Shown in pieces: positions 1-64,000 of a stretch of 64,000 nucleotides of DNA. The notes beneath the pieces were generated by a model. It saw only the letters and a program-made list of their open reading frames with translations. It searched no databases and was not told the origin of the DNA. Position numbers and translations under genes: made by a program. Position 1 is the first letter of the stretch. Each line of letters starts with the position of its first letter. The stretch is from Virgibacillus dokdonensis (GTDB lineage: Bacteria; Bacillota; Bacilli; Bacillales; Amphibacillaceae): contig NZ_LT745763.1 in the NCBI RefSeq assembly GCF_900166595.1, positions 591,315-655,314 of the forward strand. Reading direction: 5' to 3'.

Positions 1-393
1 GTTTACATCGGTTCGACGCAAAATCGTACAGAGAATGTATTCCGCCTACTTGAAGTAGTGGATACAAAGGGAAACATTCTACGATTAATTACTAACCGTT
101 TCGATCTAGACTCCGAAGAGATTAGTGAAATTTACCGTCAACGATGGACCATTGAGCTATTTTTCAAGTGGCTCAAACAGCATGTAGAGATCAAACACTT
201 TTATGGCATGAGCGAAACTGCCATTCAAAATCAAATTTTCCTTGCACTTATTGCTTACTGTTTACATGTACTTATCCAGTTAGAGATGAGGAGTAAGAAG
301 TCCTTACTCCGAATTAGCCGCTGGTTAAATAAAGCGCTGTGGAAACCTGCGTACATCTGGATTCGCAGATTTGACGATAGATCTATTCCGTAA
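1..393 (+). CDS. IS4-family transposase, C-terminal part
   Basis: The frame is open from base 1 and gives the last 130 residues of a DDE transposase. The YRQRW motif followed by IELFFKWLKQH is the conserved C-terminal region of IS4 transposases and carries the catalytic Glu. Over the last 111 residues it differs from the complete copy at 48359-49474 at only about four to five positions, so both derive from the same recent IS. The N-terminus lies outside the window, so activity cannot be judged. Confidence 0.9.
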   Translation, partial: VYIGSTQNRTENVFRLLEVVDTKGNILRLITNRFDLDSEEISEIYRQRWTIELFFKWLKQHVEIKHFYGMSETAIQNQIFLALIAYCLHVLIQLEMRSKKSLLRISRWLNKALWKPAYIWIRRFDDRSIP

Positions 394-540
394 ATACATA
401 CAGTGTCGCTGTTGCTAATAGTTTAATTGTATAATTTTTCCAAATGGACAGACCACCTTTGTTTAGCCTTTGTCTTTTTGGCAAAAAATCCTGCAAAGAT
501 GCTTACTGAATTTTCAAACCATATTTATGCAATGCTAGTG
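1..540 (+). mobile_element. IS4-family insertion sequence, right part (cut by window edge)
   Basis: This is the 3' part of an insertion sequence that also occurs complete, in the opposite orientation, at 48212-49612. It holds the transposase C-terminus followed by about 150 bp of noncoding tail. The tail ends in the terminal repeat GCAATGCTAGTG (529-540), which matches the inverted repeat CACTAGCGTTGC of the complete copy. Whether the left part is intact cannot be seen. Confidence 0.85.
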
Positions 541-553
541 ATTTGATTTATTA

Positions 554-585
554 AAAGAGCAGATAAATTATCTGTTCTTTTTTTT
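554..585 (+). terminator. Intrinsic terminator upstream of DUF3173-int
   Basis: A 12-bp stem (AAAGAGCAGATA / TATCTGTTCTTT, one G-U pair) with a very short loop is followed by a T run. It lies just past the IS end and in front of the DUF3173 gene. It would stop transcripts entering from the IS. Confidence 0.7.
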
Positions 586-610
586 ATTGAAAAAATAAGG
601 AGGAATTGTT

Positions 611-832
611 TTGCTAATGAATAAAACCATTTCAAAAAAAGAATTACAAGATATGGGTTTTTTGCCTTACCAAGCTGTTGATATTATTAGACAAGCAAAA
701 TATTACATGGTGAGACAAGGATATCCCTATTATAATAACAAAAGATTAGGACGGGTGCCTTGTCATGCTGTTGAAAATATCATAGGTGTGGACGTATCTC
801 TGGAGGAAGGGGATACGAATGGCAAAGACTAA
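611..832 (+). CDS. DUF3173 excisionase-like DNA-binding protein, element 1
   Basis: This small protein (73 aa) of the DUF3173 family has a helix-turn-helix-like pattern and the family signature RQAKYYM...GYPYYNNKRLGRVP. These proteins are encoded directly upstream of, and overlapping, tyrosine integrases of Gram-positive ICEs. They are thought to act like Xis; that is a family-level inference. Start TTG 611 has AAGGAGG 7 bp upstream; ATG 617 is an alternative. The 3' end overlaps the integrase start by 14 bp, suggesting translational coupling. A paralogue sits in the same position beside the second integrase (42043-42249). Confidence 0.8.
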   Translation: MLMNKTISKKELQDMGFLPYQAVDIIRQAKYYMVRQGYPYYNNKRLGRVPCHAVENIIGVDVSLEEGDTNGKD

Positions 833-2096
833 ATATAAAGGAGTTTATACGGATAATAAAGGAAATTTCTTTTATAATATTGAACTTGGTGTAGATAAGA
901 TTACGGGAGAAAGGATTCAGAAGAAATCTAGGAAAAACGCTAATGGTGAAAAATTTAAATCTGCAAGAGAAGCTAATAAGGAAGCGACTAGAATAAGAAA
1001 TGAATACCTTAGCCAAAATGGCTATGCCAATTATCGCCTTACTTTTGGTGAGTTTATGGATTTATTTTTTTTACCATACTATCAATCAAGCGTGGAAGAG
1101 GATACTTGGGCATCAAGAAAACATGCTTTTGAATTAATTAGAGACAGGTTTTCTGATAAAAGGCTTAGAGATATTGATGTCAGAGATTGTGAATCCTTTA
1201 GAACTTGGCTCTTGAATGAAACTGGATATTCTCAAAATTATTCTGCGTTGCTCTATGGAGGATTTAGACAAGCACTTGAGTATGCTGTGAATTTGGAATT
1301 TTTAGAGAAAAATATTTCAAAGAAAACAAAAGCAATTCCAAAAGCGAAAAGTGTTGTTGGGTTTTGGACAAAAGAGGAATTTGAAAAGGTTATCTCGATG
1401 ATTTATACTCATAACTTTTATGAGCACATGTGCTTTGTTGCAATTTGGTTATATTATATGACAGGAGTAAGAGTCAGTGAAGGATTGGCACTCTATTGGA
1501 ATGATGTTGATTTCGATAAAAAGAAGTTAAGGGTTCATCACACTTTGCAAATGAAATCAAAAAAAGATTTTAAACGAAAGCCATATACTAAAACGGAAGA
1601 TGGTATTCGCACAATATCGTTAGATGACGATACGTTAGCAATCTTGCAAAACTGGAAACAAGTACAATCAGAGCATGGAATAGATAATTTCATATTAAGC
1701 TATACAGGACTACCTGTTCATAGGTCTACAATCCATAGAATTGTACAACGATATGCCAAAATAGCAAAAGTTACTGTAATACAAGCAAAAGGATTGAGGC
1801 ATTCTCATGTTAGTTATTTAATTAATGAGTTTAATGCTGATGTATTAGTTGTATCACGAAGATTAGGACATAGTTCACCGGAAATAACTTTGAAACATTA
1901 TGCGCACTTATGGAGTAGAAATGATGAACCACTTGCTGAAAAAATGGCAGGGAATATTAAGTTCAATTTTTCTAAGGAAACTTATATGGATTTCAATGGA
2001 AATCAAGACATTAAGATGGAATTGGTTCCCTACCAAAACCCTGCCATAAGGGAAAGTAAACTGTCTGAAAGCAGTGATAGCAAGGGTTCTAGGTAG
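819..2096 (+). CDS. int: Tyrosine integrase of ICE/genomic island, element 1
   Basis: This phage-type site-specific recombinase (425 aa) should excise and integrate the element. The N-terminal AP2-like arm-binding region (KTKYKGVYTDNKGN) is followed by a core-binding SAM-like domain (about 75-160). The C-terminal catalytic domain has Arg in TGVRVSEG, His-Arg in KGLRHSH, His in LGHSS and the nucleophile Tyr in LKHYAHLW. ATG 819 follows GGAGGAAGG. It resembles the second integrase at 42242 in every motif but is clearly a different protein. It lies just before a guaA-like 3' end (2098-2121), as expected for an integrase at the att end of its element. Confidence 0.93.
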   Translation: MAKTKYKGVYTDNKGNFFYNIELGVDKITGERIQKKSRKNANGEKFKSAREANKEATRIRNEYLSQNGYANYRLTFGEFMDLFFLPYYQSSVEEDTWASRKHAFELIRDRFSDKRLRDIDVRDCESFRTWLLNETGYSQNYSALLYGGFRQALEYAVNLEFLEKNISKKTKAIPKAKSVVGFWTKEEFEKVISMIYTHNFYEHMCFVAIWLYYMTGVRVSEGLALYWNDVDFDKKKLRVHHTLQMKSKKDFKRKPYTKTEDGIRTISLDDDTLAILQNWKQVQSEHGIDNFILSYTGLPVHRSTIHRIVQRYAKIAKVTVIQAKGLRHSHVSYLINEFNADVLVVSRRLGHSSPEITLKHYAHLWSRNDEPLAEKMAGNIKFNFSKETYMDFNGNQDIKMELVPYQNPAIRESKLSESSDSKGSR

Positions 2097-2097
2097 C

Positions 2098-2121
2098 CCA
2101 TCTACAGTTGAGTGGGAATAA
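2098..2121 (+). other. Putative attachment site: guaA-like 3' end, junction of elements 1 and 2
   Basis: Read in frame, these bases give PSTVEWE-stop, the characteristic C-terminus of GMP synthase GuaA (family ends near PPGTIEWE). The core GAGTGGGAATA (2110-2120) recurs at 43534-43544 in the same orientation, each time shortly downstream of a DUF3173-integrase pair. The guaA 3' end is an established integration hotspot for genomic islands. That this is attR of element 1 and attL of element 2 is an inference. Confidence 0.7.
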
Positions 2122-2210
2122 TTCACTAAGAGCATTTGAAGTGAAAACGTTGATTTGACTGCATTTCGATGGTACGTAAAATGGATGAAATGATTAAAAA
2201 TGAATAGGTT

Positions 2211-2232
2211 CTCCGCCAAGATTCCGCCAGAG
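2211..2232. repeat. Paired CCGCCA motifs near the left att
   Basis: CCGCCA occurs twice about 10 bp apart here, and again about 15 bp apart at 43453-43472 just after the second integrase. A single copy lies near 2401. The position at both ends of the element, near the att sites, fits arm-type binding sites for the integrase or DUF3173 protein; this role is inferred. Confidence 0.45.
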
Positions 2233-2248
2233 GAAACGGAGAAAAACG

Positions 2249-2282
2249 AGGGATATTGTGTAAAAGCAGTATCTCTTTTTTA
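2249..2282 (+). terminator. Intrinsic terminator at left end of the ICE
   Basis: Stem GGATATTG / CAGTATCT (one G-U pair) with an 8-base loop and a long T run. It lies after the att junction and would insulate the ICE from the upstream integrase transcript. Confidence 0.65.
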
Positions 2283-2559
2283 TTTTTTATTTGTTTTGAA
2301 GTCGCTGTATATTAGGGTTTTTTGGGTATTCGTTTTTTAGAGAGTGAGATTAATATTTATAATATTATTAGTACTTCAATACTATCTTTGAAGGTTATTC
2401 CCCGCCAAAAGTTATTTTTAGTTGTGAACAAACTTAAGGAGTTGAATAAAAACTACTATTTGAATTAGGACAATTAAGTGAATCATTTAAAGGCTATTGA
2501 CACACTAGGAAAAATTGTTAAAATAGTAATGTCCAATTATTTTGACATAGGTGATACCA

Positions 2560-2751
2560 TTGAAAAATAAAATTAAAGAAATACGAAAAAAACTGGGGAT
2601 AACACAAGAGCAACTTGCCAAGGAGTGTGGAGTTGTTAGACAAACAATAAATTGTATAGAAAATGATAAATATGATCCTACACTGGAGTTGGATTTTAAA
2701 TTATCAAAAACATTAAAAGTAAAGGTAGATGAATTGTTTATTTATGAGTAA
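2560..2751 (+). CDS. Small XRE/Cro-type regulator (YozG-like)
   Basis: This 63-aa protein is essentially one helix-turn-helix domain. It has the pattern IKEIRKKLGITQEQLAKECGV followed by a recognition helix RQTINCIENDKYDP, then LSKTLKVKVDELF, typical of compact Cro-like regulators. TTG 2560 is preceded by AGGTGA (spacing 5). A promoter TTGACA-16-TAAAAT lies near 2501-2528. The stop nearly touches the deformylase gene, so the two probably form one transcript. Target unknown; autoregulation or control of the ICE left block is likely. Confidence 0.8.
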   Translation: MKNKIKEIRKKLGITQEQLAKECGVVRQTINCIENDKYDPTLELDFKLSKTLKVKVDELFIYE

Positions 2752-2767
2752 ATTTCATTTGAATTAT

Positions 2768-3319
2768 ATGCTGACCATGAAAGATATTGTGAGGGAGGGT
2801 AATGAAATTCTACATCAACCAACACAAGATGTGATGATACCTCCTTTAGAAGAAGATAAGGAAATATTAATTTGTATGATGAATTTCTTGAAAAATAGTC
2901 AAGACCACGATTTGTCTGAAAAATATAAATTGCGAGCAGGAGTTGGCTTATCAGCAAATCAGATTGGTTTGAATAAGCGGATGTTCGTTGCTTTTTTAAC
3001 AGATGAGAAAGGTATCCAACATGAATATATGCTTATTAATCCTAAAATAATCAGTCATTCAATTTCTATGATTTACCTACCACCGAGTGAAGGTTGCCTT
3101 TCAGTTGATAGGGATATAAAAGGATTTGTCCCTAGATATGAGAGAATTAAAGTGAAAGGATTTAATATAAAGGGAGAAGAGATAGTGTTGAAACTTAAAG
3201 GTTATTCCTCTATTGTTATTCAGCATGAAATAGATCACTTAAACGGAATCATGTTTTATGAGCGTTTTAATAAAGAAAATTCTTTTAAACTACCGGAAAA
3301 TTGCAAAAGTTTGTACTGA
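2768..3319 (+). CDS. def: Peptide deformylase (accessory, Def2-type)
   Basis: This protein (183 aa) should remove the formyl group from N-terminal formyl-Met of nascent proteins. All three metal-site motifs are present: GVGLSANQIG (motif I), EGCLSV with the Cys ligand (motif II) and QHEIDHLNG with the HExxH pair (motif III). The length and the insertion between motifs I and II fit type-2 deformylases of bacilli. ATG 2768 is preferred because family members begin near M-x-T-M-K-D-I; no strong ribosome site is visible and ATG 2744 overlapping the previous stop is possible. A deformylase on an ICE is unusual; it could be a spare enzyme giving tolerance to deformylase inhibitors (inference). Confidence 0.9.
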   Translation: MLTMKDIVREGNEILHQPTQDVMIPPLEEDKEILICMMNFLKNSQDHDLSEKYKLRAGVGLSANQIGLNKRMFVAFLTDEKGIQHEYMLINPKIISHSISMIYLPPSEGCLSVDRDIKGFVPRYERIKVKGFNIKGEEIVLKLKGYSSIVIQHEIDHLNGIMFYERFNKENSFKLPENCKSLY

Positions 3320-3750
3320 ATTTCCAAATTGTTGCTACAAGTTCATGTGAAATATAGTAAATACGAAAATAAACGTTTTATTTAAATTTTGTTTGTACTT
3401 TGGAAAGGATGTTTTATAAACTATATTACTGAAAGATGGAGAATGACAAGAAGTTTATGAATCATAAAACAATATATTATTTTTGTATAATCAATTCTAT
3501 GAATGTGTAGTGTGTATCGTTGCTACAAAGGGAAACTATATAGAAATCCTTAGTTTTAAACACTTTCACAAGCATTTCGTGTTTGTAGGAGAAGGTGAAA
3601 AAACGAGAAATAAAGTACTGAAAAACCACATTACCGTTTCAGTGGTAATTGATCTGGGGTGTGGGAACACAATAGAATAAAAAATGTAAGGCGTTCAAAT
3701 AAAATGAACGTCTTTTTTTACGCCTAAAAACGGAGAATAGAAGGTGGAAT
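3320..3750 (+). other. Intergenic region between deformylase and methylase genes
   Basis: AT-rich sequence. The only open frame (3483-3680, 65 aa) has no ribosome site, no recognisable family and unusual composition, so no gene is called. A terminator sits near its right end. Confidence 0.5.
3689..3719 (+). terminator. Intrinsic terminator before the methylase gene
   Basis: Stem GGCGTTCA / TGAACGTC (one G-U pair) with an 8-base AT loop, followed by seven T. It separates the methylase from upstream genes. Confidence 0.75.
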
Positions 3751-4812
3751 ATGACAAAACTTACTTTAGGAAGTTTATTTGATGGGATAGGTGTATTTCC
3801 ATTAGCTGCTTCTCATTATGGGATTCAACCAATATGGGCAAGTGAAATAGAAAAATCCCCCATATCTATTACGAAACGACATTTTCCTAACATCTATCAT
3901 TTAGGGGATATTACAAAAGTAAAAGGGGGAGAAATCTCACCTGTTCATATCATTACATTTGGTTCCCCTTGTCAGAACCTATCCAATATTGGTAAACGAG
4001 AAGGTCTTACAGGAAGTCAATCGAGTTTATTTTATCACGCAATCCGAATTATAGAAGAAATGAGGTGTGCAACGAATGGAACATATCCAGTTATCGCTGT
4101 TTGGGAAAACGTCATGGGAGCTTTTTCATCAAATAACAGGCTGGATTTTAAGGCCGTGCTTGAATCGTTCACAAATACCGAAATTCCAATGCCTACTTCT
4201 GGAGTCTGGGCAAATGCTGGAATGGTCCGAGGGAATGATGTTGATATCGCTTGGCGATTGTTGGATGCCCAATATTGGGGAAAGCCCACACTCGCTCAAA
4301 GAAGAAGACGTATCTTTCTCGTGGCAGATTTTGGGGGATCACGTGCCACAGAAATATTATTTAAAGCCCGTGATTTGCAATCGGTTTTTACGTCTTGCAG
4401 AGAGAGCTGGCTGTCCTCCCCCATTACCAGTAGAATATCTACTCAAAAAGCAAGGGGGAAAATACCCATCATCCGACCCTTTCAAGAAAGAAGAATGCGA
4501 AGTACAGCCAAAGAAAAAAATAAAAAAGGGTTCCAAGGAAGCTTTGGAAAAACAAACGATCCCTTCCCCACTTTGTTAGCGGGATCAGTCAATAACTTTT
4601 CTTTTTGGTACGAAGACGAAGAAAAAGAGGGCTATATCCGACAACTTACTCCATTAGAATGTGAACGTTTGATGGGATTACCAGAGGGATGGACAGCCCT
4701 TGGACATAAAGACGAAGCGATAAGTGATTATGCTAGATATAAAGCAATTGGCAATGCGATAGCTGTACCATGTTCGGAATATATTATGGCTGGTATTGCA
4801 GAAGTTTTATAG
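3751..4812 (+). CDS. DNA (cytosine-5-)-methyltransferase
   Basis: This C5 DNA methylase (353 aa) transfers methyl from S-adenosylmethionine to cytosine in a specific site. Motifs in order: I (SLFDGIGVFPLA), IV with the catalytic Cys (FGSPCQNLS), VI (WENV), VIII (QRRRRIF), a variable target-recognition region (about 205-285), IX (LTPLECERLMGLP) and X (YKAIGNAIAVP). No restriction endonuclease gene is adjacent, so it is an orphan methylase. On an ICE this suggests self-protection from host restriction, together with ArdA at 12819-13319. A plausible ribosome site (AAGGTGG) precedes ATG 3751. Confidence 0.93.
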   Translation: MTKLTLGSLFDGIGVFPLAASHYGIQPIWASEIEKSPISITKRHFPNIYHLGDITKVKGGEISPVHIITFGSPCQNLSNIGKREGLTGSQSSLFYHAIRIIEEMRCATNGTYPVIAVWENVMGAFSSNNRLDFKAVLESFTNTEIPMPTSGVWANAGMVRGNDVDIAWRLLDAQYWGKPTLAQRRRRIFLVADFGGSRATEILFKARDLQSVFTSCRESWLSSPITSRISTQKARGKIPIIRPFQERRMRSTAKEKNKKGFQGSFGKTNDPFPTLLAGSVNNFSFWYEDEEKEGYIRQLTPLECERLMGLPEGWTALGHKDEAISDYARYKAIGNAIAVPCSEYIMAGIAEVL

Positions 4813-5143
4813 ATTAAAAAACTAACGTGTGACAAATTTTATCTGTCATGATTTTTTATTGCCCAAAATAAGGTGGTGTGTGATTTATGGACGTATAGAT
4901 TATCGCATTCAAGAAGCGTAAGGAGTGTGATGTTAAATGAATATCTCTCGTTCTCCGCCTTAATTGAAAAGTGAAATTGGACCATTCAAAATAAAAAACA
5001 CTTTGATACAGTCTAAAATACAACACTATTAATATTGTTTGTTATGAAGATAAATATTTTTATTGTATAAATTTTATTTAAGTTAAAATAAAGGGACATT
5101 TTCACGTTAAATCTATTAATCGTAAGTTTTAATCGGAAAAAGA
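4813..5143 (+). other. Intergenic region after the methylase
   Basis: About 330 bp of AT-rich DNA. I see a short AAGGTGG-preceded frame of only 13 codons ending near 4921 and no credible gene. The right end holds a promoter (next entry). Confidence 0.4.
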
Positions 5144-5172
5144 TTGCAAAACGTCAACTGAGATGATATGAT
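5144..5172 (+). promoter_or_regulatory. Promoter of the DUF5986/XRE-ImmA unit
   Basis: TTGCAA (5144-5149), 17-bp spacer, TATGAT (5167-5172): a good sigma-A promoter about 33 bp before the DUF5986 start codon. Confidence 0.65.
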
Positions 5173-5204
5173 ACTTCTAAACTACATAGTTAGGAGTGTC
5201 TCTA

Positions 5205-5925
5205 ATGGCTATCGCTACCGATATGGAACAAATCGTTATAGAAGGTATTTTACACGCAATGTCGATTACTAATAAAGATGTTGTAGATGATTTTGAAGAA
5301 GCAATTTCAAAAAGTAATAAAAATGGATTATATGCTAGTGTATGGGCAAGAAGAAGTGACGACTTGGAAGCTCAGTTTAGCAAATTCGATGAAATAGAAG
5401 TTTTTCATATTAAAAGGACAAGTCTTTGGCAAATTGACCCTGTTTTTGATCGTAGTAATGGAGTATTATATCTATTATTTTCCGCAAATAATTTGTCTCA
5501 AGTCAGAAAAAAAATATATGAAAAAAGGAGAAAGCTCCCATTATTCTGTTAGTTTTTTGCTAAAAAACATAGGTTTACTGCCAATGCATAATGAACAATT
5601 GGAGTTTATTCCGATTGCTAATGAGGAGATAGAAGAACTAAATCTCAAAAGACAAAAAGATATTGAGAAAATGATTGGAAAAGATGCTTCGAATATAAAA
5701 AATGTGAAAATGGTAAGTGTTACTTACCATGAAGATGAAGCAATCGCAGCATTATTGCAAGAATATACTTCTGATTTCTTATTGTCGAGTGAGAGGGATA
5801 TTTCTGATTTATTGGATACTCAATATTTTGGAGACAACATCATGAGTGATGATACAAGTGATTCTGTTGAGTCAAGACAGTCCTTGGTAACGTTAAAAGA
5901 TATAAATAAAACAATAGATGATTAA
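5205..5925 (+). pseudogene. DUF5986-like gene, frameshifted
   Basis: Two overlapping frames together make one protein. The first (from ATG 5205, AGGAGTG upstream) runs to the stop at 5552. The second continues the protein from about 5515 to 5925 (KKGESSHYSVSFLLKN onward). The switch lies at an A8 run (5507-5514) followed by an A6 run (5521-5526), so a one-base slip in a homopolymer explains it. The protein resembles the DUF5986 family (low-certainty recognition), whose genes often precede an XRE-ImmA gene as here. It is either a true disruption, a sequencing slip, or programmed slippage on the A run. Confidence 0.65.
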
Positions 5926-5948
5926 GTAAATAGAAAGAGTGGTATATA

Positions 5949-7085
5949 ATGACAATATCTTTCAATGGAGATAGATTGAAGGAAGCGCGTCGTTTTAGAC
6001 AAATGTCCATCCCCCAACTAGCAGATAGGGTTGGAGTATCAAAACAAATGATTTCGAAATATGAGCATAACGATGCTCAGCCAAGTGCTAAAACATATCA
6101 AAAAATAATATTTGCACTTGGTTTTCCATTAAAATATTTTCAACAAGATGATGAATTTACTTACAATGAATTAGGTACATTTTATAGAAGTAGATTAACA
6201 TCCACGCAATCTGAAAAAAAACCGAGTGAAATGTTAAAAAAATATCTAGCTGTATTAGCTAATTTCTTTGAAAACTATGTTAATTTTCCAGTTTTGAGAG
6301 AGTTGGAATTATCGGAAAACCCAGCTGAAGCAGCAAAGCAACTTCGCGAAAAATGGGAATTAGGGGATAAGCCAATCAAGAATATGCTTCACTTGCTTGA
6401 GTTACATGGATTTCAAGTTGCAGCAATAAATTCCCAATCTGAAAAAGTAGATGCATTTGGTAGTCAAACAAAGGTGAATGGGAAAAATTATTATTGCATT
6501 TTAATTGACCAAGATAATAACTCTTTCTTTCGTCAACAATTTAGTTTGGCACATGAATTAGCTCATTGGGTATTACATTCAGAAAAAGTAAATCCCCAAG
6601 AGTTAAATCCACAGGAATATCGTGAAATGGAGAAAGAGGCGAACATTTTTGCGTCTAACTTTTTATTACCTTCAGAAGCTTTTTGTGAAGATATAAAAGG
6701 ATATGAAGATAACTTAGATGCGTACCTTAATCTAAAATCAAAGTGGAAAGTTTCTGCCGCAAGCATGGTATATCGATCAAAAAGTCTGGGATTAGTATCT
6801 TCAGAGCAGTATCTACGATTACAAAAAAGGATGAGTTCAAGGGGATGGAGGAGAAGCGAACCATTTGATACGGTTCATCCTATTTCTAAACCTACTGTTA
6901 TGAAGCAAGCGTTTGAATTACTAGAACAAGCAGGGATCATTGGGGAAAACTCTCTATCAGATTTGTTGGAAAGGAAATACAAAATTAGTTTGCCGAATGA
7001 TATTTTGGCAGAAATTTTAGGAATTCCATTGGAAAAGTTAGCAGACAATAACAGAGGGAATATTGTTCAAATGAGAAGAGATTAG
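5949..7085 (+). CDS. XRE-family regulator fused to ImmA/IrrE metallopeptidase
   Basis: A 378-aa two-domain protein. The N-terminal HTH (about residues 5-60, GDRLKEARRFRQMSIPQLADRVGVSKQMIS) is followed by an ImmA/IrrE peptidase domain with the zinc motif HELAH (in LAHELAHWVLH, about residue 202) and a downstream Glu in EKEANIFASNFLLP. In ICEBs1 and prophages, ImmA cleaves the repressor ImmR after DNA damage; here both functions sit in one chain, a common arrangement. It is the likely immunity/induction switch of this ICE, or the antitoxin-like partner of the DUF5986 gene just upstream (23-bp gap). Confidence 0.88.
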   Translation: MTISFNGDRLKEARRFRQMSIPQLADRVGVSKQMISKYEHNDAQPSAKTYQKIIFALGFPLKYFQQDDEFTYNELGTFYRSRLTSTQSEKKPSEMLKKYLAVLANFFENYVNFPVLRELELSENPAEAAKQLREKWELGDKPIKNMLHLLELHGFQVAAINSQSEKVDAFGSQTKVNGKNYYCILIDQDNNSFFRQQFSLAHELAHWVLHSEKVNPQELNPQEYREMEKEANIFASNFLLPSEAFCEDIKGYEDNLDAYLNLKSKWKVSAASMVYRSKSLGLVSSEQYLRLQKRMSSRGWRRSEPFDTVHPISKPTVMKQAFELLEQAGIIGENSLSDLLERKYKISLPNDILAEILGIPLEKLADNNRGNIVQMRRD

Positions 7086-7141
7086 ATGTTAAAAGTTGAA
7101 ATGACATTTAGTAATAGTGATATGTGAGGTGATAAATTTTG

Positions 7142-7264
7142 GTGAAACATAGTGGCGGAAAAGTAGGTAAGGCTGGTAAAACGCTCGCTTCAAAAAATAG
7201 TAGTAAATCTGCGAAATCTAAAGCGGGTAAAACTTTAAAAAGTCATCAAGATAAAAAGCATTAA
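7142..7264 (+). CDS. Small lysine/serine-rich basic protein
   Basis: A 40-aa open frame composed mostly of K, S, G and A with a repeated pattern (KVGKAGKTLASKNSS, then KSKAGKTLKS). The start is GTG 7142 (or TTG 7139) with GAGGTGAT at ideal spacing, so translation is likely. It resembles the C-terminal tails of histone H1-like proteins. I do not recognise a family. It lies in the same direction 56 bp after the XRE-ImmA gene. A DNA- or RNA-coating role is possible but unproven. Confidence 0.55.
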   Translation: MKHSGGKVGKAGKTLASKNSSKSAKSKAGKTLKSHQDKKH

Positions 7265-7366
7265 ATAATAATTCTCATAAAACGCAAGGATTTTATTATT
7301 CAATTATTAAAAAAGGTCTATATTTTGACTCATAGTTGGATTATAGAATCATTTAAGATAAACTCT

Positions 7367-7409
7367 AATCCCCTTTTAACAGGTTAAATCCTGAAAAAGG
7401 GGATTTTGG
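7367..7409 (+). terminator. Intrinsic terminator before the DUF961 genes
   Basis: Stem AATCCCCTTTT / AAAAAGGGGATT with a 16-base loop and T run. It divides the regulatory block from the conjugation operon. Confidence 0.75.
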
Positions 7410-7452
7410 TATTTCTAAGTAGAAAGTAAAAAAGAAAAAGAGGTAATGAAAA

Positions 7453-7767
7453 ATGGAATTAAAACATGTCATTCCAAACATGGAAAAAACATTTGGTAAT
7501 TTAGAATATGCTGGAGAAGGTAAGGTGGAACAGCGTCGTATTAATGGGCGCATGACAACATTGTCACGTAGTTATAATTTGTATTCCGATGTTCAACGTG
7601 CAGATGATATTGAGGTGATTTTGCCACAAGAAGCTGGAGAGAAATTCTTTAAACATGAGGAAAAAGTGAAGTTAGTCAATGCCAAAATTACCGCAGAAGG
7701 CTATAAAATTGGTGATCGTGGTTTTACAAAATACATTTTACATGCTGACGATATGGTTAAAGCATAA
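7453..7767 (+). CDS. DUF961 conjugation protein (Tn916 Orf23-like)
   Basis: This 104-aa member of DUF961 is one of the two small paralogues that open the conjugation operon of Tn916-type elements (Orf23/Orf22; YdcP in ICEBs1). The pattern TFGNLEY near the N-terminus and ADDIEVILP...VKLVNAKITAEGYKIGDRGFTKYILHADD is typical. In related elements these proteins help replication and conjugation of the excised circle; the molecular role is not settled. The gene follows the terminator at 7367-7409 and is 13 bp from the next DUF961 gene. Confidence 0.85.
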   Translation: MELKHVIPNMEKTFGNLEYAGEGKVEQRRINGRMTTLSRSYNLYSDVQRADDIEVILPQEAGEKFFKHEEKVKLVNAKITAEGYKIGDRGFTKYILHADDMVKA

Positions 7768-7780
7768 GGAGGAAAAAGTG

Positions 7781-8161
7781 ATGAGATTAGCAGAAGGAAT
7801 TGTCATTGATAAAGAAAAGACATTCGGATTATTAAAGTTTTCGTCATTACGCCGGGAAGTGTTTTTACAAAATGAAGATGGTACGGTATCAACAGAAGTA
7901 AAGGAACGCACCTATGATTTAAAGTCACGTGAACAAGGTCGCATGATTCAAGTGAGTATCCCTGCTTCTGTTCCATTAAAAGACTTTGATTATAATGCAG
8001 AAGTAGAACTGATCAATCCTGTCGCAGATACAGTCGCAAATGCAACTTTTCGTGGTGCGGATGTGGATTGGTATATCAAGGCAGATGATTTAATTTTAAA
8101 AGGGAAAACGGCAACACCAAGCACTAATAATCAAAAATCTACACCTAACAAAGATAAATAA
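7781..8161 (+). CDS. DUF961 conjugation protein (Tn916 Orf22-like)
   Basis: This 126-aa second DUF961 protein shares the pattern of its upstream neighbour: KTFGLLKFS near the N-terminus and a middle DFDYNAEVELINPVADTVAN...WYIKADDLIL. It has a Ser/Thr/Asn/Lys-rich tail. ATG 7781 follows AGGAGG with 8-bp spacing; a longer in-frame extension upstream would overlap the preceding gene and lacks a ribosome site. The stop codon shares its last base with the tcpA start (TAATG), so the pair is translationally coupled in the intact operon. Confidence 0.85.
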   Translation: MRLAEGIVIDKEKTFGLLKFSSLRREVFLQNEDGTVSTEVKERTYDLKSREQGRMIQVSIPASVPLKDFDYNAEVELINPVADTVANATFRGADVDWYIKADDLILKGKTATPSTNNQKSTPNKDK

Positions 8162-8193
8162 TGAAATTTTACCGAAAAAGAGGGAAGCGAATC
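8161..8193 (+). pseudogene. tcpA: 5' end of tcpA/ftsK, severed by IS insertion
   Basis: ATG 8161 starts a frame reading KFYRKRGKRI, the typical basic N-terminus of the Orf21-type coupling protein. After codon 11 (ATC 8191-8193) the sequence enters the IS150-type element. The reading resumes exactly after the second ATC copy at 9668-9670 with RPSDASLFF, matching the continuation KRIRPS of Tn916 Orf21. From this start, translation now stops inside the IS after about 35 codons. Confidence 0.85.
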
Positions 8194-8223
8194 GGTGGTG
8201 ACCCCACAAAGTTAGAGTTTTTA

Positions 8224-9087
8224 TTATGCAGCTGTTTGGCTGGTTTGAGTTCGGTATTGTACTGGACTTAAACCAGCCAATTTTAACTTTATACGTTCAT
8301 TATTGTAGTAATCAATGTAATCCTCAATTTTTCGCTTTAGCTCTTCATAAGACACTATTTTTTCCCCATAATACATTTCTTGCTTTAGAACGCCAAAAAA
8401 ATTTTCCATTGCCGCATTATCCGCACATGTTGCTTTTCTAGACATACTTTGAAAGATTTTGTTTTTCTTTAATGTTTTCATCCACTTGTTATGTTGATAG
8501 TGCCAACCTTGATCAGAATGAATCGTTGTTCGATATTCAGCTTCATTTTTAATAATTTTTAGTGCTTGATTTAACGGTGCTATAACGAAATCTAATGTTG
8601 GACTGTTAGAAATACCATAGGATATAATTTCACCATTATATAAATCCATTATTGGACTTAAATACAGTTTTTGATCTTCGGTACATTTAAACTCAGTCAC
8701 GTCTGTCACTAGTTTTTGAAGGCGAATGGATGTATTAAATCTACGGTTCAAGCGATTTTTAGCCACTTTTCCAACCTTACCTTTATACGATTTATAGCGA
8801 GATTTACGTGTGAATTTCACGCACCTTAAACCCATTTCATTCATAATTCGCTGGACTTTTTTATGATTTATTACATAACCTTGGCTTTTTAACTCTAAAT
8901 AAATACGACGATATCCGTATTTACCCTCGTGCTTTTGAAAAAGCTCAAGGATGATTTCTTTCCACTCTTTATCTGGATCTTCTTTCTGTAATTGCTTCAT
9001 ATGGTAATGATAAGTCGCCTCTGGAATACCCACAATTTCTAACACATCTTTTAATTTGAATCCTTCTTCTTTGAGTTCGAACGCCAA
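8224..9087 (-). CDS. IS150-type transposase OrfB (DDE integrase domain)
   Basis: This 287-aa catalytic subunit of an IS3-family transposase has an N-terminal HTH_21-like region (YHYHMKQL, YGYRRIYLELKS). The rve core follows with the DDE triad in VTDVTEF, IHSDQGWHYQ and ENFFGVLKQEM. It overlaps orfA by 37 bp in another frame, as expected for production as an OrfAB fusion by -1 frameshifting; a classic A6G slippery site is not obvious in the overlap. The annotated start is a TTG without a strong ribosome site, consistent with fusion expression. Confidence 0.92.
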   Translation of the reverse strand: MAFELKEEGFKLKDVLEIVGIPEATYHYHMKQLQKEDPDKEWKEIILELFQKHEGKYGYRRIYLELKSQGYVINHKKVQRIMNEMGLRCVKFTRKSRYKSYKGKVGKVAKNRLNRRFNTSIRLQKLVTDVTEFKCTEDQKLYLSPIMDLYNGEIISYGISNSPTLDFVIAPLNQALKIIKNEAEYRTTIHSDQGWHYQHNKWMKTLKKNKIFQSMSRKATCADNAAMENFFGVLKQEMYYGEKIVSYEELKRKIEDYIDYYNNERIKLKLAGLSPVQYRTQTSQTAA

Positions 9088-9629
9088 CGCTGCTTGTGCT
9101 TTTCGAGGAAGGCGTTCGGATTCTCCTGAAAAGCTTTTAACTTTTTTAAATAGGCATTCTCTAAGCGCAGAAGTTCATTTTCGCGTTCTAACAGTTCTTC
9201 ACGAGATAACTCTTTTTCTTGTTTCGCTGGTTTAGCTTTATGATTTTTAGACATAGGAGGCCGTCCTTTCGATTTATCTTGCAGGCCCTCTATACCTTCA
9301 TTCCAGAAAATTCTGTACCAGTTCGCAATTAATGTGGGATTGTTCATCTTAAAAACAATCGCGGTATCTTGATAAGAAGCGCCTGTCCTTTTCATAAAGT
9401 TTAATACATCTAACTTAAATTGAACAGGATAAACTTGTTTAGAATGCTTCCTGCGTAGCCCGTCCTCACCAAATTCTTTATAAGCACGAACCCACCTCTC
9501 AATTGGTGATTGGCTTGGAATACCATGTTTTTTCGCTAGCAATCCATAGCCCAAGGAATTTTCAAGATATTCTTTTACAATCATCAATTTAAATTCATAA
9601 CTATATTTAGCCATATAAAAACACCCCAA
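9051..9629 (-). CDS. IS150-type transposase OrfA (HTH)
   Basis: This 192-aa DNA-binding subunit has two helix-turn-helix units (YSYEFKLMIVKEYLE...SPIERWVRAYKEFG and VQFKLDVLNFMKRTG...PTLIANWYRIFWNEG) and a C-terminal leucine-zipper-like coiled coil (about 130-170) for multimerisation. An ATG at about 9614 (MAKYSYEFK) is an alternative, probably better, start than the listed one. Overlaps orfB. Confidence 0.9.
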   Translation of the reverse strand: MGCFYMAKYSYEFKLMIVKEYLENSLGYGLLAKKHGIPSQSPIERWVRAYKEFGEDGLRRKHSKQVYPVQFKLDVLNFMKRTGASYQDTAIVFKMNNPTLIANWYRIFWNEGIEGLQDKSKGRPPMSKNHKAKPAKQEKELSREELLERENELLRLENAYLKKLKAFQENPNAFLEKHKQRWRSNSKKKDSN

Positions 9630-9652
9630 AAGTCAGATTTTCACTCTAACTT

Positions 9653-10978
9653 TTGGGGTGCGGCACCATCCGACCAAGTGACGCCTCTCTCTTTTTTCAA
9701 TTTATCTTCTTTGGATTGTTTGGTGTATGGCTCGTTTTCTTTATCCCTTTTCATGTGAGATTTTTGTTTGCAACAACGTGGGAACTTGATCCATTTCAAA
9801 CTCATTTTGTAAGTACGTATGGATTCACTTCACTAATCATTAGTTTGGTCATGGTGGCAATTTGTGCTTTTGTTTATTATCGGTATCGTTACAACCATCT
9901 AAAACAGTTGATGCATCGACAAAAGCTCGCAAAGATGATTTTAGACAATCAGTGGTATGTAACAAAACAGGTGATGAATGAAAGATTTTTCAAAGATATC
10001 CCATCTAGTAAGGCGAAAGAACAAATTAGTCATTTTCCAAAGATGTATTATCGGTATGAAAAAGGCATGATTCATATTCAAGTAGAAATAACACTTGGCA
10101 AATATCAAGAGCCATTGTTAAATTTAGAAAAGAAGTTAGAAAGTGGTCTGTACTGTGAACTGGTATCAAAAGAATTACACGATTCCTATGTGGAGTATGT
10201 CCTGTTCTATGATATGATTGCGAACCGAATTTCGATTGATGAAGTCATTGCGCAAAACGGTAGCTTAAAGCTCATGAAATCAATGGATTGGGAATATGAT
10301 AAGCTGCCACATATGTTGATTGCTGGCGGAACAGGTGGTGGAAAAACGTATTTTATTCTTACGTTGATTGAAGCGCTGCTAAAAACCGATGCCAAGTTAT
10401 ATATTTTAGATCCGAAAAATGCCGATTTAGCCGATCTCAGTACCGTCATGCCTGATGTATATTATAAAAAGGAAGACATGATGGCAAGTATTGATCAATT
10501 TTATGAAGATATGATGGCTCGAAGTGAAGAAATGAAACAGATGGAAGGATATAAAACAGGGGAAAACTATGCTTATCTTGGCTTAGCTCCTCATTTTTTA
10601 GTTTTTGACGAATACGTAGCTTTTATGGAAATGCTTGCGTCTAAAGAAAGTACAGCTGTATTAACGAAACTAAAACAGATTGTCATGTTAGGTCGTCAAG
10701 CTGGATTCTTTCTTATTCTTGCTTGTCAGCGGCCAGATGCAAAATATTTAGGGGATGGGATTCGAGATCAATTTAATTTTCGTGTTGCTTTAGGAAGGAT
10801 GTCTGAACTAGGATATGGCATGATGTTTGGAAGCGACGTCCAAAAACAATTTTTCTTAAAACAGATTAAAGGACGTGGCTATGTCGATAAAGGAGATAAT
10901 GTCATTACCGAATTTTACACACCACTTGTGCCAAAGGATCATGACTTTTTAAAAGAGATAGAGAAACTAGCTCAATAA
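9653..10978 (+). CDS. tcpA: TcpA/FtsK-like conjugation coupling ATPase, 5'-truncated
   Basis: This is the FtsK/SpoIIIE-type coupling protein (Tn916 Orf21, ICEBs1 ConQ) that pumps the relaxase-bound DNA to the mating channel. Two transmembrane helices (about 12-35 and 55-75) precede the motor domain. Walker A is AGGTGGGKT (near residue 225) and Walker B is FLVFDEY. Only the first 11 codons are separated by the IS. A TTG at 9653, inside the IS terminal repeat, is in frame and would add a five-residue IS-derived N-terminus. No strong ribosome site is seen before it, so expression is doubtful. Confidence 0.85.
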   Translation: MGCGTIRPSDASLFFQFIFFGLFGVWLVFFIPFHVRFLFATTWELDPFQTHFVSTYGFTSLIISLVMVAICAFVYYRYRYNHLKQLMHRQKLAKMILDNQWYVTKQVMNERFFKDIPSSKAKEQISHFPKMYYRYEKGMIHIQVEITLGKYQEPLLNLEKKLESGLYCELVSKELHDSYVEYVLFYDMIANRISIDEVIAQNGSLKLMKSMDWEYDKLPHMLIAGGTGGGKTYFILTLIEALLKTDAKLYILDPKNADLADLSTVMPDVYYKKEDMMASIDQFYEDMMARSEEMKQMEGYKTGENYAYLGLAPHFLVFDEYVAFMEMLASKESTAVLTKLKQIVMLGRQAGFFLILACQRPDAKYLGDGIRDQFNFRVALGRMSELGYGMMFGSDVQKQFFLKQIKGRGYVDKGDNVITEFYTPLVPKDHDFLKEIEKLAQ

Positions 10979-10982
10979 GGCT

Positions 10983-11077
10983 GCCCAGTGCGGCGGCGTG
11001 CGAAGCGTAAGCCGCTGTGCTGGGCAAAGCCTGCGTGGCGACAGCCACGCTTTACCCCCCATTTCTAACAGGGGGGT
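10983..11077 (+). other. oriT: Origin of transfer (oriT), Tn916/ICEBs1 type
   Basis: The element lies between tcpA and the relaxase, as in Tn916. It contains the diagnostic nic-region inverted repeat ACCCCCC (11054-11060), ten bases ending in CTAACA, then GGGGGGT (11071-11077). ICEBs1 and Tn916 oriT have the same C-run / CTAACA / G-run layout. Two further hairpins precede it: GCCCAG...CTGGGC (10983-11025) and GCGTGGC/GCCACGC (11033-11050). The relaxase encoded just downstream should nick here. Confidence 0.88.
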
Positions 11078-11148
11078 AGAAAAACAATAAGAAACTGTTC
11101 CAAAAGCCAATAACACCTGATGGCGCAACGGTTTGGAGCATATGGAGA

Positions 11149-11187
11149 AGATGTCAGCTTTTAACTTTTAGTTGACATCTTTTTTTG
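11149..11187 (+). terminator. Terminator/attenuator just before mobT
   Basis: Stem AGATGTCA / TGACATCT with a 16-base loop and seven T. It ends a few bases before the mobT ribosome site although mobT has no other obvious promoter in between, so it may act as an attenuator that the operon transcript must pass. Confidence 0.65.
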
Positions 11188-11202
11188 TTTGGAGGAATGC
11201 AC

Positions 11203-12405
11203 ATGAATCAAGTACCTTGGTATCAACAATTAAAGGAAAAACGACTGGAATACGGTGTATCGCAAAATAAACTGGCTGTTCATATTGGAATTTCAAGACA
11301 ATATATTAGTGAAATCGAAACTGGAAAAGTAACTCCTTCCGATTCACTGCAAGTTGCTTTGTTCGATATTTTAGAGCAATTTAATCCAGCTGCTCCTTTG
11401 GAAATCTTATTTGACTATGTACGGATTCGATTTTTAACGACAAATCCGAAGCCTGTCATTGAAGATATTTTAAAACTCAAAATGGAATACATGTTACACG
11501 AGGACTATGCGTTTTACTCCTATATGGAACAATACGTTTTTGGTGATATTGTCGTCATGGTTTCTCCTGATGAAGACAAAGGGTGTTTACTCGAACTTAA
11601 AGGGAAAGGATGTCGTCAATTTGAAAACTTTTTATTAGCCCAGCAACGAACATGGTTCGATTTTTTTATGGAAGTGTTTCGTGTTGGTGGCGTATTTAAA
11701 CGAATTGATCTTGCGATAAACGATAAGACAAGCGTATTGGATATTCCGTTTTTAACGAACAAATGCCGTAATGAAGAATGTATCTCAGTTTTTCGTAGTT
11801 TTAAAAGTTACCGTTCTGGTGAACTTGTGCAGAGTGAAGACAAGCCTGACATGGGAAATACGTTATATATCGGCTCTTTAAAAAGTGACGTGTACTTTTG
11901 TGCGTATGAAAAGGATTATGAACAATACGTGAAGCATGGCACATCTCTCGAAGATACAGATGTGAAAAATCGCTTTGAAATTCGATTAAAGAATGATCGT
12001 GCATACCATGCAGTTGTGGATTTAATGATGTATGAAGATGCTGGTCGAACCGCCTTTTCTATTATTAATCGATATATTCGTTTTGTCGATAAAGACGAGG
12101 AAAAACGTCGCAGTAGTTGGAAAATGAATAAAGAATGGCAACGATTTTTGGATTTAGGCGTGAATAGAAAAATTTCTTTAACGACAAAACCTGAACCATA
12201 TACGTTTAATAAGACACTCAGATGGCTAGCTCATCAAGTCGCCCCCACTTGGAAACTAGCGACAAAGATAGATGAACTCAATCAAACGAGTGTAATTAAG
12301 GATATGTTGGAACAGACAGAGTTATCCAAGCGCCATCAAAAAATACTCATGCAACAAACCATTCCTTTAGGGAAAGTGATTCAACCACAGTCAGATAACG
12401 AATGA
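11203..12405 (+). CDS. mobT: MobT-family relaxase (Tn916 Orf20 / ICEBs1 NicK)
   Basis: This 400-aa relaxase/replication-initiation protein has an N-terminal XRE-type HTH (about 8-65, KRLEYGVSQNKLAVHIGISRQYISEIE) followed by the Rep_trans-like catalytic domain (HEDYAFYSYMEQY...GVFKRIDLAINDKT...YCAYEKDYEQ-like motifs). It nicks oriT, stays bound to the 5' end, and also starts rolling-circle replication of the excised ICE. ATG 11203 has GGAGG 7 bp upstream; ATG 11197 is too close. It sits directly after oriT, the order found in Tn916. Confidence 0.92.
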   Translation: MNQVPWYQQLKEKRLEYGVSQNKLAVHIGISRQYISEIETGKVTPSDSLQVALFDILEQFNPAAPLEILFDYVRIRFLTTNPKPVIEDILKLKMEYMLHEDYAFYSYMEQYVFGDIVVMVSPDEDKGCLLELKGKGCRQFENFLLAQQRTWFDFFMEVFRVGGVFKRIDLAINDKTSVLDIPFLTNKCRNEECISVFRSFKSYRSGELVQSEDKPDMGNTLYIGSLKSDVYFCAYEKDYEQYVKHGTSLEDTDVKNRFEIRLKNDRAYHAVVDLMMYEDAGRTAFSIINRYIRFVDKDEEKRRSSWKMNKEWQRFLDLGVNRKISLTTKPEPYTFNKTLRWLAHQVAPTWKLATKIDELNQTSVIKDMLEQTELSKRHQKILMQQTIPLGKVIQPQSDNE

Positions 12406-12430
12406 TTAACTTATGAAGGGAGAAAATCAA

Positions 12431-12652
12431 ATGAACTTTGGCCAGAATTTATACAATTGGTTTTTAAGTAATGCACAATCTTTAGTATTAATGGCGATTG
12501 TCGTAATTGGAATTTATTTAGGCTTTAAACGGGAGTTTTCCAAACTAATTGGCTTTTTAATTATTGCTTTGGTTGCAGTAGGATTAGTCTTTAATGCGGC
12601 TGGTGTGAAAGACGTGTTGTTAAACCTATTTAATCGAATCATAGGGTCTTAA
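12431..12652 (+). CDS. TcpD-like small membrane protein of the conjugation module
   Basis: This 73-aa protein has two hydrophobic helices (about 12-30 and 37-55) separated by a basic loop KREFSK, followed by an amphipathic C-terminus. Position after the relaxase and before ArdA/TcpE matches small membrane components of Gram-positive type IV secretion (TcpD family of pCW3; small ORFs after NicK in ICEBs1). ATG 12431 is well spaced from AAGGGAGA. Function in channel assembly is inferred from family and context. Confidence 0.7.
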   Translation: MNFGQNLYNWFLSNAQSLVLMAIVVIGIYLGFKREFSKLIGFLIIALVAVGLVFNAAGVKDVLLNLFNRIIGS

Positions 12653-12757
12653 ATTGTACCGTTTTTTTGTGGAAGATAAGTGGTCTTCTTATGTTCTACA
12701 AAAAAATGGTGGACCAAACGGTAGTGCGGTAGGGATTAACAAGCCTCATTTGTGTAT

Positions 12758-12785
12758 CAGCAGATAATAAGCTGCTGCTTTTTTA
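12758..12785 (+). terminator. Intrinsic terminator before ardA
   Basis: CAGCAG / CTGCTG stem with an 8-base loop followed by CTTTTTT. The second of three terminators spaced through the conjugation operon. Confidence 0.65.
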
Positions 12786-12818
12786 TGGCTATTTTTAATG
12801 AAAAGGATGTGAATTTTT

Positions 12819-13319
12819 ATGGAAATGCAAGTTTTTATAACGAATCTTGGTAAATATAATGAAGGGGAAGTTAATGGTGCTTGGTTCTCACCACCTATTG
12901 ATTTTGAGGAAGTGAAAGAACGTATCGGTTTGAATGGAGAGTATGAAGAATATGCAATCTTCGATTACGAACTTCCCTTTGAAATTGGCGAATATACACC
13001 TATTTCAGAAGTGAACCGATTATGTGCAATGGTCGCAGAAATTGAGGGTACGCCTCTTTATGATTCTCTTTCCGAAGTTCAAAGCTATTGGTTTAATAGT
13101 ATAGAAGAATTGCTGGAGCACCAAGATGATATTATGTATTATCCTGATTGTGAGAATATGGCGGATGTCGCAAGGTATTTCGTAGAGGAAACAGGAGCAC
13201 TTGGAGAAGTTCCTGCCAATCTACAAAACTATATTGATTATGAAGCTTTTGGACGTGACTTAGAAATCAGCGGTAATTTTCTTGTTACGTCTCATGGTGT
13301 GTTTGAATATATCCAATAG
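12819..13319 (+). CDS. ardA: Antirestriction protein ArdA
   Basis: This 166-aa acidic protein of the ArdA family (Tn916 Orf18) mimics B-form DNA and blocks type I restriction enzymes when the element enters a new host. The N-terminus QVFITNLGKYNEGEVNGAWFSPP and the excess of Asp/Glu over the whole length are typical. It is bracketed by terminators (12758-12785 and 13325-13358), so it may be expressed separately or need readthrough. Confidence 0.93.
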   Translation: MEMQVFITNLGKYNEGEVNGAWFSPPIDFEEVKERIGLNGEYEEYAIFDYELPFEIGEYTPISEVNRLCAMVAEIEGTPLYDSLSEVQSYWFNSIEELLEHQDDIMYYPDCENMADVARYFVEETGALGEVPANLQNYIDYEAFGRDLEISGNFLVTSHGVFEYIQ

Positions 13320-13324
13320 ATGGA

Positions 13325-13358
13325 GAAGCAGCTTGTTATCGCACAGGCTGCTTTTTCT
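13325..13358 (+). terminator. Intrinsic terminator between ardA and tcpE
   Basis: AAGCAGC / GCTGCTT stem with a 14-base loop and a T run. It closes the ardA unit just before the mating-channel genes. Confidence 0.65.
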
Positions 13359-13380
13359 ATTGATGAAAGGATGATTTCAT

Positions 13381-13773
13381 GTGAAAAAACTAAAAAGTTA
13401 TACCCGTATTTGGTCAGTCGAAAAAGTGATTTATGCCATTAATGATTTTCGATTACCTTTCCCAGTGACCTTTAACCAAATGTCATGGTTTGTGCTTTCT
13501 CTTTTAGCTGTCATGCTACTTGGAAACCGCCCTCCCCTCTCCTTGATTGATGGGGCGTTATTAAAATATGTTGGAATTCCAGTTGGTTTGACTTGGTTTA
13601 TGAGTCAAAAAACATTCGATGGTAAAAAACCGTATAGCTTTTTCAAGTCTGCATTGACATATTGGTTTCGACCTAAAGTTACGTATGCAGGAAAACCTAT
13701 CAAACTACAACGTGTGAAAGTAAATGAAAATATCACCGCTGTTAGGAGTGAAGTCCATGCGTTATCCGATTAA
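13381..13773 (+). CDS. tcpE: TcpE-family conjugation membrane protein (Tn916 Orf17)
   Basis: A 130-aa protein with two central transmembrane helices (about 33-48 and 56-75) flanked by cytoplasmic segments; the end KPYSFFKSALTYWFRPKVTYAG is typical of TcpE. In pCW3 and ICEBs1 (ConD) it interacts with other channel proteins at the membrane. The start is GTG 13381 with AAAGGA about 9 bp upstream. Its last 17 bases overlap the VirB4 gene, indicating coupled translation. Confidence 0.88.
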   Translation: MKKLKSYTRIWSVEKVIYAINDFRLPFPVTFNQMSWFVLSLLAVMLLGNRPPLSLIDGALLKYVGIPVGLTWFMSQKTFDGKKPYSFFKSALTYWFRPKVTYAGKPIKLQRVKVNENITAVRSEVHALSD

Positions 13774-16213
13774 ATACCTTGAAAATAATCTTGTTTTCAA
13801 TCATGACGGCGAATGTTTCGCGTATTATGAGCTGTTGCCATATAATTATTCCTTTTTATCGGAGGATGAGAAAATACAGGTGCATGACCATTTCCGTCAA
13901 TTGATTGCCCAAAATCAAGACGGTAAAATTCATGCTTTGCAGATCAGTACCGCAAGCAGTATCCGCTCGGTACAGGAACAAAGCAAGGAGCTAGTGACAG
14001 GGCGATTACAAGAGGTTGCTTATGAACGTATTGACGACCAAACGGAAGCCCTTGTCTCCATGATTGGCGAACATCAAGTCGACTACCGCTTCTTTATTGG
14101 TTTTAAGCTGTTGTTGAATGAAGAAGAAGTCAGTATGAAATCAATGGGGAAAAACATCAAAAATTCACTTTCTTCATTTGTCCTTGATGTAAACCATCAC
14201 CTGATGGGAGATTTTGTCTCGATGCCTCATGAAGAAATTAGACGTTTCTCTAAAATGGAATCTTTATTGCAAAACAAAATTTCGAGACGTTTTAAGGTAC
14301 GCCCTCTAGATAAAAATGACTTTGGCTATCTGATTGAACATCTTCACGGCCAAACTGGAATAGCTTATGACGAGTACGATTATGCCCTACCTCTTAAGAA
14401 GTTAAAAAAGAAAACTTTAGTGAAGCGTTATGATCTGATTAAACCGACTCGTTGTTTAATTGAGGAAAATCAACGTTATTTAAAAATTGAACAGGAAGAA
14501 CAAACCACGTATGTGGCCTACTTTACGATAAATTCCATTGTCGGTGACCTTGAATTTCCGTCAGATGAAATCTTTTATTATCAACAACAACAATTTGATT
14601 TTCCAATTGATACTTCCATGAACGTAGAAATTGTAACGAATAAAAAAGCATTATCTACCGTTCGGAACAAGAAAAAGGAACTTAAAGACTTGGATAATCA
14701 TGCCTGGGAATCCGATAATGAAACTGGCAGCAATGTCATCGACGCGCTGGAACAGGTAAATGAATTAGAAGATGTGCTCGACCAAAGTAAAGAATCGATG
14801 TATAAGTTAAGCTACGTGATTCGCGTGTCTGCTCCTAACTTGGACGAACTTAAACAGCGTTGTAATGAGGTAAAAGATTTTTATGATGATTTGAATGTAA
14901 AACTTGTTCGTCCATTTGGAGATATAATCGGTTTACACAGTGAATTTATCCCTGCTAGTAAGCGGTATATGAATGATTATATCCAGTACGTGACCTCTGA
15001 CTTTTTGGCAGGCCTTGGGTTTGGTGCAACACAAATGCTAGGAGAAACAGAAGGAATATATTTTGGCTACAACTTGGATACGGGAAGAAATGTCTATCTC
15101 AACCCTAGCCTTGCTAGTCAAGGCGTCAAAGGTTCGGTCACGAATGCCTTAGCTTCTGCTTTCTTAGGCTCACTTGGTGGAGGTAAATCTTTTTCCAATA
15201 ATCTACTTGTCTATTATGCGGTTCTCTTTGGTGGTCAAGCCCTCATTGTTGATCCAAAGGCGGAACGAGGGAAATGGAAAGAAACGTTACCTGAAATTGC
15301 TCACGAAATAAATATTGTTAATTTAACAAGTGACGATACCAACAAAGGATTACTTGATCCTTTTGTCATTATGAAAAAGAAAAAGGACTCGGAAAGTCTT
15401 GCGATTGATATTCTTACTTTCCTCACAGGTATATCCAGTCGGGATGGAGATAAATTCCCTGTATTACGACGAGCGATTCGAGCTGTTGGTCAACAGGAAG
15501 AACGTGGTTTGCTTCTTGTGATTCATGAACTTAGAAGTGATCCTAATCCATTAGCTGATCCAATTGCTGACCATATCGAAAGTTTTACCGACTATGACTT
15601 TGCCCACCTTCTCTTTTCGGATGGTACTGTGGAAAATTCGATTAGTTTAGAAAAACAGTTGAATATCATTCAAGTGGCAGATTTAGTGTTACCAGACGCA
15701 GAAACAAGTTTTGAGGAATATACGACGATGGAATTATTAAGTGTCGCCATGCTGATTGTCATTTCTACTTTTGCGTTAGACTTTATACATTCCGATCGTA
15801 GCATTTTTAAAATTGTTGATTTGGACGAAGCTTGGAGCTTTCTACAAGTTGCACAAGGAAAAACACTTTCAAATAAATTAGTTCGTGCAGGGCGTGCAAT
15901 GAATGCTGGTGTCTACTTTGTTACCCAGAATGCCGACGATTTAACCGATGAAAAATTAAAAAATAACATCGGCGTCAAGTTTGCTTTCCGTTCCAGGGAT
16001 ATGACAGAAATAAAGAAAACCCTTCAATTCTTTGGTGTGGATGCGGAAGATGAATCGAATCAAAGGCGATTACGGGAACTGGAAAACGGCCAATGTTTAA
16101 TTCAAGACTTATATGGGCGTGTGGGAATTATTCAAGTCCATCCTGTCTTTGAAGAATTATTCCATGCTTTTGACACGCGTCCACCGACACAGGAGAAGAA
16201 AGGTGGCGATTAA
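13757..16213 (+). CDS. VirB4-like conjugation ATPase (Tn916 Orf16, ConE-type)
   Basis: This 818-aa ATPase powers assembly or substrate movement of the mating channel. Walker A (SLGGGKSFSNN) lies near residue 475 and Walker B (KIVDLDEAWSFL) near 690. QNADDLTDEKLKNNIGVKFAFR follows, typical of VirB4/TraE/ConE. ATG 13757 is chosen because AGGAGTG lies just upstream and family members begin MRYPIKYLE; an upstream in-frame ATG would lengthen the overlap with tcpE without a ribosome site. Confidence 0.93.
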   Translation: MRYPIKYLENNLVFNHDGECFAYYELLPYNYSFLSEDEKIQVHDHFRQLIAQNQDGKIHALQISTASSIRSVQEQSKELVTGRLQEVAYERIDDQTEALVSMIGEHQVDYRFFIGFKLLLNEEEVSMKSMGKNIKNSLSSFVLDVNHHLMGDFVSMPHEEIRRFSKMESLLQNKISRRFKVRPLDKNDFGYLIEHLHGQTGIAYDEYDYALPLKKLKKKTLVKRYDLIKPTRCLIEENQRYLKIEQEEQTTYVAYFTINSIVGDLEFPSDEIFYYQQQQFDFPIDTSMNVEIVTNKKALSTVRNKKKELKDLDNHAWESDNETGSNVIDALEQVNELEDVLDQSKESMYKLSYVIRVSAPNLDELKQRCNEVKDFYDDLNVKLVRPFGDIIGLHSEFIPASKRYMNDYIQYVTSDFLAGLGFGATQMLGETEGIYFGYNLDTGRNVYLNPSLASQGVKGSVTNALASAFLGSLGGGKSFSNNLLVYYAVLFGGQALIVDPKAERGKWKETLPEIAHEINIVNLTSDDTNKGLLDPFVIMKKKKDSESLAIDILTFLTGISSRDGDKFPVLRRAIRAVGQQEERGLLLVIHELRSDPNPLADPIADHIESFTDYDFAHLLFSDGTVENSISLEKQLNIIQVADLVLPDAETSFEEYTTMELLSVAMLIVISTFALDFIHSDRSIFKIVDLDEAWSFLQVAQGKTLSNKLVRAGRAMNAGVYFVTQNADDLTDEKLKNNIGVKFAFRSRDMTEIKKTLQFFGVDAEDESNQRRLRELENGQCLIQDLYGRVGIIQVHPVFEELFHAFDTRPPTQEKKGGD

Positions 16214-18389
16214 TTTGAATAAACAAAAACTGAAAAAGATTGTCTTGACGGTGGTACTTATTGGTACTGCCGTTTTTCTATGTCTTCTTTTACTTGGAAC
16301 ATTAGCTCAAGCAGCTGGCTTAGTTGATGATACGGTGTCAGAAGATAATCTGTATTCTAAATATCCGCTTGATCATTACCAACTCGATTTTTATGTAGAC
16401 ACAGGTTGGGATTGGCTGCCATGGAATTGGAATGATGGTATCGGAAAACAAGTGATGTATGGCCTATACACAATCACGAATTTTATCTGGATTATAAGCT
16501 TGTATCTATCTAATGCGACAGGCTATTTAATCCAACAGGCTTATTCACTCGATTTCATTTCACAAACGGCAGACGCTATCGGAAAAAACATGCAAACATT
16601 AGCCGGGATTACGGCAAGTGGTTTCAGCAGTTCGGGATTTTATGTGGGTTTCTTGCTTCTTTTCATTTTAGTGATTGGAATTTATGTGGCTTATACAGGA
16701 TTAATAAAACGGGAAACGACGAAAGCGATTCGAGCGATCCTAAACTTTTTAGTCGTTTTTATTTTGTCGGCCTCCTTTATTGCCTATGCCCCAACGTATA
16801 TCGCTAAAATTAATGACTTTTCAGCAGATATTAGTCAAGCAAGTTTAGATTTAGGTACTAAAATCCTGATGCCGAATTCGAGTAGCCAAGGAAAAGATAG
16901 TGTCGATATGATACGGAATAACCTCTTTTCTATTCAAGTGGAACAGCCTTGGATATTATTACAATTTGATGATTCGGATAAAGAAACGATTGGCGAAGAA
17001 CGTGTTGAAAACTTAGTTTCTATCAATCCTGATACGAATAACGGGAAAGATCGTGAAGATGCTGTCAAAGCAGAAATTGAAGATCACGACAATAAAAACT
17101 TAACCATTACGAAGACCACCACACGTTTAGGAATGGTCTTCTTTTTATTTCTGTTTAATATCGGTATCTCTATTTTCGTGTTTCTACTATCGGGAATTAT
17201 GATTTTCTCGCAAATTTTGTTTATTATCTATGCGATGTTTTTACCAATTAGTTTTCTACTTTCCATGATACCCACCTTTGAAAACATGGGAAAACAGGCG
17301 ATTATGAAATTGTTTAATGTAATTATGCTTCGAGCTGGTATCACGCTCATTATTACAGTTGCTTTTAGTATTTCATCCATGCTTTACAGTTTAACAACAA
17401 GTTTTCCATTTTTCTTGATTGCCTTTTTGCAGATCGTGACGTTTGCAGGGATTTACATGAAACTCGGTGACATTATGAGCATGTTTAAACTGCAAAGTAA
17501 TGATTCGCAACAAGTCGGACGTCAAGTCATGCGTCGTCCTTATCGAATGTTCAATCGAGGTAGTCGTCGATTACAGCGAACAATCGGACGCACCCTTGCA
17601 GGGGCAACTGCTGGAGCAACGGTCGGGGCAATGGTTGGAAAGTCAAAGCAAACAAAAGGTTCGTTCTCTCCCCTACGCCCATTACAACGGTTAACATCGA
17701 CTACCAAAAATAACAAAGAACAGCCAACTGACCGTACGAAATCATCATCTTTAAGTCAGAAAGTAGGTCAAGTCACAGGAAAAGTGCTTGGTGCGAAAAG
17801 TCGATTCCGTGCAAATATAGATCATCGTAAAGAACAACTACATGATTTACCTACTACTGCTCAATATGCGGTGATGCAAGGAAAAGAACAGCTTACAAAA
17901 CCAGCCCGTGATTTTAAAGAAGGCATGAAGCAAGCAAAGGAAAAGAGACAAAAAACACATGCAGACCGTCAAGCAAAACATCGTCAAACGATTGCAGATA
18001 GGCGACAAGCATTGGATAAAAAACGTACCCCTTTTCGAAAGACTGCTAGTTATGAACGACCAGTCACGCATGATATCAATGAATCTGCACATCAAAATAG
18101 ATTAAAGAACCCAACTGTTCAACAAAAAGAAAAGACAAGACCTGTCGCAAAAAGCGAGCATATGAAGAAATTCAAATTACAACGACAGTTATCGAGTCCA
18201 GACAGAAAAGAGCATTTTACTGATAATCCCAAACAACCTGTTAAAAAAGAAAACCGATCTCCCAATGAAGAACTTTCCCGACCAAAAAATAGTCGGACAA
18301 TCATCAAGCGTCCCTCTAAACCGTTGAAACGTACAAACCAGAAACAAATCACTAAGCGTCCAATCCATGCAACTAGGAGGAAACGCTGA
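16203..18389 (+). CDS. VirB6-like polytopic conjugation protein (TcpH/Orf15)
   Basis: A large channel protein (728 aa from GTG 16203; TTG 16215 possible). One N-terminal helix (near residues 15-38) and several more (about 90-110, 150-175, 185-210, 310-340, 345-370, 390-450) span the membrane. An extracellular loop lies between them. The last 280 residues form a highly basic, Gln/Lys/Arg-rich cytoplasmic tail. This layout is that of Tn916 Orf15 / ICEBs1 ConG / pCW3 TcpH, which forms the channel core. AGGAG lies 7 bp before GTG 16203. The stop overlaps the next start (TGATG). Confidence 0.87.
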   Translation: MAINLNKQKLKKIVLTVVLIGTAVFLCLLLLGTLAQAAGLVDDTVSEDNLYSKYPLDHYQLDFYVDTGWDWLPWNWNDGIGKQVMYGLYTITNFIWIISLYLSNATGYLIQQAYSLDFISQTADAIGKNMQTLAGITASGFSSSGFYVGFLLLFILVIGIYVAYTGLIKRETTKAIRAILNFLVVFILSASFIAYAPTYIAKINDFSADISQASLDLGTKILMPNSSSQGKDSVDMIRNNLFSIQVEQPWILLQFDDSDKETIGEERVENLVSINPDTNNGKDREDAVKAEIEDHDNKNLTITKTTTRLGMVFFLFLFNIGISIFVFLLSGIMIFSQILFIIYAMFLPISFLLSMIPTFENMGKQAIMKLFNVIMLRAGITLIITVAFSISSMLYSLTTSFPFFLIAFLQIVTFAGIYMKLGDIMSMFKLQSNDSQQVGRQVMRRPYRMFNRGSRRLQRTIGRTLAGATAGATVGAMVGKSKQTKGSFSPLRPLQRLTSTTKNNKEQPTDRTKSSSLSQKVGQVTGKVLGAKSRFRANIDHRKEQLHDLPTTAQYAVMQGKEQLTKPARDFKEGMKQAKEKRQKTHADRQAKHRQTIADRRQALDKKRTPFRKTASYERPVTHDINESAHQNRLKNPTVQQKEKTRPVAKSEHMKKFKLQRQLSSPDRKEHFTDNPKQPVKKENRSPNEELSRPKNSRTIIKRPSKPLKRTNQKQITKRPIHATRRKR

Positions 18390-19408
18390 TGAAAGTCATG
18401 AAATTAAAGGTCATGTTAATTGCTGGGGGATTAGGTTTTCTTGCTTTTTTAGGGCTATTAGCATTTGTAGCTATTTTTATATCAAATGAAGAACATTCAT
18501 CTGATAGCGGGGATTTCATCCATGATATAGATGATGTATCGGTCTCCAAAGATGTGTTAAAACATCAGCCAATGGTAGAAAAATATGCACAAGAATATGG
18601 AATTAGTGAGTATGTCTCTACCTTACTAGCCATTATCCAAGTAGAGAGTGGTGGAAAATTAAAAGATGTGATGCAGAGTAGTGAATCGTTGGGACTTCCA
18701 CCCAATACTTTAGATACCGAAGCTTCAATTCAACAAGGAACTAAATACTTTTCAGATTTATTACATTCTGCAGAAAGAAGTGATGTTGATGGCAATACAG
18801 CTATTCAAGCCTACAACTATGGCGGTGCTTTTATTGATTATGTCGCGAAAAGAGGTTCCCAGTACAACTTTGAACTTGCAGAAAACTTTGCGAAGGAACG
18901 TTCAGGTGGCAGCAAAGTCACTTACTCGAATCCGATAGCTGTAAAGAAAAACGGTGGTTGGCGTTACCGTTATGGCAATATGTTTTATGTCGATTTAGTT
19001 AGTCAATATTTTATCTCACCGCAATTTGATGATGAATTAGTTCAGATCGTAATGAATGAAGCTTTAAAGTATGAAGGGTTCCCTTATGTCTTTGGTGGTG
19101 ATAATCCAAAGACTTCATTCGATTGTAGTGGATTGACACAATGGAGTTATCAAAAAGCAGGGATTAACTTGCCTCGAACAGCACAGCAACAGTATGACGC
19201 AACCGAGTCGATACCTTTATCGGAAGCAAAGCCTGGGGATTTAGTGTTTTTTCATTCCACATATAATGCAGGAACCTATGTCACCCATGTAGGAATCTAC
19301 CTTGGAAATAATCAGATGTATAATGCTGGAGATCCGATTGGTTATGCAGATTTAACTTCTTCTTACTGGCAAAAGCACCTGATTGGATCTGGACGTATTA
19401 AACAATAG
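18389..19408 (+). CDS. cwlT: Bifunctional cell-wall hydrolase CwlT (Tn916 Orf14)
   Basis: This 339-aa secreted/anchored enzyme opens peptidoglycan for the mating channel. An N-terminal membrane helix (about 8-30) is followed by a lysozyme-like muramidase domain (about 55-175; catalytic Glu in IIQVESGGKLKD). A C-terminal NlpC/P60 DL-endopeptidase follows (about 215-335; Cys in FDCSGLTQW, His in THVGIYLG). The same fusion is found in ICEBs1 CwlT. The gene overlaps its upstream neighbour by one base and is followed after 15 bp by tcpC. Confidence 0.93.
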   Translation: MKVMKLKVMLIAGGLGFLAFLGLLAFVAIFISNEEHSSDSGDFIHDIDDVSVSKDVLKHQPMVEKYAQEYGISEYVSTLLAIIQVESGGKLKDVMQSSESLGLPPNTLDTEASIQQGTKYFSDLLHSAERSDVDGNTAIQAYNYGGAFIDYVAKRGSQYNFELAENFAKERSGGSKVTYSNPIAVKKNGGWRYRYGNMFYVDLVSQYFISPQFDDELVQIVMNEALKYEGFPYVFGGDNPKTSFDCSGLTQWSYQKAGINLPRTAQQQYDATESIPLSEAKPGDLVFFHSTYNAGTYVTHVGIYLGNNQMYNAGDPIGYADLTSSYWQKHLIGSGRIKQ

Positions 19409-19423
19409 AAAGGATGGGATAGC

Positions 19424-20335
19424 ATGTACCTCCCTTTTAGTAAAAAAGAAAAACAGGAAAAGCCAAAGAAATCGAAAAAGGTAAAAGTGAAAACGGTTGG
19501 AAAGCGTAAAAAGTCCGATCTTTTTTTATGGATTCTATTAATCAGTAGTCTAGCGTTTGGAATCTATAAAAACTTTACCTCCATTGATCAACATACCATT
19601 CATGAAAGAGAAATTGTGCAGAACCATATGGTAGATACAACTGCGATTGAAAGCTTTACAAGAAACTTTGTGAAAGACTATTACACGTGGGAAAATGAAG
19701 CCGAATCATTGGAAGAACGAACAGAAAAACTTACTGATTATCTGACAGAAGAACTGCAAGCTTTAAATGTAGATACCGTAAGGAACGATATTCCTACCAG
19801 TTCTAGTGTAGGTAATATAAACATTTGGTCAGTATCGCAGGAAAACGAGGATACCTATGCTGTTGTTTATTCGGTAGAACAAAAAATTTCAGAGGATAAA
19901 AGTAGCCAATGGGTACGCTCTACCTATCGTATTCTACTTCATCAAGATAAGTTAGGAAACTTGGTAATTACTCAAAACCCTACCTTGTGGAGCTTACCGA
20001 AAAAATCTGATTATGAACCAAAACAGCCCGAAAGTAATGGGACAGTTAATTCCGATACTGTACATGAAGTAACAGAGTTTTTGGAAACATTCTTTACGTT
20101 TTATCCGACCGCCACTGATAAAGAACTTGCTTATTATGTGAAAGATAATGCCTTACCACCGATTAGGAAAAACTATATATTTTCAGAACTAATCAATCCA
20201 GTATTCCAAAAATCAGGACACCAGATACAAGTCTGGGTATCTGTGAAGTATCTGGATGAAACGACGAAGGGAGAGCAAATTTCACAATATGTACTCACTT
20301 TAGAGAAAGATATGAACTGGATGATCGTTCAATAA
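19424..20335 (+). CDS. tcpC: TcpC-family conjugation protein (Tn916 Orf13)
   Basis: This 303-aa bitopic protein has a very basic cytoplasmic N-terminus, one transmembrane helix (about 35-52) and an extracellular part made of two NTF2-like domains (about 70-190 and 210-300). This is the TcpC/ConC architecture, related to VirB8, required for channel assembly. It is the last gene of the conjugation block. AAAGGATGG lies before the ATG. Confidence 0.9.
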   Translation: MYLPFSKKEKQEKPKKSKKVKVKTVGKRKKSDLFLWILLISSLAFGIYKNFTSIDQHTIHEREIVQNHMVDTTAIESFTRNFVKDYYTWENEAESLEERTEKLTDYLTEELQALNVDTVRNDIPTSSSVGNINIWSVSQENEDTYAVVYSVEQKISEDKSSQWVRSTYRILLHQDKLGNLVITQNPTLWSLPKKSDYEPKQPESNGTVNSDTVHEVTEFLETFFTFYPTATDKELAYYVKDNALPPIRKNYIFSELINPVFQKSGHQIQVWVSVKYLDETTKGEQISQYVLTLEKDMNWMIVQ

Positions 20336-20389
20336 ATCAAAAGAAATAAGAAAATATGATATTTATGACTTGAGAAATCATTATAAAAT

Positions 20390-21484
20390 TTATAGTATAT
20401 AACTCAAGTTTCGGAGTAAAGAAACACGCATAACTCCTTTCCGCACTTGGCTTTGGGTTGAAAAAGTTATCAAGAAAAAATCCCGTTCAAAATCTGATGC
20501 AGCAAATTTTTGGTACAGTTTATAGGCTTCATCAATTGATTCAGCTTCATAGATGTCAAAGAAATGCTCTTTAAGTTCGTATGCTTGACCAAGTAATGGG
20601 AACTTATCAGTCCATACTTGCAACTTTATTTGATCATCGAAGTCGTTATGGTCTTTTCGTCTTGTAGGAAGCACATAACGATCTCTCATAAGTTGTCTGC
20701 GTTCTTTGGCTGAGACATTTTGACGGTTAGCTTTTCGGATTTTCTCTAAGGCTTCATTAGCTAATTTTACAACATGAAACTTGTTAATTACGATTTTGGC
20801 ATGTGGTATCACTGTATAAACAGCACTTTTATAAGGGTTCCACATATCCATTGCAACAAGTTCGATTTTATCAATGTTTTGAAGTTTTAACAGGTAACTG
20901 ATAACGATATCTTTATTACGTTTTCGTAAAATGCCAATTACCGACTTGTTTTCTACATCTGTGATGACACAACGATAGTTCTTTAGCAGATGGACTTCAT
21001 CAATACCAAGCCAGTTAGGAGTTCTGAAATCTGTTTGTGCTTCAAGTTCTGCAACGTAGTCATTAAAGATGTTTCGTACAGTCTTTTCATCAATGCCTAT
21101 ATCGTCTGCAATACTGGTGAATTTCTTTTCAAGACTGGCTTCTTGAATCCAATCTATAAGTCTATTAGTAACAGAACGATTGACATCCATATCAGACAAA
21201 GTTTCAAAAAACGTTTCATTGCACTCTCGACATTTATAACGCTGTCGTTTTATATAAATTCCAACACGTTTAGCGTGCATTGGTAGGTCGAAAAATAACT
21301 GCTTCTTTTTACCGTGCTTATATAAGTTTGCAACAGTACCACATTTTGGGCAGTAGGAGGGAGGCGGTAAAATGGTCTCAACTAAGAATCTATAATCAAA
21401 TTCACTCTCATCCATATCAATAATTTTAAAATTTGGTAGGTTAAGCATATTAGATGTCATTATTTCATTTTCCTTTTGCAACAT
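20390..21484 (-). pseudogene. ISL3-family transposase, C-terminally truncated
   Basis: This 364-aa product has an N-terminal zinc-ribbon (CPKCGT...CRECNETF), an HTH region and the start of the DDE_Tnp_ISL3 domain (GIDEVHLLKNYRCVITD, AMDMWNPYKSAV, NKFHVVKLANEALE). The last third, including the TEGxNN-type region with the catalytic Glu, is missing; the final 25 residues do not look like the family. Terminal inverted repeats were not found on either side. It is a remnant between the conjugation module and the drug-resistance cargo. Confidence 0.8.
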
Positions 21485-21501
21485 ATTTTAAGACAATAAA
21501 C

Positions 21502-21542
21502 AAAAACAGCATTACTTCTTGATTAGAGTAATGCTGTTTTTG
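21502..21542. terminator. Bidirectional intrinsic terminator
   Basis: A 14-bp perfect stem AAAACAGCATTACT / AGTAATGCTGTTTT flanked by A and T runs on either side. It ends the MFS-GNAT-TetR operon on the minus strand. Confidence 0.8.
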
Positions 21543-21545
21543 TGT

Positions 21546-22967
21546 TCAGTCCTCAACTTTTACACGTTTGATAAAGAATGCTAAAACTAATCCAATAATC
21601 GACACCACCATTGCAAAAATAAAAGCATTTTGTACTCCTGATGTGAGAGAAACCACTATATTTTCAGGTGTTGTCGGGTCGGTGATGCCAGATAAATAAT
21701 TTTGTTGTCCCATTGTCATCATTGTTGCAGCTGTAGCCGTTCCAATGGCACCTGCCACTTGCTGCATTGTATTTATTATTGCAGAACCATGTGGATATAG
21801 CTCTGTATCCAATTGATTTAATCCATTAGTTTGCACTGGCATCATAACCATTGAGGTTCCAAGCATCAAACACATATACTGTGTGATTATTACTTCAACA
21901 GATGTGCTCGATTCAACATTGGAGAAAATCCAAAGTACAACAAAGGCTATGAAAAAACCAGAAATCACTAACCATCTTGGACCAAATCGATCAAATAATC
22001 GACCAGTGATAGGTGACATAATCCCATTCAAGATTCCACCAGGAAGTAAAATTAGCCCTGCCACCAAAGCGGTGTAGCCCATACCGTCTTGAAGATAAAT
22101 AGGTAGAAGAAGATTAGCTGTTAAAATAATAATCATATTAATTACCACAGTCAGAGTACCTAATGCAAACATCGGCTGTTTGAAAGCCTTCAAATTGACA
22201 ATAGGGGATTTAATAGAGAACTGTCTAATAGAGAATAGTAATAATGATAAAATACCAATGATTATAGTCACTATGGCAATTGATGTACCTTCTGTTTGCC
22301 CTACACCACTAAAACCATATACTATTCCCCCAAACCCAACTGTAGATAGAAGAATAGACAATAAATCGATTTTTGGCTTGGTTATTGTAGAAACATTTTG
22401 CATATAGAACACACTACACAACAGGGCAATTACATAGAAGGGAATTGCTAACCAAAATAACCAATGATAACTTAGGGTTTCAACCACCAGCCCAGAAATT
22501 GCAGGACCAAGTGCAAGGGATGTCATCATTACTAATCCTATTAACCCCATAGCCGTCCCCCTCTTTTTGGGAGGAATAATTACTAAAACAACATTATACA
22601 TTAATGGAAGGAGTATTCCTGTACCAATAGCTTGAAGCATTCTCCCTATTAATAACAAACTAAAATTTGGAGCAATTGCAGCACTTATTGAACCTAAAAT
22701 AGAAAATACTACTGAAGTTATAAATAGCTTTCTTGTTGAAAACCATTGGATTAGAAGTGCCGAAATAGGTACTAAAACGCCAATGGTTAAAAGGTAGCCC
22801 GTTGTTAACCACTGAACGGTAGATGCATTTATTTGAAACACCTGCATTAAATCACTAAAAGCCATATTTAAGGCTGTTTCGAAAAATAAACCTATAAATC
22901 CCGCCAGCAACAAAGATATCATAATAGGAATCACACTAAATTGCTTTTCATTTCTTTGTACTTCCAT
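21546..22967 (-). CDS. MFS multidrug efflux transporter, 14-helix DHA2 type
   Basis: A 473-aa exporter with about 14 hydrophobic helices. Signatures include TVQWLTTGYLLTIGVLVPISALL (helix 2), GRMLQAIGTGILLPLM, LGPAISGLVVETLSYHWLFW and QQVAGAIGTATAATMM. These are typical of EmrB/QacA/LmrB drug:H+ antiporters. It is the last gene of an operon headed by a TetR regulator and an acetyltransferase. Substrate unknown. Confidence 0.9.
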   Translation of the reverse strand: MEVQRNEKQFSVIPIMISLLLAGFIGLFFETALNMAFSDLMQVFQINASTVQWLTTGYLLTIGVLVPISALLIQWFSTRKLFITSVVFSILGSISAAIAPNFSLLLIGRMLQAIGTGILLPLMYNVVLVIIPPKKRGTAMGLIGLVMMTSLALGPAISGLVVETLSYHWLFWLAIPFYVIALLCSVFYMQNVSTITKPKIDLLSILLSTVGFGGIVYGFSGVGQTEGTSIAIVTIIIGILSLLLFSIRQFSIKSPIVNLKAFKQPMFALGTLTVVINMIIILTANLLLPIYLQDGMGYTALVAGLILLPGGILNGIMSPITGRLFDRFGPRWLVISGFFIAFVVLWIFSNVESSTSVEVIITQYMCLMLGTSMVMMPVQTNGLNQLDTELYPHGSAIINTMQQVAGAIGTATAATMMTMGQQNYLSGITDPTTPENIVVSLTSGVQNAFIFAMVVSIIGLVLAFFIKRVKVED

Positions 22968-23003
22968 ATAACCCCACCTTACAAAGGATAAAAATAATCA
23001 TAT

Positions 23004-23555
23004 TTATATATTTCTTACTTGCTTTTCAAGGTATTCATTTTGCAAAAGCCCCATATGAATGATGTCATGCCATTCACCATTTCTAAATAGACTTTGTCTA
23101 CTATTTCCTTCCTCCTGAAAACCGATTTTAGTGTACAAACGAATAGCTCTATCATTAAATGAAAATACTTTAAGGGAAACTCGATGGAGGTTCATTTCGT
23201 AAAAAACATAATCCAACAGTAATTTCAAACCCTCTGAACCATAGCCTTTTCCCCAATATTCCTTTTCCCCGATATCAATAATACATTCAGCATTTCTATT
23301 TTTATAATCAATGTTGATTAATGATACAATGCCAATTGGTATTTCATCTCCTTTTTCAACCATAATATAGCATTTGGCTGAATGAGATTCCAAAATAACA
23401 TGATCTACAAATTCTTTAGTTGCTTCCATTGGATAAACATCTAAAGATGAGTTGGTGGAATGCATAACTTCCATATCGTTTCTCCACTTGTGATAAAGTT
23501 CTGTATCTTCCTTTGTCATCTTTCTTAATCTCACTCTTGATGATTCAAACAACAT
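23004..23555 (-). CDS. GNAT acetyltransferase (RimJ/RimL-like)
   Basis: This 183-aa GNAT-family enzyme transfers acetyl from acetyl-CoA to an amino group. The acetyl-CoA loop is visible in GEKEYWGKGYGSEGLKLLLDYVF, followed by NLHRVSLKVFSFNDRAIRLYTKIGFQEEG, typical of Acetyltransf_3. ATG 23555 is chosen because AGGAGTG lies just upstream. Lies between the exporter and tetR genes, so it may modify the same toxic compound; substrate not predictable. Confidence 0.87.
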   Translation of the reverse strand: MLFESSRVRLRKMTKEDTELYHKWRNDMEVMHSTNSSLDVYPMEATKEFVDHVILESHSAKCYIMVEKGDEIPIGIVSLINIDYKNRNAECIIDIGEKEYWGKGYGSEGLKLLLDYVFYEMNLHRVSLKVFSFNDRAIRLYTKIGFQEEGNSRQSLFRNGEWHDIIHMGLLQNEYLEKQVRNI

Positions 23556-23567
23556 AGTGATCACTCC

Positions 23568-24191
23568 TTATAGTGCAGATTTTGGATTAATTAATTTTTC
23601 TAAAGAAAAAAGTAAGACGGATAATTGATTCTTTACTTTTGTTTGTTCATGTCCCAATTGAAATGTGTCCAACATTAAACCGTTTATAAATGATAGGAGA
23701 TACCGTGCTATAGAACGAGTAGATTGTTGAGGTCTAAATTCTCCTTTAAGCATACCTTCATTCAATACTTCTTCTATAGCTTCAGTAGTTCGCTTATAGC
23801 GTTCAGAAATGTAAGGGAAATTATCTTTATTATTTGCGTAATTAGATGATAAAAAGAATTCTGCCTTTGCATAGAGCAGTGTTTGCTCAATTGCCTCAAT
23901 ATAAAATTGCTGTTCTTCAACCCATTTTTTTAATTGTGGCCATATTGGACCTTCATCAGATGACACAAAATATTGAATGTCTTTTTGGTCATCATATTTT
24001 AAGACTTCGATAAAAACGTGATCAATATTATCGAAATAACTATAGAATGCACCTCTGGATATTCCAGCCTTGTCCATAATATCTTGCATAGATGTGTGAA
24101 CAAATCCTTTCTCGATAAACACCTTCTTGGCTACTTCTATCAATTCTCTTTTTCTTTCTTTTTTATATTCTTCGCTAACTTTTGGTGCCAT
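23568..24191 (-). CDS. TetR-family regulator of the exporter operon
   Basis: This 207-aa protein has an N-terminal TetR HTH (residues about 12-58, KRELIEVAKKVFIEKGFVHTSMQDIMDKAGISRGAFYSYFDNIDHVF) and a helical ligand-binding domain. The true start ATG 24191 follows GGAGGTGG; the frame extends upstream without a ribosome site. It heads the operon tetR-GNAT-MFS on the minus strand and has an inverted repeat over its promoter, so it probably represses itself and the exporter until a drug binds. Confidence 0.9.
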   Translation of the reverse strand: MAPKVSEEYKKERKRELIEVAKKVFIEKGFVHTSMQDIMDKAGISRGAFYSYFDNIDHVFIEVLKYDDQKDIQYFVSSDEGPIWPQLKKWVEEQQFYIEAIEQTLLYAKAEFFLSSNYANNKDNFPYISERYKRTTEAIEEVLNEGMLKGEFRPQQSTRSIARYLLSFINGLMLDTFQLGHEQTKVKNQLSVLLFSLEKLINPKSAL

Positions 24192-24229
24192 AAAGCCACC
24201 TCCATAATGATTGACAAAGGGTATACAAT

Positions 24230-24290
24230 AAACTATACACTTATGTCGTTTTATATGATAGATTATACCGACACCAGTGTATAGTTTCAA
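24230..24290 (-). promoter_or_regulatory. Promoter and operator of the tetR-GNAT-MFS operon
   Basis: On the minus strand TTGAAA (24285-24290), a 17-bp spacer and TATAAT (24262-24267) form a strong promoter. A perfect 12-bp inverted repeat, AAACTATACACT (24230-24241) and AGTGTATAGTTT (24276-24287), has one arm over the -35 and one downstream of the start point. This is a convincing TetR operator pair. Confidence 0.8.
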
Positions 24291-24291
24291 C

Positions 24292-24701
24292 CCTTTATAT
24301 TAATATTTTTGTTTTTTAGTTATGTAAATTATCTTGTAAATATAGGACGACCAGTCATAAAAAATCTACATTCTAATGAGAAAGAATGTGGTTAAGTTAG
24401 CAATTCATTAGGGTTAATGTAATAATTTCACCAGAAAACCCCGCAAATAATTTCTACTCCCAAAATTATTATGTTTCAGTAAATATATTTTTCTACATGA
24501 TAATCCGAATTAGTGCTTTATGATCATTAATTAAATAAAAATGAGTTTCCACACTAAAATCCGATTACCCGAATAATTTACACACTTTAGTTGGTAAGCC
24601 CAAAAAATATACTTTACAGGTTTTCTATCTCCATATTTTATGGTCAACCATTTATGGTCGGTCATACCAACTATTTTTGGATTCATGTGATTAAACACTA
24701 C
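24292..24701. other. Intergenic region between tetR and the MFS remnant
   Basis: About 400 bp of AT-rich DNA without a credible gene. It carries palindromic pieces built on GACGACCAGTCAT (near 24345) and TATGGTC-AACCAT-TTATGGTCGGTCAT (near 24640-24666), which look like operators of a lost TetR-type regulator. Confidence 0.4.
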
Positions 24702-24994
24702 TAGTTCCTTTTATCAATCTTTTCATCCAAAAAAAAGACCACGATTTCCGTCTGTTCCCTGGAAGAAAAACCCCCGGAATAATGGCACACGTGGTAAATC
24801 CGATTGTTCACCAGAAAGTATAATTGAACACATTGACCCATGATGCGACATCGAGCATCGGTCCATGAATTAATTGACTCTGTAAGTTGGCGGCACGCAC
24901 TGCAGTTCCAAATGCTCCACCTACTTGTTGAGCAATCGCGTGATACTGATGCCATGAGAAACCTGTTTTTCCGGCATATCTTTATAAGTGGCAT
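24702..24994 (-). pseudogene. Decayed DHA2 MFS transporter fragment
   Basis: On the minus strand the sequence reads AIAQQVGGAFGTAV (the conserved helix of DHA2 exporters), then WVNVFNYTFW, a stop codon, and TIGFTTCAIIPGVFLPG. The stop sits where Trp is expected (TGG to TGA). Only the C-terminal part of the transporter remains and there is no start. Confidence 0.65.
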
Positions 24995-25084
24995 CTACAA
25001 CAGGGATAAGCACTGCTCCAAATTCTACTCCTAACCTATGGCTCGCATGAGAAAATAGACGTTTAAATCTGTTTCTTTCCATAA

Positions 25085-25274
25085 GGTGGATTCGGGACAC
25101 CAGTACCTGATTTTTTCAATTGAAGTTGATGATCTTGAAAACGCACTAGCTCGCATAAAAGAAACAGGATTTCCAATTGATTATGGATCAGCTCAGGAAC
25201 CATAGGGTGTTCGGCGATTATGTAAGGGATTCAATCTGAAAGCTCGTCAATATTCTTATCCATTTGTAAATTAA
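25085..25274 (+). pseudogene. Decayed VOC (glyoxalase/bleomycin-resistance) gene fragment
   Basis: The plus frame reads ISIEVDDLENALARIKETGFPIDYG, SAQEP, stop (25203-25205), GVRR, which is the C-terminal half of a VOC-fold protein. In intact relatives EPWGVRR is usual, so the stop is again a Trp codon lost. The end is scrambled by small indels. Confidence 0.6.
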
Positions 25275-25411
25275 TGAAGGGTAATTTGAAATCTTCTAAT
25301 TCCTAAGTATAGATAGCCAATTATCTTGAAAGTAAATGGTTATTTTTTATTGACTAAGTGTTCATTCAAAGATAAAATGTTGATAAACTTGAATTTTATG
25401 GGGGGATTTTA

Positions 25412-26161
25412 ATGGATTTGTACTATGAGATTAATGGTACTGGACATCCAGTTGTTATGATCCATGGCGGAGGTACTGATTTGCGGGAATGGAATTACTT
25501 GGCACCTCTACTGGCTAAGTATTATCAAGTAATTTCTGTTGATGGTCGAGGTGTTGGTCAATCACCAACTCCGAAAGACCAAGTTAACTATGTGGAAGAT
25601 ATGCGGTTTTTTATAGATGAGCTTGAGCTTGATAAGCCAACCATCATCGGTCATTCCATTGGTGGGCAAATTGCAACTGAATTCGCTTTAACTTATCCGG
25701 AAAAAGTCACAAACCTTGTTTTAATTGCTCCTGCTTTATCAGGATTTCAAGGTTACACAGAATATGAGCAAATAATGCAAAAGGTGATGGGGGCTGCCCC
25801 GGATGTGGAGAAGATGGTAGATTTGATGCTACATTCTCCAATGTATCAAGTCGTTATCCATAGTCCGCAAAGAAATCTTGCCACGCAAATGCTTCAAGAT
25901 CAGTTTCAACGAGTGTTGGGTGGACCTGCTTTTGAAATGATATGGCCCAATCCTCCTGCCATCGACCGATTAGAAGAGTTAACAGCCAAAACATTATTTA
26001 TTATTGGCGAAAAGGATTTACCTGAAAATTTTCTTGCTCTTGAACACTTTAGAAAAATTCCAAATATCAATTTTATTGAAATACCAAATGCTGATCATAT
26101 CTTGACCCTGACACATTCTGAAGCGTTAAATCAGGCAATCACTGCTTTTATGGAGGAATGA
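25412..26161 (+). CDS. Alpha/beta-fold hydrolase
   Basis: This 249-aa hydrolase has the oxyanion region MIHGGGTDLREWN, nucleophile elbow GHSIGG (Ser near residue 90), catalytic Asp in FIIGEKDLPENF and His in NADHILTLT. No signal peptide, so cytosolic. It is followed after 7 bp by a TetR gene and both read in the same direction, so they form an operon in which the regulator may sense the hydrolase substrate. Specific substrate unknown. Confidence 0.9.
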   Translation: MDLYYEINGTGHPVVMIHGGGTDLREWNYLAPLLAKYYQVISVDGRGVGQSPTPKDQVNYVEDMRFFIDELELDKPTIIGHSIGGQIATEFALTYPEKVTNLVLIAPALSGFQGYTEYEQIMQKVMGAAPDVEKMVDLMLHSPMYQVVIHSPQRNLATQMLQDQFQRVLGGPAFEMIWPNPPAIDRLEELTAKTLFIIGEKDLPENFLALEHFRKIPNINFIEIPNADHILTLTHSEALNQAITAFMEE

Positions 26162-26168
26162 AGTTAAA

Positions 26169-26765
26169 ATGCCACGTACACCAGAAGAGAATAATCGTAT
26201 TCGCCAAGCATCCAAAGAAAAAATTAGAGCTGCGGCTATGGAGTTATTTATGAAGCAGGGATATTACGCTACTTCTATAAGCGATATAGCTAAACAAGGG
26301 GGGATTTCGAAAGGTTTGCTCTATAACTATTACAAAGGAAAAGAAGAGCTGCTTGCTGAAATGGTAGAGACAAGAATCAGAGAAGTGGTTGAAGTCATGG
26401 AAGAAGCAACCACTTTAGAGACTGCTAGTGAACAGCTTGAATATATAGTCAATGGCGCCATTGATAACATTTATCAAAATCCGGAAGTTCATCGGTTCTA
26501 TCTTCATTTGCAAACTCAGCCAGAAGCTGATGAAGAGTTGATAAAATACAGTTATCTCATTATTGAAGAAAATGCAAGGCAATTTGAGTTTCAATGTGAA
26601 ATATTTGAAAGAATGGGAATAAATGAGCCGAGGAAACGGTCGCTATATTTTTCGTCCGTGCTTCAAGGCAGCATGCTGATGATATCTACCTATCCGCATA
26701 AGTTTCCCATTGAAGAGATAAAAGCACAAATTATTCATGAATTTTGCAGATCATCTAATGTATAA
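26169..26765 (+). CDS. TetR/AcrR-family regulator
   Basis: A 198-aa protein with an N-terminal TetR HTH (about 14-60, KEKIRAAAMELFMKQGYYATSISDIAKQGGISKGLLYNYYKGKEELLAEM) and a helical effector domain. Co-transcribed with the alpha/beta hydrolase upstream. Target genes are not certain; the hydrolase operon and the ABC transporter downstream (27660-29757) are candidates. Confidence 0.9.
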   Translation: MPRTPEENNRIRQASKEKIRAAAMELFMKQGYYATSISDIAKQGGISKGLLYNYYKGKEELLAEMVETRIREVVEVMEEATTLETASEQLEYIVNGAIDNIYQNPEVHRFYLHLQTQPEADEELIKYSYLIIEENARQFEFQCEIFERMGINEPRKRSLYFSSVLQGSMLMISTYPHKFPIEEIKAQIIHEFCRSSNV

Positions 26766-26955
26766 AATAGATAAGGAACCTTAACAGTTCGATTAATGGT
26801 CCAATTGATGTTCCTGAGTCAAATGAAATGTGTACACACCATTTCGGTGAATATCAGTCTGTTTCAATGTGAAAACTGTGGAGGAGAAATGAATCCAACG
26901 TACTATAAAGGAATTCATCGGCAGGAAACTTTCAGATGTAAATGGAGGAACAATC
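26766..26955 (+). other. Remnant stretch with zinc-ribbon-like fragment
   Basis: No intact gene. Bases around 26850-26950 read FQCENCGGEMNPTYYKG, a piece of a zinc-ribbon protein with no start or end. Part of the run of gene fragments in this cargo region. Confidence 0.4.
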
Positions 26956-27356
26956 ATGATAAAAGTCAATAAGGTTCATTACAGTTATGATTCAACCAAA
27001 ATATTAAATGGCTTGAATTTGTTGGAGAGTGATCCAATCATCCTTGGACTTTGGGGCGAAAGGGCACGGGGAAAACAACCTTAATGAAGCTGTTAGCTGG
27101 CCATTTAAACCCTGATCAAGATGAAATAACTCTATTTGGATTTAATCCATATAATCGTAATCAAACATCTGGTCATTTATGTTATATGCAAGAGGAACAT
27201 CCATTCAGTGTGATTTGGAAGGTAAAAGATGTGTTGCGCTTTGGTGATTATTACAATCTAAATTTCGATATGAATTTTGCAAAAGAACTGTTAACTGATT
27301 TTAATTTACATGAAAACAAACATGTAACCAAACTCTCCAAAGGTATGAAATCCGCA
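26956..27356 (+). pseudogene. ABC transporter ATP-binding protein, frameshifted and truncated
   Basis: ATG 26956 (AAATGGAGG upstream) begins IKVNKVHYSYDSTKILNGLNL. One base is missing near 27048, just before Walker A, which continues in another frame as GRKGTGKTTLMKLLAGHL. The frame reaches KLSKGMKSALQF (start of the ABC signature) and is then fused to the end of an unrelated VOC gene. It resembles ATPases of the YtrB type. Confidence 0.75.
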
Positions 27357-27357
27357 T

Positions 27358-27580
27358 TGCAATTTATTATTCAGCTGCGAAAGAGTATCAAAAGAAGATA
27401 TATGCCGAAGGCATTCCAGCAACGATGTTTGGGGTTAAAGATGTTCAAAAAGAGCACGAACGATTAGTGAAACTTGGAGTGAAGTTTACCATGGAACCGA
27501 CAAAAATGGGGGAAGTCACAATAGCTGTCTTCGACGATACATGCGGCAATCTTATTCAGATCGCTCAGCAGAACTCATGA
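27358..27580 (+). pseudogene. VOC-family protein, C-terminal fragment
   Basis: Without a start, the frame reads YYSAAKEYQKKIYAEGIPATMF, GVKDVQKEHERLVKLGVKFTM and ends GNLIQIAQ before TGA 27578-27580. This is the second half of a glyoxalase/bleomycin-resistance fold. It is joined directly to the truncated ABC ATPase, a recombination or deletion scar. Confidence 0.7.
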
Positions 27581-27659
27581 CGAAAATGTGATGCATGAGA
27601 AGTTGTGAAAGCAACTTTTTATTATCAGAAAAAATATTAATAGAATAGAGGTGCAATGT

Positions 27660-28544
27660 ATGGGGTTAGAAATTTATCAATTAAGTAAGTCATTTGGGGA
27701 AACGAAAGCTGTTAAAAATCTTAGCTTCTCTTTGAAAAAGGGGGAGGTACTCGGACTTCTTGGAAGAAACGGAGCGGGCAAGACAACTGCAATTAAAATG
27801 TTGCTATGCTTATTATCACCGGATCGAGGGGAAATGACGTGGGAAGGAAAAAGGCTTGATCAGGCAAATGTCTCAATCGGCTATCTTCCTGAAGAAAGGG
27901 GACTTTATCCGAAAACGAAGATTGTCACACAACTTCGTTATTTTGGTGAGCTTGAAGGTATGAGCCGCAAACAAGTTGATGAGGCAATTGATCATTGGCT
28001 TGAAAAACTTGAAATAACCGAATATAAAACAAAAAAAGCAAATGAATTATCAAAAGGAAACCAGCAAAAAATTCAATTAATCGCAACATTGTTACACGAT
28101 CCGGAATTGATTATTTTAGACGAACCATTCAGTGGCTTAGACCCAGTAAATGCCAATCTGTTATCCTTGATCATTGAAGAGCAGATAAAATCAGGAAAAA
28201 CCGTCATTCTGTCGAGTCATCGAATGGAGCAAATTGAAAGCTTTTGCGAGCATATTTGTTTAATGAAAAAAGGAGAAGCGATCGCTAAAGGGAGATTGGA
28301 TCAAATTAAACAAGATTACGGCTTCCGTAATTTAACGATTTCGAACAGTGAAGCTGTTGAAGCTGCACTTCATGATTGGAAAATACCTTTTGAAAAAGGA
28401 CAAACGGACATCGTCGTGAAAGTGACGGATGATAAAGAAGCGATTCAACTTCTCAACCGATTCGAGGAATGCTCGATCCCCATTCGCAATTTCAGGATGT
28501 TAGAGCCGACATTAAATGAAATCTTTATTGAAAAGGTGGGATAA
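27660..28544 (+). CDS. ABC exporter ATP-binding protein (YhaQ/NatA-like)
   Basis: This 294-aa ATPase has Walker A GRNGAGKTT (near residue 40), signature LSKGNQQKIQL, Walker B LIILDEPFSGLDP and the switch His in LSSHRMEQ. The C-terminal extension (about 215-294) is the DUF4162-type domain of NatA/YhaQ-like subunits. ATG 27660 follows GAGGTG. It forms an operon with the permease starting 2 bp after its stop. YhaQP and NatAB export Na+ in Bacillus; the substrate here is inferred only. Confidence 0.9.
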   Translation: MGLEIYQLSKSFGETKAVKNLSFSLKKGEVLGLLGRNGAGKTTAIKMLLCLLSPDRGEMTWEGKRLDQANVSIGYLPEERGLYPKTKIVTQLRYFGELEGMSRKQVDEAIDHWLEKLEITEYKTKKANELSKGNQQKIQLIATLLHDPELIILDEPFSGLDPVNANLLSLIIEEQIKSGKTVILSSHRMEQIESFCEHICLMKKGEAIAKGRLDQIKQDYGFRNLTISNSEAVEAALHDWKIPFEKGQTDIVVKVTDDKEAIQLLNRFEECSIPIRNFRMLEPTLNEIFIEKVG

Positions 28545-28545
28545 T

Positions 28546-29757
28546 ATGGGGAAATTTATGACCGTTTTTAAGTTTCATTTGAAAGACGGATTGACTTCGA
28601 AGTCATTCATCTTCGGTAATCTAATTACAATTGTAATTGTACGTGGGATTTTCGGCTTTAGTCATTTTTCGTCGAACGGGTCAAAGGATGAAGTCGCATT
28701 CATTAATCCAACGCCCTACAAAACAAATATCGATCAGCTAAATAAAGGCCTGAATTCGGTAAAACTGTTTTTACAAGAAGAAGGCGATCTGGCGCAATTA
28801 AAGAAACAAGTTAGAGACGGGGAGCTCGATGGCATTATCGAAATGAAAGAAAAGAACGGTTTACCCGCATTGACGTACACGTATAAATCTTTTGCTGATC
28901 AAGAGCTAGTGGCCATCCTAACACAAAAAATCCAACAAGTAGGGATCCATAAAACAATTGCGGATTCGAACGTTAACCGGGAGGTTGCGGCTAAACTGGT
29001 AACACCCGTTCCCGTAGAAAACAAAGCATTAAAAGATACGACTGGAACAGTGGGGATCGTTTATATTTTCGTTATCCTAATGTATTTGTTAATCCTCGGT
29101 CAAGGTCAAATGATTGCAAATACCATTACTGCCGAAAAGGCATCGCGTGTTATGGAAATCATGATACCGAAAGTAAAGCCGATCTATATGATGTATGGAA
29201 AAATCCTTGTACAGTTAGTCACGGGACTAGTGCAAATTGTTATCATGCTTCTAGGCTTTCTTGCAAGTTACTCCTTAGGTTGGATTGATGGGAAACAATT
29301 TTCATTTTTCGGCTTTGATATTGATCTAAGCAATTTAACCGGAATCGTGGTTGCTTCCTTTATCATTTATTTTATTCTCGGCTATCTATTATATGCGATT
29401 GGATATGCAGCAGTCGGTGCTGTCGTAAGCCGAACGGAAGACTTAGGTTCAGTTTCTTTCCCGATTATTATGTGCATCATGGTGGCTTTTTTTATCGGAA
29501 TAAGCTCCATCTTTAACCCTGCATCAACACTTGTTGTTGTTAGCTCCTATATCCCAATTACATCACCGATTGTGACATTTTCAAGAATCGTATCCGGCGA
29601 AGCGGGCTATGCGGAGATGGGCATTACCATCGTCATTCTTCTAGCTAGCATTGCAATCATTAATCACTTGGCAAGTAGAATTTACGTGAACGGCGTCATG
29701 AATTACAGCGGAAAAGTGAAATTTAAAGATGTTATTCAAATGGCACAAAAACGTTAA
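28546..29757 (+). CDS. ABC-2 exporter permease (YhaP/NatB-like)
   Basis: A 403-aa membrane subunit: helix 1 near 18-36, a large extracytoplasmic domain (about 40-170), then five C-terminal helices (about 175-200, 225-250, 265-300, 310-335, 350-380). This matches ABC2_membrane_3 permeases such as YhaP. ATG 28546 follows GGTGGG. The partner ATPase is immediately upstream. The gene end abuts an IS3 remnant, but the protein appears complete. Confidence 0.88.
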   Translation: MGKFMTVFKFHLKDGLTSKSFIFGNLITIVIVRGIFGFSHFSSNGSKDEVAFINPTPYKTNIDQLNKGLNSVKLFLQEEGDLAQLKKQVRDGELDGIIEMKEKNGLPALTYTYKSFADQELVAILTQKIQQVGIHKTIADSNVNREVAAKLVTPVPVENKALKDTTGTVGIVYIFVILMYLLILGQGQMIANTITAEKASRVMEIMIPKVKPIYMMYGKILVQLVTGLVQIVIMLLGFLASYSLGWIDGKQFSFFGFDIDLSNLTGIVVASFIIYFILGYLLYAIGYAAVGAVVSRTEDLGSVSFPIIMCIMVAFFIGISSIFNPASTLVVVSSYIPITSPIVTFSRIVSGEAGYAEMGITIVILLASIAIINHLASRIYVNGVMNYSGKVKFKDVIQMAQKR

Positions 29758-30025
29758 AATAAGCCATTTTACTAGTCTAAAATATATTAATCTGTTAAAT
29801 GAAAAGAATATTCAAATCAGCATGGATGGAAAGGGTCGTGCACTGGATAATATCATTATCGAACGTTTTTGGCGAAACATAAAGTACGAGGAGGTGTACT
29901 TAAAAGAATACGAGACTCCAAGGGAAACAAGGAAAAATATAAGGGACTATATAGATTTTTACAATCACGAACGTCCCCATCAGTCATTAAACTATAAAAC
30001 ACCAGCATCTATTTATTTCGGGTAG
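29758..30025 (+). pseudogene. IS3-family transposase OrfB, C-terminal remnant
   Basis: The frame reads SHFTSLKYINLL, then ISMDGKGRALDNIIIERFWRNIKYEEVYL and YIDFYNHERPHQSLNYKTPASIYFG. These are the last two thirds of an rve-type transposase with the catalytic Glu (IERFW). The start and upstream half are missing. The remnant begins right at the permease stop. Confidence 0.8.
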
Positions 30026-30455
30026 GTGGATCGCCGGTTGTCCACCACCATTGACCTTGCTTTTGTCCGTGTTCATTGAGCTCACGCAGGATACCCAAAA
30101 AATAGCCTGAAGGGGCTGATCCTGCTTTAAATTGTAACACGAACAAATCGATTCTAAGCATTCGCTGGCTGGGCCCCGCCCCCTTACATCGCCTGCTAAG
30201 AATCGGGCGCGGTGGTTAATGGCAAGCAGCTGTCGCTGTGGCTGGCTCTAACATCGAAAAAGTGGTTCCCATTTTCAGTGAGGCAAGTACTCGCTTTAAC
30301 CGTGAAAGGGCAAAGACACAATCTATTAACCTACCTTATTTTTAAAAAAGGTATTGTCTTGACATTGGGGTCCACTTTAGTATTTGAAATACATCTATGC
30401 CAGTTTAAGAAGTAATATGATTATTAAGTGGAGAAAAAGAAATGAGGAGAAGCTA
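30026..30455. other. GC-richer noncoding scar after the IS3 remnant
   Basis: Higher GC than its surroundings (around 30160-30230), probably foreign DNA carried with the IS. A 67-codon frame at 30212-30415 has no family signature or good ribosome site. No gene is called. Confidence 0.4.
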
Positions 30456-30959
30456 ATGACTATTCGAATTTTAAATGAGTCTGATGCTCAGTTATATCAA
30501 GAATTACGTTTAAGTGCATTTAAAATCAACCCTGAAGCATTTGGCTCAACTTATGAGAGAGAGGCTAAATTCACTCTTGAAACTGTAGCAGAACGATTAA
30601 AACCAAACGATAATAAATTTGTCTTGGGTGCTTTTGAGGATAGAAACTTATTAGTGGGAAATGTGACTTTTATGCGTGAAAGTAGTCTTAAAATTGCTCA
30701 CAAAGGGAATGTTTTCGGAATGTTTGTGAAGCCAGAAATGCGAGGACAAGGGTTAGGGAAATTGCTCCTGCTTGAACTGATAAAAAAGGCAAAAGATTGC
30801 ATCGGTTTGGAACAAATTAATTTAACAGTGATATCCAATAATGAGCCTGCAAAGAATCTATATAGATCCTTTGGATTCCAAATTTACGGGGTAGAAAAGA
30901 ATGCTTTAAAAGATAACGGGAAGTATTTTGACGAAGATTTAATGGTTTTAAAAATCTAA
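30456..30959 (+). CDS. GNAT acetyltransferase
   Basis: This 168-aa enzyme carries a typical Acetyltransf_1 core: VGNVTFMRE, GNVFGMFVKPEMRGQGLGKLLLLELI (acetyl-CoA loop, about 93-118) and NLTVISNNEPAKNLYRSFGFQIYG. ATG 30456 with GAGGAG upstream is chosen over the longer frame. Substrate unknown. Next gene is a 12-helix drug exporter in the same direction, so they may work in the same resistance. Confidence 0.9.
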   Translation: MTIRILNESDAQLYQELRLSAFKINPEAFGSTYEREAKFTLETVAERLKPNDNKFVLGAFEDRNLLVGNVTFMRESSLKIAHKGNVFGMFVKPEMRGQGLGKLLLLELIKKAKDCIGLEQINLTVISNNEPAKNLYRSFGFQIYGVEKNALKDNGKYFDEDLMVLKI

Positions 30960-31088
30960 TTTTAATCTAACGTAGGGTGTTATTTTACAAGAATAATGGG
31001 AGGCCATATAATGAAGGTTTTCTTTGAATTTTACGCTTTATTAACATTAAAGTTTAATAAAATCTAAAAAAAAGAGGTGAATGATGAT

Positions 31089-32312
31089 TTGATATCTAAA
31101 CCGAGGAAAATAAAAACTCTTTTTCTTTTAATGGTTTGTGTATTTATCGCAACGGTTGCATTTGGGTTAATTATCCCGATATTGCCCGACTTTATGGATA
31201 AATTTAATACAAACGGACAAATGATGGGATTACTAGTAGCCGCATACGGTATTATTCAGCTTTTTTTATCTCCAATTGCTGGACGTTTTGCTGATCGCTA
31301 TGGTCGAAAAAGAATTATAGAGATTGGTTTAATTTGTCTCACTTTATCTCAATTAGTCTTTGCTTTTTCAGTTCATTTTTGGTTGCTATTTTTAGGGAGG
31401 TTTTTAACAGGTATCGCAGTATCACTTTTAATTCCCAGTGCTATGGCATGTATTATTGATATAACGACAGAAGAAGAACGTGCTAAGGGGTTAAGTTTCC
31501 TTAATGCCTCTATATCATTTGGTTTTGTCATAGGACCTGGAATTGGAGGTTTTCTAACAACGTATGGTTTATATGTACCTTTTTATTTTGCGTCTGCTAT
31601 ATCCTTTGTTTCCTTTTTACTGTCATTTTTTTTACTACCTGAAACCTTAGGGAAAAAGACACAGTTGACGGCAGAAGACAGCGTTTCCCCCCAACCAATG
31701 GTACAGCAATTATTACGTTCCATTCGAGCACCTTATGTTGTTCCATTGCTTTTGGTATTTCTCTATAGTGTAGCCTTATATATTTTTGAAGCCATTTTTG
31801 GGCTGTTTGTTGACAAACAATTTGGCTATACGGCAAAGGATATTGCGCTGGTAATCACAATTTCTGCATTTGTAAGTGTTATAATTCAACTGTCATTAAC
31901 GAATAAATTTGTTTCCCTTTTTGGTGAATCGAGGGTTATGAATGGAACAATGATAGCGGGTGGCATTAGTTTTTTATTTCTCTTGTTCATCACACGCTTT
32001 TGGAGTATCTTATTGCTGACTTGTTTCCTTTATACCGCTACTTCCATCCTGCGTCCAGTTATCAATACAGTGTTATCCAAATTGGCAGTAAATGAGCAAG
32101 GATTTATTGCGGGTATGAATAATGCATATGTAAGCCTAGGGAGTGTGGTTGGTCCTATATTAGGGGGGATTTTATTTGATATTAACACTTATTTCCCTTA
32201 TATAGTAGGAGTATTAGCCTTTTTGTCTGGTACAGTGCTTTTAACATGGAAGCATAATCCCTTATATCAACATGATCTAAAGCGTGAGAACAAACTATTT
32301 AATAATAACTAA
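31089..32312 (+). CDS. MFS drug efflux transporter, 12-helix DHA1 type
   Basis: A 407-aa antiporter resembling TetA/NorA/Bmr-type exporters. Motif A is seen as GRFADRYGRKRIIEIG (loop 2-3), and motif C as SFGFVIGPGIGGFL (helix 5), the antiporter signature. Twelve helices are predicted. TTG 31089 is the likely start because AGAGGTGA lies 8 bp upstream. No regulator is directly adjacent. Confidence 0.9.
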   Translation: MISKPRKIKTLFLLMVCVFIATVAFGLIIPILPDFMDKFNTNGQMMGLLVAAYGIIQLFLSPIAGRFADRYGRKRIIEIGLICLTLSQLVFAFSVHFWLLFLGRFLTGIAVSLLIPSAMACIIDITTEEERAKGLSFLNASISFGFVIGPGIGGFLTTYGLYVPFYFASAISFVSFLLSFFLLPETLGKKTQLTAEDSVSPQPMVQQLLRSIRAPYVVPLLLVFLYSVALYIFEAIFGLFVDKQFGYTAKDIALVITISAFVSVIIQLSLTNKFVSLFGESRVMNGTMIAGGISFLFLLFITRFWSILLLTCFLYTATSILRPVINTVLSKLAVNEQGFIAGMNNAYVSLGSVVGPILGGILFDINTYFPYIVGVLAFLSGTVLLTWKHNPLYQHDLKRENKLFNNN

Positions 32313-32489
32313 TGGGAGGATTTCAGTAATGTTCATGATAAAGAAGATAAAAAAGAAACAACCTTTTATAGATTAAAAGATGACGGACTTGTGAAAGCAT
32401 ATAGTCATCCGAATATTGATTTTGATCCTTTAGAGGAACAAGAACCTGATTATATAGAAGAAAAGGTGAAATTATTAGGAGTGATAGTA

Positions 32490-33023
32490 TTGTCGAATTT
32501 TGAAGAAAATATAAAGGACATATTAAGACAAATAACTTCAAATCCATTAATTATTATGATGTGTGGTGTAGCGGGTTCAGGGAAGACGACATTCGCACAA
32601 CGCTTGGAAACAGAAGGGTTTGTACGTCTTTCGATTGATGAAGAGATTTGGAAGGTTAATGGACGTTATGGAATAGACTATCCTGCTGAGAAATATGGCG
32701 ATTATCAAGTTGAAGCTGAAAGAAGGCTTCAAAATCAATTGATACGTCTGATTCAGGATAAACGAAAGGTTGTGATTGATTTCAGTTTTTGGCAAAAAGC
32801 CAAACGAGATGGATACAAACAGCTAATTGAAAAAGCTGGTGGTGAGTGGAGACTTATTTATTTGAAAGTTAGTCCTGAAATTATTCGCAAACGGTTGGAT
32901 ATACGGAGTAAAAGATTTGATGCAAATGCAGCTTTTCCTATCACGGAAGATGCTTTAACTTCTTACTTAAACGGATTTGAAGTGCCTTCTTGCGAAGGGG
33001 AAGTAGTTATAGAGTCAATATGA
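32490..33023 (+). CDS. P-loop kinase-like protein (AAA_33)
   Basis: This 177-aa protein is of the AAA_33/zeta-toxin-like P-loop family: Walker A MCGVAGSGKTTFAQRL, then LSIDEEIW, KVVIDFSFWQKAKRD and a lid Arg-rich helix RKRLDIRSKRFDANAAFPI. Such proteins phosphorylate small molecules, sometimes antibiotics; the substrate is unknown. TTG 32490 follows TAGGAGTGA. The frame is open upstream to about 32313 and reads FYRLKDDGLVKAYSHPNIDF, which could be a longer N-terminus or the remains of a preceding gene whose ATG at 32329 is out of frame. Confidence 0.8.
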   Translation: MSNFEENIKDILRQITSNPLIIMMCGVAGSGKTTFAQRLETEGFVRLSIDEEIWKVNGRYGIDYPAEKYGDYQVEAERRLQNQLIRLIQDKRKVVIDFSFWQKAKRDGYKQLIEKAGGEWRLIYLKVSPEIIRKRLDIRSKRFDANAAFPITEDALTSYLNGFEVPSCEGEVVIESI

Positions 33024-33078
33024 AAAGTAATCTTAATAGGACAAATGAGTGTATCTTAAACACAGAAAATACAATAAC

Positions 33079-33104
33079 CTTCAACAATCAAAAGATTGTT
33101 GAAG
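33079..33104. repeat. Perfect hairpin without T run
   Basis: CTTCAACAATC-AAAA-GATTGTTGAAG, an 11-bp perfect stem after the kinase gene. No T run follows, so it is a weak terminator at best or an RNA-stabilising hairpin. Confidence 0.6.
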
Positions 33105-33144
33105 AAGAATAGTGGGCGTAGTGGTCAAACCTTTAGAGCTATAG

Positions 33145-33190
33145 TTGACAATCTTGTTTTTTTACATTATCGTTTTATAAAATGATAATG
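33145..33190 (+). promoter_or_regulatory. Promoter and palindromic operator of the HTH-ABC operon
   Basis: TTGACA (33145-33150) lies 17 bp before a poor -10 (TATCGT). The palindrome CATTATCGTTTTATAAAATGATAATG (26 bp, 33165-33190; one mismatched pair) covers the -10 and stops just before the ribosome site. It is a likely operator for the winged-helix regulator encoded next. Confidence 0.75.
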
Positions 33191-33206
33191 ATATGGAGGT
33201 AATCCA

Positions 33207-33749
33207 ATGAAAGGAAATGCTGATTTACTTCTTCATCCCGTGCGGATGCGAATTGTACAGCAATTGTTGCTAAACAAACCACTGACGATCGCTCAACTTG
33301 TGGAGATACTTGGAGATGTTCCTCAAGCTACGCTATATCGGCATATCAATCTTTTACTTGAGGCAAATTTAATTGAAGTGATTGAAACAAAAAAGGTGAA
33401 AGGAACAGAGGAGCGTAAATTCTCAGTCAAAATGGATAACTTGCAAATTCCTGAAGGCGAAATTGAAACGATCTCACAGGAAGATCATATCCGTCATTTT
33501 TCCGTATTTCACGGTAATTTACTTCAATTAGCAACGTCTTATTTGGCGAATACGTCCCCTGAACAGTATGAACAAGAAGGGTTTAGCTATGCGTATGTAC
33601 CTTTGCATTTGTCAGATGAGGAATTCCAGGAGCTTACTCAGTCCATTCAACAGGAGATTGAGAAGGTGTTCAACAACAAATTAACACCTGAACGAACCAC
33701 GCGAATTTTTGGGAGTATGTTTATTCCACAAAAACCACCAAAAGAGTAA
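33207..33749 (+). CDS. ArsR-like winged-helix transcriptional regulator
   Basis: A 180-aa protein with a winged HTH at the N-terminus (about 5-70, LLLHPVRMRIVQQLLLNKPLTIAQLVEILGDVPQATLYRHINLLLEANLIEV) and a C-terminal helical domain as in HTH_20/YjcQ-like regulators. First gene of an operon with a PLDc_N membrane protein and an ABC transporter. The palindrome directly upstream suggests autoregulation. Ligand unknown. Confidence 0.87.
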   Translation: MKGNADLLLHPVRMRIVQQLLLNKPLTIAQLVEILGDVPQATLYRHINLLLEANLIEVIETKKVKGTEERKFSVKMDNLQIPEGEIETISQEDHIRHFSVFHGNLLQLATSYLANTSPEQYEQEGFSYAYVPLHLSDEEFQELTQSIQQEIEKVFNNKLTPERTTRIFGSMFIPQKPPKE

Positions 33750-33761
33750 GGGGGGCAACAG

Positions 33762-34034
33762 ATGCATTATGGGTATCACATTGAAATTGATGAAATTGGA
33801 GCTTGGTTACCATTACTTTTGCCTATCTTAATCCTACATCTGATCTTATTTTCTGTGGCATTAGTGGATTTATTAAAAAGAGATCAAAGTACGGATTATA
33901 AATGGCTTTGGGGTGCTGTGATTATACTGGTTAACATCATTGGTCCCATTTTATATTTTGTCTTGGGAAGGAGGCAACGCTCAGATGCACCTACTTCAAG
34001 TAAGTCAACTCCAAAAAAAGTACGGAAATCATGA
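33762..34034 (+). CDS. PLDc_N-domain membrane protein
   Basis: This 90-aa protein has two transmembrane helices (about 15-36 and 48-66) ending in FVLGRR. This is the phospholipase-D nuclease N-terminal (PLDc_N) domain, common as a stand-alone protein beside bacteriocin-type and antibiotic ABC exporters in Firmicutes. Its last 50 bp overlap the ABC ATPase gene in another frame. Confidence 0.85.
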   Translation: MHYGYHIEIDEIGAWLPLLLPILILHLILFSVALVDLLKRDQSTDYKWLWGAVIILVNIIGPILYFVLGRRQRSDAPTSSKSTPKKVRKS

Positions 34035-34890
34035 AGTTGTTCAAAATGTTGATTTTCATATTAATCAAGGAGAATGTGTGGCTCTTCTCGGTCCGAACGG
34101 AGCAGGTAAAACAACGATCATTAAAATGATACTAGATATAAACAAACTTACAGGCGGAAAAATCTTGCTTAACGGAAAACGCCATGACCAAATGCGTAAA
34201 TTTATTGGGTATTTACCACAACACCCTACTTTTTATCCATGGATGACGGGAAGAGAATTGCTTATATTTATGGGCGGACTTTCAAATATAGAAAGGGATA
34301 TTTTGGAAGAAAGGATCAACGAATTGCTGAAGTTGGTAGGACTGAGTGAGGTAGAAAATCAGCTTATTGGTACCTATTCGGGAGGGATGAAGCAAAGGTT
34401 AGGTATTGCACAGGCACTTATCCATCAACCAAAATTACTGATTATGGACGAACCAGTTTCTGCATTGGATCCATTAGGACGCAGGGATATATTGGAATTG
34501 CTTAAAGTGATCAAACAGAAATCGACGATTCTTTTTTCAACACATATTTTGCATGATGCCGAAGAACTTTGTGATAAGATGCTGATCATCAACAAAGGAC
34601 AATTACTTGTTAACGGATCCATTCATCAAATTATTGAACAGACTCAAAAACCAATCTTTATCATTCAGGCACCTCGATTAAGCGAGTGGACACACCAACT
34701 TATGAATGAAGACCTTATTGAATCTATTGAGTTAACAGGAAATGCTGCCAAAGTACGAGTTAAAAATATCGAACAGGGAAGAGATTGGCTGTTAAGCCAT
34801 ATTTTAAAAGCACAGCTCCCAATTCAAAAGTTTGAATTAGTGCAAGAAAGCCTAGAAGAGATCTTCTTAAGGATGGTGAAGTCATCATGA
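33985..34890 (+). CDS. ABC transporter ATP-binding protein (bacitracin/lantibiotic-export type)
   Basis: This 301-aa ATPase has Walker A GPNGAGKTT (near residue 40), signature YSGGMKQRLGIAQAL, Walker B LLIMDEPVSALDP and the switch His FSTHILHD. ATG 33985 is preceded by GGAGG; the frame extends upstream without support. It overlaps the PLDc_N gene at its start and the permease at its end (ATGA). The regulator, PLDc_N and ABC set is typical of export or immunity modules against membrane-active compounds. Confidence 0.9.
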   Translation: MHLLQVSQLQKKYGNHEVVQNVDFHINQGECVALLGPNGAGKTTIIKMILDINKLTGGKILLNGKRHDQMRKFIGYLPQHPTFYPWMTGRELLIFMGGLSNIERDILEERINELLKLVGLSEVENQLIGTYSGGMKQRLGIAQALIHQPKLLIMDEPVSALDPLGRRDILELLKVIKQKSTILFSTHILHDAEELCDKMLIINKGQLLVNGSIHQIIEQTQKPIFIIQAPRLSEWTHQLMNEDLIESIELTGNAAKVRVKNIEQGRDWLLSHILKAQLPIQKFELVQESLEEIFLRMVKSS

Positions 34891-35672
34891 ATCGTTTCAC
34901 AGTTCTGTTGCAGAAAGAGTGGCTTGATGCAAAAAGAAGCTATAAATTATTATGGTTGCCTGTCGTTTTTATGTTTTTGGGCATTCTCCAACCTTTATCG
35001 TCTTTTTATTTACCAGAAATTTTAAAAATGGCTGGTGGACTGCCTGATGGAATGACGATCACATTACCTGAGTTAACGGCTAGTGAAGTATTAGCTAGTG
35101 CCTTAACCGATCAATTTGACCAATTGGGCTTAATCGTGATTGTCATGGCAACGATGGGCATCATTGCATCAGATAAAAATAATGGCATGTTAGCGTTTAT
35201 TCTGACGCGCAACACGACACTTGTTGAATATTTGCTAAGTAAGTTAGTAGGGCATGCTGTCATGATTGCAGGTTCCATATTCCTCGGATTTCTGACAGCA
35301 GTATTTTATACTTTTTATCTATATCAAGCTGTTTCCGTGGCCAGGATAGCAGCTGGGCTGGGGGTTTATTACATTTGGTGTCTGTTTATGTTGACCTTCG
35401 TAATCGCAATCGGCGCTTTATTGTCTAGAACACCGGCCATTGCATTGTTGTCTATTTTTGTTCTAATCTTTTTGAAAACTATTACATTGTTGGAGGGAGG
35501 ATTTCAAATCCTAAATCCAGCACATTTATCAAATCAAGCTGTTAGCATCATAACGTCAGGGAATGTGTTACCGCACTTTTTCATCACCATGACGGTATCT
35601 GTATTACTCATTGTTTTCTGCTTAATATTTGCAACATCGTATTTATCCCGAAAGGAATTGCCTTCTATGTGA
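34887..35672 (+). CDS. ABC-2 type permease
   Basis: This 261-aa permease has six predicted helices (about 18-38, 68-92, 112-142, 148-175, 180-200, 232-252), pattern NGMLAFILTRNTTLVEYLLSKL in the second loop, as in ABC-2 permeases paired with gene 33985-34890. It starts inside the ATPase stop (ATGA overlap), indicating coupled translation. Confidence 0.88.
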   Translation: MNRFTVLLQKEWLDAKRSYKLLWLPVVFMFLGILQPLSSFYLPEILKMAGGLPDGMTITLPELTASEVLASALTDQFDQLGLIVIVMATMGIIASDKNNGMLAFILTRNTTLVEYLLSKLVGHAVMIAGSIFLGFLTAVFYTFYLYQAVSVARIAAGLGVYYIWCLFMLTFVIAIGALLSRTPAIALLSIFVLIFLKTITLLEGGFQILNPAHLSNQAVSIITSGNVLPHFFITMTVSVLLIVFCLIFATSYLSRKELPSM

Positions 35673-35741
35673 TTTCCTTCATCGGGTCACTGGTTAAATA
35701 AACCATAGATGATTGGCTGTATAAATTGGAGGGGATACAAG

Positions 35742-36134
35742 ATGGGTTTTCAAGTTGTGGCAGGTGATCGTGAGTTACGACTGAATATTTCGGGATGGAC
35801 AGCGGCTTTAACTTTGAGGAAGGAGATCAAAATACCTTACACCTCCATTGAAGAAATTCGGGTGGGGAAATTTCATTTTCCATGGACTGCGGCTATTAAG
35901 AGAACTGGTATCACAACATCTGGCTATAAAGCTGGAATATTCATGATTGAAGATGAGAAATACTTTTTAGCCTATCATAACCAAAATGAAGTCGTCATGC
36001 TTCAATTGAAGGGTTGTGAGTTTGATCATGTTGTATTTGAAAGTGAAAACCCTAGACAATTGGTTCACGAAATGATGAGGAATTACCCTTCAATCAATCT
36101 AAGAGAAAACGCACAAAGGGAAGATGAAATATGA
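35742..36134 (+). CDS. PH-like domain protein of unknown function
   Basis: A 130-aa soluble protein rich in beta-strands (FQVVAGDRELRLNISGWTAALTL, IPYTSIEEIRVGKFHFPW, TSGYKAGIFMIEDEKYFLAY, VVMLQLKGCEFDHVVFESENP). This pattern suggests a bacterial PH-like fold. ATG 35742 follows GGAGGGG. Its end overlaps the next gene (ATGATC), placing it in the same operon. No function is known to me. Confidence 0.7.
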   Translation: MGFQVVAGDRELRLNISGWTAALTLRKEIKIPYTSIEEIRVGKFHFPWTAAIKRTGITTSGYKAGIFMIEDEKYFLAYHNQNEVVMLQLKGCEFDHVVFESENPRQLVHEMMRNYPSINLRENAQREDEI

Positions 36135-36616
36135 TCGAAAACCTCTTTCCTATTCTAATTTTTACTGCATTATTGGGATCTGGGCTGATTGCAGGATTAT
36201 TCTTTGCATTTTCGGCATTTGTCATGAAGGCTCTCTACCGGCTCCCTCCAGAGCAGGGAATTTCGGCTATGCAGTCCATAAATAATGTTGTGCTAAATCG
36301 ACTATTCTTTACAGTGTTTATGGGGACATCTCTTGTTTGTATCCTGCTTGTGATTATTTCATTATTCAATTGGCAAGAACCGAATGCCATTTATATATTA
36401 GCTGGTAGTTTGTTTTATCTTCTGGGAAGCTTGCTGGTTACGGCGGTATGTAATGTCCCACTAAATGATGCATTAGCCAATATAAGAGCTACAGATGCAG
36501 AAAGTTTGGAGCTATGGAAAGATTACTATTTAAAATGGACAGCATGGAACCATGTTCGGACCATTTCAAGTTTAGCCTCATCAGCACTATTCGTCTTCGT
36601 TCTTTGGCGAATTTAG
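36131..36616 (+). CDS. DUF1772-like membrane protein
   Basis: A 161-aa protein with four predicted helices (about 8-32, 55-78, 88-108, 138-158), pattern FFAFSAFVMKALYRLPPEQGISAMQSINNVV and WNHVRTISSLASSALF, typical of DUF1772 (anthrone-oxygenase-like) membrane proteins. It overlaps the upstream PH-like gene by 4 bp. Reaction unknown. Confidence 0.78.
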   Translation: MIENLFPILIFTALLGSGLIAGLFFAFSAFVMKALYRLPPEQGISAMQSINNVVLNRLFFTVFMGTSLVCILLVIISLFNWQEPNAIYILAGSLFYLLGSLLVTAVCNVPLNDALANIRATDAESLELWKDYYLKWTAWNHVRTISSLASSALFVFVLWRI

Positions 36617-36754
36617 ACCAAAATGGAATGGGGGATGAGGTTTCATATGAGTTATCGTCAATTCTGATGATTGTTTCCTGCTAACTCTATACAGGGAAAA
36701 TAATAGCGATATAACTAAAGTGACGAGTATTCTAGTAAAAGGAGCGATATTTAT

Positions 36755-37381
36755 ATGATAGAGTTTTCAACATTAGGAACATTTTTTGTGGTGGTTTTAG
36801 GTTTATTTTTGGTACCCGGTCCTGCGGTACTTTTAACTTTGTCCAGCACCATACGAGGAGGTAGAAAAACAGGGATTCTAACAGGGCTAGGTATTGCAAC
36901 AGGTGATTTTATACATACAATGTTTGCTGTTTTGGGGCTGTCTGCTATTTTGATGACTTCAGCTGCTGCATTTAACCTTGTCAAATATGCTGGGGCAGTT
37001 TATTTGATTTATATGGGGCTTAAAGCTATTGCAGAAAAGCCCAATAAACAAGACCTTCCTTCCGTCTCAAAGTCATCAAACCTTCAATCATACAGACAAG
37101 CCGTTTTGGCAGAGGTATTGAATCCAAAAACGGCTATTTTCTTTTTAGCTTTTCTGCCTCAATTTGTCCATCCTGAAAAGGGCACTGCGATAGTTCAATT
37201 CTTATTGCTAGGTTTGATATTTGTGATTATGAGTTGTCTTTACACTACCTTGATTGCTATCAGTGTTCGACTCATTGGCCGTTTGATGAAGAGAACTGCC
37301 AAACTTGGACAATGGAGTGGAAAATTTGCAGGTTTGATTTATATATGGCTTGGTGTAAAAGTAGCTTTTCAACAGCGATAA
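36755..37381 (+). CDS. LysE/RhtB-family amino-acid exporter
   Basis: A 208-aa protein with six helices. Motif LVPGPAVLLTLSSTIRGGRKTGILTGLGIATGDF near the N-terminus and LNPKTAIFFLAFLPQFVHPEKG in the middle are the LysE/RhtB signatures. It probably exports an amino acid or homoserine-lactone-like metabolite. It lies 138 bp after the DUF1772 gene with its own ribosome site (AAAAGGAGCG) and may have its own promoter. Confidence 0.9.
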   Translation: MIEFSTLGTFFVVVLGLFLVPGPAVLLTLSSTIRGGRKTGILTGLGIATGDFIHTMFAVLGLSAILMTSAAAFNLVKYAGAVYLIYMGLKAIAEKPNKQDLPSVSKSSNLQSYRQAVLAEVLNPKTAIFFLAFLPQFVHPEKGTAIVQFLLLGLIFVIMSCLYTTLIAISVRLIGRLMKRTAKLGQWSGKFAGLIYIWLGVKVAFQQR

Positions 37382-37424
37382 AAAATCCGTATGTGATCAT
37401 GCAAATTGCCTCTGGTCGCCATTA

Positions 37425-37685
37425 TTGGCGGAGGAAAAGCGGGAATCAATACGCCTGAGGCTTCTGAAGAAAGAGGGCAGGCCAGCACAAATAGCTTATC
37501 GATTGAATGGCCGGTTGTTCTGGCTAGTGCTTTCTTTGTCCATTCTCCATTACTTGTCCGATCGTTTAGGAGTTTCCCAACGGATCGGACCCTGTGAATT
37601 GATGATCTACTTTTGTTGTATTTACGTGCTAATACGTCGACTACTTTTTCGGGGAATTTTACCACCGTATCGACCACGAACATAA
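37425..37685 (+). CDS. Hypothetical small membrane protein (doubtful)
   Basis: An 86-codon frame with charged N-terminus (KRESIRLRLLKKEG) and two hydrophobic stretches (LFWLVLSLSILHYL and LMIYFCCIYVLIRRLLF). The composition is plausible for a membrane protein, but the only start is a TTG without a ribosome site, and a 121-codon frame runs on the other strand. It may be a fragment of a larger gene. Confidence 0.35.
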   Translation: MAEEKRESIRLRLLKKEGRPAQIAYRLNGRLFWLVLSLSILHYLSDRLGVSQRIGPCELMIYFCCIYVLIRRLLFRGILPPYRPRT

Positions 37686-37744
37686 CAAACTCCCATATTC
37701 CTCCCGATCTAACCAAAATCCTGAAAGAGATCAATGAGATATAA

Positions 37745-37998
37745 AGTGAAACTTCATTCAGTGGGGGTTTTTTTCATCCCCCACTGAATAGTAAGGATCA
37801 AAGGCTAAATTCGCAACATCCTGTCGGCAGGCTCAAAGCACGACATCCTGTCGTTTCGCCCGCACTAGTACGTCCTGTACGTCGCAACGCCTTTGTGACC
37901 TTCGTCCAGCAGGCCTGAACCAATCGGGTATTTACTGGCAGTTGTCCCCCACTTACAATTCTCGTTTTCACCTCGAATTCTTGAAGTGGGGGGCTTAC
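37745..37998. repeat. Palindrome-dense intergenic repeat element
   Basis: A noncoding block packed with hairpins. Outer ones are TTCAGTGGGGG / CCCCCACTGAA (37753-37785, T-rich loop) and CCCCCACTT / AAGTGGGGG (near 37949-37993). Between them come a row of small hairpins built on CCTGTCGG-CAGG, GACATCCTGTC and GTACGTCCTGTAC. No coding capacity. It looks like a dispersed palindromic repeat or transposon-end/noncoding-RNA element and also separates the convergent lysE and kinase genes. Confidence 0.65.
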
Positions 37999-38004
37999 TG
38001 TCAG

Positions 38005-39813
38005 TTAATTCGGGATCAATCCGTTCTCTATACACTTTTCTACAGCTTGGTCACGATTGTTTACACCAAGTTTGGCGTACATTTCGGAAGCATAATTCCT
38101 AACTGTACCTTCAGATAGAAAAAGTCTAGCGGCAATGGTCTTGTAACGCATACCTTTGGCTAAATAGTGAATAATTTCAATTTCTCGAGATGTCAGTCCA
38201 TAATCATTTTTGTCATGTTTACCAGCTGAAATATTTTGCTCCTTCAATTTTTCAAACACCTGATTAGCAATTTCATGGTAGATAATGGTATCTCCACGGT
38301 GAATGAAACGAAGGGTATCAATGAGCTCTTTTGCTTGAATAGACTTAAGTAAATAGCCATTTGCTCCTTTTTGCAGAGCCTCTACCGCTTGATCGATATT
38401 CTCAAAAGATGAAAGAATCACAATCTTGATCATGGGATTCTTCTCCTTTATCGCTTCCATGGCTTCTATTCCATTCATATTTGGCATATTTACATCCATA
38501 AGCACGATATCGGGCTGGTTTAGGCTACTTAATGATAAGGCATCTTCTCCAGATTCAGCAATACCGACAATTTGCAGTTGATTGTGACTCTCCAAAGTTG
38601 TCTTCAACCCATCCAAAATGCCAGGTTGATCATCTACTAAGATTACCTTGAGCGTCTCGGTATTAGCTTCGCTGTTTCTTGGAATAGTACAGATAATCAC
38701 CGTTTCTTCCATATTGTCTGTATGTATGGATAAATTTCCTTGCAAAGCCTGCAATCTTTCTTTCATCGCACGTAAGCCAAAGCCGAGTTCAATTTTTTTC
38801 GCTTGTTCCAATACACCATTGTCTTCAACTTGCAAGCGTAGCTCCAAGCTGTCGAAGTATAAAGATACTTTAATTTCACTTGCTTGCCCATGTCTAACAG
38901 CGTTCGTTAATGTTTCCTGAATGCAACGAATAATCGTTAATTTAACTTCCTTTGATAAGTTGTATTCATCTCCAAAATATCGAAATTTAACAGACGTATC
39001 CGTACTTTCCATAAATTTGTCAATTAACTGTTTTACATATTGAACAAGTGATAAATTCATTGCGGATGGTTCCAACTGATGTACAAGCTTTCGCATGTCT
39101 TGTAAACCGTCACGTGCCGTGTTCAGTAAAACGTTCAGTTTATGTCCAACCTTTTCATCCGCCAACGAAGAATGGATTGTCTCCATACCCATGATCATCG
39201 TGGTAAACGTATGACCGACCGTATCATGCAACTCCCGCGATAAACGATTACGCTCCTCCTGCAGAGTAAGTTGTTCCACCTCGTATACATATTGTTCAAG
39301 CACACTGTTTTGCTTATGGATGATCAAGCTTTGCTTATGGTTGGTCACAAGTAATTGAAAAGCATAACCAAGTCCAAATGCTACACCATAATTCGATATT
39401 AAACGAAGAAAAGTGTCGGTCAAAGATTGATCGGTTACCATTCCGATGATAAAAGGAATGACCACAATAGTTAAAGGTCCGGACCAAATATAGACTCTTA
39501 GGATACTGTAAAACCCTATCACAAAAGCAATCGGGATAAACTGCCATAATGCATCATGAAGAAGGAATGTCAAAAAAATGCAATAGCTTCCAGAAATGAT
39601 GATCTCCGTAAGTATGAAGTATTTTCTAAAAAATTGCTGAATTAAAAATGGAATTGAAAAGACAATGAAGGGCAATCCAAACAGAATCCAAAACGGAAAT
39701 GATAAAATATTATGAAATTCCCACAAGCCGATTAGGACAGAGAGTAACCAAATGGAGCGAACAGCAAATACCATCCAGTCATACCAGTACCACTTTTTGA
39801 TGATGTCATACAT
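38005..39813 (-). CDS. Fused DesK-type histidine kinase and NarL-type response regulator
   Basis: A single 602-aa chain. Four to six transmembrane helices (about 12-160), short coiled coil, HisKA_3 with the phospho-His in LSRELHDTVGHTF (about residue 195), HATPase (N box ETLTNAVRHG, G box LGFGLRAMKERL). After a short linker, a receiver domain follows (Asp in IVLMDVNMPNMNG, Lys in GYLLKS) and a LuxR-type HTH (LTSREIEIIHYLAKG...FLSEGTVRNYASEMYAKLG). Normally kinase and regulator are two genes. ATG 39813 is preferred; the ribosome site is weak (GGGG). The product would be a membrane-bound DNA-binding regulator. A sensor-domain protein is encoded divergently (40003). Confidence 0.9.
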   Translation of the reverse strand: MYDIIKKWYWYDWMVFAVRSIWLLSVLIGLWEFHNILSFPFWILFGLPFIVFSIPFLIQQFFRKYFILTEIIISGSYCIFLTFLLHDALWQFIPIAFVIGFYSILRVYIWSGPLTIVVIPFIIGMVTDQSLTDTFLRLISNYGVAFGLGYAFQLLVTNHKQSLIIHKQNSVLEQYVYEVEQLTLQEERNRLSRELHDTVGHTFTTMIMGMETIHSSLADEKVGHKLNVLLNTARDGLQDMRKLVHQLEPSAMNLSLVQYVKQLIDKFMESTDTSVKFRYFGDEYNLSKEVKLTIIRCIQETLTNAVRHGQASEIKVSLYFDSLELRLQVEDNGVLEQAKKIELGFGLRAMKERLQALQGNLSIHTDNMEETVIICTIPRNSEANTETLKVILVDDQPGILDGLKTTLESHNQLQIVGIAESGEDALSLSSLNQPDIVLMDVNMPNMNGIEAMEAIKEKNPMIKIVILSSFENIDQAVEALQKGANGYLLKSIQAKELIDTLRFIHRGDTIIYHEIANQVFEKLKEQNISAGKHDKNDYGLTSREIEIIHYLAKGMRYKTIAARLFLSEGTVRNYASEMYAKLGVNNRDQAVEKCIENGLIPN

Positions 39814-40002
39814 AAGAGAACCCCGCTTATTTAATGATGTGACTATCACTATTTTACTACAAGTCATTATGAATATCAGTCATGAAAACAAATGACAAAA
39901 TGTCACTATGCCTTATGACGTGAAGTATGGATAATGAAATAAGTATTGGACAGTGAGGAATCTAATGCTACTTCATTATTAAAAGAAAAGGTGGTTTTCT
40001 GT

Positions 40003-40578
40003 ATGAAAATGCTTATCTTTAATTTTAAAAACTTTCTGTATTTGTTCCTTTGGTTTTTCATTGGCTTCTTATATTTCGCTTTTTATTTAATAAGCGTAAC
40101 ATTTTCCGTTGGAGTAAGTTTTACAGTTGTTGGTATTCCGATTTTAGCAGGAGTTTTTCGGACGATTCCTTTTTTTCTGGATTTGGATCGAAAAATAGCA
40201 GAAAAATATGCGCATATAAATATCCCTAGCTTAAAATGGGATCCACAAGATAAATTGACAAAGGAAATTTCAGACAAAAGAAATTGGTTTACTGTGGGGA
40301 TCATGATTTTTCCAAGATTTATTCTAGGTTTCTTCACTTTTATTGCTGCTTTTGTCTGTTATTTACTGCCAATCGCTATGATTTTATCTCCTTATTTGTA
40401 TAGATTATTTGATATGACCGTGATGATGATTGCGATTAATACATTACCACGTGCTATAGTAGCTTGCATAGCAGGAATCATTTTATTGTTATTGTTACCC
40501 CGTTTGGCGGAAAGAATTGTAAAGTGGGCAGGGAGTTATACAGAGAATATATTGGAAACGATTCGAAGCTGGCGATGA
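40003..40578 (+). CDS. Stand-alone putative sensor-domain membrane protein (PF13796-like)
   Basis: A 191-aa protein with four predicted helices (about 8-30, 36-55, 105-140, 150-175) and the pattern FYLISVTFSVGVSFTVVGIPILAGVFRTIPFFLDLDRKIAEKY, characteristic of the putative sensor domain that usually forms the N-terminus of kinases of the DesK/LiaS type. Here it is a separate gene, divergent from the fused kinase-regulator. It probably partners with it. ATG 40003 follows AAAGGTGG. Confidence 0.75.
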   Translation: MKMLIFNFKNFLYLFLWFFIGFLYFAFYLISVTFSVGVSFTVVGIPILAGVFRTIPFFLDLDRKIAEKYAHINIPSLKWDPQDKLTKEISDKRNWFTVGIMIFPRFILGFFTFIAAFVCYLLPIAMILSPYLYRLFDMTVMMIAINTLPRAIVACIAGIILLLLLPRLAERIVKWAGSYTENILETIRSWR

Positions 40579-40957
40579 TGATCGTATGTAATATAGGAGG
40601 ACAAGGCTTTACTATATGTAGTGAATTTATCAAATGGAGATTAAAAAAATCTAAACCTCCGTTTCTCCCTTTAAAAAAGGATTTCATAAGGGGACATTAA
40701 TTTTGCTTTTTTTAAGCTACGATATATCAAAAACATCTTGGATAATTATGAAACCATTATAGCATTAATGTCACAACAAACAGCATCTAGTACAAATATC
40801 AATTTTTATGCCCAACTGGTTGATTATCAGTTGGGCCTTATATTTTTTAAAAAAATAAGATCACTGATATTTTTGGCATTTTATAAAAAATCTTGTTGAA
40901 GGTTATGAAAGGGGAAATCATCACCCACCTTTGCGGTTGCGAAGGGAGAGGATATGC
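40579..40957 (+). other. Intergenic region before the Orf7 gene
   Basis: About 380 bp. A short frame preceded by AGGAGG (near 40597) gives no recognisable protein. The right part contains a strong terminator (40810-40848). No gene is called. Confidence 0.45.
40810..40848 (+). terminator. Intrinsic terminator upstream of sigma-like orf7
   Basis: Perfect 9-bp stem GCCCAACTG / CAGTTGGGC, 9-base loop, then an AT-rich tail with a T run. Marks the end of the cargo block. Confidence 0.8.
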
Positions 40958-41395
40958 ATGATAGAACCAGATCGTACCGAATGGCAAGTTCGCTGTGCAT
41001 TTAATGCTTTTTGTAAACGTGTGTTGAAGAATGAAGCAATCAATATTTTTAATGAAAGAAAACAACGACAAGCAAAGGAGATGACATTTTCTGATCTCAC
41101 CCCACAAGAAGAAAATCAACTCTATACCTTAGATAAGCAATATGAAGGAGAAGAAGGACAAAGTTTTCAAGTGGCTGGAAAGAAAATCACTCCGAAATTA
41201 CTTGCTGAAGCCATGCGTACCTTGCCAAAGGAAAAGCGTATCACTGTCCTACTATACTATTTTTTTCAACTGTCTGATGTGGAAATTGGTCAACTACTCG
41301 ACATTCCACGTAGTACAGTTCAGTATAGGCGGACAAGCTCTTTTGAACGGTTAAAGCGATTTTTGGAGGAACATGCAGATGAATGGGATGATTAA
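40958..41395 (+). CDS. Sigma-70-like protein (Tn916 Orf7-like)
   Basis: This 145-aa protein has a C-terminal sigma region-4 HTH (about 85-140, LPKEKRITVLLYYFFQLSDVEIGQLLDIPRSTVQYRRTSSFERLKRFLEE) and a short N-terminal helical part. In Tn916, Orf7 and Orf8 control transcription of the int-xis end and the transfer genes. ATG 40958 follows AGAGGAT. It overlaps the orf8 start. The order orf7-orf8-xis-int is as in Tn916. Confidence 0.85.
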   Translation: MIEPDRTEWQVRCAFNAFCKRVLKNEAINIFNERKQRQAKEMTFSDLTPQEENQLYTLDKQYEGEEGQSFQVAGKKITPKLLAEAMRTLPKEKRITVLLYYFFQLSDVEIGQLLDIPRSTVQYRRTSSFERLKRFLEEHADEWDD

Positions 41396-41633
41396 TTCTA
41401 ATATTGAAAACAACGAGCGTGGTTTATTGCCGTACCCAATTATTTTAGCTGCAAATAAGGGTGAGCCAGAAGCAATGAAAGTAGTTGTTTTGCATTATGG
41501 AAGCTACATGACAAGCTTATCTATGCGTAAGCTCCGTGATGAACAAGGAAATACTTATTGGGGCATCGATGAAGATACACGCGAACACTTACGAGCGAAG
41601 CTTATGCAATCTGTTTTAGCTTTCAAGATTTGA
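41379..41633 (+). CDS. Helix-turn-helix protein (Tn916 Orf8-like)
   Basis: An 84-aa protein with the pattern PYPIILAANKGEPEAMKVVVLHYGSYMTSLSMRKL and DEDTREHLRAKLMQSVLAFKI, the HTH_16 family found with Orf7 in Tn916-type elements. GGAGG is 9 bp before ATG 41379. It overlaps orf7 by 17 bp. Confidence 0.87.
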   Translation: MNGMINSNIENNERGLLPYPIILAANKGEPEAMKVVVLHYGSYMTSLSMRKLRDEQGNTYWGIDEDTREHLRAKLMQSVLAFKI

Positions 41634-41721
41634 TGAAATAATGGTTAGGTTTTCCCTTTCATTAATCATAATTTGATCTTTGACAAAGAAAGCATGGAAG
41701 ATAACGCCATGCAGTATAAAT

Positions 41722-41977
41722 AAAAAATCAGATACGTTTTACTGATGATGAGCCACTTGATTCATACGCCACGACTTTCGTTAGAAACGAGCGATAATCT
41801 ATGAATCTAATGCAATCGTGGTGGATTGCTGGCGATAACTCATTAGTTAGGATAATGATACTCCCCTACCGTCATGGTTCGAGCGTTCAAAGCGTCGCAA
41901 ACTATGAGTAGGGCTGGAAGAAATACTTGCAGGGGTGAAATTCCCGTGGAGCTGCACCAACAGCCGTCTGATTTTTT
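41722..41977 (+). ncRNA. Structured RNA candidate between orf8 and the integrase unit
   Basis: A 256-nt noncoding stretch closed by a perfect 11-bp stem: AAAAAATCAGA (41722-41732) with TCTGATTTTTT (41967-41977). Inside it I find GATTCATA / TATGAATC (41760-41808) holding a TCGTT-AGA-AACGA hairpin. Next is CCCTAC / GTAGGG (41864-41913) holding CATGGTT / AACTATG. Last comes GCAGGGG / TTCCC-CTGC (41929-41955), with GGCTG/CAGCC enclosing it. There is no ORF. The 3' side ends in a T run, so it can also terminate. I do not recognise an Rfam family. Confidence 0.6.
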
Positions 41978-42042
41978 AATAGTATTAAATTATCGTTGTT
42001 TCTAGTATGTATTCTTCTGTTAGTGAAAGGGAGGTATATATA

Positions 42043-42249
42043 ATGAAGGAACTGATTACAAAAGATGATTTAATTCAACTTGGGTATCCTAAATATACTT
42101 CGATACGAATTATTAGACAAGCCAAACAAATCATGGTACAAAAAGGGTATCCATTTTATAATAATAAACGCTTAGGGCGTGTACCAAAAATGACAGTCGA
42201 ATCGATTCTAGGTTGTGAACTAGAATTGGAGGAAGACAGTCATGGCTAA
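42043..42249 (+). CDS. DUF3173 excisionase-like protein, element 2
   Basis: A 68-aa DUF3173 protein with RIIRQAKQIMVQKGYPFYNNKRLGRVP, nearly the same core as the copy at 611-832. ATG 42043 follows GGGAGGT. It overlaps the integrase start by 8 bp, again suggesting coupling. Likely a directionality factor or a small regulator of the integrase; evidence is context only. Confidence 0.82.
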   Translation: MKELITKDDLIQLGYPKYTSIRIIRQAKQIMVQKGYPFYNNKRLGRVPKMTVESILGCELELEEDSHG

Positions 42250-43450
42250 AACCAAATATGTAGGGGTTTATATTGATAACAATGGTCAATATTTTTATGA
42301 AACGGAGTTAGGAACGGATCGCATTACTGGAAAACGACTCCGAAAAAAAGGACGTACGAACCAACAAGGAAGAAAGTTTACTTCTGCTTTGCAAGCTTAT
42401 AAAGAATTGGTACGGGTGAAAAATGAATACCATCAAGCAAATGGTTATGGAAATTATCACATGACATATGGTCAATTCATGGACACTGTGTACATTCCAG
42501 CTTATGAAACCGAGGTGGAAGAAAGTACTTTTTACGTTCGCAAACGAACTTTAGAAAGTATGAGAGATCGTTTTACAAACATTGAGCTTCGTTCTTTAGC
42601 AGTAGAAGATGTCCAACGTTATCGAACCTGGTTACTTTCTGATAAAGGAGCTGGATATTCCCAAGCATATGCAAGTTTGGTATTTGGTATGTTTCGTAAA
42701 AGTCTGGATATGGCAGTTGATATGCAATATCTAGAAGTGAACGTGTCTAAAAAGGTGAAGGCTATCCCTAAAGGAAAAGCGGTTGTCCCATATTGGACAA
42801 AGAAAGAATTTGAAAAAGTTATCTCGGTTATTTGTCTGGATGACTTTTATGAACATTTATGTTTTGTGATGTTGTGGACGTATTTCATGACGGGGATACG
42901 GGTTAGTGAAGGAACGGCCTTGTGGTGGGATGATATAGATTTTAAAAACAAACGGCTTCGCGTTCATCACTCACTGTATTTAATAAATAAAAGCAATTGG
43001 AAACGAAAAGATTATACAAAAACAGAGGATGGTAAACGGATCATCTCTTTGGATGAGGATACGATACAAGTGTTGCAAGAATGGAAACAACGACAATCAA
43101 AAATAGGGATTGACGATTTTATTTTTAGTTATGATGGAGCGCCAATGATTAAATCGACGCTTGCTAGAATTATTCAACGTTATGCAAAACTTGCAGATGT
43201 TCATCGTATTCAAGCTAAAGGACTCCGACATTCGCATGCGTCTTATCTCATTAATGAATTTAATGTTTCTGTTTTGATTTTATCAAAGCGTATGGGACAT
43301 TCGAGTCCAGAAATTACGTTAAAGCATTATTCACATATGTGGTCAGGTGTAGATGAACTAATTGCGGAAGAGATGACAGGTAACATTAATATACGAACAG
43401 CGGAAAAATCAAGTATATCATTTAATGGGAATCAAGCAGTAAAAAAATAA
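42242..43450 (+). CDS. int: Tyrosine integrase of the ICE, element 2
   Basis: This 402-aa recombinase has an AP2-like arm-binding N-terminus (KTKYVGVYIDNNGQ), a core-binding domain (about 70-160) and a catalytic domain with Arg in TGIRVSEG, His-Arg in KGLRHSH, His in MGHSS and the nucleophile Tyr in LKHYSHMW. It is collinear with and similar throughout to the integrase at 819-2096, so both probably recognise the same target, the guaA 3' end. Last gene of the ICE. Confidence 0.94.
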   Translation: MAKTKYVGVYIDNNGQYFYETELGTDRITGKRLRKKGRTNQQGRKFTSALQAYKELVRVKNEYHQANGYGNYHMTYGQFMDTVYIPAYETEVEESTFYVRKRTLESMRDRFTNIELRSLAVEDVQRYRTWLLSDKGAGYSQAYASLVFGMFRKSLDMAVDMQYLEVNVSKKVKAIPKGKAVVPYWTKKEFEKVISVICLDDFYEHLCFVMLWTYFMTGIRVSEGTALWWDDIDFKNKRLRVHHSLYLINKSNWKRKDYTKTEDGKRIISLDEDTIQVLQEWKQRQSKIGIDDFIFSYDGAPMIKSTLARIIQRYAKLADVHRIQAKGLRHSHASYLINEFNVSVLILSKRMGHSSPEITLKHYSHMWSGVDELIAEEMTGNINIRTAEKSSISFNGNQAVKK

Positions 43451-43452
43451 GT

Positions 43453-43472
43453 TCCGCCAGAATCCCCGCCAA
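43453..43472. repeat. Paired CCGCCA motifs near the right att
   Basis: Two CCGCCA copies right after the integrase stop, mirrored by a pair at 2211-2232. AAACGTTGAT follows at 43492-43501 and is also found at 2145-2154. These are candidate arm-type recombination sites. Confidence 0.45.
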
Positions 43473-43521
43473 TACAATTTAAAGGTGTGATAAACGTTGA
43501 TATAGCAATGTTTCGGCGTCA

Positions 43522-43545
43522 CCTGCACACTTGGAGTGGGAATAG
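43522..43545 (+). other. Putative attR: guaA-like 3' end
   Basis: Bases read in frame as PAHLEWE-stop, like the C-terminus of GuaA, and share the 11-bp core GAGTGGGAATA (43534-43544) with 2110-2120. No coding sequence precedes it, so it is a leftover 3' end, as expected of the right junction of an island in guaA. Confidence 0.7.
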
Positions 43546-43722
43546 TAGGAGGAGAGCTAGAAACCTTTTCGTATCAAGGGTTTTTGGCTCTCTTTGATTT
43601 TTCATTGCACACCGTAAAATGAACAACATCAACAGTATATTTAGAAAAAAAACCGTCAACCAATGCATAATATGCAGTTGAAGACAGTTCAATGTGATTT
43701 ATATCTATGCTTCTGTTGTTTG

Positions 43723-45663
43723 TCAGTCCGTAAGTAATACATTATTTTTGGAGCGCAATAAGCGAAGTCCATTTAAAATGACGACTAAAGTACTGCCTTC
43801 ATGGATGATGACACTAATTGCGATATCCGTTAATCCAAGAAAACTCACCACAACTAAAAAGGCAACAACTGACATGGAAAATATAATGTTTTGCCAAATC
43901 ACCCGGTTCATTTTTCTAGAAATGCGGTGAGCATTTACGAGTTTCGATAGATCGTTTTTCATTAAAGCTAAATCAGATACTTCTACTGCAACATCCGTCC
44001 CATCGCCCATCGCAATACCAACATCGGCGTTAACTAAAGCAGGTGCATCATTCACACCGTCACCAACCATACCGACAACTCCATAGTTTTCTTTCTGCGA
44101 GTTAATGATGTTCGCTTTATCATCTGGCATAACATTCGCAATGACTTCATCTATACCTAGCTTTTTCGCAACGGCTTTACCTGTCATTTCAGAATCACCC
44201 GTAATAAGAGTGGTGTGGATATGGAGGCTTTTGAAGTAATCAATTGTTTTTTTCGCTTCTTTATTAGGAATATCCATTAAAGCAATAATCCCAATTACTT
44301 TTTCATTTTCAGCTACATATACGACTGTCTTACCTTCAGAGGCCCATTCATCATTTAAATCTGCGATGTCATTTGGTACATTATGAAAAGAAGTTGGTTT
44401 CCCAATGCGATAATTATTTTGATTATAATCTCCGGTTAACCCTTTACCAATTTGATTTGTGATGTCAATGTCTAGTTTATTTTGAGCAGTAAATTTATCT
44501 AAAATTGCGTTAGCTAAAGGGTGGTTAGATCCTCTTTCTAGAGCAACTACAATATCAATGATGTATGTTCCATCTATGGAGTCTGAGAAGAAGTAATTGG
44601 TAACTTGCGGTTTTCCTCTTGTTAAAGTGCCTGTTTTATCAAAAGCGATGGCATTAATATTTGCGAGTTGTGAGAGATAAGACGCTCCTTTTGAAAGTAC
44701 ACCACGTTTGGCGAGGTTTGACGTAGCGGACAGTGTGACTGACACAGTTGCAGCAGCAAGTGCACACGGTGCCGATGCTACTAATAAGACAAGTCCTCGA
44801 TAGGTACTTTCATACCATGACCAATCCAATAGGAATGGTGCCATTACTATAACTAACAGTATGGCAATTAAAACGAAATTAACATACTTTGGCTCGAATT
44901 TTTGAATAATACTAGCAGCTTTTGTTTGATTACTTTGGTTTTGATTTACGAGTTGCAGAATTTTTGAGAAAACCGTGTCTTTCTCTTCTTTTGTTACTTC
45001 CATAGTGAAAGTTCCTGTTCCGTTGATGGTACTGCCAAATACTTCGTCACCTTTTGACTTTTCTTTAGGTATACTTTCACCATTTATGGATGATTCATCA
45101 ATAGAAGTGCTACCAGATAATATTTTTCCATCAATAGGTACTTGATCCCCATTTAATACTTGTAAACGGTCTCCAACTTTTAAGTCGCTAACTTCAACGA
45201 AGGTGGTATTCCCACTATCATCCATTAATCGCGCAGTGGTTGGGTTCATTTCAAGTAATTTGGTGATTTCTCTTTTACTCCGTCCTTCAGCATAATCTTC
45301 TAGAAAATGCGCACCAGAGAAAATAAGAATCAATAATGTCCCTTCCCAAAATTCGCCCAATAAGGATGCACCTAAAGCAGCTAACCCCATGAGGATGTGG
45401 GAATTCGGTGTAAATCTTCTTTTATGTTTCGTATTTTCAATTGTCTCACCGATACCTTCAATAATAACGACATGGTACCCTGCGATGATTGTCGCAATCG
45501 AAAAAAGAATATTTTGCAGCAATAGATAATCATCGTTTAGAAATAAAGCGATAATTGCCACGATCAAGCCAATAAAATAAAGAATAATTGGTGCTTTCCC
45601 ATGATCATGATCGTGATTGTGGCTGTGTTCATCGTTATGATGATGTGCGTGATTTTTTTTCAT
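43723..45663 (-). CDS. Heavy-metal P1B-type ATPase (Zn/Cd/Co exporter-like)
   Basis: This 646-aa ion pump has a His/Asp-rich N-terminus (about 2-24) instead of an HMA domain, and transmembrane helices including the metal-site motif SAPCAL. The actuator loop includes SSINGESIP, the phosphorylation site is AFDKTGTLTRGKP and the hinge is MVGDGVNDAPALVNADVGIAMG. This points to Zn2+/Cd2+/Co2+ transport in the CadA/ZosA/CzcP group. AGGAGGGATTTTAA precedes the ATG. A palindromic ArsR-type operator lies 80-107 bp upstream (45743-45770) and an ArsR gene follows at 46153-46452. Confidence 0.93.
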   Translation of the reverse strand: MKKNHAHHHNDEHSHNHDHDHGKAPIILYFIGLIVAIIALFLNDDYLLLQNILFSIATIIAGYHVVIIEGIGETIENTKHKRRFTPNSHILMGLAALGASLLGEFWEGTLLILIFSGAHFLEDYAEGRSKREITKLLEMNPTTARLMDDSGNTTFVEVSDLKVGDRLQVLNGDQVPIDGKILSGSTSIDESSINGESIPKEKSKGDEVFGSTINGTGTFTMEVTKEEKDTVFSKILQLVNQNQSNQTKAASIIQKFEPKYVNFVLIAILLVIVMAPFLLDWSWYESTYRGLVLLVASAPCALAAATVSVTLSATSNLAKRGVLSKGASYLSQLANINAIAFDKTGTLTRGKPQVTNYFFSDSIDGTYIIDIVVALERGSNHPLANAILDKFTAQNKLDIDITNQIGKGLTGDYNQNNYRIGKPTSFHNVPNDIADLNDEWASEGKTVVYVAENEKVIGIIALMDIPNKEAKKTIDYFKSLHIHTTLITGDSEMTGKAVAKKLGIDEVIANVMPDDKANIINSQKENYGVVGMVGDGVNDAPALVNADVGIAMGDGTDVAVEVSDLALMKNDLSKLVNAHRISRKMNRVIWQNIIFSMSVVAFLVVVSFLGLTDIAISVIIHEGSTLVVILNGLRLLRSKNNVLLTD

Positions 45664-45742
45664 TTAAAATCCCTCCTTCTGCCTCTCATTAAAAATAAAT
45701 CAATCGTTTTTTGCATAAATAATTTTAGATCGTTGAAGGCAC

Positions 45743-45770
45743 ATTCATATGATTGTTCATTCATATGAAT
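45743..45770 (-). promoter_or_regulatory. ArsR/CzrA-type operator of the P-type ATPase
   Basis: An imperfect inverted repeat ATTCATATGA-TTGT-TCATTCATATGAAT upstream of the ATPase. Sites built on ATATGAA...TTCATAT are typical of CzrA/CadC/SmtB repressors. The ArsR protein encoded at 46153-46452 is the natural candidate. Confidence 0.65.
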
Positions 45771-45824
45771 GTAATTACATATTAACATATGCACGAATCA
45801 TGTCAATACATATTTATAAAAAAA

Positions 45825-45862
45825 CCTTATACGATAATCAAATATCGTATAAGGGAGGGTCC
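45825..45862 (-). terminator. Terminator between arsR and the ATPase (minus strand)
   Basis: Perfect 12-bp stem CCTTATACGATA / TATCGTATAAGG with a 6-base loop. On the minus strand it is followed by a T run. It ends transcripts coming from arsR before they reach the ATPase, so the two genes have separate promoters. Confidence 0.75.
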
Positions 45863-45952
45863 TTCATGGTTAAATTTTATTTTTGAATAGTTTTTTGGTG
45901 ATTTTTTATAGCGTAAGAAAGCATAGGCCTAATATAACAACGTGACAGAATA

Positions 45953-46146
45953 AGCCACGTCGGACTCGAGCGCCCAGTAACTAGGCGACTTCACTAATCG
46001 CCTTAAGATAGGTCATCATCGGTTCGTGCCACTAAAACAGGGGGTGTGCCGCCAACGTCAGCATTTCCCTGTTTTTAGTGGCTTGATTTGATTCCTAAAT
46101 CTTCTCATGCTATGTTGCTAACCGGGCACTTGCGCTTTTACCAAGC
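45953..46146 (+). repeat. Dispersed intergenic repeat, family A, copy 1
   Basis: Shares long blocks with 55682-55905: CCACGTC-GGCTC-AGCGCCCAG, AACTAGGCGACTTCAC, AATCGCC, and TCATCATCGGTTCGTG, then a shared end of GATTCCTAAA and TTGCTAAC-GGGC. No coding capacity. Both copies lie between genes. Confidence 0.75.
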
Positions 46147-46152
46147 TTACAA

Positions 46153-46452
46153 TTATTCAGTATCCGTATCTTCTTTGATATGAGCGAATACTTGATCTAA
46201 AATTTCATAAATGTGATTATCGTCTGGAAAATAAACGACTGATTTTCCTTCTCTTCTTGATTGGATTAATCGATGGTCTTTTAATATTTTTAATTGATGG
46301 GAAGCATTTGATTGTTCAATACCAATATGGTTTACAATGGTTGAAACATTAGCTTCTGCTTTAGAAAGTAAATGAAGTATAGAGAGCCTTGTTTCGTCTC
46401 CTAAGATTTTAAACAAACGAGCAGAGTTGTGGATCATTTCTTTATCGTCCAT
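46153..46452 (-). CDS. ArsR/SmtB-family metal-responsive repressor (CzrA/CadC-like)
   Basis: A 99-aa winged-helix repressor: ARLFKILGDETRLSILHLLSKAEANVSTIVNHIGIEQSNASHQLKILKDHRLIQSRREGKSVVYF, typical of the ArsR family. The C-terminal helix has His residues and acidic groups (DDNHIYEILDQVFAHI), the alpha5 Zn/Co site of CzrA-type proteins (D..H...H..E-like). ATG 46452 with AAGGGA upstream is used. It likely releases the ATPase operator on zinc or cadmium excess. Confidence 0.9.
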   Translation of the reverse strand: MDDKEMIHNSARLFKILGDETRLSILHLLSKAEANVSTIVNHIGIEQSNASHQLKILKDHRLIQSRREGKSVVYFPDDNHIYEILDQVFAHIKEDTDTE

Positions 46453-46812
46453 GGTTATATCCCTTCTTATCATACATAATATGGATTATATTTTTTATAC
46501 TATCATGTTTGAAAAAATAATAGAAATAATGAACTACACATTGTTTCCTCTTCTTCATATTAATCATCTTCCGGGATATGCTGGAAGAATAGAGTAGGGA
46601 GTAGTAACACAATGCATAAAAAAAGCTTCTCATTTAGAAGAATAACGTATCAAACCCCACTTATCATGGGGCAGGAAGAAGCATAATAATAATAAAGTCT
46701 ATCATATACAAAATGGAAAAGCCAATGTTGCATTGTTGTATATAAGAGTTTAAGAGAGAAGCAATATATGATCCAGTAGCATTGGGATATTAACTTGTAT
46801 AAAAAAAATAAA

Positions 46813-46856
46813 TCGTAATAATTACTATTTACAAATCGAAATCATTACGATATAAT
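46813..46856 (+). promoter_or_regulatory. Zur-controlled promoter of adcA
   Basis: TTTACA (46828-46833), 17 bp, TATAAT (46851-46856). Two Zur-box matches lie on it: TCGTAATAATTACTA (46813-46827) and TCGAAATCATTACGA (46836-46850, spacer region), against the Bacillus consensus TCGTAATNATTACGA. Thus zinc should repress the gene. Confidence 0.85.
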
Positions 46857-46884
46857 CACTAATGAATTTAAAGGAGGAGAAAAA

Positions 46885-48045
46885 ATGTTCAAAAAGTATA
46901 AAGGTGTATTCATTTTATTTTTGCTAATTTTCGTAATAACTGCATGTTCCCAAGGCGAGGAAGCCAAAAAAAGTAAAGCAAGTGACGACTCCAAGAGTTC
47001 AGATAAAGATATAACTTTGTTTACTACTGTGTACCCTCTTCAGTATTTTGCTGAACAAATTGCAGGGGATGAAGCTATCGTAGAATCCATTTTACCGCCG
47101 GGGTCAAATCCTCATAATTATGAACCAAGCTCAAAAGAAATAGTACAAATTGCTGAAGCAGATGCTTTTATCTATAACGGAGCAGGCTTAGAACCTTATG
47201 CCAAACAAATCTCAGATACGATACAATCGGAAGACATAAAAATAGTGGAAGCTTCAAAAGGGATAGATTTTATAGAGCATGCTCACGAACATGGGGAAGA
47301 AGATAGTCATGCTCATGACCATGAAGGTGATGCAGAAGAAAGCAATCATGACCATGAAAGTGATGAAGGTAGTAATCATGCGCATGAGGGGGAAGATGAC
47401 CACACTGATGAAGACGAACATGCTGGACATGACCATGGGGATAAAGATCCGCATGTTTGGTTAGATCCAATCCGTTCTATCCAGTTAGCTGAGAAGATAA
47501 AGGATGTGCTTGTAGAACTTCAACCTGATTCTAAAGAGACATTTAATAGAAACTTTTCTGAGCTAAAAGGAAAACTTGAAAACCTAGATAAAGCGTTTCG
47601 AGACAAACTTCAGGATTTACCAGGAAATGAGATTATTGTATCGCATGCTGCTTACGGATATTGGGAGCATTCTTATCATCTTAAGCAAATTCCTATATCT
47701 GGCTTAAGTCCAACAAATGAGCCGTCGCAAAAAGAGTTGAAAAATATTGTAGAAACTGCGGAGAACCATGGATTGAAATATGTGTTCTTTGAGCAGAATG
47801 TAACGCCTAAAGTAGCAGATGTTGTTCGCGAGGAAGTGAATGCAGAAGCTTTACGTATCCATAATTTATCTGTTTTAACAGAAGAAGATTTAGAGAAGGA
47901 TGAAGACTACTTTACGCTTATGCAATCTAATTTAGAGGCTTTAACAAAAGCATTATCGGACCCTACGGCAGTTTCTGATGAACCTGGCAAAGTGGAAGAG
48001 AACGAACATGAGCATCACGATCATAGTCATGCTCATGATGAATAA
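46885..48045 (+). CDS. adcA: Zinc-binding lipoprotein, ABC importer (AdcA/ZnuA type)
   Basis: This 386-aa cluster A-I substrate-binding protein captures Zn2+ outside the cell. The signal peptide with lipobox VITAC (Cys near residue 21) anchors it. Metal ligands are expected at HN in GSNPHNYEPS, DPHVWLDP and the C-lobe VSHAAYGY and FFEQNVTP. A long His/Glu/Asp loop (about residues 131-190) and a His-rich C-terminus are typical. No AdcB/AdcC partner genes are adjacent, only an IS element. Two Zur boxes lie in the promoter, which fits induction under zinc shortage. Confidence 0.93.
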   Translation: MFKKYKGVFILFLLIFVITACSQGEEAKKSKASDDSKSSDKDITLFTTVYPLQYFAEQIAGDEAIVESILPPGSNPHNYEPSSKEIVQIAEADAFIYNGAGLEPYAKQISDTIQSEDIKIVEASKGIDFIEHAHEHGEEDSHAHDHEGDAEESNHDHESDEGSNHAHEGEDDHTDEDEHAGHDHGDKDPHVWLDPIRSIQLAEKIKDVLVELQPDSKETFNRNFSELKGKLENLDKAFRDKLQDLPGNEIIVSHAAYGYWEHSYHLKQIPISGLSPTNEPSQKELKNIVETAENHGLKYVFFEQNVTPKVADVVREEVNAEALRIHNLSVLTEEDLEKDEDYFTLMQSNLEALTKALSDPTAVSDEPGKVEENEHEHHDHSHAHDE

Positions 48046-48211
48046 ACGGTAAGAGCAATGATTACTTATTATGAAGACAGATAGTTGCAAGAATCTACAT
48101 TCTCTCTTTGCAATAGAAAACTATAGTATTCTATGGCATACAGTAGAAGAAAAATTAAAATAAAGTTTCCGCCATAGACTTGACGATATGCCTAGTTTTT
48201 TATAATTAAAT
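48046..48211 (+). other. Short spacer between adcA and IS4
   Basis: No gene is seen. It may contain the former 5' end of adcB/adcC or none; nothing recognisable remains. It ends in the left 9-bp target duplication TAATTAAAT (48203-48211). Confidence 0.4.
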
Positions 48212-49612
48212 CACTAGCGTTGCATAAAATTGGTTTGAAAATTCAGTAATCATTTGCACAAGATTTTTTGCCAATAAGACATTACCTAAGCAAAGGTGGG
48301 CTGTCCATTTGGAAAAATTATACAATTAAACTATTAGCAACAACGACAGTGTATGTATTTACGGAATAGATCTATCGTCAAATCTGCGGATCCAGATGTA
48401 CGCAGGTTTCCACAGCACTTTATTTAACCAGCGGCTAATTCGGAGTAAGGACTTCTTACTCCTCATCGCTAACTGGATAAGTACATGTAAACAGTAAGCA
48501 ATGAGCGCAAGGAAGATTTGATTTTGAATGGCAGTTTCGCTCATACCATAAAAGTGTTTGATCTCTACATGCTGTTTGAGCCATTTGAAAAATAGCTCTA
48601 TGGCCCACCGTTGACGGTAAATTTCACTAATCTCTTCGGAATTTAGATCGAAACGGTTAGTAATTAATCGCAAAATGTTCCCCTTTGTATCCACTACTTC
48701 AAGTAGACGGAATACATTCTCTGTGCGATTTTGCGTCGAACCGATGTAAACCATCTTGTCGGATAAAGCTGTAGCATCTTTAGGTACAGAAAATGATTCT
48801 ACTTCACGAATGACGGCGTTTTTCTTTAGTCTGGACACGAAAAAGTAGCCTTCATCCGTCATTCGGTCAAATCGTTCATAGTCAACATATCCACGGTCAA
48901 ACACATACATGGCTTCTTTGTCATCTACGAGAACTTCCAGTTGATTTCTGTCATGTTCTTTGGCTGTTGTAATCACAGTTTTTTCAGGATAGACGGTGCC
49001 CTTATCCATAAATACAAGTCGTAAATGTAGCTTAACTCCTGCTTTTGTTTTACGGAATTTCGCCCACTTATGATTCGTTAAGTTTAATGGAAGCGTGCTA
49101 GAATCAATGATTTTTAATGGCATGTATTTCCCATTTTTAAATTGGAGACCTTTGATTTTGTATGCAAGATCAAAGAATAAATGGGAAAGGATGGCTGGAT
49201 TCATTTCATTGTTCTTCCTTGAAAGTTGCGATGGGCTAATCGATTCAAACCCCAATACTTTCTGAAGTTCACCATCTATTAGTGCATCGCTCATCTCTTC
49301 CAAGCTCTCAAATCCTTGTAATTGAGCAAGCAACAGCAACTTTATATACGCTTCCGTTGTCAGTTTTTTTGTGTAGTAATCTTGTTTATTTTCTTCTACT
49401 TGTTCATATAGTTTTTTCGTATTTATAGGTGAAACCCATTTACCAAATGATGATTTTAGTGTATTCTTGTCCATGCAGTTATCCTTTACTTTTGGATTTG
49501 GACAGGAACCACCTGTACTTCCATTGTAAAGGATTTTTTTGTTGTATGAACACTAATTTTTGAACATTTTTAGTATTTTTAATCATCAGATTTAATTAAT
49601 GCAACGCTAGTG
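48212..49612 (-). mobile_element. Complete IS4-family insertion sequence
   Basis: 1401 bp with terminal inverted repeats CACTAGCGTTGCAT at both ends, flanked by a perfect 9-bp target duplication TAATTAAAT (48203-48211 and 49613-49621). A single transposase gene fills it. A near-identical copy at the left edge of the window (1-540) is in the opposite orientation, making a pair of inverted repeats about 48 kb apart. Confidence 0.93.
48359..49474 (-). CDS. IS4-family transposase
   Basis: This 371-aa DDE transposase has Asp in KIIDSSTLPLNL, Asp in YVFDRGYVDYERFD and Glu in YRQRWAIELFFKWLKQH (the YREK-like region). The N-terminus has the conserved FGKWVSPINTKKLYEQ. Full-length and apparently intact, so the element could be mobile. 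ATG 49474 is 'ATGGACAAGAATAC'. Confidence 0.94.
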   Translation of the reverse strand: MDKNTLKSSFGKWVSPINTKKLYEQVEENKQDYYTKKLTTEAYIKLLLLAQLQGFESLEEMSDALIDGELQKVLGFESISPSQLSRKNNEMNPAILSHLFFDLAYKIKGLQFKNGKYMPLKIIDSSTLPLNLTNHKWAKFRKTKAGVKLHLRLVFMDKGTVYPEKTVITTAKEHDRNQLEVLVDDKEAMYVFDRGYVDYERFDRMTDEGYFFVSRLKKNAVIREVESFSVPKDATALSDKMVYIGSTQNRTENVFRLLEVVDTKGNILRLITNRFDLNSEEISEIYRQRWAIELFFKWLKQHVEIKHFYGMSETAIQNQIFLALIAYCLHVLIQLAMRSKKSLLRISRWLNKVLWKPAYIWIRRFDDRSIP

Positions 49613-49663
49613 TAATTAAATAATATATTAAGAAAGGAAATTTTACATTAAACAATACGTTTT

Positions 49664-49734
49664 TCGAACAAAAAACAAAAAAAACAAGATAATGTTCGTG
49701 TTTGGTTGACATGTGTCGGAAAAAATCGTATGAT
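49664..49734 (+). promoter_or_regulatory. PurR box pair and promoter of pbuG
   Basis: An inverted pair CGAAC (49665-49669) and GTTCG (49694-49698), 29 bp centre to centre, with AT flanks. This is the spacing of PurR-box pairs in bacilli. Promoter TTGACA (49706-49711), 17 bp, TATGAT (49729-49734). Confidence 0.8.
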
Positions 49735-49757
49735 AATCCTGTGTTAATTAAATAGAG

Positions 49758-49919
49758 GCGTATAATTTGAGGATATGGCTCAAAGTTTCTACCAGACTGC
49801 CGTAAATAGTCTGACTACGCAAGAGATATATGTGATCACAGGATAAGCAAATGGATGGTTCTATTTGAATATCTCTGTGAATGAAACAAGCTCTTGGGTG
49901 CAGACCTGAGGGCTTTTTT
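49758..49919 (+). promoter_or_regulatory. Guanine (purine-class) riboswitch upstream of pbuG
   Basis: Aptamer 49758-49820: P1 GCGTA / TACGC, GGATATGG, AAGTTTCTACC and CCGTAAAT with P3 AGACTG...AGTCT. The key nucleotide in CTGACTACG is C (not T), so guanine/hypoxanthine is the expected ligand. An intrinsic terminator (49888-49919, stem AAGCTCTTGGGT / ACCTGAGGGCTT and T run) follows, so ligand binding should end transcription. Confidence 0.93.
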
Positions 49920-49995
49920 CGTTTTCATGTCTATTTTATGCCTATTTATTGGATTAAAGTCAATGGAGCCTTATCAAATGGAATTTAACTTCACA

Positions 49996-50190
49996 CTAGT
50001 TTATCACGGATAGAAGGTGCTGTAAGGCTATTATTTCAAGAATGGAAAGCTACAAACTGAACAAATCTAAATGGAAGAAAGTAGCGCTTAAGTCCCCTTT
50101 TTTCGTAAGACGTCTATAGGTCATATCTAAGAGGTACTAGCACTCAGTGGAGGATAAAATAAACCTCACTAATTCAAGACTCACTTTATG
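49996..50190 (+). repeat. Dispersed intergenic repeat, family B, copy 1
   Basis: Begins ACGGATAGAAGGTGCTGTAAG and has TTCAAGAATGGAAA, then GGTCAT, AGGT-CTA-CA, GTGGAGGATA, AAACCTCAC, TCACTTTATG. The same order of blocks occurs at 58165-58360. Noncoding; lies in the pbuG leader between the riboswitch terminator and the start codon. Confidence 0.65.
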
Positions 50191-50298
50191 GAAACTTTAT
50201 CTAGTAGCAACAAGGTAATCAACTTAACGTATTGCGCAGTTGGCATTACTACAACAATTGCTTGCAGTACGAGCATACAAAATGAGAGGGGAAACATC

Positions 50299-51633
50299 AT
50301 GAAAAAGTATTTTAGGTTTGAAGAACTTGGGACGAATTACCGTACTGAGTTTATGGCGGGGTTAACAACCTTTCTAGCAATGGCTTATATTTTATTCGTT
50401 AATCCGTCCACATTAGCATTAGTCGGCATTGAAAATCTGCCTAATGGAGTGACTCGTATGGATCAGGACGCTGTATTTGCTGCAACAGCAATTGCTGCAG
50501 CGATTAGTTCCTTATTTATGGGTCTGATTGCAAAATATCCGATTGCACTAGCACCGGGGATGGGATTAAATGCATTTTTTGCTTATACAGTAGTATTAGG
50601 ATATGGCATACCTTGGGAAACAGCCCTAAGTGGCGTATTGGCTTCCGGACTTATTTTTATTGTGTTAACACTAACTGGGCTACGTGAAAAAATTATTAAT
50701 GCTATTCCAGCTAATTTAAAAATGGCTGTAGGTGCAGGGATTGGCTTTTTCATCGCTTTTATTGGCTTCCAAAACTCTGGTATCATTGTAGCCAATGAAG
50801 CGACATTACTTGGGTTAGGTGATTTAACTTCACCAACCGTACTTTTAGCTGTTTTTGGCTTAGTGATATCGATTATTTTAATGACGGTTGGCATTCGTGG
50901 TGGTATTTTTTACGGAATGATTATTACTGCTATCGTCGGAATGGTTGTTGGTTTAATTACCCCGCCATCAGGCGTGGATGGGATTGTAAGCAATGTTCCT
51001 AGCTTGGCACCGACCTTTGGACAAGCGTTTGTGAATTTTGGTGATATTTTTACATTGCAAATGCTGGTCGTTATTTTAACGTTCTTATTTGTTGATTTCT
51101 TTGATACGGCAGGCACATTAGTTGCCGTTGCGAACCAAGCAGGGCTTATGAAGGATAATAAGCTACCACGGGCTGGGAAAGCCTTGTTTGCTGACTCGGC
51201 AGCTACAGTAGCGGGTGCAACACTAGGTACCTCGACAACGACAGCTTATGTGGAATCAACGGCTGGAGTTGGAGCTGGTGGACGAACTGGGTTTACAGCA
51301 GTTGTTACGGCTATGTTTTTTTTACTTGCACTATTCTTTTCTCCGTTATTAAGTGTCATAACAGCAGAAGTAACGGCCCCTGCATTAATCATCGTTGGTG
51401 TATTAATGTCTTCTGCTTTAAAGAATATTGAATGGGATCAATTTGAAATTGCTGTTCCGGCATTTTTGATTGTCATTGCGATGCCACTGACATATAGTAT
51501 CGCGACAGGAATTGCCATTGGATTTATCTTCTATCCGATTACGATGCTGTTAAAAGGGCGAGCTAAAGAAGTTCACCCGGTTATGTATTTCTTGTTTGTG
51601 ATATTTGTATTATATTTTATTTTCTTAAGTTAG
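50299..51633 (+). CDS. pbuG: Guanine/hypoxanthine permease
   Basis: A 444-aa NCS2-like (AzgA) permease with about 12-14 helices. Starts KKYFRFEELGTNYRTEFMAGLTTFLAMAYILFVNPSTL and contains ALAPGMGLNAFFAYTVV and FVDFFDTAGTLVAVANQAG, the PbuG/AzgA hallmarks. Takes up hypoxanthine and guanine. ATG 50299 follows GAGGGG; the upstream extension in the frame is leader sequence. Controlled by PurR and a guanine riboswitch, as in Bacillus. Confidence 0.95.
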   Translation: MKKYFRFEELGTNYRTEFMAGLTTFLAMAYILFVNPSTLALVGIENLPNGVTRMDQDAVFAATAIAAAISSLFMGLIAKYPIALAPGMGLNAFFAYTVVLGYGIPWETALSGVLASGLIFIVLTLTGLREKIINAIPANLKMAVGAGIGFFIAFIGFQNSGIIVANEATLLGLGDLTSPTVLLAVFGLVISIILMTVGIRGGIFYGMIITAIVGMVVGLITPPSGVDGIVSNVPSLAPTFGQAFVNFGDIFTLQMLVVILTFLFVDFFDTAGTLVAVANQAGLMKDNKLPRAGKALFADSAATVAGATLGTSTTTAYVESTAGVGAGGRTGFTAVVTAMFFLLALFFSPLLSVITAEVTAPALIIVGVLMSSALKNIEWDQFEIAVPAFLIVIAMPLTYSIATGIAIGFIFYPITMLLKGRAKEVHPVMYFLFVIFVLYFIFLS

Positions 51634-51646
51634 AAGAAAGCATAGA

Positions 51647-51677
51647 AAGCCTTTCCTAAGTGGAGAGGCTTTTTTTA
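51647..51677 (+). terminator. Intrinsic terminator after pbuG
   Basis: AAAGCCTTTCC / GGAGAGGCTTT stem with a short loop and a T run, 14 bp after the pbuG stop. Confidence 0.85.
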
Positions 51678-51809
51678 ATCCTATAGGAAACGAACATAGT
51701 CGCACTGAATGTTCCATTATCTATGATGTCCAAGTTAAGTGTGTTTTGCAGGCAACAAAGTCACCAATTTTTTCGAGCGAGAAAGCTTACACCTAAAAGA
51801 ATGGAAGCG

Positions 51810-53486
51810 TCAAATTGCTTGTTCTAGCTGTGTTAAAAGACGTAAGACTTCATCGGAAGCAGTAGCAAGTTGCTTGAAATAGCTTTTTGCTTCTGTGCGT
51901 TCTCCTTGTTCATAGCTTTGAACGGCTAACTTTGCATAATGATGTACTAGGCGATGTGGCTCTTCCAACTGCTGAAAGATAGAATTTTCTTTAAGATAAG
52001 ACGGTAAATTTCCATAATACCACTCACCGAGCCGGCATGCTTTATGCGAAGCGACTTGGTTAGAATCAATTTCTTCTATATCAAGTAGCATGTTATATAC
52101 ACGCCATTTCCAAAGCAAATGATCGGTTTTTGCTGCTTTTAATATATCTTTTGCGTGAAAACGAATACTATCAAAAAATGTCAGGCGATATGCATCCATC
52201 TGTTTGCTTAACTCTAAAATGATTTTGGCTGTTTCTTTTGCGACATCTTGAGTTGCATTCCCCATGTCAAACATAGCCGCGTTTCGATCAGCAATTTCGG
52301 TTACTGCTGATGTTTGTTCTTCTGTCATCGCCGCAATTTGTGAGGTGGAACCGTTAATGGCCTGTATAGCTGCTATGATATGCTCCAGTTCTTGCTCGCC
52401 AGCTTGTGATTCTGACACTGTAAGTTGCATACGTGTTTCGGTGTTATCCATTTCAGTTGTAACATCGCTAGCTACTTGTTGTAGTGACTCCATATTTTGC
52501 TTAATTTGTATTGTTTGTTCTTTTGTATGTTCTGCCAGTTTGCGAACTTCTTGAGCGACGACGGAAAAACCCTTCCCATGTTCACCTGCGCGTGCAGCTT
52601 CGATACTTGCATTTAAAGCGAGTAAGCTTGTTTGCTCCGTAATATCTTCAATGACATTTACAAAAGAATGGGTTTGCTTTATTTCTTCATTTAAACTTCT
52701 TATTTGTGAGGCGACCTCTTTATAAACCTCGCCCATTTGGTTCATATCTTCAAGTGCTCCATGGATTACTTGTTTACTTTTATTTACAGAAACAACAGCT
52801 TCATCTGTCTCTTCAGCCACCTTTGTAGCATGTCCAGCTACTTCGTTAACAGAAGCACTGACTTCTTCAGTAGCAGATGTTACATTGTGGCTCTCTTCGA
52901 CAATGCTTTCCATTTGGTTAATTAATTGCTCTGTTGAATCTAACGTCGTCACACCATGAAGTAACTCTGAAATTTGACCTAGAAAGGATTTAAATGTTTC
53001 TTCGATATGTGCTTGTACGATAAGTTGCTGATCGAAGGCAGTCAATTTTTGTATAGCGAGCGACAATAGTATCGTTTGTTTTTGTTTGCGGCGTGGTTGT
53101 TCTAGTAATAAGGAAATGATGTGATGAGTAAGTAAATGGTGGACAACAATGTATTGTTCCACAGTTATATGTAACTGACTGAGTTGTTTACCTATTTCTA
53201 TACGAGAGCGTACGTAATTATCATCCACTGTTGCTTTTAATAGCTCTTCTACATACTCTGCAACAATGGTTTCTAATTGTTGCTGTGATATGGATTGTTT
53301 ATTTTGGTCTGTAATAGATTCAAGATAATTGTAAACGACAGAAATACATTCTTGCTTATGTGATGATAGGATGGGTGCGGCTTGTCTTACTAAATCTAGT
53401 GTCTCTTCTGTTATTCCCATTAGCTTTTTATGTATAGCGCTGTTTTCCAGCTGTTTCGCTTTATTCGGTATCGTTTTTGTATGCAA
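51810..53486 (-). CDS. Soluble globin-fold chemoreceptor with C-terminal CZB domain
   Basis: A 558-aa cytoplasmic methyl-accepting chemotaxis protein with no membrane helix. N-terminal sensor-globin-like domain (about 15-175), coiled coil, MCP signalling hairpin (tip [40 protein letters not shown], about 285-330). A C-terminal chemoreceptor zinc-binding domain follows (about 445-555: [30 protein letters not shown]). The layout recalls HemAT, but the His expected ten residues before the conserved Tyr ([10 protein letters not shown]) is absent, so haem binding is doubtful. Start TTG 53486 has GGAGG upstream. It probably signals redox or zinc state. Confidence 0.85.
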
Positions 53487-54145
53487 AGCTGTTTCCTCCT
53501 ATTGGTAATGAAAATTTTGCTCACGTTTACGTTTAGTTAGCCTCAATAAATTATTTTTTGCATTATAGGAAAGTATAAATTTTTTAGACTTTATAGTATA
53601 AGAAAAACGAAGGACATCGCTAAGTTTTTCAAATGGATATAATAAAACACGCTTGCGAATAAATTGTTTTCCCTTGTGAACTAACGGATTATATAGCTTC
53701 TATCTATTAATTTTAGAATCCATTTCTTTTACGCGGAAACGTTACTGAAAGAGAACTGGTAAGCGGTAACAAATTGTGAAAAAGGTTTCTATAAATTGGA
53801 ATATCAACCCGTGGGTATTTTTCCCCCTCGTTCCTGATACCTATTGAGTATGTTCTAAAGGCTTTTCAAAGTAGGTGTTATCTTCCATTTAGAGTAATAT
53901 TCTGGCAACATGTAGGTCTTAACAAAAATAATAGTTCTTATTACCTGAAATGTCAATAAAAAATAGACATTTAGAACTAGTAAAAATAAATAGGGTGGCG
54001 CCTAATAATGAAAAAAGATTGCCATACTTGTTGGGGGAAGTGTGACAATCTTTTTTGCAATATAGCAAGGATAAAGTTTAAAGGTTTATCGTATAAGAAA
54101 AACGATAGCTTTCCTCATAGGTACTTGGGGATAAGCCAAGTTTTT
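53487..54145. other. Intergenic region between the chemoreceptor and MFS genes
   Basis: About 650 bp with no credible gene. A 66-codon frame at 54008-54208 overlaps a terminator and has no ribosome site. Contains a plus-strand terminator at 54013-54056 (AAAGATTG / CAATCTTT and T run). Confidence 0.5.
54013..54056 (+). terminator. Hairpin terminator
   Basis: Stem AAAAGATTG / CAATCTTTT with a 16-base loop, T run on the right side and A run on the left, so possible in both directions; it would end the minus-strand MFS gene. Confidence 0.6.
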
Positions 54146-55318
54146 CTAAGCTTTGTCATGTATATACGTTTCTTTTCCGTATGGAAGCAAGTGGTAAATT
54201 GTAATTAAAATGGTACCAATAAAAGCAATGACTCCCATGAAATTGTATAAGGCATTCCCGCCAAAGGAATCAATCATGGCACCTCCAATTAAGGAACCAA
54301 TAATCCCCGATACACCAAAGAATGTTGCAAAGAAAACAAGATGTCCAGTTGATTGTAATATTTTAGGAACAAGTCGTGATATATAATTAAACGAAGCTAA
54401 ATAGAACGTACCAAAAGTTAAACCGTGCAAGAACTGTAAACTAATAATATACCAAGGGTTATCTGCTGCTCCATAAATAAACCAGCGAATACTATATAAA
54501 ATCCCAGCAATAATAACGAACACGAGCGGGTGATACTTTCTGAACCAGTATCCAGCGGTAGCGAATACAAGAGCCTCCGTAAGCACACCGACAAACCAAG
54601 CCACTCCAACTAAACCTTCACTTCCACCTAGTTGCTCAATATACAAACCAATAAAACTATCATTTGCTCGGTGCGTCACACTTAAAAACATGATGAAGAA
54701 AAGAAAAATAAGAAAAGGTTTACTCTTAATGAGCAAACTGACATCCCTTAATTTTACAGGCTCTGACGTTACGTTAACGTCCACTAGCTTAAAACTAACA
54801 ATAAATGCCAATACCCCGAAAAATAAGTAAGGAATAATCATATACTGAATGCCGGCTCTTGTAAGGATTTCTCCAATAACAAGCGAAGAAGTAGCAAAAC
54901 CAATCGATCCCCATAAACGTATCGTTCCGAATGAAACGCCAAGATCATGGGCTCTTCGTTGTGCAAGACTATCTCCTAATGCGCCAATAGGAGTTACGAA
55001 AAAATAAAATACAGCTCCAACAATTAGTATTGGTAGTAGTGTATTCATTTGAAAAAAGATCACACTCATGACTAGTAAGCCGATGAGACAGACTTGAATA
55101 ACACGTTTTACCGTTTTGTATTTATCACTCATATATCCCCAAAACGGTTGCGCTACAATAGAGGCTAAAGGACCAACTGCTAGTACATAACCAATTTCTG
55201 TACCATCCAAGCCTTTGTATTTCAAGTACAAGGGTAAATAACTAAGAATAATCGTATTCGTAGCATGGAAAGCAAATAATAACATTTTTAAAGGTGTTAA
55301 CGATGATTGATTAGACAA
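54146..55318 (-). CDS. MFS transporter, PPP/HcaT-like family
   Basis: A 390-aa permease with 12 predicted helices. Motifs ILSYLPLYLKYKGLDGTEIGYVLAVGPLASIVAQPFWGYMSDKY and GTIRLWGSIGFATSSLVIG resemble the phenylpropionate-permease-like (HcaT/YwbF) MFS_1_like group. TTG 55318 with AGGAGAG upstream is the likely start; the open frame continues upstream through a palindrome without another start signal. Substrate unknown. Confidence 0.85.
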   Translation of the reverse strand: MSNQSSLTPLKMLLFAFHATNTIILSYLPLYLKYKGLDGTEIGYVLAVGPLASIVAQPFWGYMSDKYKTVKRVIQVCLIGLLVMSVIFFQMNTLLPILIVGAVFYFFVTPIGALGDSLAQRRAHDLGVSFGTIRLWGSIGFATSSLVIGEILTRAGIQYMIIPYLFFGVLAFIVSFKLVDVNVTSEPVKLRDVSLLIKSKPFLIFLFFIMFLSVTHRANDSFIGLYIEQLGGSEGLVGVAWFVGVLTEALVFATAGYWFRKYHPLVFVIIAGILYSIRWFIYGAADNPWYIISLQFLHGLTFGTFYLASFNYISRLVPKILQSTGHLVFFATFFGVSGIIGSLIGGAMIDSFGGNALYNFMGVIAFIGTILITIYHLLPYGKETYIHDKA

Positions 55319-55681
55319 ATATCTCTCTCCTAACTTTAGAAAGACTTGGCTTGTCGCCAAGTCTTATGGCGACATAAACCAAAAAAATCATATACTTTTC
55401 TAACAGTGTAAATAAAGTAAAGCATTATCCAGTAGCAGTTTACGCTCTATTACCTATTACTAGAGGGAAAACAGAAAAAACGTAATGCTACGTGTGATGA
55501 CCTATCACGTAGTCAAGTGAAGGAGAGGCTTATCTCCTCACTGTTTGATTTGCGCTATAACTAATTATCGATCATCGGTATTTATTAATTGATATTCAAG
55601 TTGTTTTATAGCAAAACTTTCTTGCTCTCGTCTAGGAAATTATAAAATTTAGCAGCTGTGGATAAACTAACTAAGTTATTT
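55319..55681. other. Intergenic region upstream of the MFS gene
   Basis: About 360 bp, AT-rich, with a small palindrome ACTTGGCTTGTCGCCAAGT near 55348-55366 in the promoter region of the MFS gene. No gene is seen. Confidence 0.5.
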
Positions 55682-55905
55682 AGCCACGTCCGGCTCCAGC
55701 GCCCAGCAACTAGGCGACTTCACGAAATCGCCCTACGATAAGTCATCATCGGTTCGTGTTTAAGAGGAAGGGCGACTAAAAACGGGCTTGCCGGAGGGCG
55801 CCGGCATACTCCTGTTGCAGGAGCATGATTCCTAAAACTTTCGTTGATTCGTTCCACTCGCTACGTTGCTAACGGGCGCCCCGAGCCTTTGCTCTTACCC
55901 TATCA
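55682..55905 (+). repeat. Dispersed intergenic repeat, family A, copy 2
   Basis: Same family as 45953-46146; both in the same orientation. Blocks conserved: CCACGTC-GGCTC-AGCGCCCAG, AACTAGGCGACTTCAC, TCATCATCGGTTCGTG, GATTCCTAAA, TTGCTAACGGGC. This copy has an extra GC-rich hairpin (GCCGGAGGGCGCCGGC) in the middle. Confidence 0.75.
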
Positions 55906-56185
55906 GGAAAAATGCGCTAAACATTCTATAGTGTAAAAAACCGACAGCAATTTTTTGTCTAGTAGGGTTCCAGAGGTACATGACAAGCGAATGAATGAAA
56001 TGCCATACAAATAGAACTTCCAAAAATGATATAGAAAACAGGGAAGTTAACGTTGATTACTGGCTTAGCAGTATGTTAGATCGAGTGGGTGATCACGCAT
56101 GTGTAAAAATGATGAAGTACTACTAAAATGTGCTGCTGTTATCGTGTGAATAGTAGGACATGTCGCATCTGTTTGTCGGTCGTCC

Positions 56186-56710
56186 TTATCTCCACACTTG
56201 TTTAATAAACGCATCCCTACCAGATTTGGCACGATCTTCTTCGTAGGTATCTGTATTTTTTTGATAAAAGTTTTGGTGGTATGCTTCAGCTGGATAAAAA
56301 GTCGTAGATGGCAAAATTTGCGTAACAATCGGTTTAGAAAATCTTCCGCTTTCTTCAAGTTGTAATTTTGAGGACTCTGCCTCTTTTTTTTGGTCTTCAT
56401 TATGGTAAAATACAGCAGTTCGATAGGAGTCGCCTCGATCATGGAATTGCCCGCCGTCATCCGTAGGGTCAATTTGTTGCCAATATATGTTCAAGATGGT
56501 TTCATAGGATAAAACATCCGGATCGTAAGTAATTTCAACTGCTTCATAGTGCCCGGTTTTGCCTTGTTTTACTTCTTCATATGTTGGGTTTTCCATATGC
56601 CCACCTGTATATCCAGAAATAACACTGTCTACTCCATCCCATTGGTCAAATGGCTTTACCATACACCAAAAGCATCCGCCAGCAAAGGTTGCTCGTTGTT
56701 TTTTCTTCAT
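56186..56710 (-). CDS. msrA: Peptide methionine sulfoxide reductase MsrA
   Basis: This 174-aa repair enzyme reduces S-methionine sulfoxide in proteins. The catalytic Cys is in AGGCFWCMVKPFDQWDGV; family motifs SGYTGGHMENPTYEEVKQGKTGHYEAVEI, DPTDDGGQFHDRGDSYRTAVFYH and PAEAYHQNFY are all present. Normal length for a stand-alone MsrA. No msrB is adjacent; after the stop, no ORF of note. Confidence 0.96.
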   Translation of the reverse strand: MKKKQRATFAGGCFWCMVKPFDQWDGVDSVISGYTGGHMENPTYEEVKQGKTGHYEAVEITYDPDVLSYETILNIYWQQIDPTDDGGQFHDRGDSYRTAVFYHNEDQKKEAESSKLQLEESGRFSKPIVTQILPSTTFYPAEAYHQNFYQKNTDTYEEDRAKSGRDAFIKQVWR

Positions 56711-56805
56711 GAAAGAATCCCTCGCTTTTCATAAGGAAGTTTGCAAGTTAGTTTATTTTTATTAGAATAAAGATACTATAACATATTTTGCTAGTAGGTG
56801 ACAGA

Positions 56806-57468
56806 ATGGCAGAACCATATATTCATAAATTATTTCATAGAAAAAAACTAGATCAGCAAAATCAAGAAGGAAAGGAGTCTATGGCTTATGTAAATGAAGA
56901 GGTGAAAGGTTCTATTTATGTAACAGAACAAGGATTAACGTTGGAGAAAGATGCAGACAAAGCATTGTTTGTTTACCCGTGGAAACATTATTATGATTGG
57001 GCTGACGTCTATGAATTAGACACGATGCAAATAGGAGATATTGGAGAAAATCTATCTGTCTTAGAAATGGATGAGTACGCTGTGTCCCTTGGGGATACCT
57101 TTCAATTAGGGGAGGCGATCGTTCAAATTAGCCAACCTTATTTACCATCTTGGAAGTTAGCTAGGCGTTTGCAAATAGATGATTTTGCATTACAAATGCA
57201 ACACAGTGGTCGTACAGGGTGGTATTTTCGCATTCTTCAAGCAGGGAATATACAAGCAGAACAAGATATGGAATTAATCGATCGCCCTTACCCGCAATGG
57301 TCGATTGCTGCATGCAATGAGGCAATGCACAAGTTTAAAGAAGATTTACGCTTAGCAGACGATTTATTACAGTGTGACGTGCTAGGAAAAACATGGGAAA
57401 ATATGCTAAAAAAACGATTGCGGGGCATTCCGTTACGAACTAAAAGGCGTCTATTTGGCCCTGAATAA
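56806..57468 (+). CDS. MOSC-domain protein (YflK-like)
   Basis: A 220-aa cytosolic protein with the MOSC beta-barrel (about 20-150). MOSC domains bind molybdenum cofactor-sulfur; YiiM/YflK members reduce N-hydroxylated bases. The usual GENL motif is seen as GDIGENLSV, and YPWKHYYDWADVYELD and LGDTFQLGEAIVQISQPYLPSWKLARRL match YflK. Family Cys is replaced here as far as I can see, so activity is uncertain. ATG 56806 follows AGGTGA. Confidence 0.82.
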   Translation: MAEPYIHKLFHRKKLDQQNQEGKESMAYVNEEVKGSIYVTEQGLTLEKDADKALFVYPWKHYYDWADVYELDTMQIGDIGENLSVLEMDEYAVSLGDTFQLGEAIVQISQPYLPSWKLARRLQIDDFALQMQHSGRTGWYFRILQAGNIQAEQDMELIDRPYPQWSIAACNEAMHKFKEDLRLADDLLQCDVLGKTWENMLKKRLRGIPLRTKRRLFGPE

Positions 57469-57613
57469 GTCTTGGCGGTGTTTCGTTTACAGCTTAGAAA
57501 GCTTAGCTCTTCGTGGCAGGAAAACGCATCGCTTTTCTTATCCGATCGTATAGTGTAAAGAAGCTGAATTTTAATGTTAATGCGTTCATTTAAGGGCTAT
57601 GTTTCTATAAAAT

Positions 57614-57651
57614 TGCGAATCAGTGGGGGATGCACTCCGCACTGATTCGCA
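57614..57651. terminator. Convergent terminator between MOSC and hsp20 genes
   Basis: A 12-bp perfect stem TGCGAATCAGTG / CACTGATTCGCA with a 14-base loop between two convergent genes. There is no long T run, so efficiency is uncertain. Confidence 0.6.
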
Positions 57652-57673
57652 GTTCCTTCCGTATTTCGTACAT

Positions 57674-58108
57674 TTAGGAATCTTCCAATACATGAACATG
57701 AACGCGATTTTTTCTGCTTGTTTCGGAAATAAGGCGATGCAATTGGATATAGACAAGTCCATTTTTGTAAGTTGCTTTTATTTTATCGGAGCGAACAGGA
57801 AAGGGAAGCGCTATTTTTCTTTCAAATACGCCATGTAGTATTTCTTCTTTAACTACTGTTCCGTAAGAATGGTCAATATCAATGGAACCTTTTAATTCCA
57901 ATGTAGTATAGTCTACATATACATCGAGCTTATCCAAATCACTTATTCCGGGAACACTTGCAATACAAAATAATTCATGGTCGGTTTGATAGATGTTTAT
58001 TTGTGGTATTGTAGGTTTTATAAGACCTTCAAACTCGTTCCAAAAACTATCACCGAAAAAATGATCCATGTTCTTTTTCCAATCGGACATTTGCTGAAAA
58101 GGATCCAT
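57674..58108 (-). CDS. Small heat-shock protein (Hsp20/alpha-crystallin)
   Basis: A 144-aa chaperone with the alpha-crystallin domain (about 45-135): INIYQTDHELFCIASVPGIS, DVYVDYTTLELKG, HGVFERKIALPFPV, IKATYKNGLVYIQL. The usual GxL motif is seen as NGLVYI. ATG 58108 follows GAGGTGATA; ATG 58138 is too far. Prevents aggregation of unfolded proteins. It likely has its own promoter, no CIRCE-like element seen. Confidence 0.9.
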   Translation of the reverse strand: MDPFQQMSDWKKNMDHFFGDSFWNEFEGLIKPTIPQINIYQTDHELFCIASVPGISDLDKLDVYVDYTTLELKGSIDIDHSYGTVVKEEILHGVFERKIALPFPVRSDKIKATYKNGLVYIQLHRLISETSRKNRVHVHVLEDS

Positions 58109-58159
58109 ACACTTATCACCTCGTTTTATCCTGGCCATCTACGTATGTAATGGATAGCC

Positions 58160-58362
58160 AACTATTTTTAGCGGATATAAGGTGCTGTAAGACTTTTGCT
58201 TCAAGAAATGGAAGGTATAACAAATTGCAATGGGAAAAACAGCACCTACATCTTCCATTCATTAGAGGCGCCTTTAGGTCATCCCCGTAGGTGCCTAACA
58301 ACCTGTGGGGATATGGGAGGAAACCACACCCTCACGGATGGAAGGTTCGCTTTATTTGTTAC
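58160..58362 (+). repeat. Dispersed intergenic repeat, family B, copy 2
   Basis: Shares with 49996-50190 the blocks GGATA-AAGGTGCTGTAAG, TTCAAGAAATGGAA, GGTCAT, AGGTG-CTA-CA, GTGGGGATA, AAACCACAC and GCTTTAT. Noncoding, between hsp20 and yebE. Same orientation as copy 1. Confidence 0.65.
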
Positions 58363-58672
58363 TAAATGAGTAGTAAGGGACAGTTTGCAGCCTCAAAAAT
58401 CTTAGGTTCAAGTCACTACATGATAGCCTATGCTGTCGTTAGTTCGATGTGCATGTCATGTTTGTAAAATACGCATGAAAAGAAAAATATTTCATAAATA
58501 TGAGAAATGAGGTAAGCTTAAAGAGTGAGTTGAAAAAGGGTTGATGAGTTGATATGTATACTGTTGTTAATGGATTAGTCTCATTGGCTTCAAGCGAACA
58601 GATGAAACCATACGTGTATTTAAATCATCGAACTTTGAAACATCCTCTTAAATCAAGGTATGGGAGGGCTTG
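58363..58672 (+). other. Leader region of yebE
   Basis: About 310 bp. A 39-codon frame (58554-58673) ends in TGATG overlapping yebE and could be a coupled leader peptide, but its ribosome site is poorly spaced. No other gene is seen. Confidence 0.4.
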
Positions 58673-59290
58673 ATGTTGTTAAGTAATGCCATCGTAATGG
58701 TCGTTATTATTTTAGTTATTAATATCGTATACGTATCCTTATCTACTGTACGCATGATTTTAACGTTAAAAGGAAGGCGTTACATTGCTGCCTTCGTTAG
58801 TATGTTTGAAATTGTTATTTATGTACTTGGTCTCGGGCTTGTACTAGATAACTTAAATGAAATTCAAAATTTAATTGCTTATGCCATTGGTTTTGGAATT
58901 GGTGTTATCTGTGGTTCCATAATTGAAGAAAAGCTAGCGCTAGGATATATTACCGTCAATGTGATTTCATCAAATCCAGATATCGCGTTTACGAAACAAC
59001 TACGGGATAAAGGGTATGGTGTGACAAGTTGGTTTGCTTACGGGATGGAAGGTGATCGTTTATCTATGCAAATCTTAACCCCTCGTAAGTATGAGTTGAA
59101 ACTCTATGAAACCATTAAACAAATTGATCCGAAAGCGTTTATCATTGCTTATGAACCGAAGCAAATACATGGCGGATTTTGGGTGAAACAAGTGCGAAAA
59201 GGTCGGTTAATGAATCCGAAAAAACGTACGGAAGAAGAGAGAAAACACCAGCAGGTAAAAGCAGATGACCAAGGAGAAGTACACAAATAA
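58673..59290 (+). CDS. yebE: UPF0316/DUF2179 membrane protein YebE
   Basis: A 205-aa protein with three N-terminal helices (about 5-28, 40-60, 65-85; DUF5698) and a cytoplasmic C-terminal DUF2179 domain ([37 protein letters not shown]) then a basic tail. Its place between pbuG and purE is conserved in Bacillus. ATG 58673 is preceded by GGGAGGG. Function unknown. Confidence 0.92.
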
Positions 59291-59324
59291 AGCAAAGAAT
59301 AATGTATAATCGTAAAATAATGGT

Positions 59325-59401
59325 AAAAACCGAACGTTATTTTTGTTTTAATAAGTAATGTTCGTTATTTTATTGACAGTAAGACAATATATTGTTATTC
59401 T
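59325..59401 (+). promoter_or_regulatory. PurR box pair and promoter of the pur operon
   Basis: CCGAAC (CGAAC 59331-59335) and GTTCG (59360-59364) with AT flanks, 29 bp centre to centre, exactly as at pbuG. Promoter TTGACA (59373-59378), 17 bp, TATTCT (59396-59401). PurR with PRPP as effector should repress it. Confidence 0.85.
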
Positions 59402-59425
59402 TAAATCGACAATAAAACAACGGAA

Positions 59426-59606
59426 CCTCATATAAAACTGAGAATATGGCTCAGAAGTCTCTACCCAGCACCGTAAATGACTGGACTATGAGGGAAGTAG
59501 GATCGTGCTATGCTTAACGAAGGCACGTCTGTTTCCATATATATTGAAACAGATTTATTCTCTTCTCTTATAACTATGAGAGTAGAAATAAATCTGTTTT
59601 TTGTTT
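59426..59606 (+). promoter_or_regulatory. Guanine (purine-class) riboswitch upstream of purE
   Basis: Aptamer 59426-59493: P1 CCTCATA / TATGAGG, AATATGGCTC, AAGTCTCTACC and CCGTAAAT. CTGGACTATG has the C typical of guanine binding. Downstream a long stem AAACAGATTTATT / AATAAATCTGTTT (59548-59601) with a T run forms the terminator, preceded by GTCTGTTTC (59528-59536) as the likely anti-terminator arm. Confidence 0.93.
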
Positions 59607-59790
59607 TACATTATAGGGGAGTATACACTCTCTAACGTTTTGCAGGATAACAAAAATGGTTGCTGTCGATAAAGACTTGGTAACGGTTTTTAGGAAATTA
59701 GTTGACGCAAAGATCATTACATGTAATTGGTTTATGTTATTTATTCAAGGAATTATCGCATAAGAAATTAGAAACAAGGTGGTTGAAATC

Positions 59791-60276
59791 ATGATAGGGG
59801 TAATTATGGGCAGTATTTCTGATTGGGAAACGATGAAGCATGCTTGTGATGTATTAGATCAACTGCAACTTCCATATGAAAAGGAAATTATGTCAGCTCA
59901 TAGGACACCAGACGATATGTTTGCCTATGCCAAATCAGCTAGGGAGCGAGGGATCAAAGTAATTATTGCTGGTGCTGGGGGTGCAGCTCATTTACCAGGA
60001 ATGGTAGCATCACAAACGAATTTGCCTGTCATCGGAGTTCCGGTTCAGAGCAAAGCGTTACAAGGGCTTGATTCGCTTTTATCGATTGTACAAATGCCAG
60101 GTGGTGTTCCGACAGCAACGGTTGCGATTGGAAAAGCTGGAGCGAAAAATGCAGGGATACTTGCAGCACAAATGATAGGTGCGTTTGATGACAAAGTAGC
60201 TAATAGATTGGAAGATTTTCGCAATGATATGAAGCAGGCTGTTGCAGAAATGAGGGATGAACTTGCAAAAAAATAA
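59791..60276 (+). CDS. purE: N5-carboxyaminoimidazole ribonucleotide mutase
   Basis: This 161-aa enzyme converts N5-CAIR to CAIR in purine synthesis. It has the PurE signature [38 protein letters not shown] and [16 protein letters not shown]...[34 protein letters not shown] 59791 is chosen with AAGGTGG upstream. First gene of the operon; overlaps purK by 20 bp. Confidence 0.97.
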
Positions 60277-61390
60277 CCTTATCTTACCTCCAAAAACGAT
60301 TGGAATTATTGGTGGCGGACAACTTGGTCGCATGATGGCGTTAGCAGCTAAATATATGGGATATCGTATTGCAGTGCTTGACCCAACTGCTGATTGTCCG
60401 ACAGCGCAGGTTGCTGATCATTCGATTGTTGCCCACTATGACGATATGGATGCAATCAAAGAATTAGCGAATGTATCGGATGTTGTTACGTACGAGTTTG
60501 AAAATGTGAATTTACAAGCGGCGGCATTTTTAGAACAACAAGATAAGCTCCCACAAGGCGCTTATGCCTTAGAAGTGACGCAAAATCGTGAAAAAGAAAA
60601 AACAGTGATGCGCGAGCTTGATTTACCAGTAGCCGATTTTGTTATTGTGAGAAATGGGGAGGAATGTTTACGAGCGTTACAAGATGTTTCCTTTCCTGCA
60701 GTGATTAAAACGTGTAGTGGGGGATATGATGGCAAAGGTCAGTTAAAAATAGAGGATGAATCAGACATTGATACAGCTTGTCAGTTTGCTGATAAGCACC
60801 GACATTGTATTATAGAGCAGTGGGTACGTTTTGATAAAGAGATATCCGTCATTTTTACACGTTCGCAGGCTGGGGAAATTACTTTTTTCCCTATTGCAGA
60901 AAATGAACATCGTCAGCATATTTTACACCAGACGTCTGTACCAGCTACGGTTTCGACAGAAGTAGAGAAGCTTGCGATCCAGGCGGTAGAAAAGCTGGCG
61001 CATCATATGCATATTGTTGGAACCTTTGCGGTGGAACTATTTGTCCAAGGTGACTCTATTTATATGAACGAATTGGCACCACGACCACATAATTCGGGAC
61101 ATTATACGATAGAAGCATGCAATGTTTCCCAATTTATGCAACATATTCATGCGATTTGTGGAATGTCGTTACTAGAAGTAAACCTTCTACAATCTGCTAT
61201 CATGGTCAATGTTTTAGGGCAAGATCTAGGGCATGTTATGCAGTGCTTACCGAAAGCAACAGCAGGCTTTGTTCATTTGTATGGAAAAGAAGCAGCGAAA
61301 CCCCAAAGGAAAATGGGGCATATTACTTTTACTAGCGATACGCTAGAGAACGTACACCAGCAGATGAAGACATTTTGGGAGGCAAAATAG
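60257..61390 (+). CDS. purK: N5-carboxyaminoimidazole ribonucleotide synthetase
   Basis: A 377-aa ATP-grasp enzyme that carboxylates AIR with bicarbonate and ATP. N-terminal dinucleotide-like [26 protein letters not shown]-grasp core [14 protein letters not shown] and [17 protein letters not shown] are typical. TTG 60263 is an alternative start with better spacing to GAGGG. Overlaps purE and ends at the purB start. Confidence 0.96.
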
Positions 61391-62686
61391 ATGATAGAAC
61401 GTTATACAAGAGAAGAAATGGGAGCTATTTGGACGGAAGAAAATAAATTTAAAGCATGGTTAGAAGTCGAACTATTAGCGTGTGAAGCATGGAGTGAATT
61501 AGGTGTAATCCCAAAACAGGATGTGCAACAACTACGTGCGAAAGCGTCGTTTGATATGGACCGCATTTATGACATAGAACAAGAAACTCGCCACGACGTT
61601 GTTGCTTTTACAAGAGCAGTATCGGAAACATTAGGAACCGAGAAGAAATGGGTGCACTACGGCTTAACCTCTACCGACGTTGTTGATACGGCACTATCGT
61701 ACTTAGTGAAGCAAGCAAATACGATTATTCGTCAAGATTTACATGCGTTTATTGAAATTTTGCAACAAAAAGCGATCGAACATAAACACACGGTTATGAT
61801 GGGAAGAACGCACGGTGTTCATGCGGAGCCGACAACTTTTGGATTAAAACTGGCACTTTGGTATGAAGAAATGAAACGAAACTTGGACCGATTTGAAGCA
61901 GCGGCAACCTCCATCGAATTTGGTAAATTGTCTGGAGCTGTAGGTACATATGCGAATATTGATCCATATGTGGAACAGTATGTATGTAAGAAATTAGGTT
62001 TAACGCCTGCACCTGTGTCTACACAGACATTGCAGCGAGACCGTCATGCTGCTTATATCGCTACATTGGCTTTAATTGCTACATCCATTGAAAAGTTTGC
62101 AACAGAAATTCGTGGCTTACAAAAAACGGAAACACGAGAAGTAGAGGAGCGTTTTGCAAAAGGTCAAAAAGGTTCTTCAGCAATGCCGCATAAGCGAAAC
62201 CCGATCGGTTCAGAAAATATGACTGGTATGGCAAGAGTGCTTCGTGGATATGTAACAACAGCTTATGAAAATGTTGCATTGTGGCATGAACGAGATATTT
62301 CCCACTCTTCTGCGGAAAGAGTTGTTTTACCAGATGCGACCATTGCACTTAACTATATGCTCAATCGCTTTAGTACTATCGTAAAGAATTTAACTGTGTT
62401 CCCTGAAAACATGAAGCGTAACATCGACAAAACGCATGGCGTTATATTTTCACAGCGTGTATTACTTACTTTAATTGACAAAGGAATGAGTCGAGAAGCT
62501 GCTTACGATACAGTACAGCCAAAAGCGATGCAAGCATGGGAGACAGGAACACATTTTAAGCAGCTCGTTCAGGAAGACAAAACAATTACGGCGCATTTAT
62601 CACAAGCTGAGATAGAGAATTGCTTTGATTATACGTACCATTTAAAGAATGTGGATCAAATTTTTGAAAAAATTGGCTTAGCGTGA
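61391..62686 (+). CDS. purB: Adenylosuccinate lyase
   Basis: A 431-aa fumarase-superfamily enzyme, acting on SAICAR and adenylosuccinate. Signature [17 protein letters not shown] (catalytic Ser loop), [23 protein letters not shown] and [14 protein letters not shown] are present. ATG 61391 comes directly after the purK stop; GGGAGGC upstream. Full length. Confidence 0.97.
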
Positions 62687-62696
62687 GGTGGATAAC

Positions 62697-63410
62697 ATGA
62701 AGGGTGCCTTACTTTATGAAGGGAAGGCAAAGCAAGTATATGAAGCAAAAGATGCAGCTGGAAGGCTCATCCTTTCCTATAAAAATGACGCAACGGCATT
62801 TAATGGTGAAAAAAAATCAGTATTTCCAGGTAAAGGTCGCTTGAACAACGAAATAGCAGCACATATTTTCTCTATGCTACAGGATAAAGGAGTAAAGACA
62901 CATTTCATCGAGCGTTTAAATGAAATAGAACAGCTCGTTTGGCAAACGGAAATTATTCCGCTTGAGGTTGTCGTTCGTAATGTTGCCGCTGGCAGCATTA
63001 CGAAGCGCCTTGGGATTGAAGAAAAAACAGTCTTTGAACCGCCAATTGTGGAATTGTTTTATAAAGACGATGCGCTCGGTGATCCGTTAATTAATGATGA
63101 GCATGCATTACTCGTTGCGTCTATTACACAAGCTGAATTGCAGGAAATTAAAACAAAGGCACGAGCGATTAACAACCATTTGCAGCATATTTTTCAAGCT
63201 ATTCGTATTCAATTAGTGGATTTCAAGTTAGAATTTGGCAGGCTCGCAAGTGGCTCCATCGTGCTTGCAGATGAAGTTTCCCCAGATACGTGTAGACTTT
63301 GGGATGTCGCAACATTTGAAAAATTGGATAAAGATGTCTTTCGTCAAGGAACGGGTGACCTGCTCGCTGTATATGAAGAAATATTAAACCGACTGGAGGA
63401 GCAAAAATGA
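62697..63410 (+). CDS. purC: SAICAR synthetase
   Basis: This 237-aa enzyme joins aspartate to CAIR. Core LLYEGKAKQVYEA, SYKNDATAFNGEKK, PLEVVVRNVAAGSITKRLG, LVDFKLEFGR and LADEVSPDTCRLWD are all seen. ATG 62697 with GAGGTGG 6 bp upstream; 10 bp after purB. Ends overlapping purS (ATGA). Confidence 0.97.
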   Translation: MKGALLYEGKAKQVYEAKDAAGRLILSYKNDATAFNGEKKSVFPGKGRLNNEIAAHIFSMLQDKGVKTHFIERLNEIEQLVWQTEIIPLEVVVRNVAAGSITKRLGIEEKTVFEPPIVELFYKDDALGDPLINDEHALLVASITQAELQEIKTKARAINNHLQHIFQAIRIQLVDFKLEFGRLASGSIVLADEVSPDTCRLWDVATFEKLDKDVFRQGTGDLLAVYEEILNRLEEQK

Positions 63411-63658
63411 AAAAAGTAAAGGTGCATATTACGCTTAAAGAAGGGGTGCTTGACCCACAAGGAAAAGCTATTCAACAATCTTTACATGCGTTAGGTTACG
63501 AAGAAGTAGAGGAAGCACGAGTGGGGAAAATGATTGAGCTACAAGTAGAGGAAGGACCTCATATAGAAGCTCGTATTAAAGAAATGTGCGATAAATTATT
63601 AGCTAATCCGGTCATTGAAAATTATCAAGTTACGATGGAGGAGGCTGTTCAGTCGTGA
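63407..63658 (+). CDS. purS: FGAM synthase subunit PurS
   Basis: An 83-aa small subunit of formylglycinamidine ribonucleotide synthase; [42 protein letters not shown] is the full family pattern. It starts within the purC stop and ends overlapping the purQ start by 4 bp. Acts with PurQ and PurL. Confidence 0.96.
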
Positions 63659-64000
63659 AATTTGCTGTCATCGCCTTTCCTGGTTCAAACTGCGATCGAG
63701 ATATGTACAGGGCAGTAGCAAACGTTTTAGGAGCAGATGCTGATCTATTATGGTATGAAACTGCTAATCTAGATAACTATGATGCCATTCTTCTTCCTGG
63801 CGGCTTTTCTTATGGAGACTACTTGCGTACAGGCGCAATTGCAGCAACGTCAAATGTGATGCAACAAGTAAAAAAACACGCCGCAAAAGGTAGGCCTGTA
63901 CTAGGTGTTTGTAATGGTTTTCAAATTTTAACGGAGTCGGCTTTACTTCCTGGGGCGTTATTGCGCAATAAAAATCTTTCGTTTATGTGTCATCAAGAAG
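63655..64000 (+). CDS. purQ: FGAM synthase subunit PurQ (partial, window edge)
   Basis: The first 115 residues of the glutamine amidotransferase subunit. [40 protein letters not shown] and the nucleophile Cys in [13 protein letters not shown] are visible. GTG 63655 overlaps the purS stop (GTGA). GGAGG lies upstream. Runs off the right edge before the catalytic His-Glu pair. Confidence 0.96.

What the first reader, a model, noticed from the sequence alone, without database searches (positions are those of the whole stretch)
1..43545. Two integrative elements in tandem at a guaA-like attachment site
Each DUF3173-integrase pair is followed by an in-frame remnant ending in EWE-stop (PSTVEWE at 2098-2121, PAHLEWE at 43522-43545), the C-terminus of GMP synthase, sharing the direct repeat GAGTGGGAATA. 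pbuG and pur genes, normally next to guaA in Bacillus, follow further right. The guaA 3' end is a known island hotspot. Together this suggests element 1 (right end only, visible) and element 2 (about 41 kb) inserted one after the other at the same site with related integrases.
Basis: partly seen in the sequence, partly recalled or inferred. Interest (0 to 1): 0.8.

Follow-up and report, generated by a model that had tools for sequence, protein, structure and literature searches.

The report
Stacked mobile elements behind guaA
Two self-transferring DNA elements, and the stump of a third, appear to have inserted one behind the other at the end of the same bacterial gene, and comparison with relatives suggests that this spot takes two kinds of element facing opposite ways.

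Summary
The finding holds and can be extended. Intact guaA ends 25 kb left of att2, outside the window. The order is guaA | ICE1 (25.2 kb) | ICE2 (41.4 kb) | pbuG, with GAGTGGGAATA at all three junctions. Both elements carry Tn916-type conjugation genes. Empty guaA-pbuG sites are found in 53 of 80 named loci. A near-identical ICE1 (99.5%) sits without ICE2 in another genome of the genus whose pbuG DNA is only 85% identical. Each ICE has its own variant of a paired repeat at both ends, 62-63 and 90-92 bp from the core.

Corrections: 'PSTV' and 'PAHL' belong to the elements, not to guaA. The DNA right of 43544 begins with the int-side end of a third guaA element, of an opposite-facing kind, whose integrase is lost.

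Wider pattern: two integrase clades (32-37% identical) use the same core. Their arm-like repeats lie alike relative to int, but the core is inverted, so the elements face opposite ways; 5 of 5 new integrases fitted (82). Excision, transfer and Int binding are inferred. Rfam 'rli38' matches one kind of element end.

The parts
1..393 (+). 3' end of an IS4-like transposase gene inside ICE1 (IS copy B; ICE1 continues left of the window to G000:C15:568192)
   Evidence: 9-bp target duplication ATTTGATTT, absent from the G097 copy of ICE1; the IS4 name is by eye, no family search was run on it
611..832 (+). ICE1 DUF3173 protein, putative excisionase/directionality factor
   Evidence: PF11372 E 1.6e-23; function inferred
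819..2096 (+). ICE1 tyrosine integrase Int1 (ORF listed from 786)
   Evidence: PF00589 E 2.7e-19; 58% to Int2; identical protein in G097
2029..2046 (+). ICE1 int-side paired repeat CCTACCA..CCTGCCA (arm-like), 63 bp before the core
2110..2120 (+). att2: core GAGTGGGAATA, junction of ICE1 right end and ICE2 left end
2107..2261 (+). ICE2 left terminus ('D' type), weak rli38-like match
   Evidence: D terminus E 4.4e-23 (it was in the training set); rli38 42.3 bits, below the gathering score 49
2213..2229 (+). ICE2 far-side paired repeat CCGCCA..CCGCCA (arm-like), 92 bp after the core
2729..3319 (+). peptide deformylase gene in ICE2
   Evidence: TIGR00079 above cut-off
3751..4812 (+). DNA cytosine-5 methyltransferase in ICE2
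   Evidence: TIGR00675 above cut-off; best PADLOC match is an orphan methyltransferase model
5434..7085 (+). RmrT-like (weak) and RmrA-like (HTH + M78 peptidase) genes
   Evidence: PADLOC E 1.2e-10 and 3.4e-127; Pfam for the second
9653..20335 (+). ICE2 conjugation module: FtsK-type coupling protein (9653-10978), Rep_trans relaxase (11185-12405), ArdA (12819-13319), TcpE (13381-13773), AAA_10 ATPase (13724-16213), large protein without Pfam hit (16113-18389), lysozyme-like + NlpC/P60 (18389-19408), TcpC (19424-20335)
20390..39867 (.). ICE2 cargo: ISL3-type transposase gene, two MFS transporters, GNAT-type genes, TetR regulators, ABC transporter, histidine kinase-response regulator fusion
   Evidence: not every ORF was searched
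40931..41949 (+). sigma-70 region 4 protein, HTH_16 protein and pemK RNA (41852-41949) next to the integration module
42007..42249 (+). ICE2 DUF3173 protein
   Evidence: PF11372 E 1.1e-26
42242..43450 (+). ICE2 tyrosine integrase Int2
   Evidence: PF00589 E 4.8e-21
43454..43471 (+). ICE2 int-side paired repeat CCGCCA..CCGCCA, 62 bp before the core
43534..43544 (+). att3: core GAGTGGGAATA, right end of ICE2
   Evidence: V. chiguensis has the same right flank joined at this point to a different element through the variant core GAGTAGGAGTA
43545..43611 (+). int-side terminus of a third, opposite-facing ('P' type) guaA element whose integrase is lost
   Evidence: P terminus E 3.9e-10, not in the training set; keeps one half-repeat GTGCAA at 60 bp
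43723..48045 (.). stretch behind the P terminus: P-type metal ATPase (43723-45663, -), ArsR-type regulator (46153-46473, -; name by eye), ZnuA-like binding protein (46885-48045, +); cargo of the third element or acquired separately
   Evidence: V. chiguensis has 43534-46886 at 97% DNA identity behind the same terminus and the ZnuA-like protein at 89%
48212..49612 (-). IS4-like element, copy C
   Evidence: ORF 48359-49474; flanking 9-bp duplication TAATTAAAT
49738..51633 (+). purine riboswitch and pbuG, the usual right neighbour of guaA
   Evidence: empty-site comparison

Best explanation
guaA's last 11 bp (GAGTGGGAATA) are an attachment site for tyrosine-integrase elements. Here ICE1 (25.2 kb) and ICE2 (41.4 kb), both with a Tn916-type conjugation module and a DUF3173-Int cassette, stand head to tail behind guaA. 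Right of them is the end of an older, opposite-facing guaA element that has lost its integrase. Shown: the junctions, end pairs, gene content, empty sites in relatives, and ICE1 without ICE2 in another genome. Inferred: that the paired repeats are Int arm sites, that DUF3173 is the directionality factor, that the elements excise and transfer, and the order (third element's stump oldest, ICE1 latest).
For: Intact guaA ends at the third core. Core starts are 25,232 and 41,424 bp apart. Conjugation genes in both elements. Paired arm-like repeats: 4 in 92 kb, all beside the three cores, one variant per ICE (73); Markov expectation 0.12, at most 2 in 60 simulations; ICE2 variant, 0 in 100 shuffles; the patterns were chosen after seeing the ends. 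53 of 80 named guaA loci are empty (pbuG <1 kb) and none of these 53 has an element terminus; 16 of 80 have one right at the core; 11 unclear. V. chiguensis carries the same right flank joined at the core to a different element. ICE1 in G097: 99.48% over 20,863 aligned columns, without the two IS and the intron. Third element: P-terminus match E 3.9e-10.
Against: No circular form or empty site was seen in this strain. ICE1's coupling-protein gene is interrupted by a group II intron, so its transfer depends on splicing. No second core was seen right of att3, so the extent of the third element is unknown. Close relatives of the metal ATPase, ArsR and ZnuA genes were found only in V. chiguensis; G097's P element has a remote ATPase-ArsR pair (34% and 38%), and remote relatives also occur in the D-type stretches of G054 and G100. 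So the cargo link is weak, and most P loci held were only 3-5 kb long. The D-type pair pattern was not found in three D-side loci, G014, G063 and G119.
Confidence: 0.93

Rival explanations
1. The tandem arrived as one 66.7-kb composite element (excised between the outer cores and transferred as a unit), not by two insertions.
For: All three cores are identical, so recombination between the outer two is possible in principle; the review PMC5704250 (passages) says transfer of CIME-ICE tandems was observed.
Against: Each ICE has its own matching pair of end repeats. ICE1 stands without ICE2 in G097, between other neighbours, at 99.48% identity, and an ICE2-like element stands without ICE1 in G100.
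Confidence: 0.06
2. The DNA right of att3 (43545-48211) is native chromosome, and its likeness to P-type ends is a shared intrinsic terminator.
For: The matching stretch contains a terminator-like hairpin (by eye); no integrase and no second core are present.
Against: 0 of 53 empty sites match the P terminus. In G045 and G097 such letters start right after the core and lead into an antisense integrase, in G080 into an antisense integrase fragment. One arm-like half-repeat is kept at the P spacing of 60 bp. guaA-pbuG is under 1 kb in 53 of 80 named loci.
Confidence: 0.08
3. Opposite-facing elements arise by inversion of whole elements in place, not by integrases that use an inverted core.
For: P-type elements of G097 and G080 share conjugation modules with ICE2 at 82-87% DNA identity in opposite orientation.
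Against: Orientation follows the integrase clade: P rows form one clade (100/100), and 5 of 5 integrases not used for the tree had the orientation their clade predicts. BLAST homology stops at window 41975-41976, just before DUF3173, in 3 of 3 P elements compared, which fits a swapped integration cassette.
Confidence: 0.05

Closest known systems
Tn5801 / ICELm1 / Tn6254-type elements at guaA
   Same: 11-bp direct repeat at the guaA 3' end (GAGTGGGAATA is printed for Tn6254 in PMC4377027; Tn5801's 11-bp repeats are described in PMC4844618; passages read), Tn916-type genes, integrase.
   Different: In the passages the integrase of Tn6254 and ICELm1 lies next to guaA. In ICE1 and ICE2 it lies at the far end. 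Whether the known integrases fall in the P clade was not tested by sequence.
Tn916-family conjugation modules (ConjTn916)
   Same: Rep_trans relaxase, FtsK-type coupling protein, TcpE, AAA_10 ATPase, lysozyme-like protein with NlpC or M23 domain, and TcpC in both elements.
   Different: Integration module is DUF3173 + guaA-specific integrase. ICE1 has an adjacent HTH repressor-like and M78 peptidase pair, an arrangement I recall from ICEBs1's ImmR/ImmA.
Tandem accretion of ICEs, IMEs and CIMEs (ICESt1-related elements and others)
   Same: Elements stacked through shared att sites, with a decayed relic beside them (PMC5704250, passages).
   Different: Here the array mixes two integrase clades with opposite orientation.
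Rfam RF01470 rli38, 'Listeria sRNA'
   Same: The model begins with the guaA 3' end and core and holds a CCUACCA..CCugcCA pair about 101 positions after the core start. ICE1's left end scores 96.1 bits.
   Different: Annotated as a regulatory RNA, not as an element end. In L. monocytogenes EGD-e it is cut short when ICELm1 circularises at attR (PMC10794523, passage). I did not fetch the EGD-e sequence.

Membership tests
Tn916-family ICE (by conjugation module) | Rep_trans-type relaxase | tested here: met
   PF02486 E 1.1e-69 (ICE2) and 3.1e-58 (ICE1)
Tn916-family ICE (by conjugation module) | TcpC, TcpE, AAA_10 ATPase and cell-wall hydrolase in one block | tested here: met
   both elements
Tn916-family ICE (by conjugation module) | FtsK-type coupling protein | tested here: met
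   ICE2 E 1.1e-10; ICE1's is split by a group II intron, N-terminal piece E 1.6e-5 at 24.9 bits (cut-off 24) and no hit for the C-terminal piece
Tn916-family ICE (by conjugation module) | excision, circularisation and conjugative transfer | not testable with these tools
   needs a strain
guaA-3'-end integrated element | 11-bp direct repeat identical to the guaA 3' end at both boundaries | tested here: met
guaA-3'-end integrated element | empty guaA site in relatives | tested here: met
   53 of 80 named loci
Tn5801/ICELm1/Tn6254-type element | integrase next to guaA (as the passages describe for Tn6254 and ICELm1) | tested here: not met
   both integrases lie at the far end, in sense with guaA; so ICE1 and ICE2 are not filed as Tn5801-like
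[quoted passage not shown]
   att2 has ICE1-type repeats on its left and ICE2-type on its right
[quoted passage not shown]
   needs junction PCR
rli38 regulatory RNA | match over the Rfam gathering score | tested here: met
   ICE1 left end 96.1 bits against 49; the ICE2 left end does not reach it (42.3)
rli38 regulatory RNA | transcribed RNA with trans-acting function | not testable with these tools
   no expression data for this strain
Recombination directionality factor (DUF3173) | winged-helix/Xis-like fold | tested here: inconclusive

The most novel reading that the evidence does not exclude
Two deeply split integrase clades recognise the same 11-bp guaA core with nearly the same arm geometry (repeat pair about 60 bp from the core on the int side, about 90-95 bp on the far side, conserved relative to int), but their attP core is inverted relative to the arms. 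Related conjugative backbones therefore insert behind guaA in either direction, by exchanging the DUF3173-int-att cassette, and mixed-orientation arrays result. The RNA family rli38, linked to Listeria virulence, would then be the far end (attL) of one of these clades rather than an independent sRNA gene.
Probability: 0.5. Interest if true: 0.65.

Novelty: new variant of a known kind. Interest (0 to 1): 0.5.

Why it matters
guaA is a known island site. This array shows how elements can stack there without using the site up, and ICE1 at 99.5% identity between hosts whose pbuG DNA is about 85% identical points to recent transfer. The inverted core with conserved arm geometry, if real, is a clean natural experiment on what sets the direction of insertion by a tyrosine integrase, and can be tested with mini-elements. 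The rli38 match warns that an RNA family used to annotate genomes, and cited as a virulence sRNA, may mark the end of a mobile element.
Full report
WHERE IT IS. The window is G000:C15:591315-655314 of a 4.61-Mb genome. The host is close to Virgibacillus chiguensis: its guaA protein is reported 100% identical to the one in NZ_FQXD01000016, and the 5.3 kb that end with guaA are 95% identical in DNA.

THE OBSERVATION. The repeat GAGTGGGAATA stands at window 2110 and 43534. A third copy, outside the window, forms the last codons of an intact 511-codon guaA at C15:566668-568203. Between core starts lie 25,232 bp (ICE1) and 41,424 bp (ICE2). The six exact copies in the genome include these three; the other three have neither an integrase of this kind nor an element terminus in the 3-kb loci around them.

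WHAT THE ELEMENTS ARE. ICE2 carries, in order, an FtsK-type protein, Rep_trans relaxase, ArdA, TcpE, AAA_10 ATPase, a large protein without Pfam hit, lysozyme/NlpC and TcpC, then cargo, a sigma-region-4 gene, an HTH_16 gene and a pemK RNA, then DUF3173 and Int2. ICE1 carries ArdA, an FtsK-type gene, Rep_trans, TcpC, TcpE, AAA_10 and a lysozyme/M23 protein, and at its left a helix-turn-helix gene next to an M78 peptidase gene. Its FtsK-type gene is split by a 1,897-bp group II intron. G097 has the same gene uninterrupted (457 aa).

THE ENDS. A paired repeat stands at each element end: CCT[AG]CCA pairs for ICE1, CCGCCA pairs for ICE2. In 92 kb there are four such pairs, all beside the three cores. 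Gaps to the core are 63 and 62 bp on the int side, 90 and 92 bp on the far side. Markov-simulated sequence gave a mean of 0.12 pairs, at most 2 in 60 runs; for the ICE2 variant, 0 in 100 shuffles of the window. The patterns were chosen after looking at the ends, so these odds flatter them. G097, G054, G100, G059 and G024 show pairs at the same offsets; G014, G063 and G119, which have integrases on the D side, show none with this pattern. So att2 is the right end of ICE1 joined to the left end of ICE2. I call the repeats arm-like; binding is not shown.

EMPTY AND OCCUPIED SITES. Of these 80, 53 have pbuG within 1 kb and no element terminus, 16 have a terminus right after the core (14 D, 2 P), 11 are unclear. 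Some occupied loci are the same organisms as sequences used to train the profiles. The unclear ones include L065, which has an antisense integrase next to guaA that the profile missed. That none of the 53 empty sites has a terminus says that the termini are element-borne in this group.

THE THIRD ELEMENT. Right of att3 the sequence matches the int-side end of elements that face the other way ('P'), E 3.9e-10, with a profile that did not include it. G045 and G080 have almost the same letters after guaA, leading into an antisense integrase in G045 and an antisense integrase fragment in G080. V. chiguensis has the same right flank, but joined to another element through a variant core, GAGTAGGAGTA; that is independent evidence for the att3 boundary. 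The integrase of this third element is missing here. A metal ATPase, an ArsR-like regulator and a ZnuA-like protein follow; close relatives of these were seen only in V. chiguensis, while G097's P element has a remote ATPase-ArsR pair (34% and 38%), as have the D-type stretches of G054 and G100. An IS4-like element with a 9-bp duplication separates them from the pbuG riboswitch. guaA and pbuG, 324 bp apart in V. halodenitrificans, are 73.4 kb apart here.

HISTORY. G097, a same-genus genome, has guaA | P-type element (35.7 kb) | ICE1 | further D-type ends | pbuG at 118.8 kb. Its ICE1 is 99.48% identical to ours over 20,863 aligned columns in five pieces (about 200 columns at a repeat are counted twice and about 90 lie beyond the right core) and lacks the two IS4-like copies and the intron. 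pbuG DNA is only 85% identical. This points to recent movement of ICE1. That the third element's stump is oldest and ICE1 latest is inference.

TWO ORIENTATIONS. DUF3173 occurs in 23 of 120 family genomes. In 19 of the 23 it lies downstream of guaA on the same contig (read by eye); in three it is on another contig, and in one guaA was not found. Among 21 integrase ORFs found in the fetched loci, 18 have a core within 400 bp: 7 in sense with guaA (D), 11 antisense (P); 3 had no core in range. The labels come from the strand, so the test is the tree. Of 20 rows (17 different; the G080 fragment was dropped), all 11 P rows form one clade (support 100/100); the 7 D rows and 2 rows without a core in range lie on the other side; D-P identity is 32-37%. 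A further test: in 299 class genomes, 5 close integrases that were not in the tree (3 nearest the D clade, 2 nearest the P clade) all have the predicted core orientation. G378, also found there, was already in the tree. 8 remote ones (42% identity or less) have no guaA core.

In the int frame, P elements have their own paired repeats (GTGCAA, ATGCAA or GTGCCA) 59-60 bp before the core and 95 bp after it. This was measured on both sides in 3 elements (G097, G080, G100). On the int side alone, 7 of 9 further loci had the pair; L065 and G079, which have identical integrases, had none. The P pattern occurs 0 times in our 92 kb, 3 times in G097's 120 kb, 3 times in G080's 40 kb and twice in G100's 93 kb, the terminal pairs included. 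The geometry is thus nearly that of D elements, but the core reads TATTCCCACTC or TACTCCCACTC. Related backbones carry either cassette: BLAST homology between ICE2 and three P elements stops at window 41975-41976, just before DUF3173. By terminus matches the arrays mix the two: own D-D-P, G097 P-D-D-D-D, G054 D-D, G100 P-D, G080 P-P, V. chiguensis D-P, G003 D-P.

rli38. Rfam's rli38 scores 96.1 bits on ICE1's left end. The model starts with guaA's last codons and has CCUACCA..CCugcCA about 101 positions after the core start. In 120 family genomes there are 33 hits in 23 genomes: 18 exactly at the guaA stop, 10 further downstream on the same strand (4-76 kb; one of them behind a second guaA-like gene of G049), 5 elsewhere. 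In 299 class genomes 14 have hits. Of 12 loci fetched there (two of them from genomes of the family set, ours included), 8 show guaA ending at the hit, one has a D-clade integrase beside it, and 3 showed neither. Papers: rli38 is cut short when ICELm1 circularises at attR in EGD-e (PMC10794523, passage), is EGD-e-specific among the strains compared (PMC3556495, passage), is reported as virulence-linked (PMC8079631, passage), and is annotated in 70% of 27 Streptococcus agalactiae genomes, in NEM316 in the core region (PMC6064168, passages). The last point speaks for a native guaA 3' region in some hosts. Whether the Listeria copy is an element end or the native guaA 3' region I did not test.

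KNOWN AND NEW. The guaA 3' end as island site and the 11-bp repeat are known: PMC4844618, PMC4377027 and PMC4701971, passages read; Song 2012 is seen only as a reference there. Tandem accretion is known (PMC5704250, passages). Searches for guaA with integrative elements, tandem, orientation, Tn5801 and ICELm1, and for DUF3173, listed no paper that I recognised as describing two opposite-facing integrase clades at guaA. Only open-access papers were searched, and most listed papers were seen as titles and abstract beginnings only.

Noticed in passing
L007:5190-5339; window 2107-2261: Rfam rli38 ('Listeria sRNA') matches the left ends of ICE1 (96.1 bits) and, below threshold, ICE2 (42.3 bits), including the guaA core.
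   Followed up: partly
window 41852-41949: pemK RNA (RF02913) directly before the DUF3173-int cassette; DNA homology with opposite-facing elements ends just after it (41975-41976).
   Followed up: partly
L007:13374-15270: A group II intron (1,897 bp) interrupts the FtsK-type coupling gene of ICE1; absent from the 99.5% identical ICE1 of G097.
   Followed up: partly
L007:8756-9871, L008:12593-13708, window 48359-49474: Three copies of one IS4-like element (name by eye) in the island, with 9-bp target duplications AAATCTAAT, ATTTGATTT and TAATTAAAT.
   Followed up: partly
window 5434-7085: RmrA-like gene (PADLOC E 3e-127) behind a weak RmrT match: possible defence or regulatory pair in ICE2.
   Followed up: no
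L009:12271-15608: LmuA/LmuB-like (Lamassu-type) genes in the guaA element of V. chiguensis (PADLOC).
   Followed up: no
window 38005-39867: One ORF fuses a histidine kinase (HisKA_3, HATPase) to a LuxR-type response regulator.
   Followed up: no
window 21546-22967 and 31077-32312: MFS transporters in ICE2 resembling LmrB (643.6 bits, cut-off 800) and Tet efflux proteins (177.9, cut-off 475), both below those curated cut-offs.
   Followed up: no
L010 (NZ_QWLJ01000058): A record titled Roseburia sp. 1XD42-34 carries a Virgibacillus-like guaA (95% protein identity) with an ICE2-type end: probably a mislabelled or mixed record.
   Followed up: no
guaA 3' ends of L009-L088: The core variant beginning GAA occurs at 16 of 53 empty sites and 0 of 16 occupied ones (p 0.015, not corrected for kinship).
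   Followed up: partly
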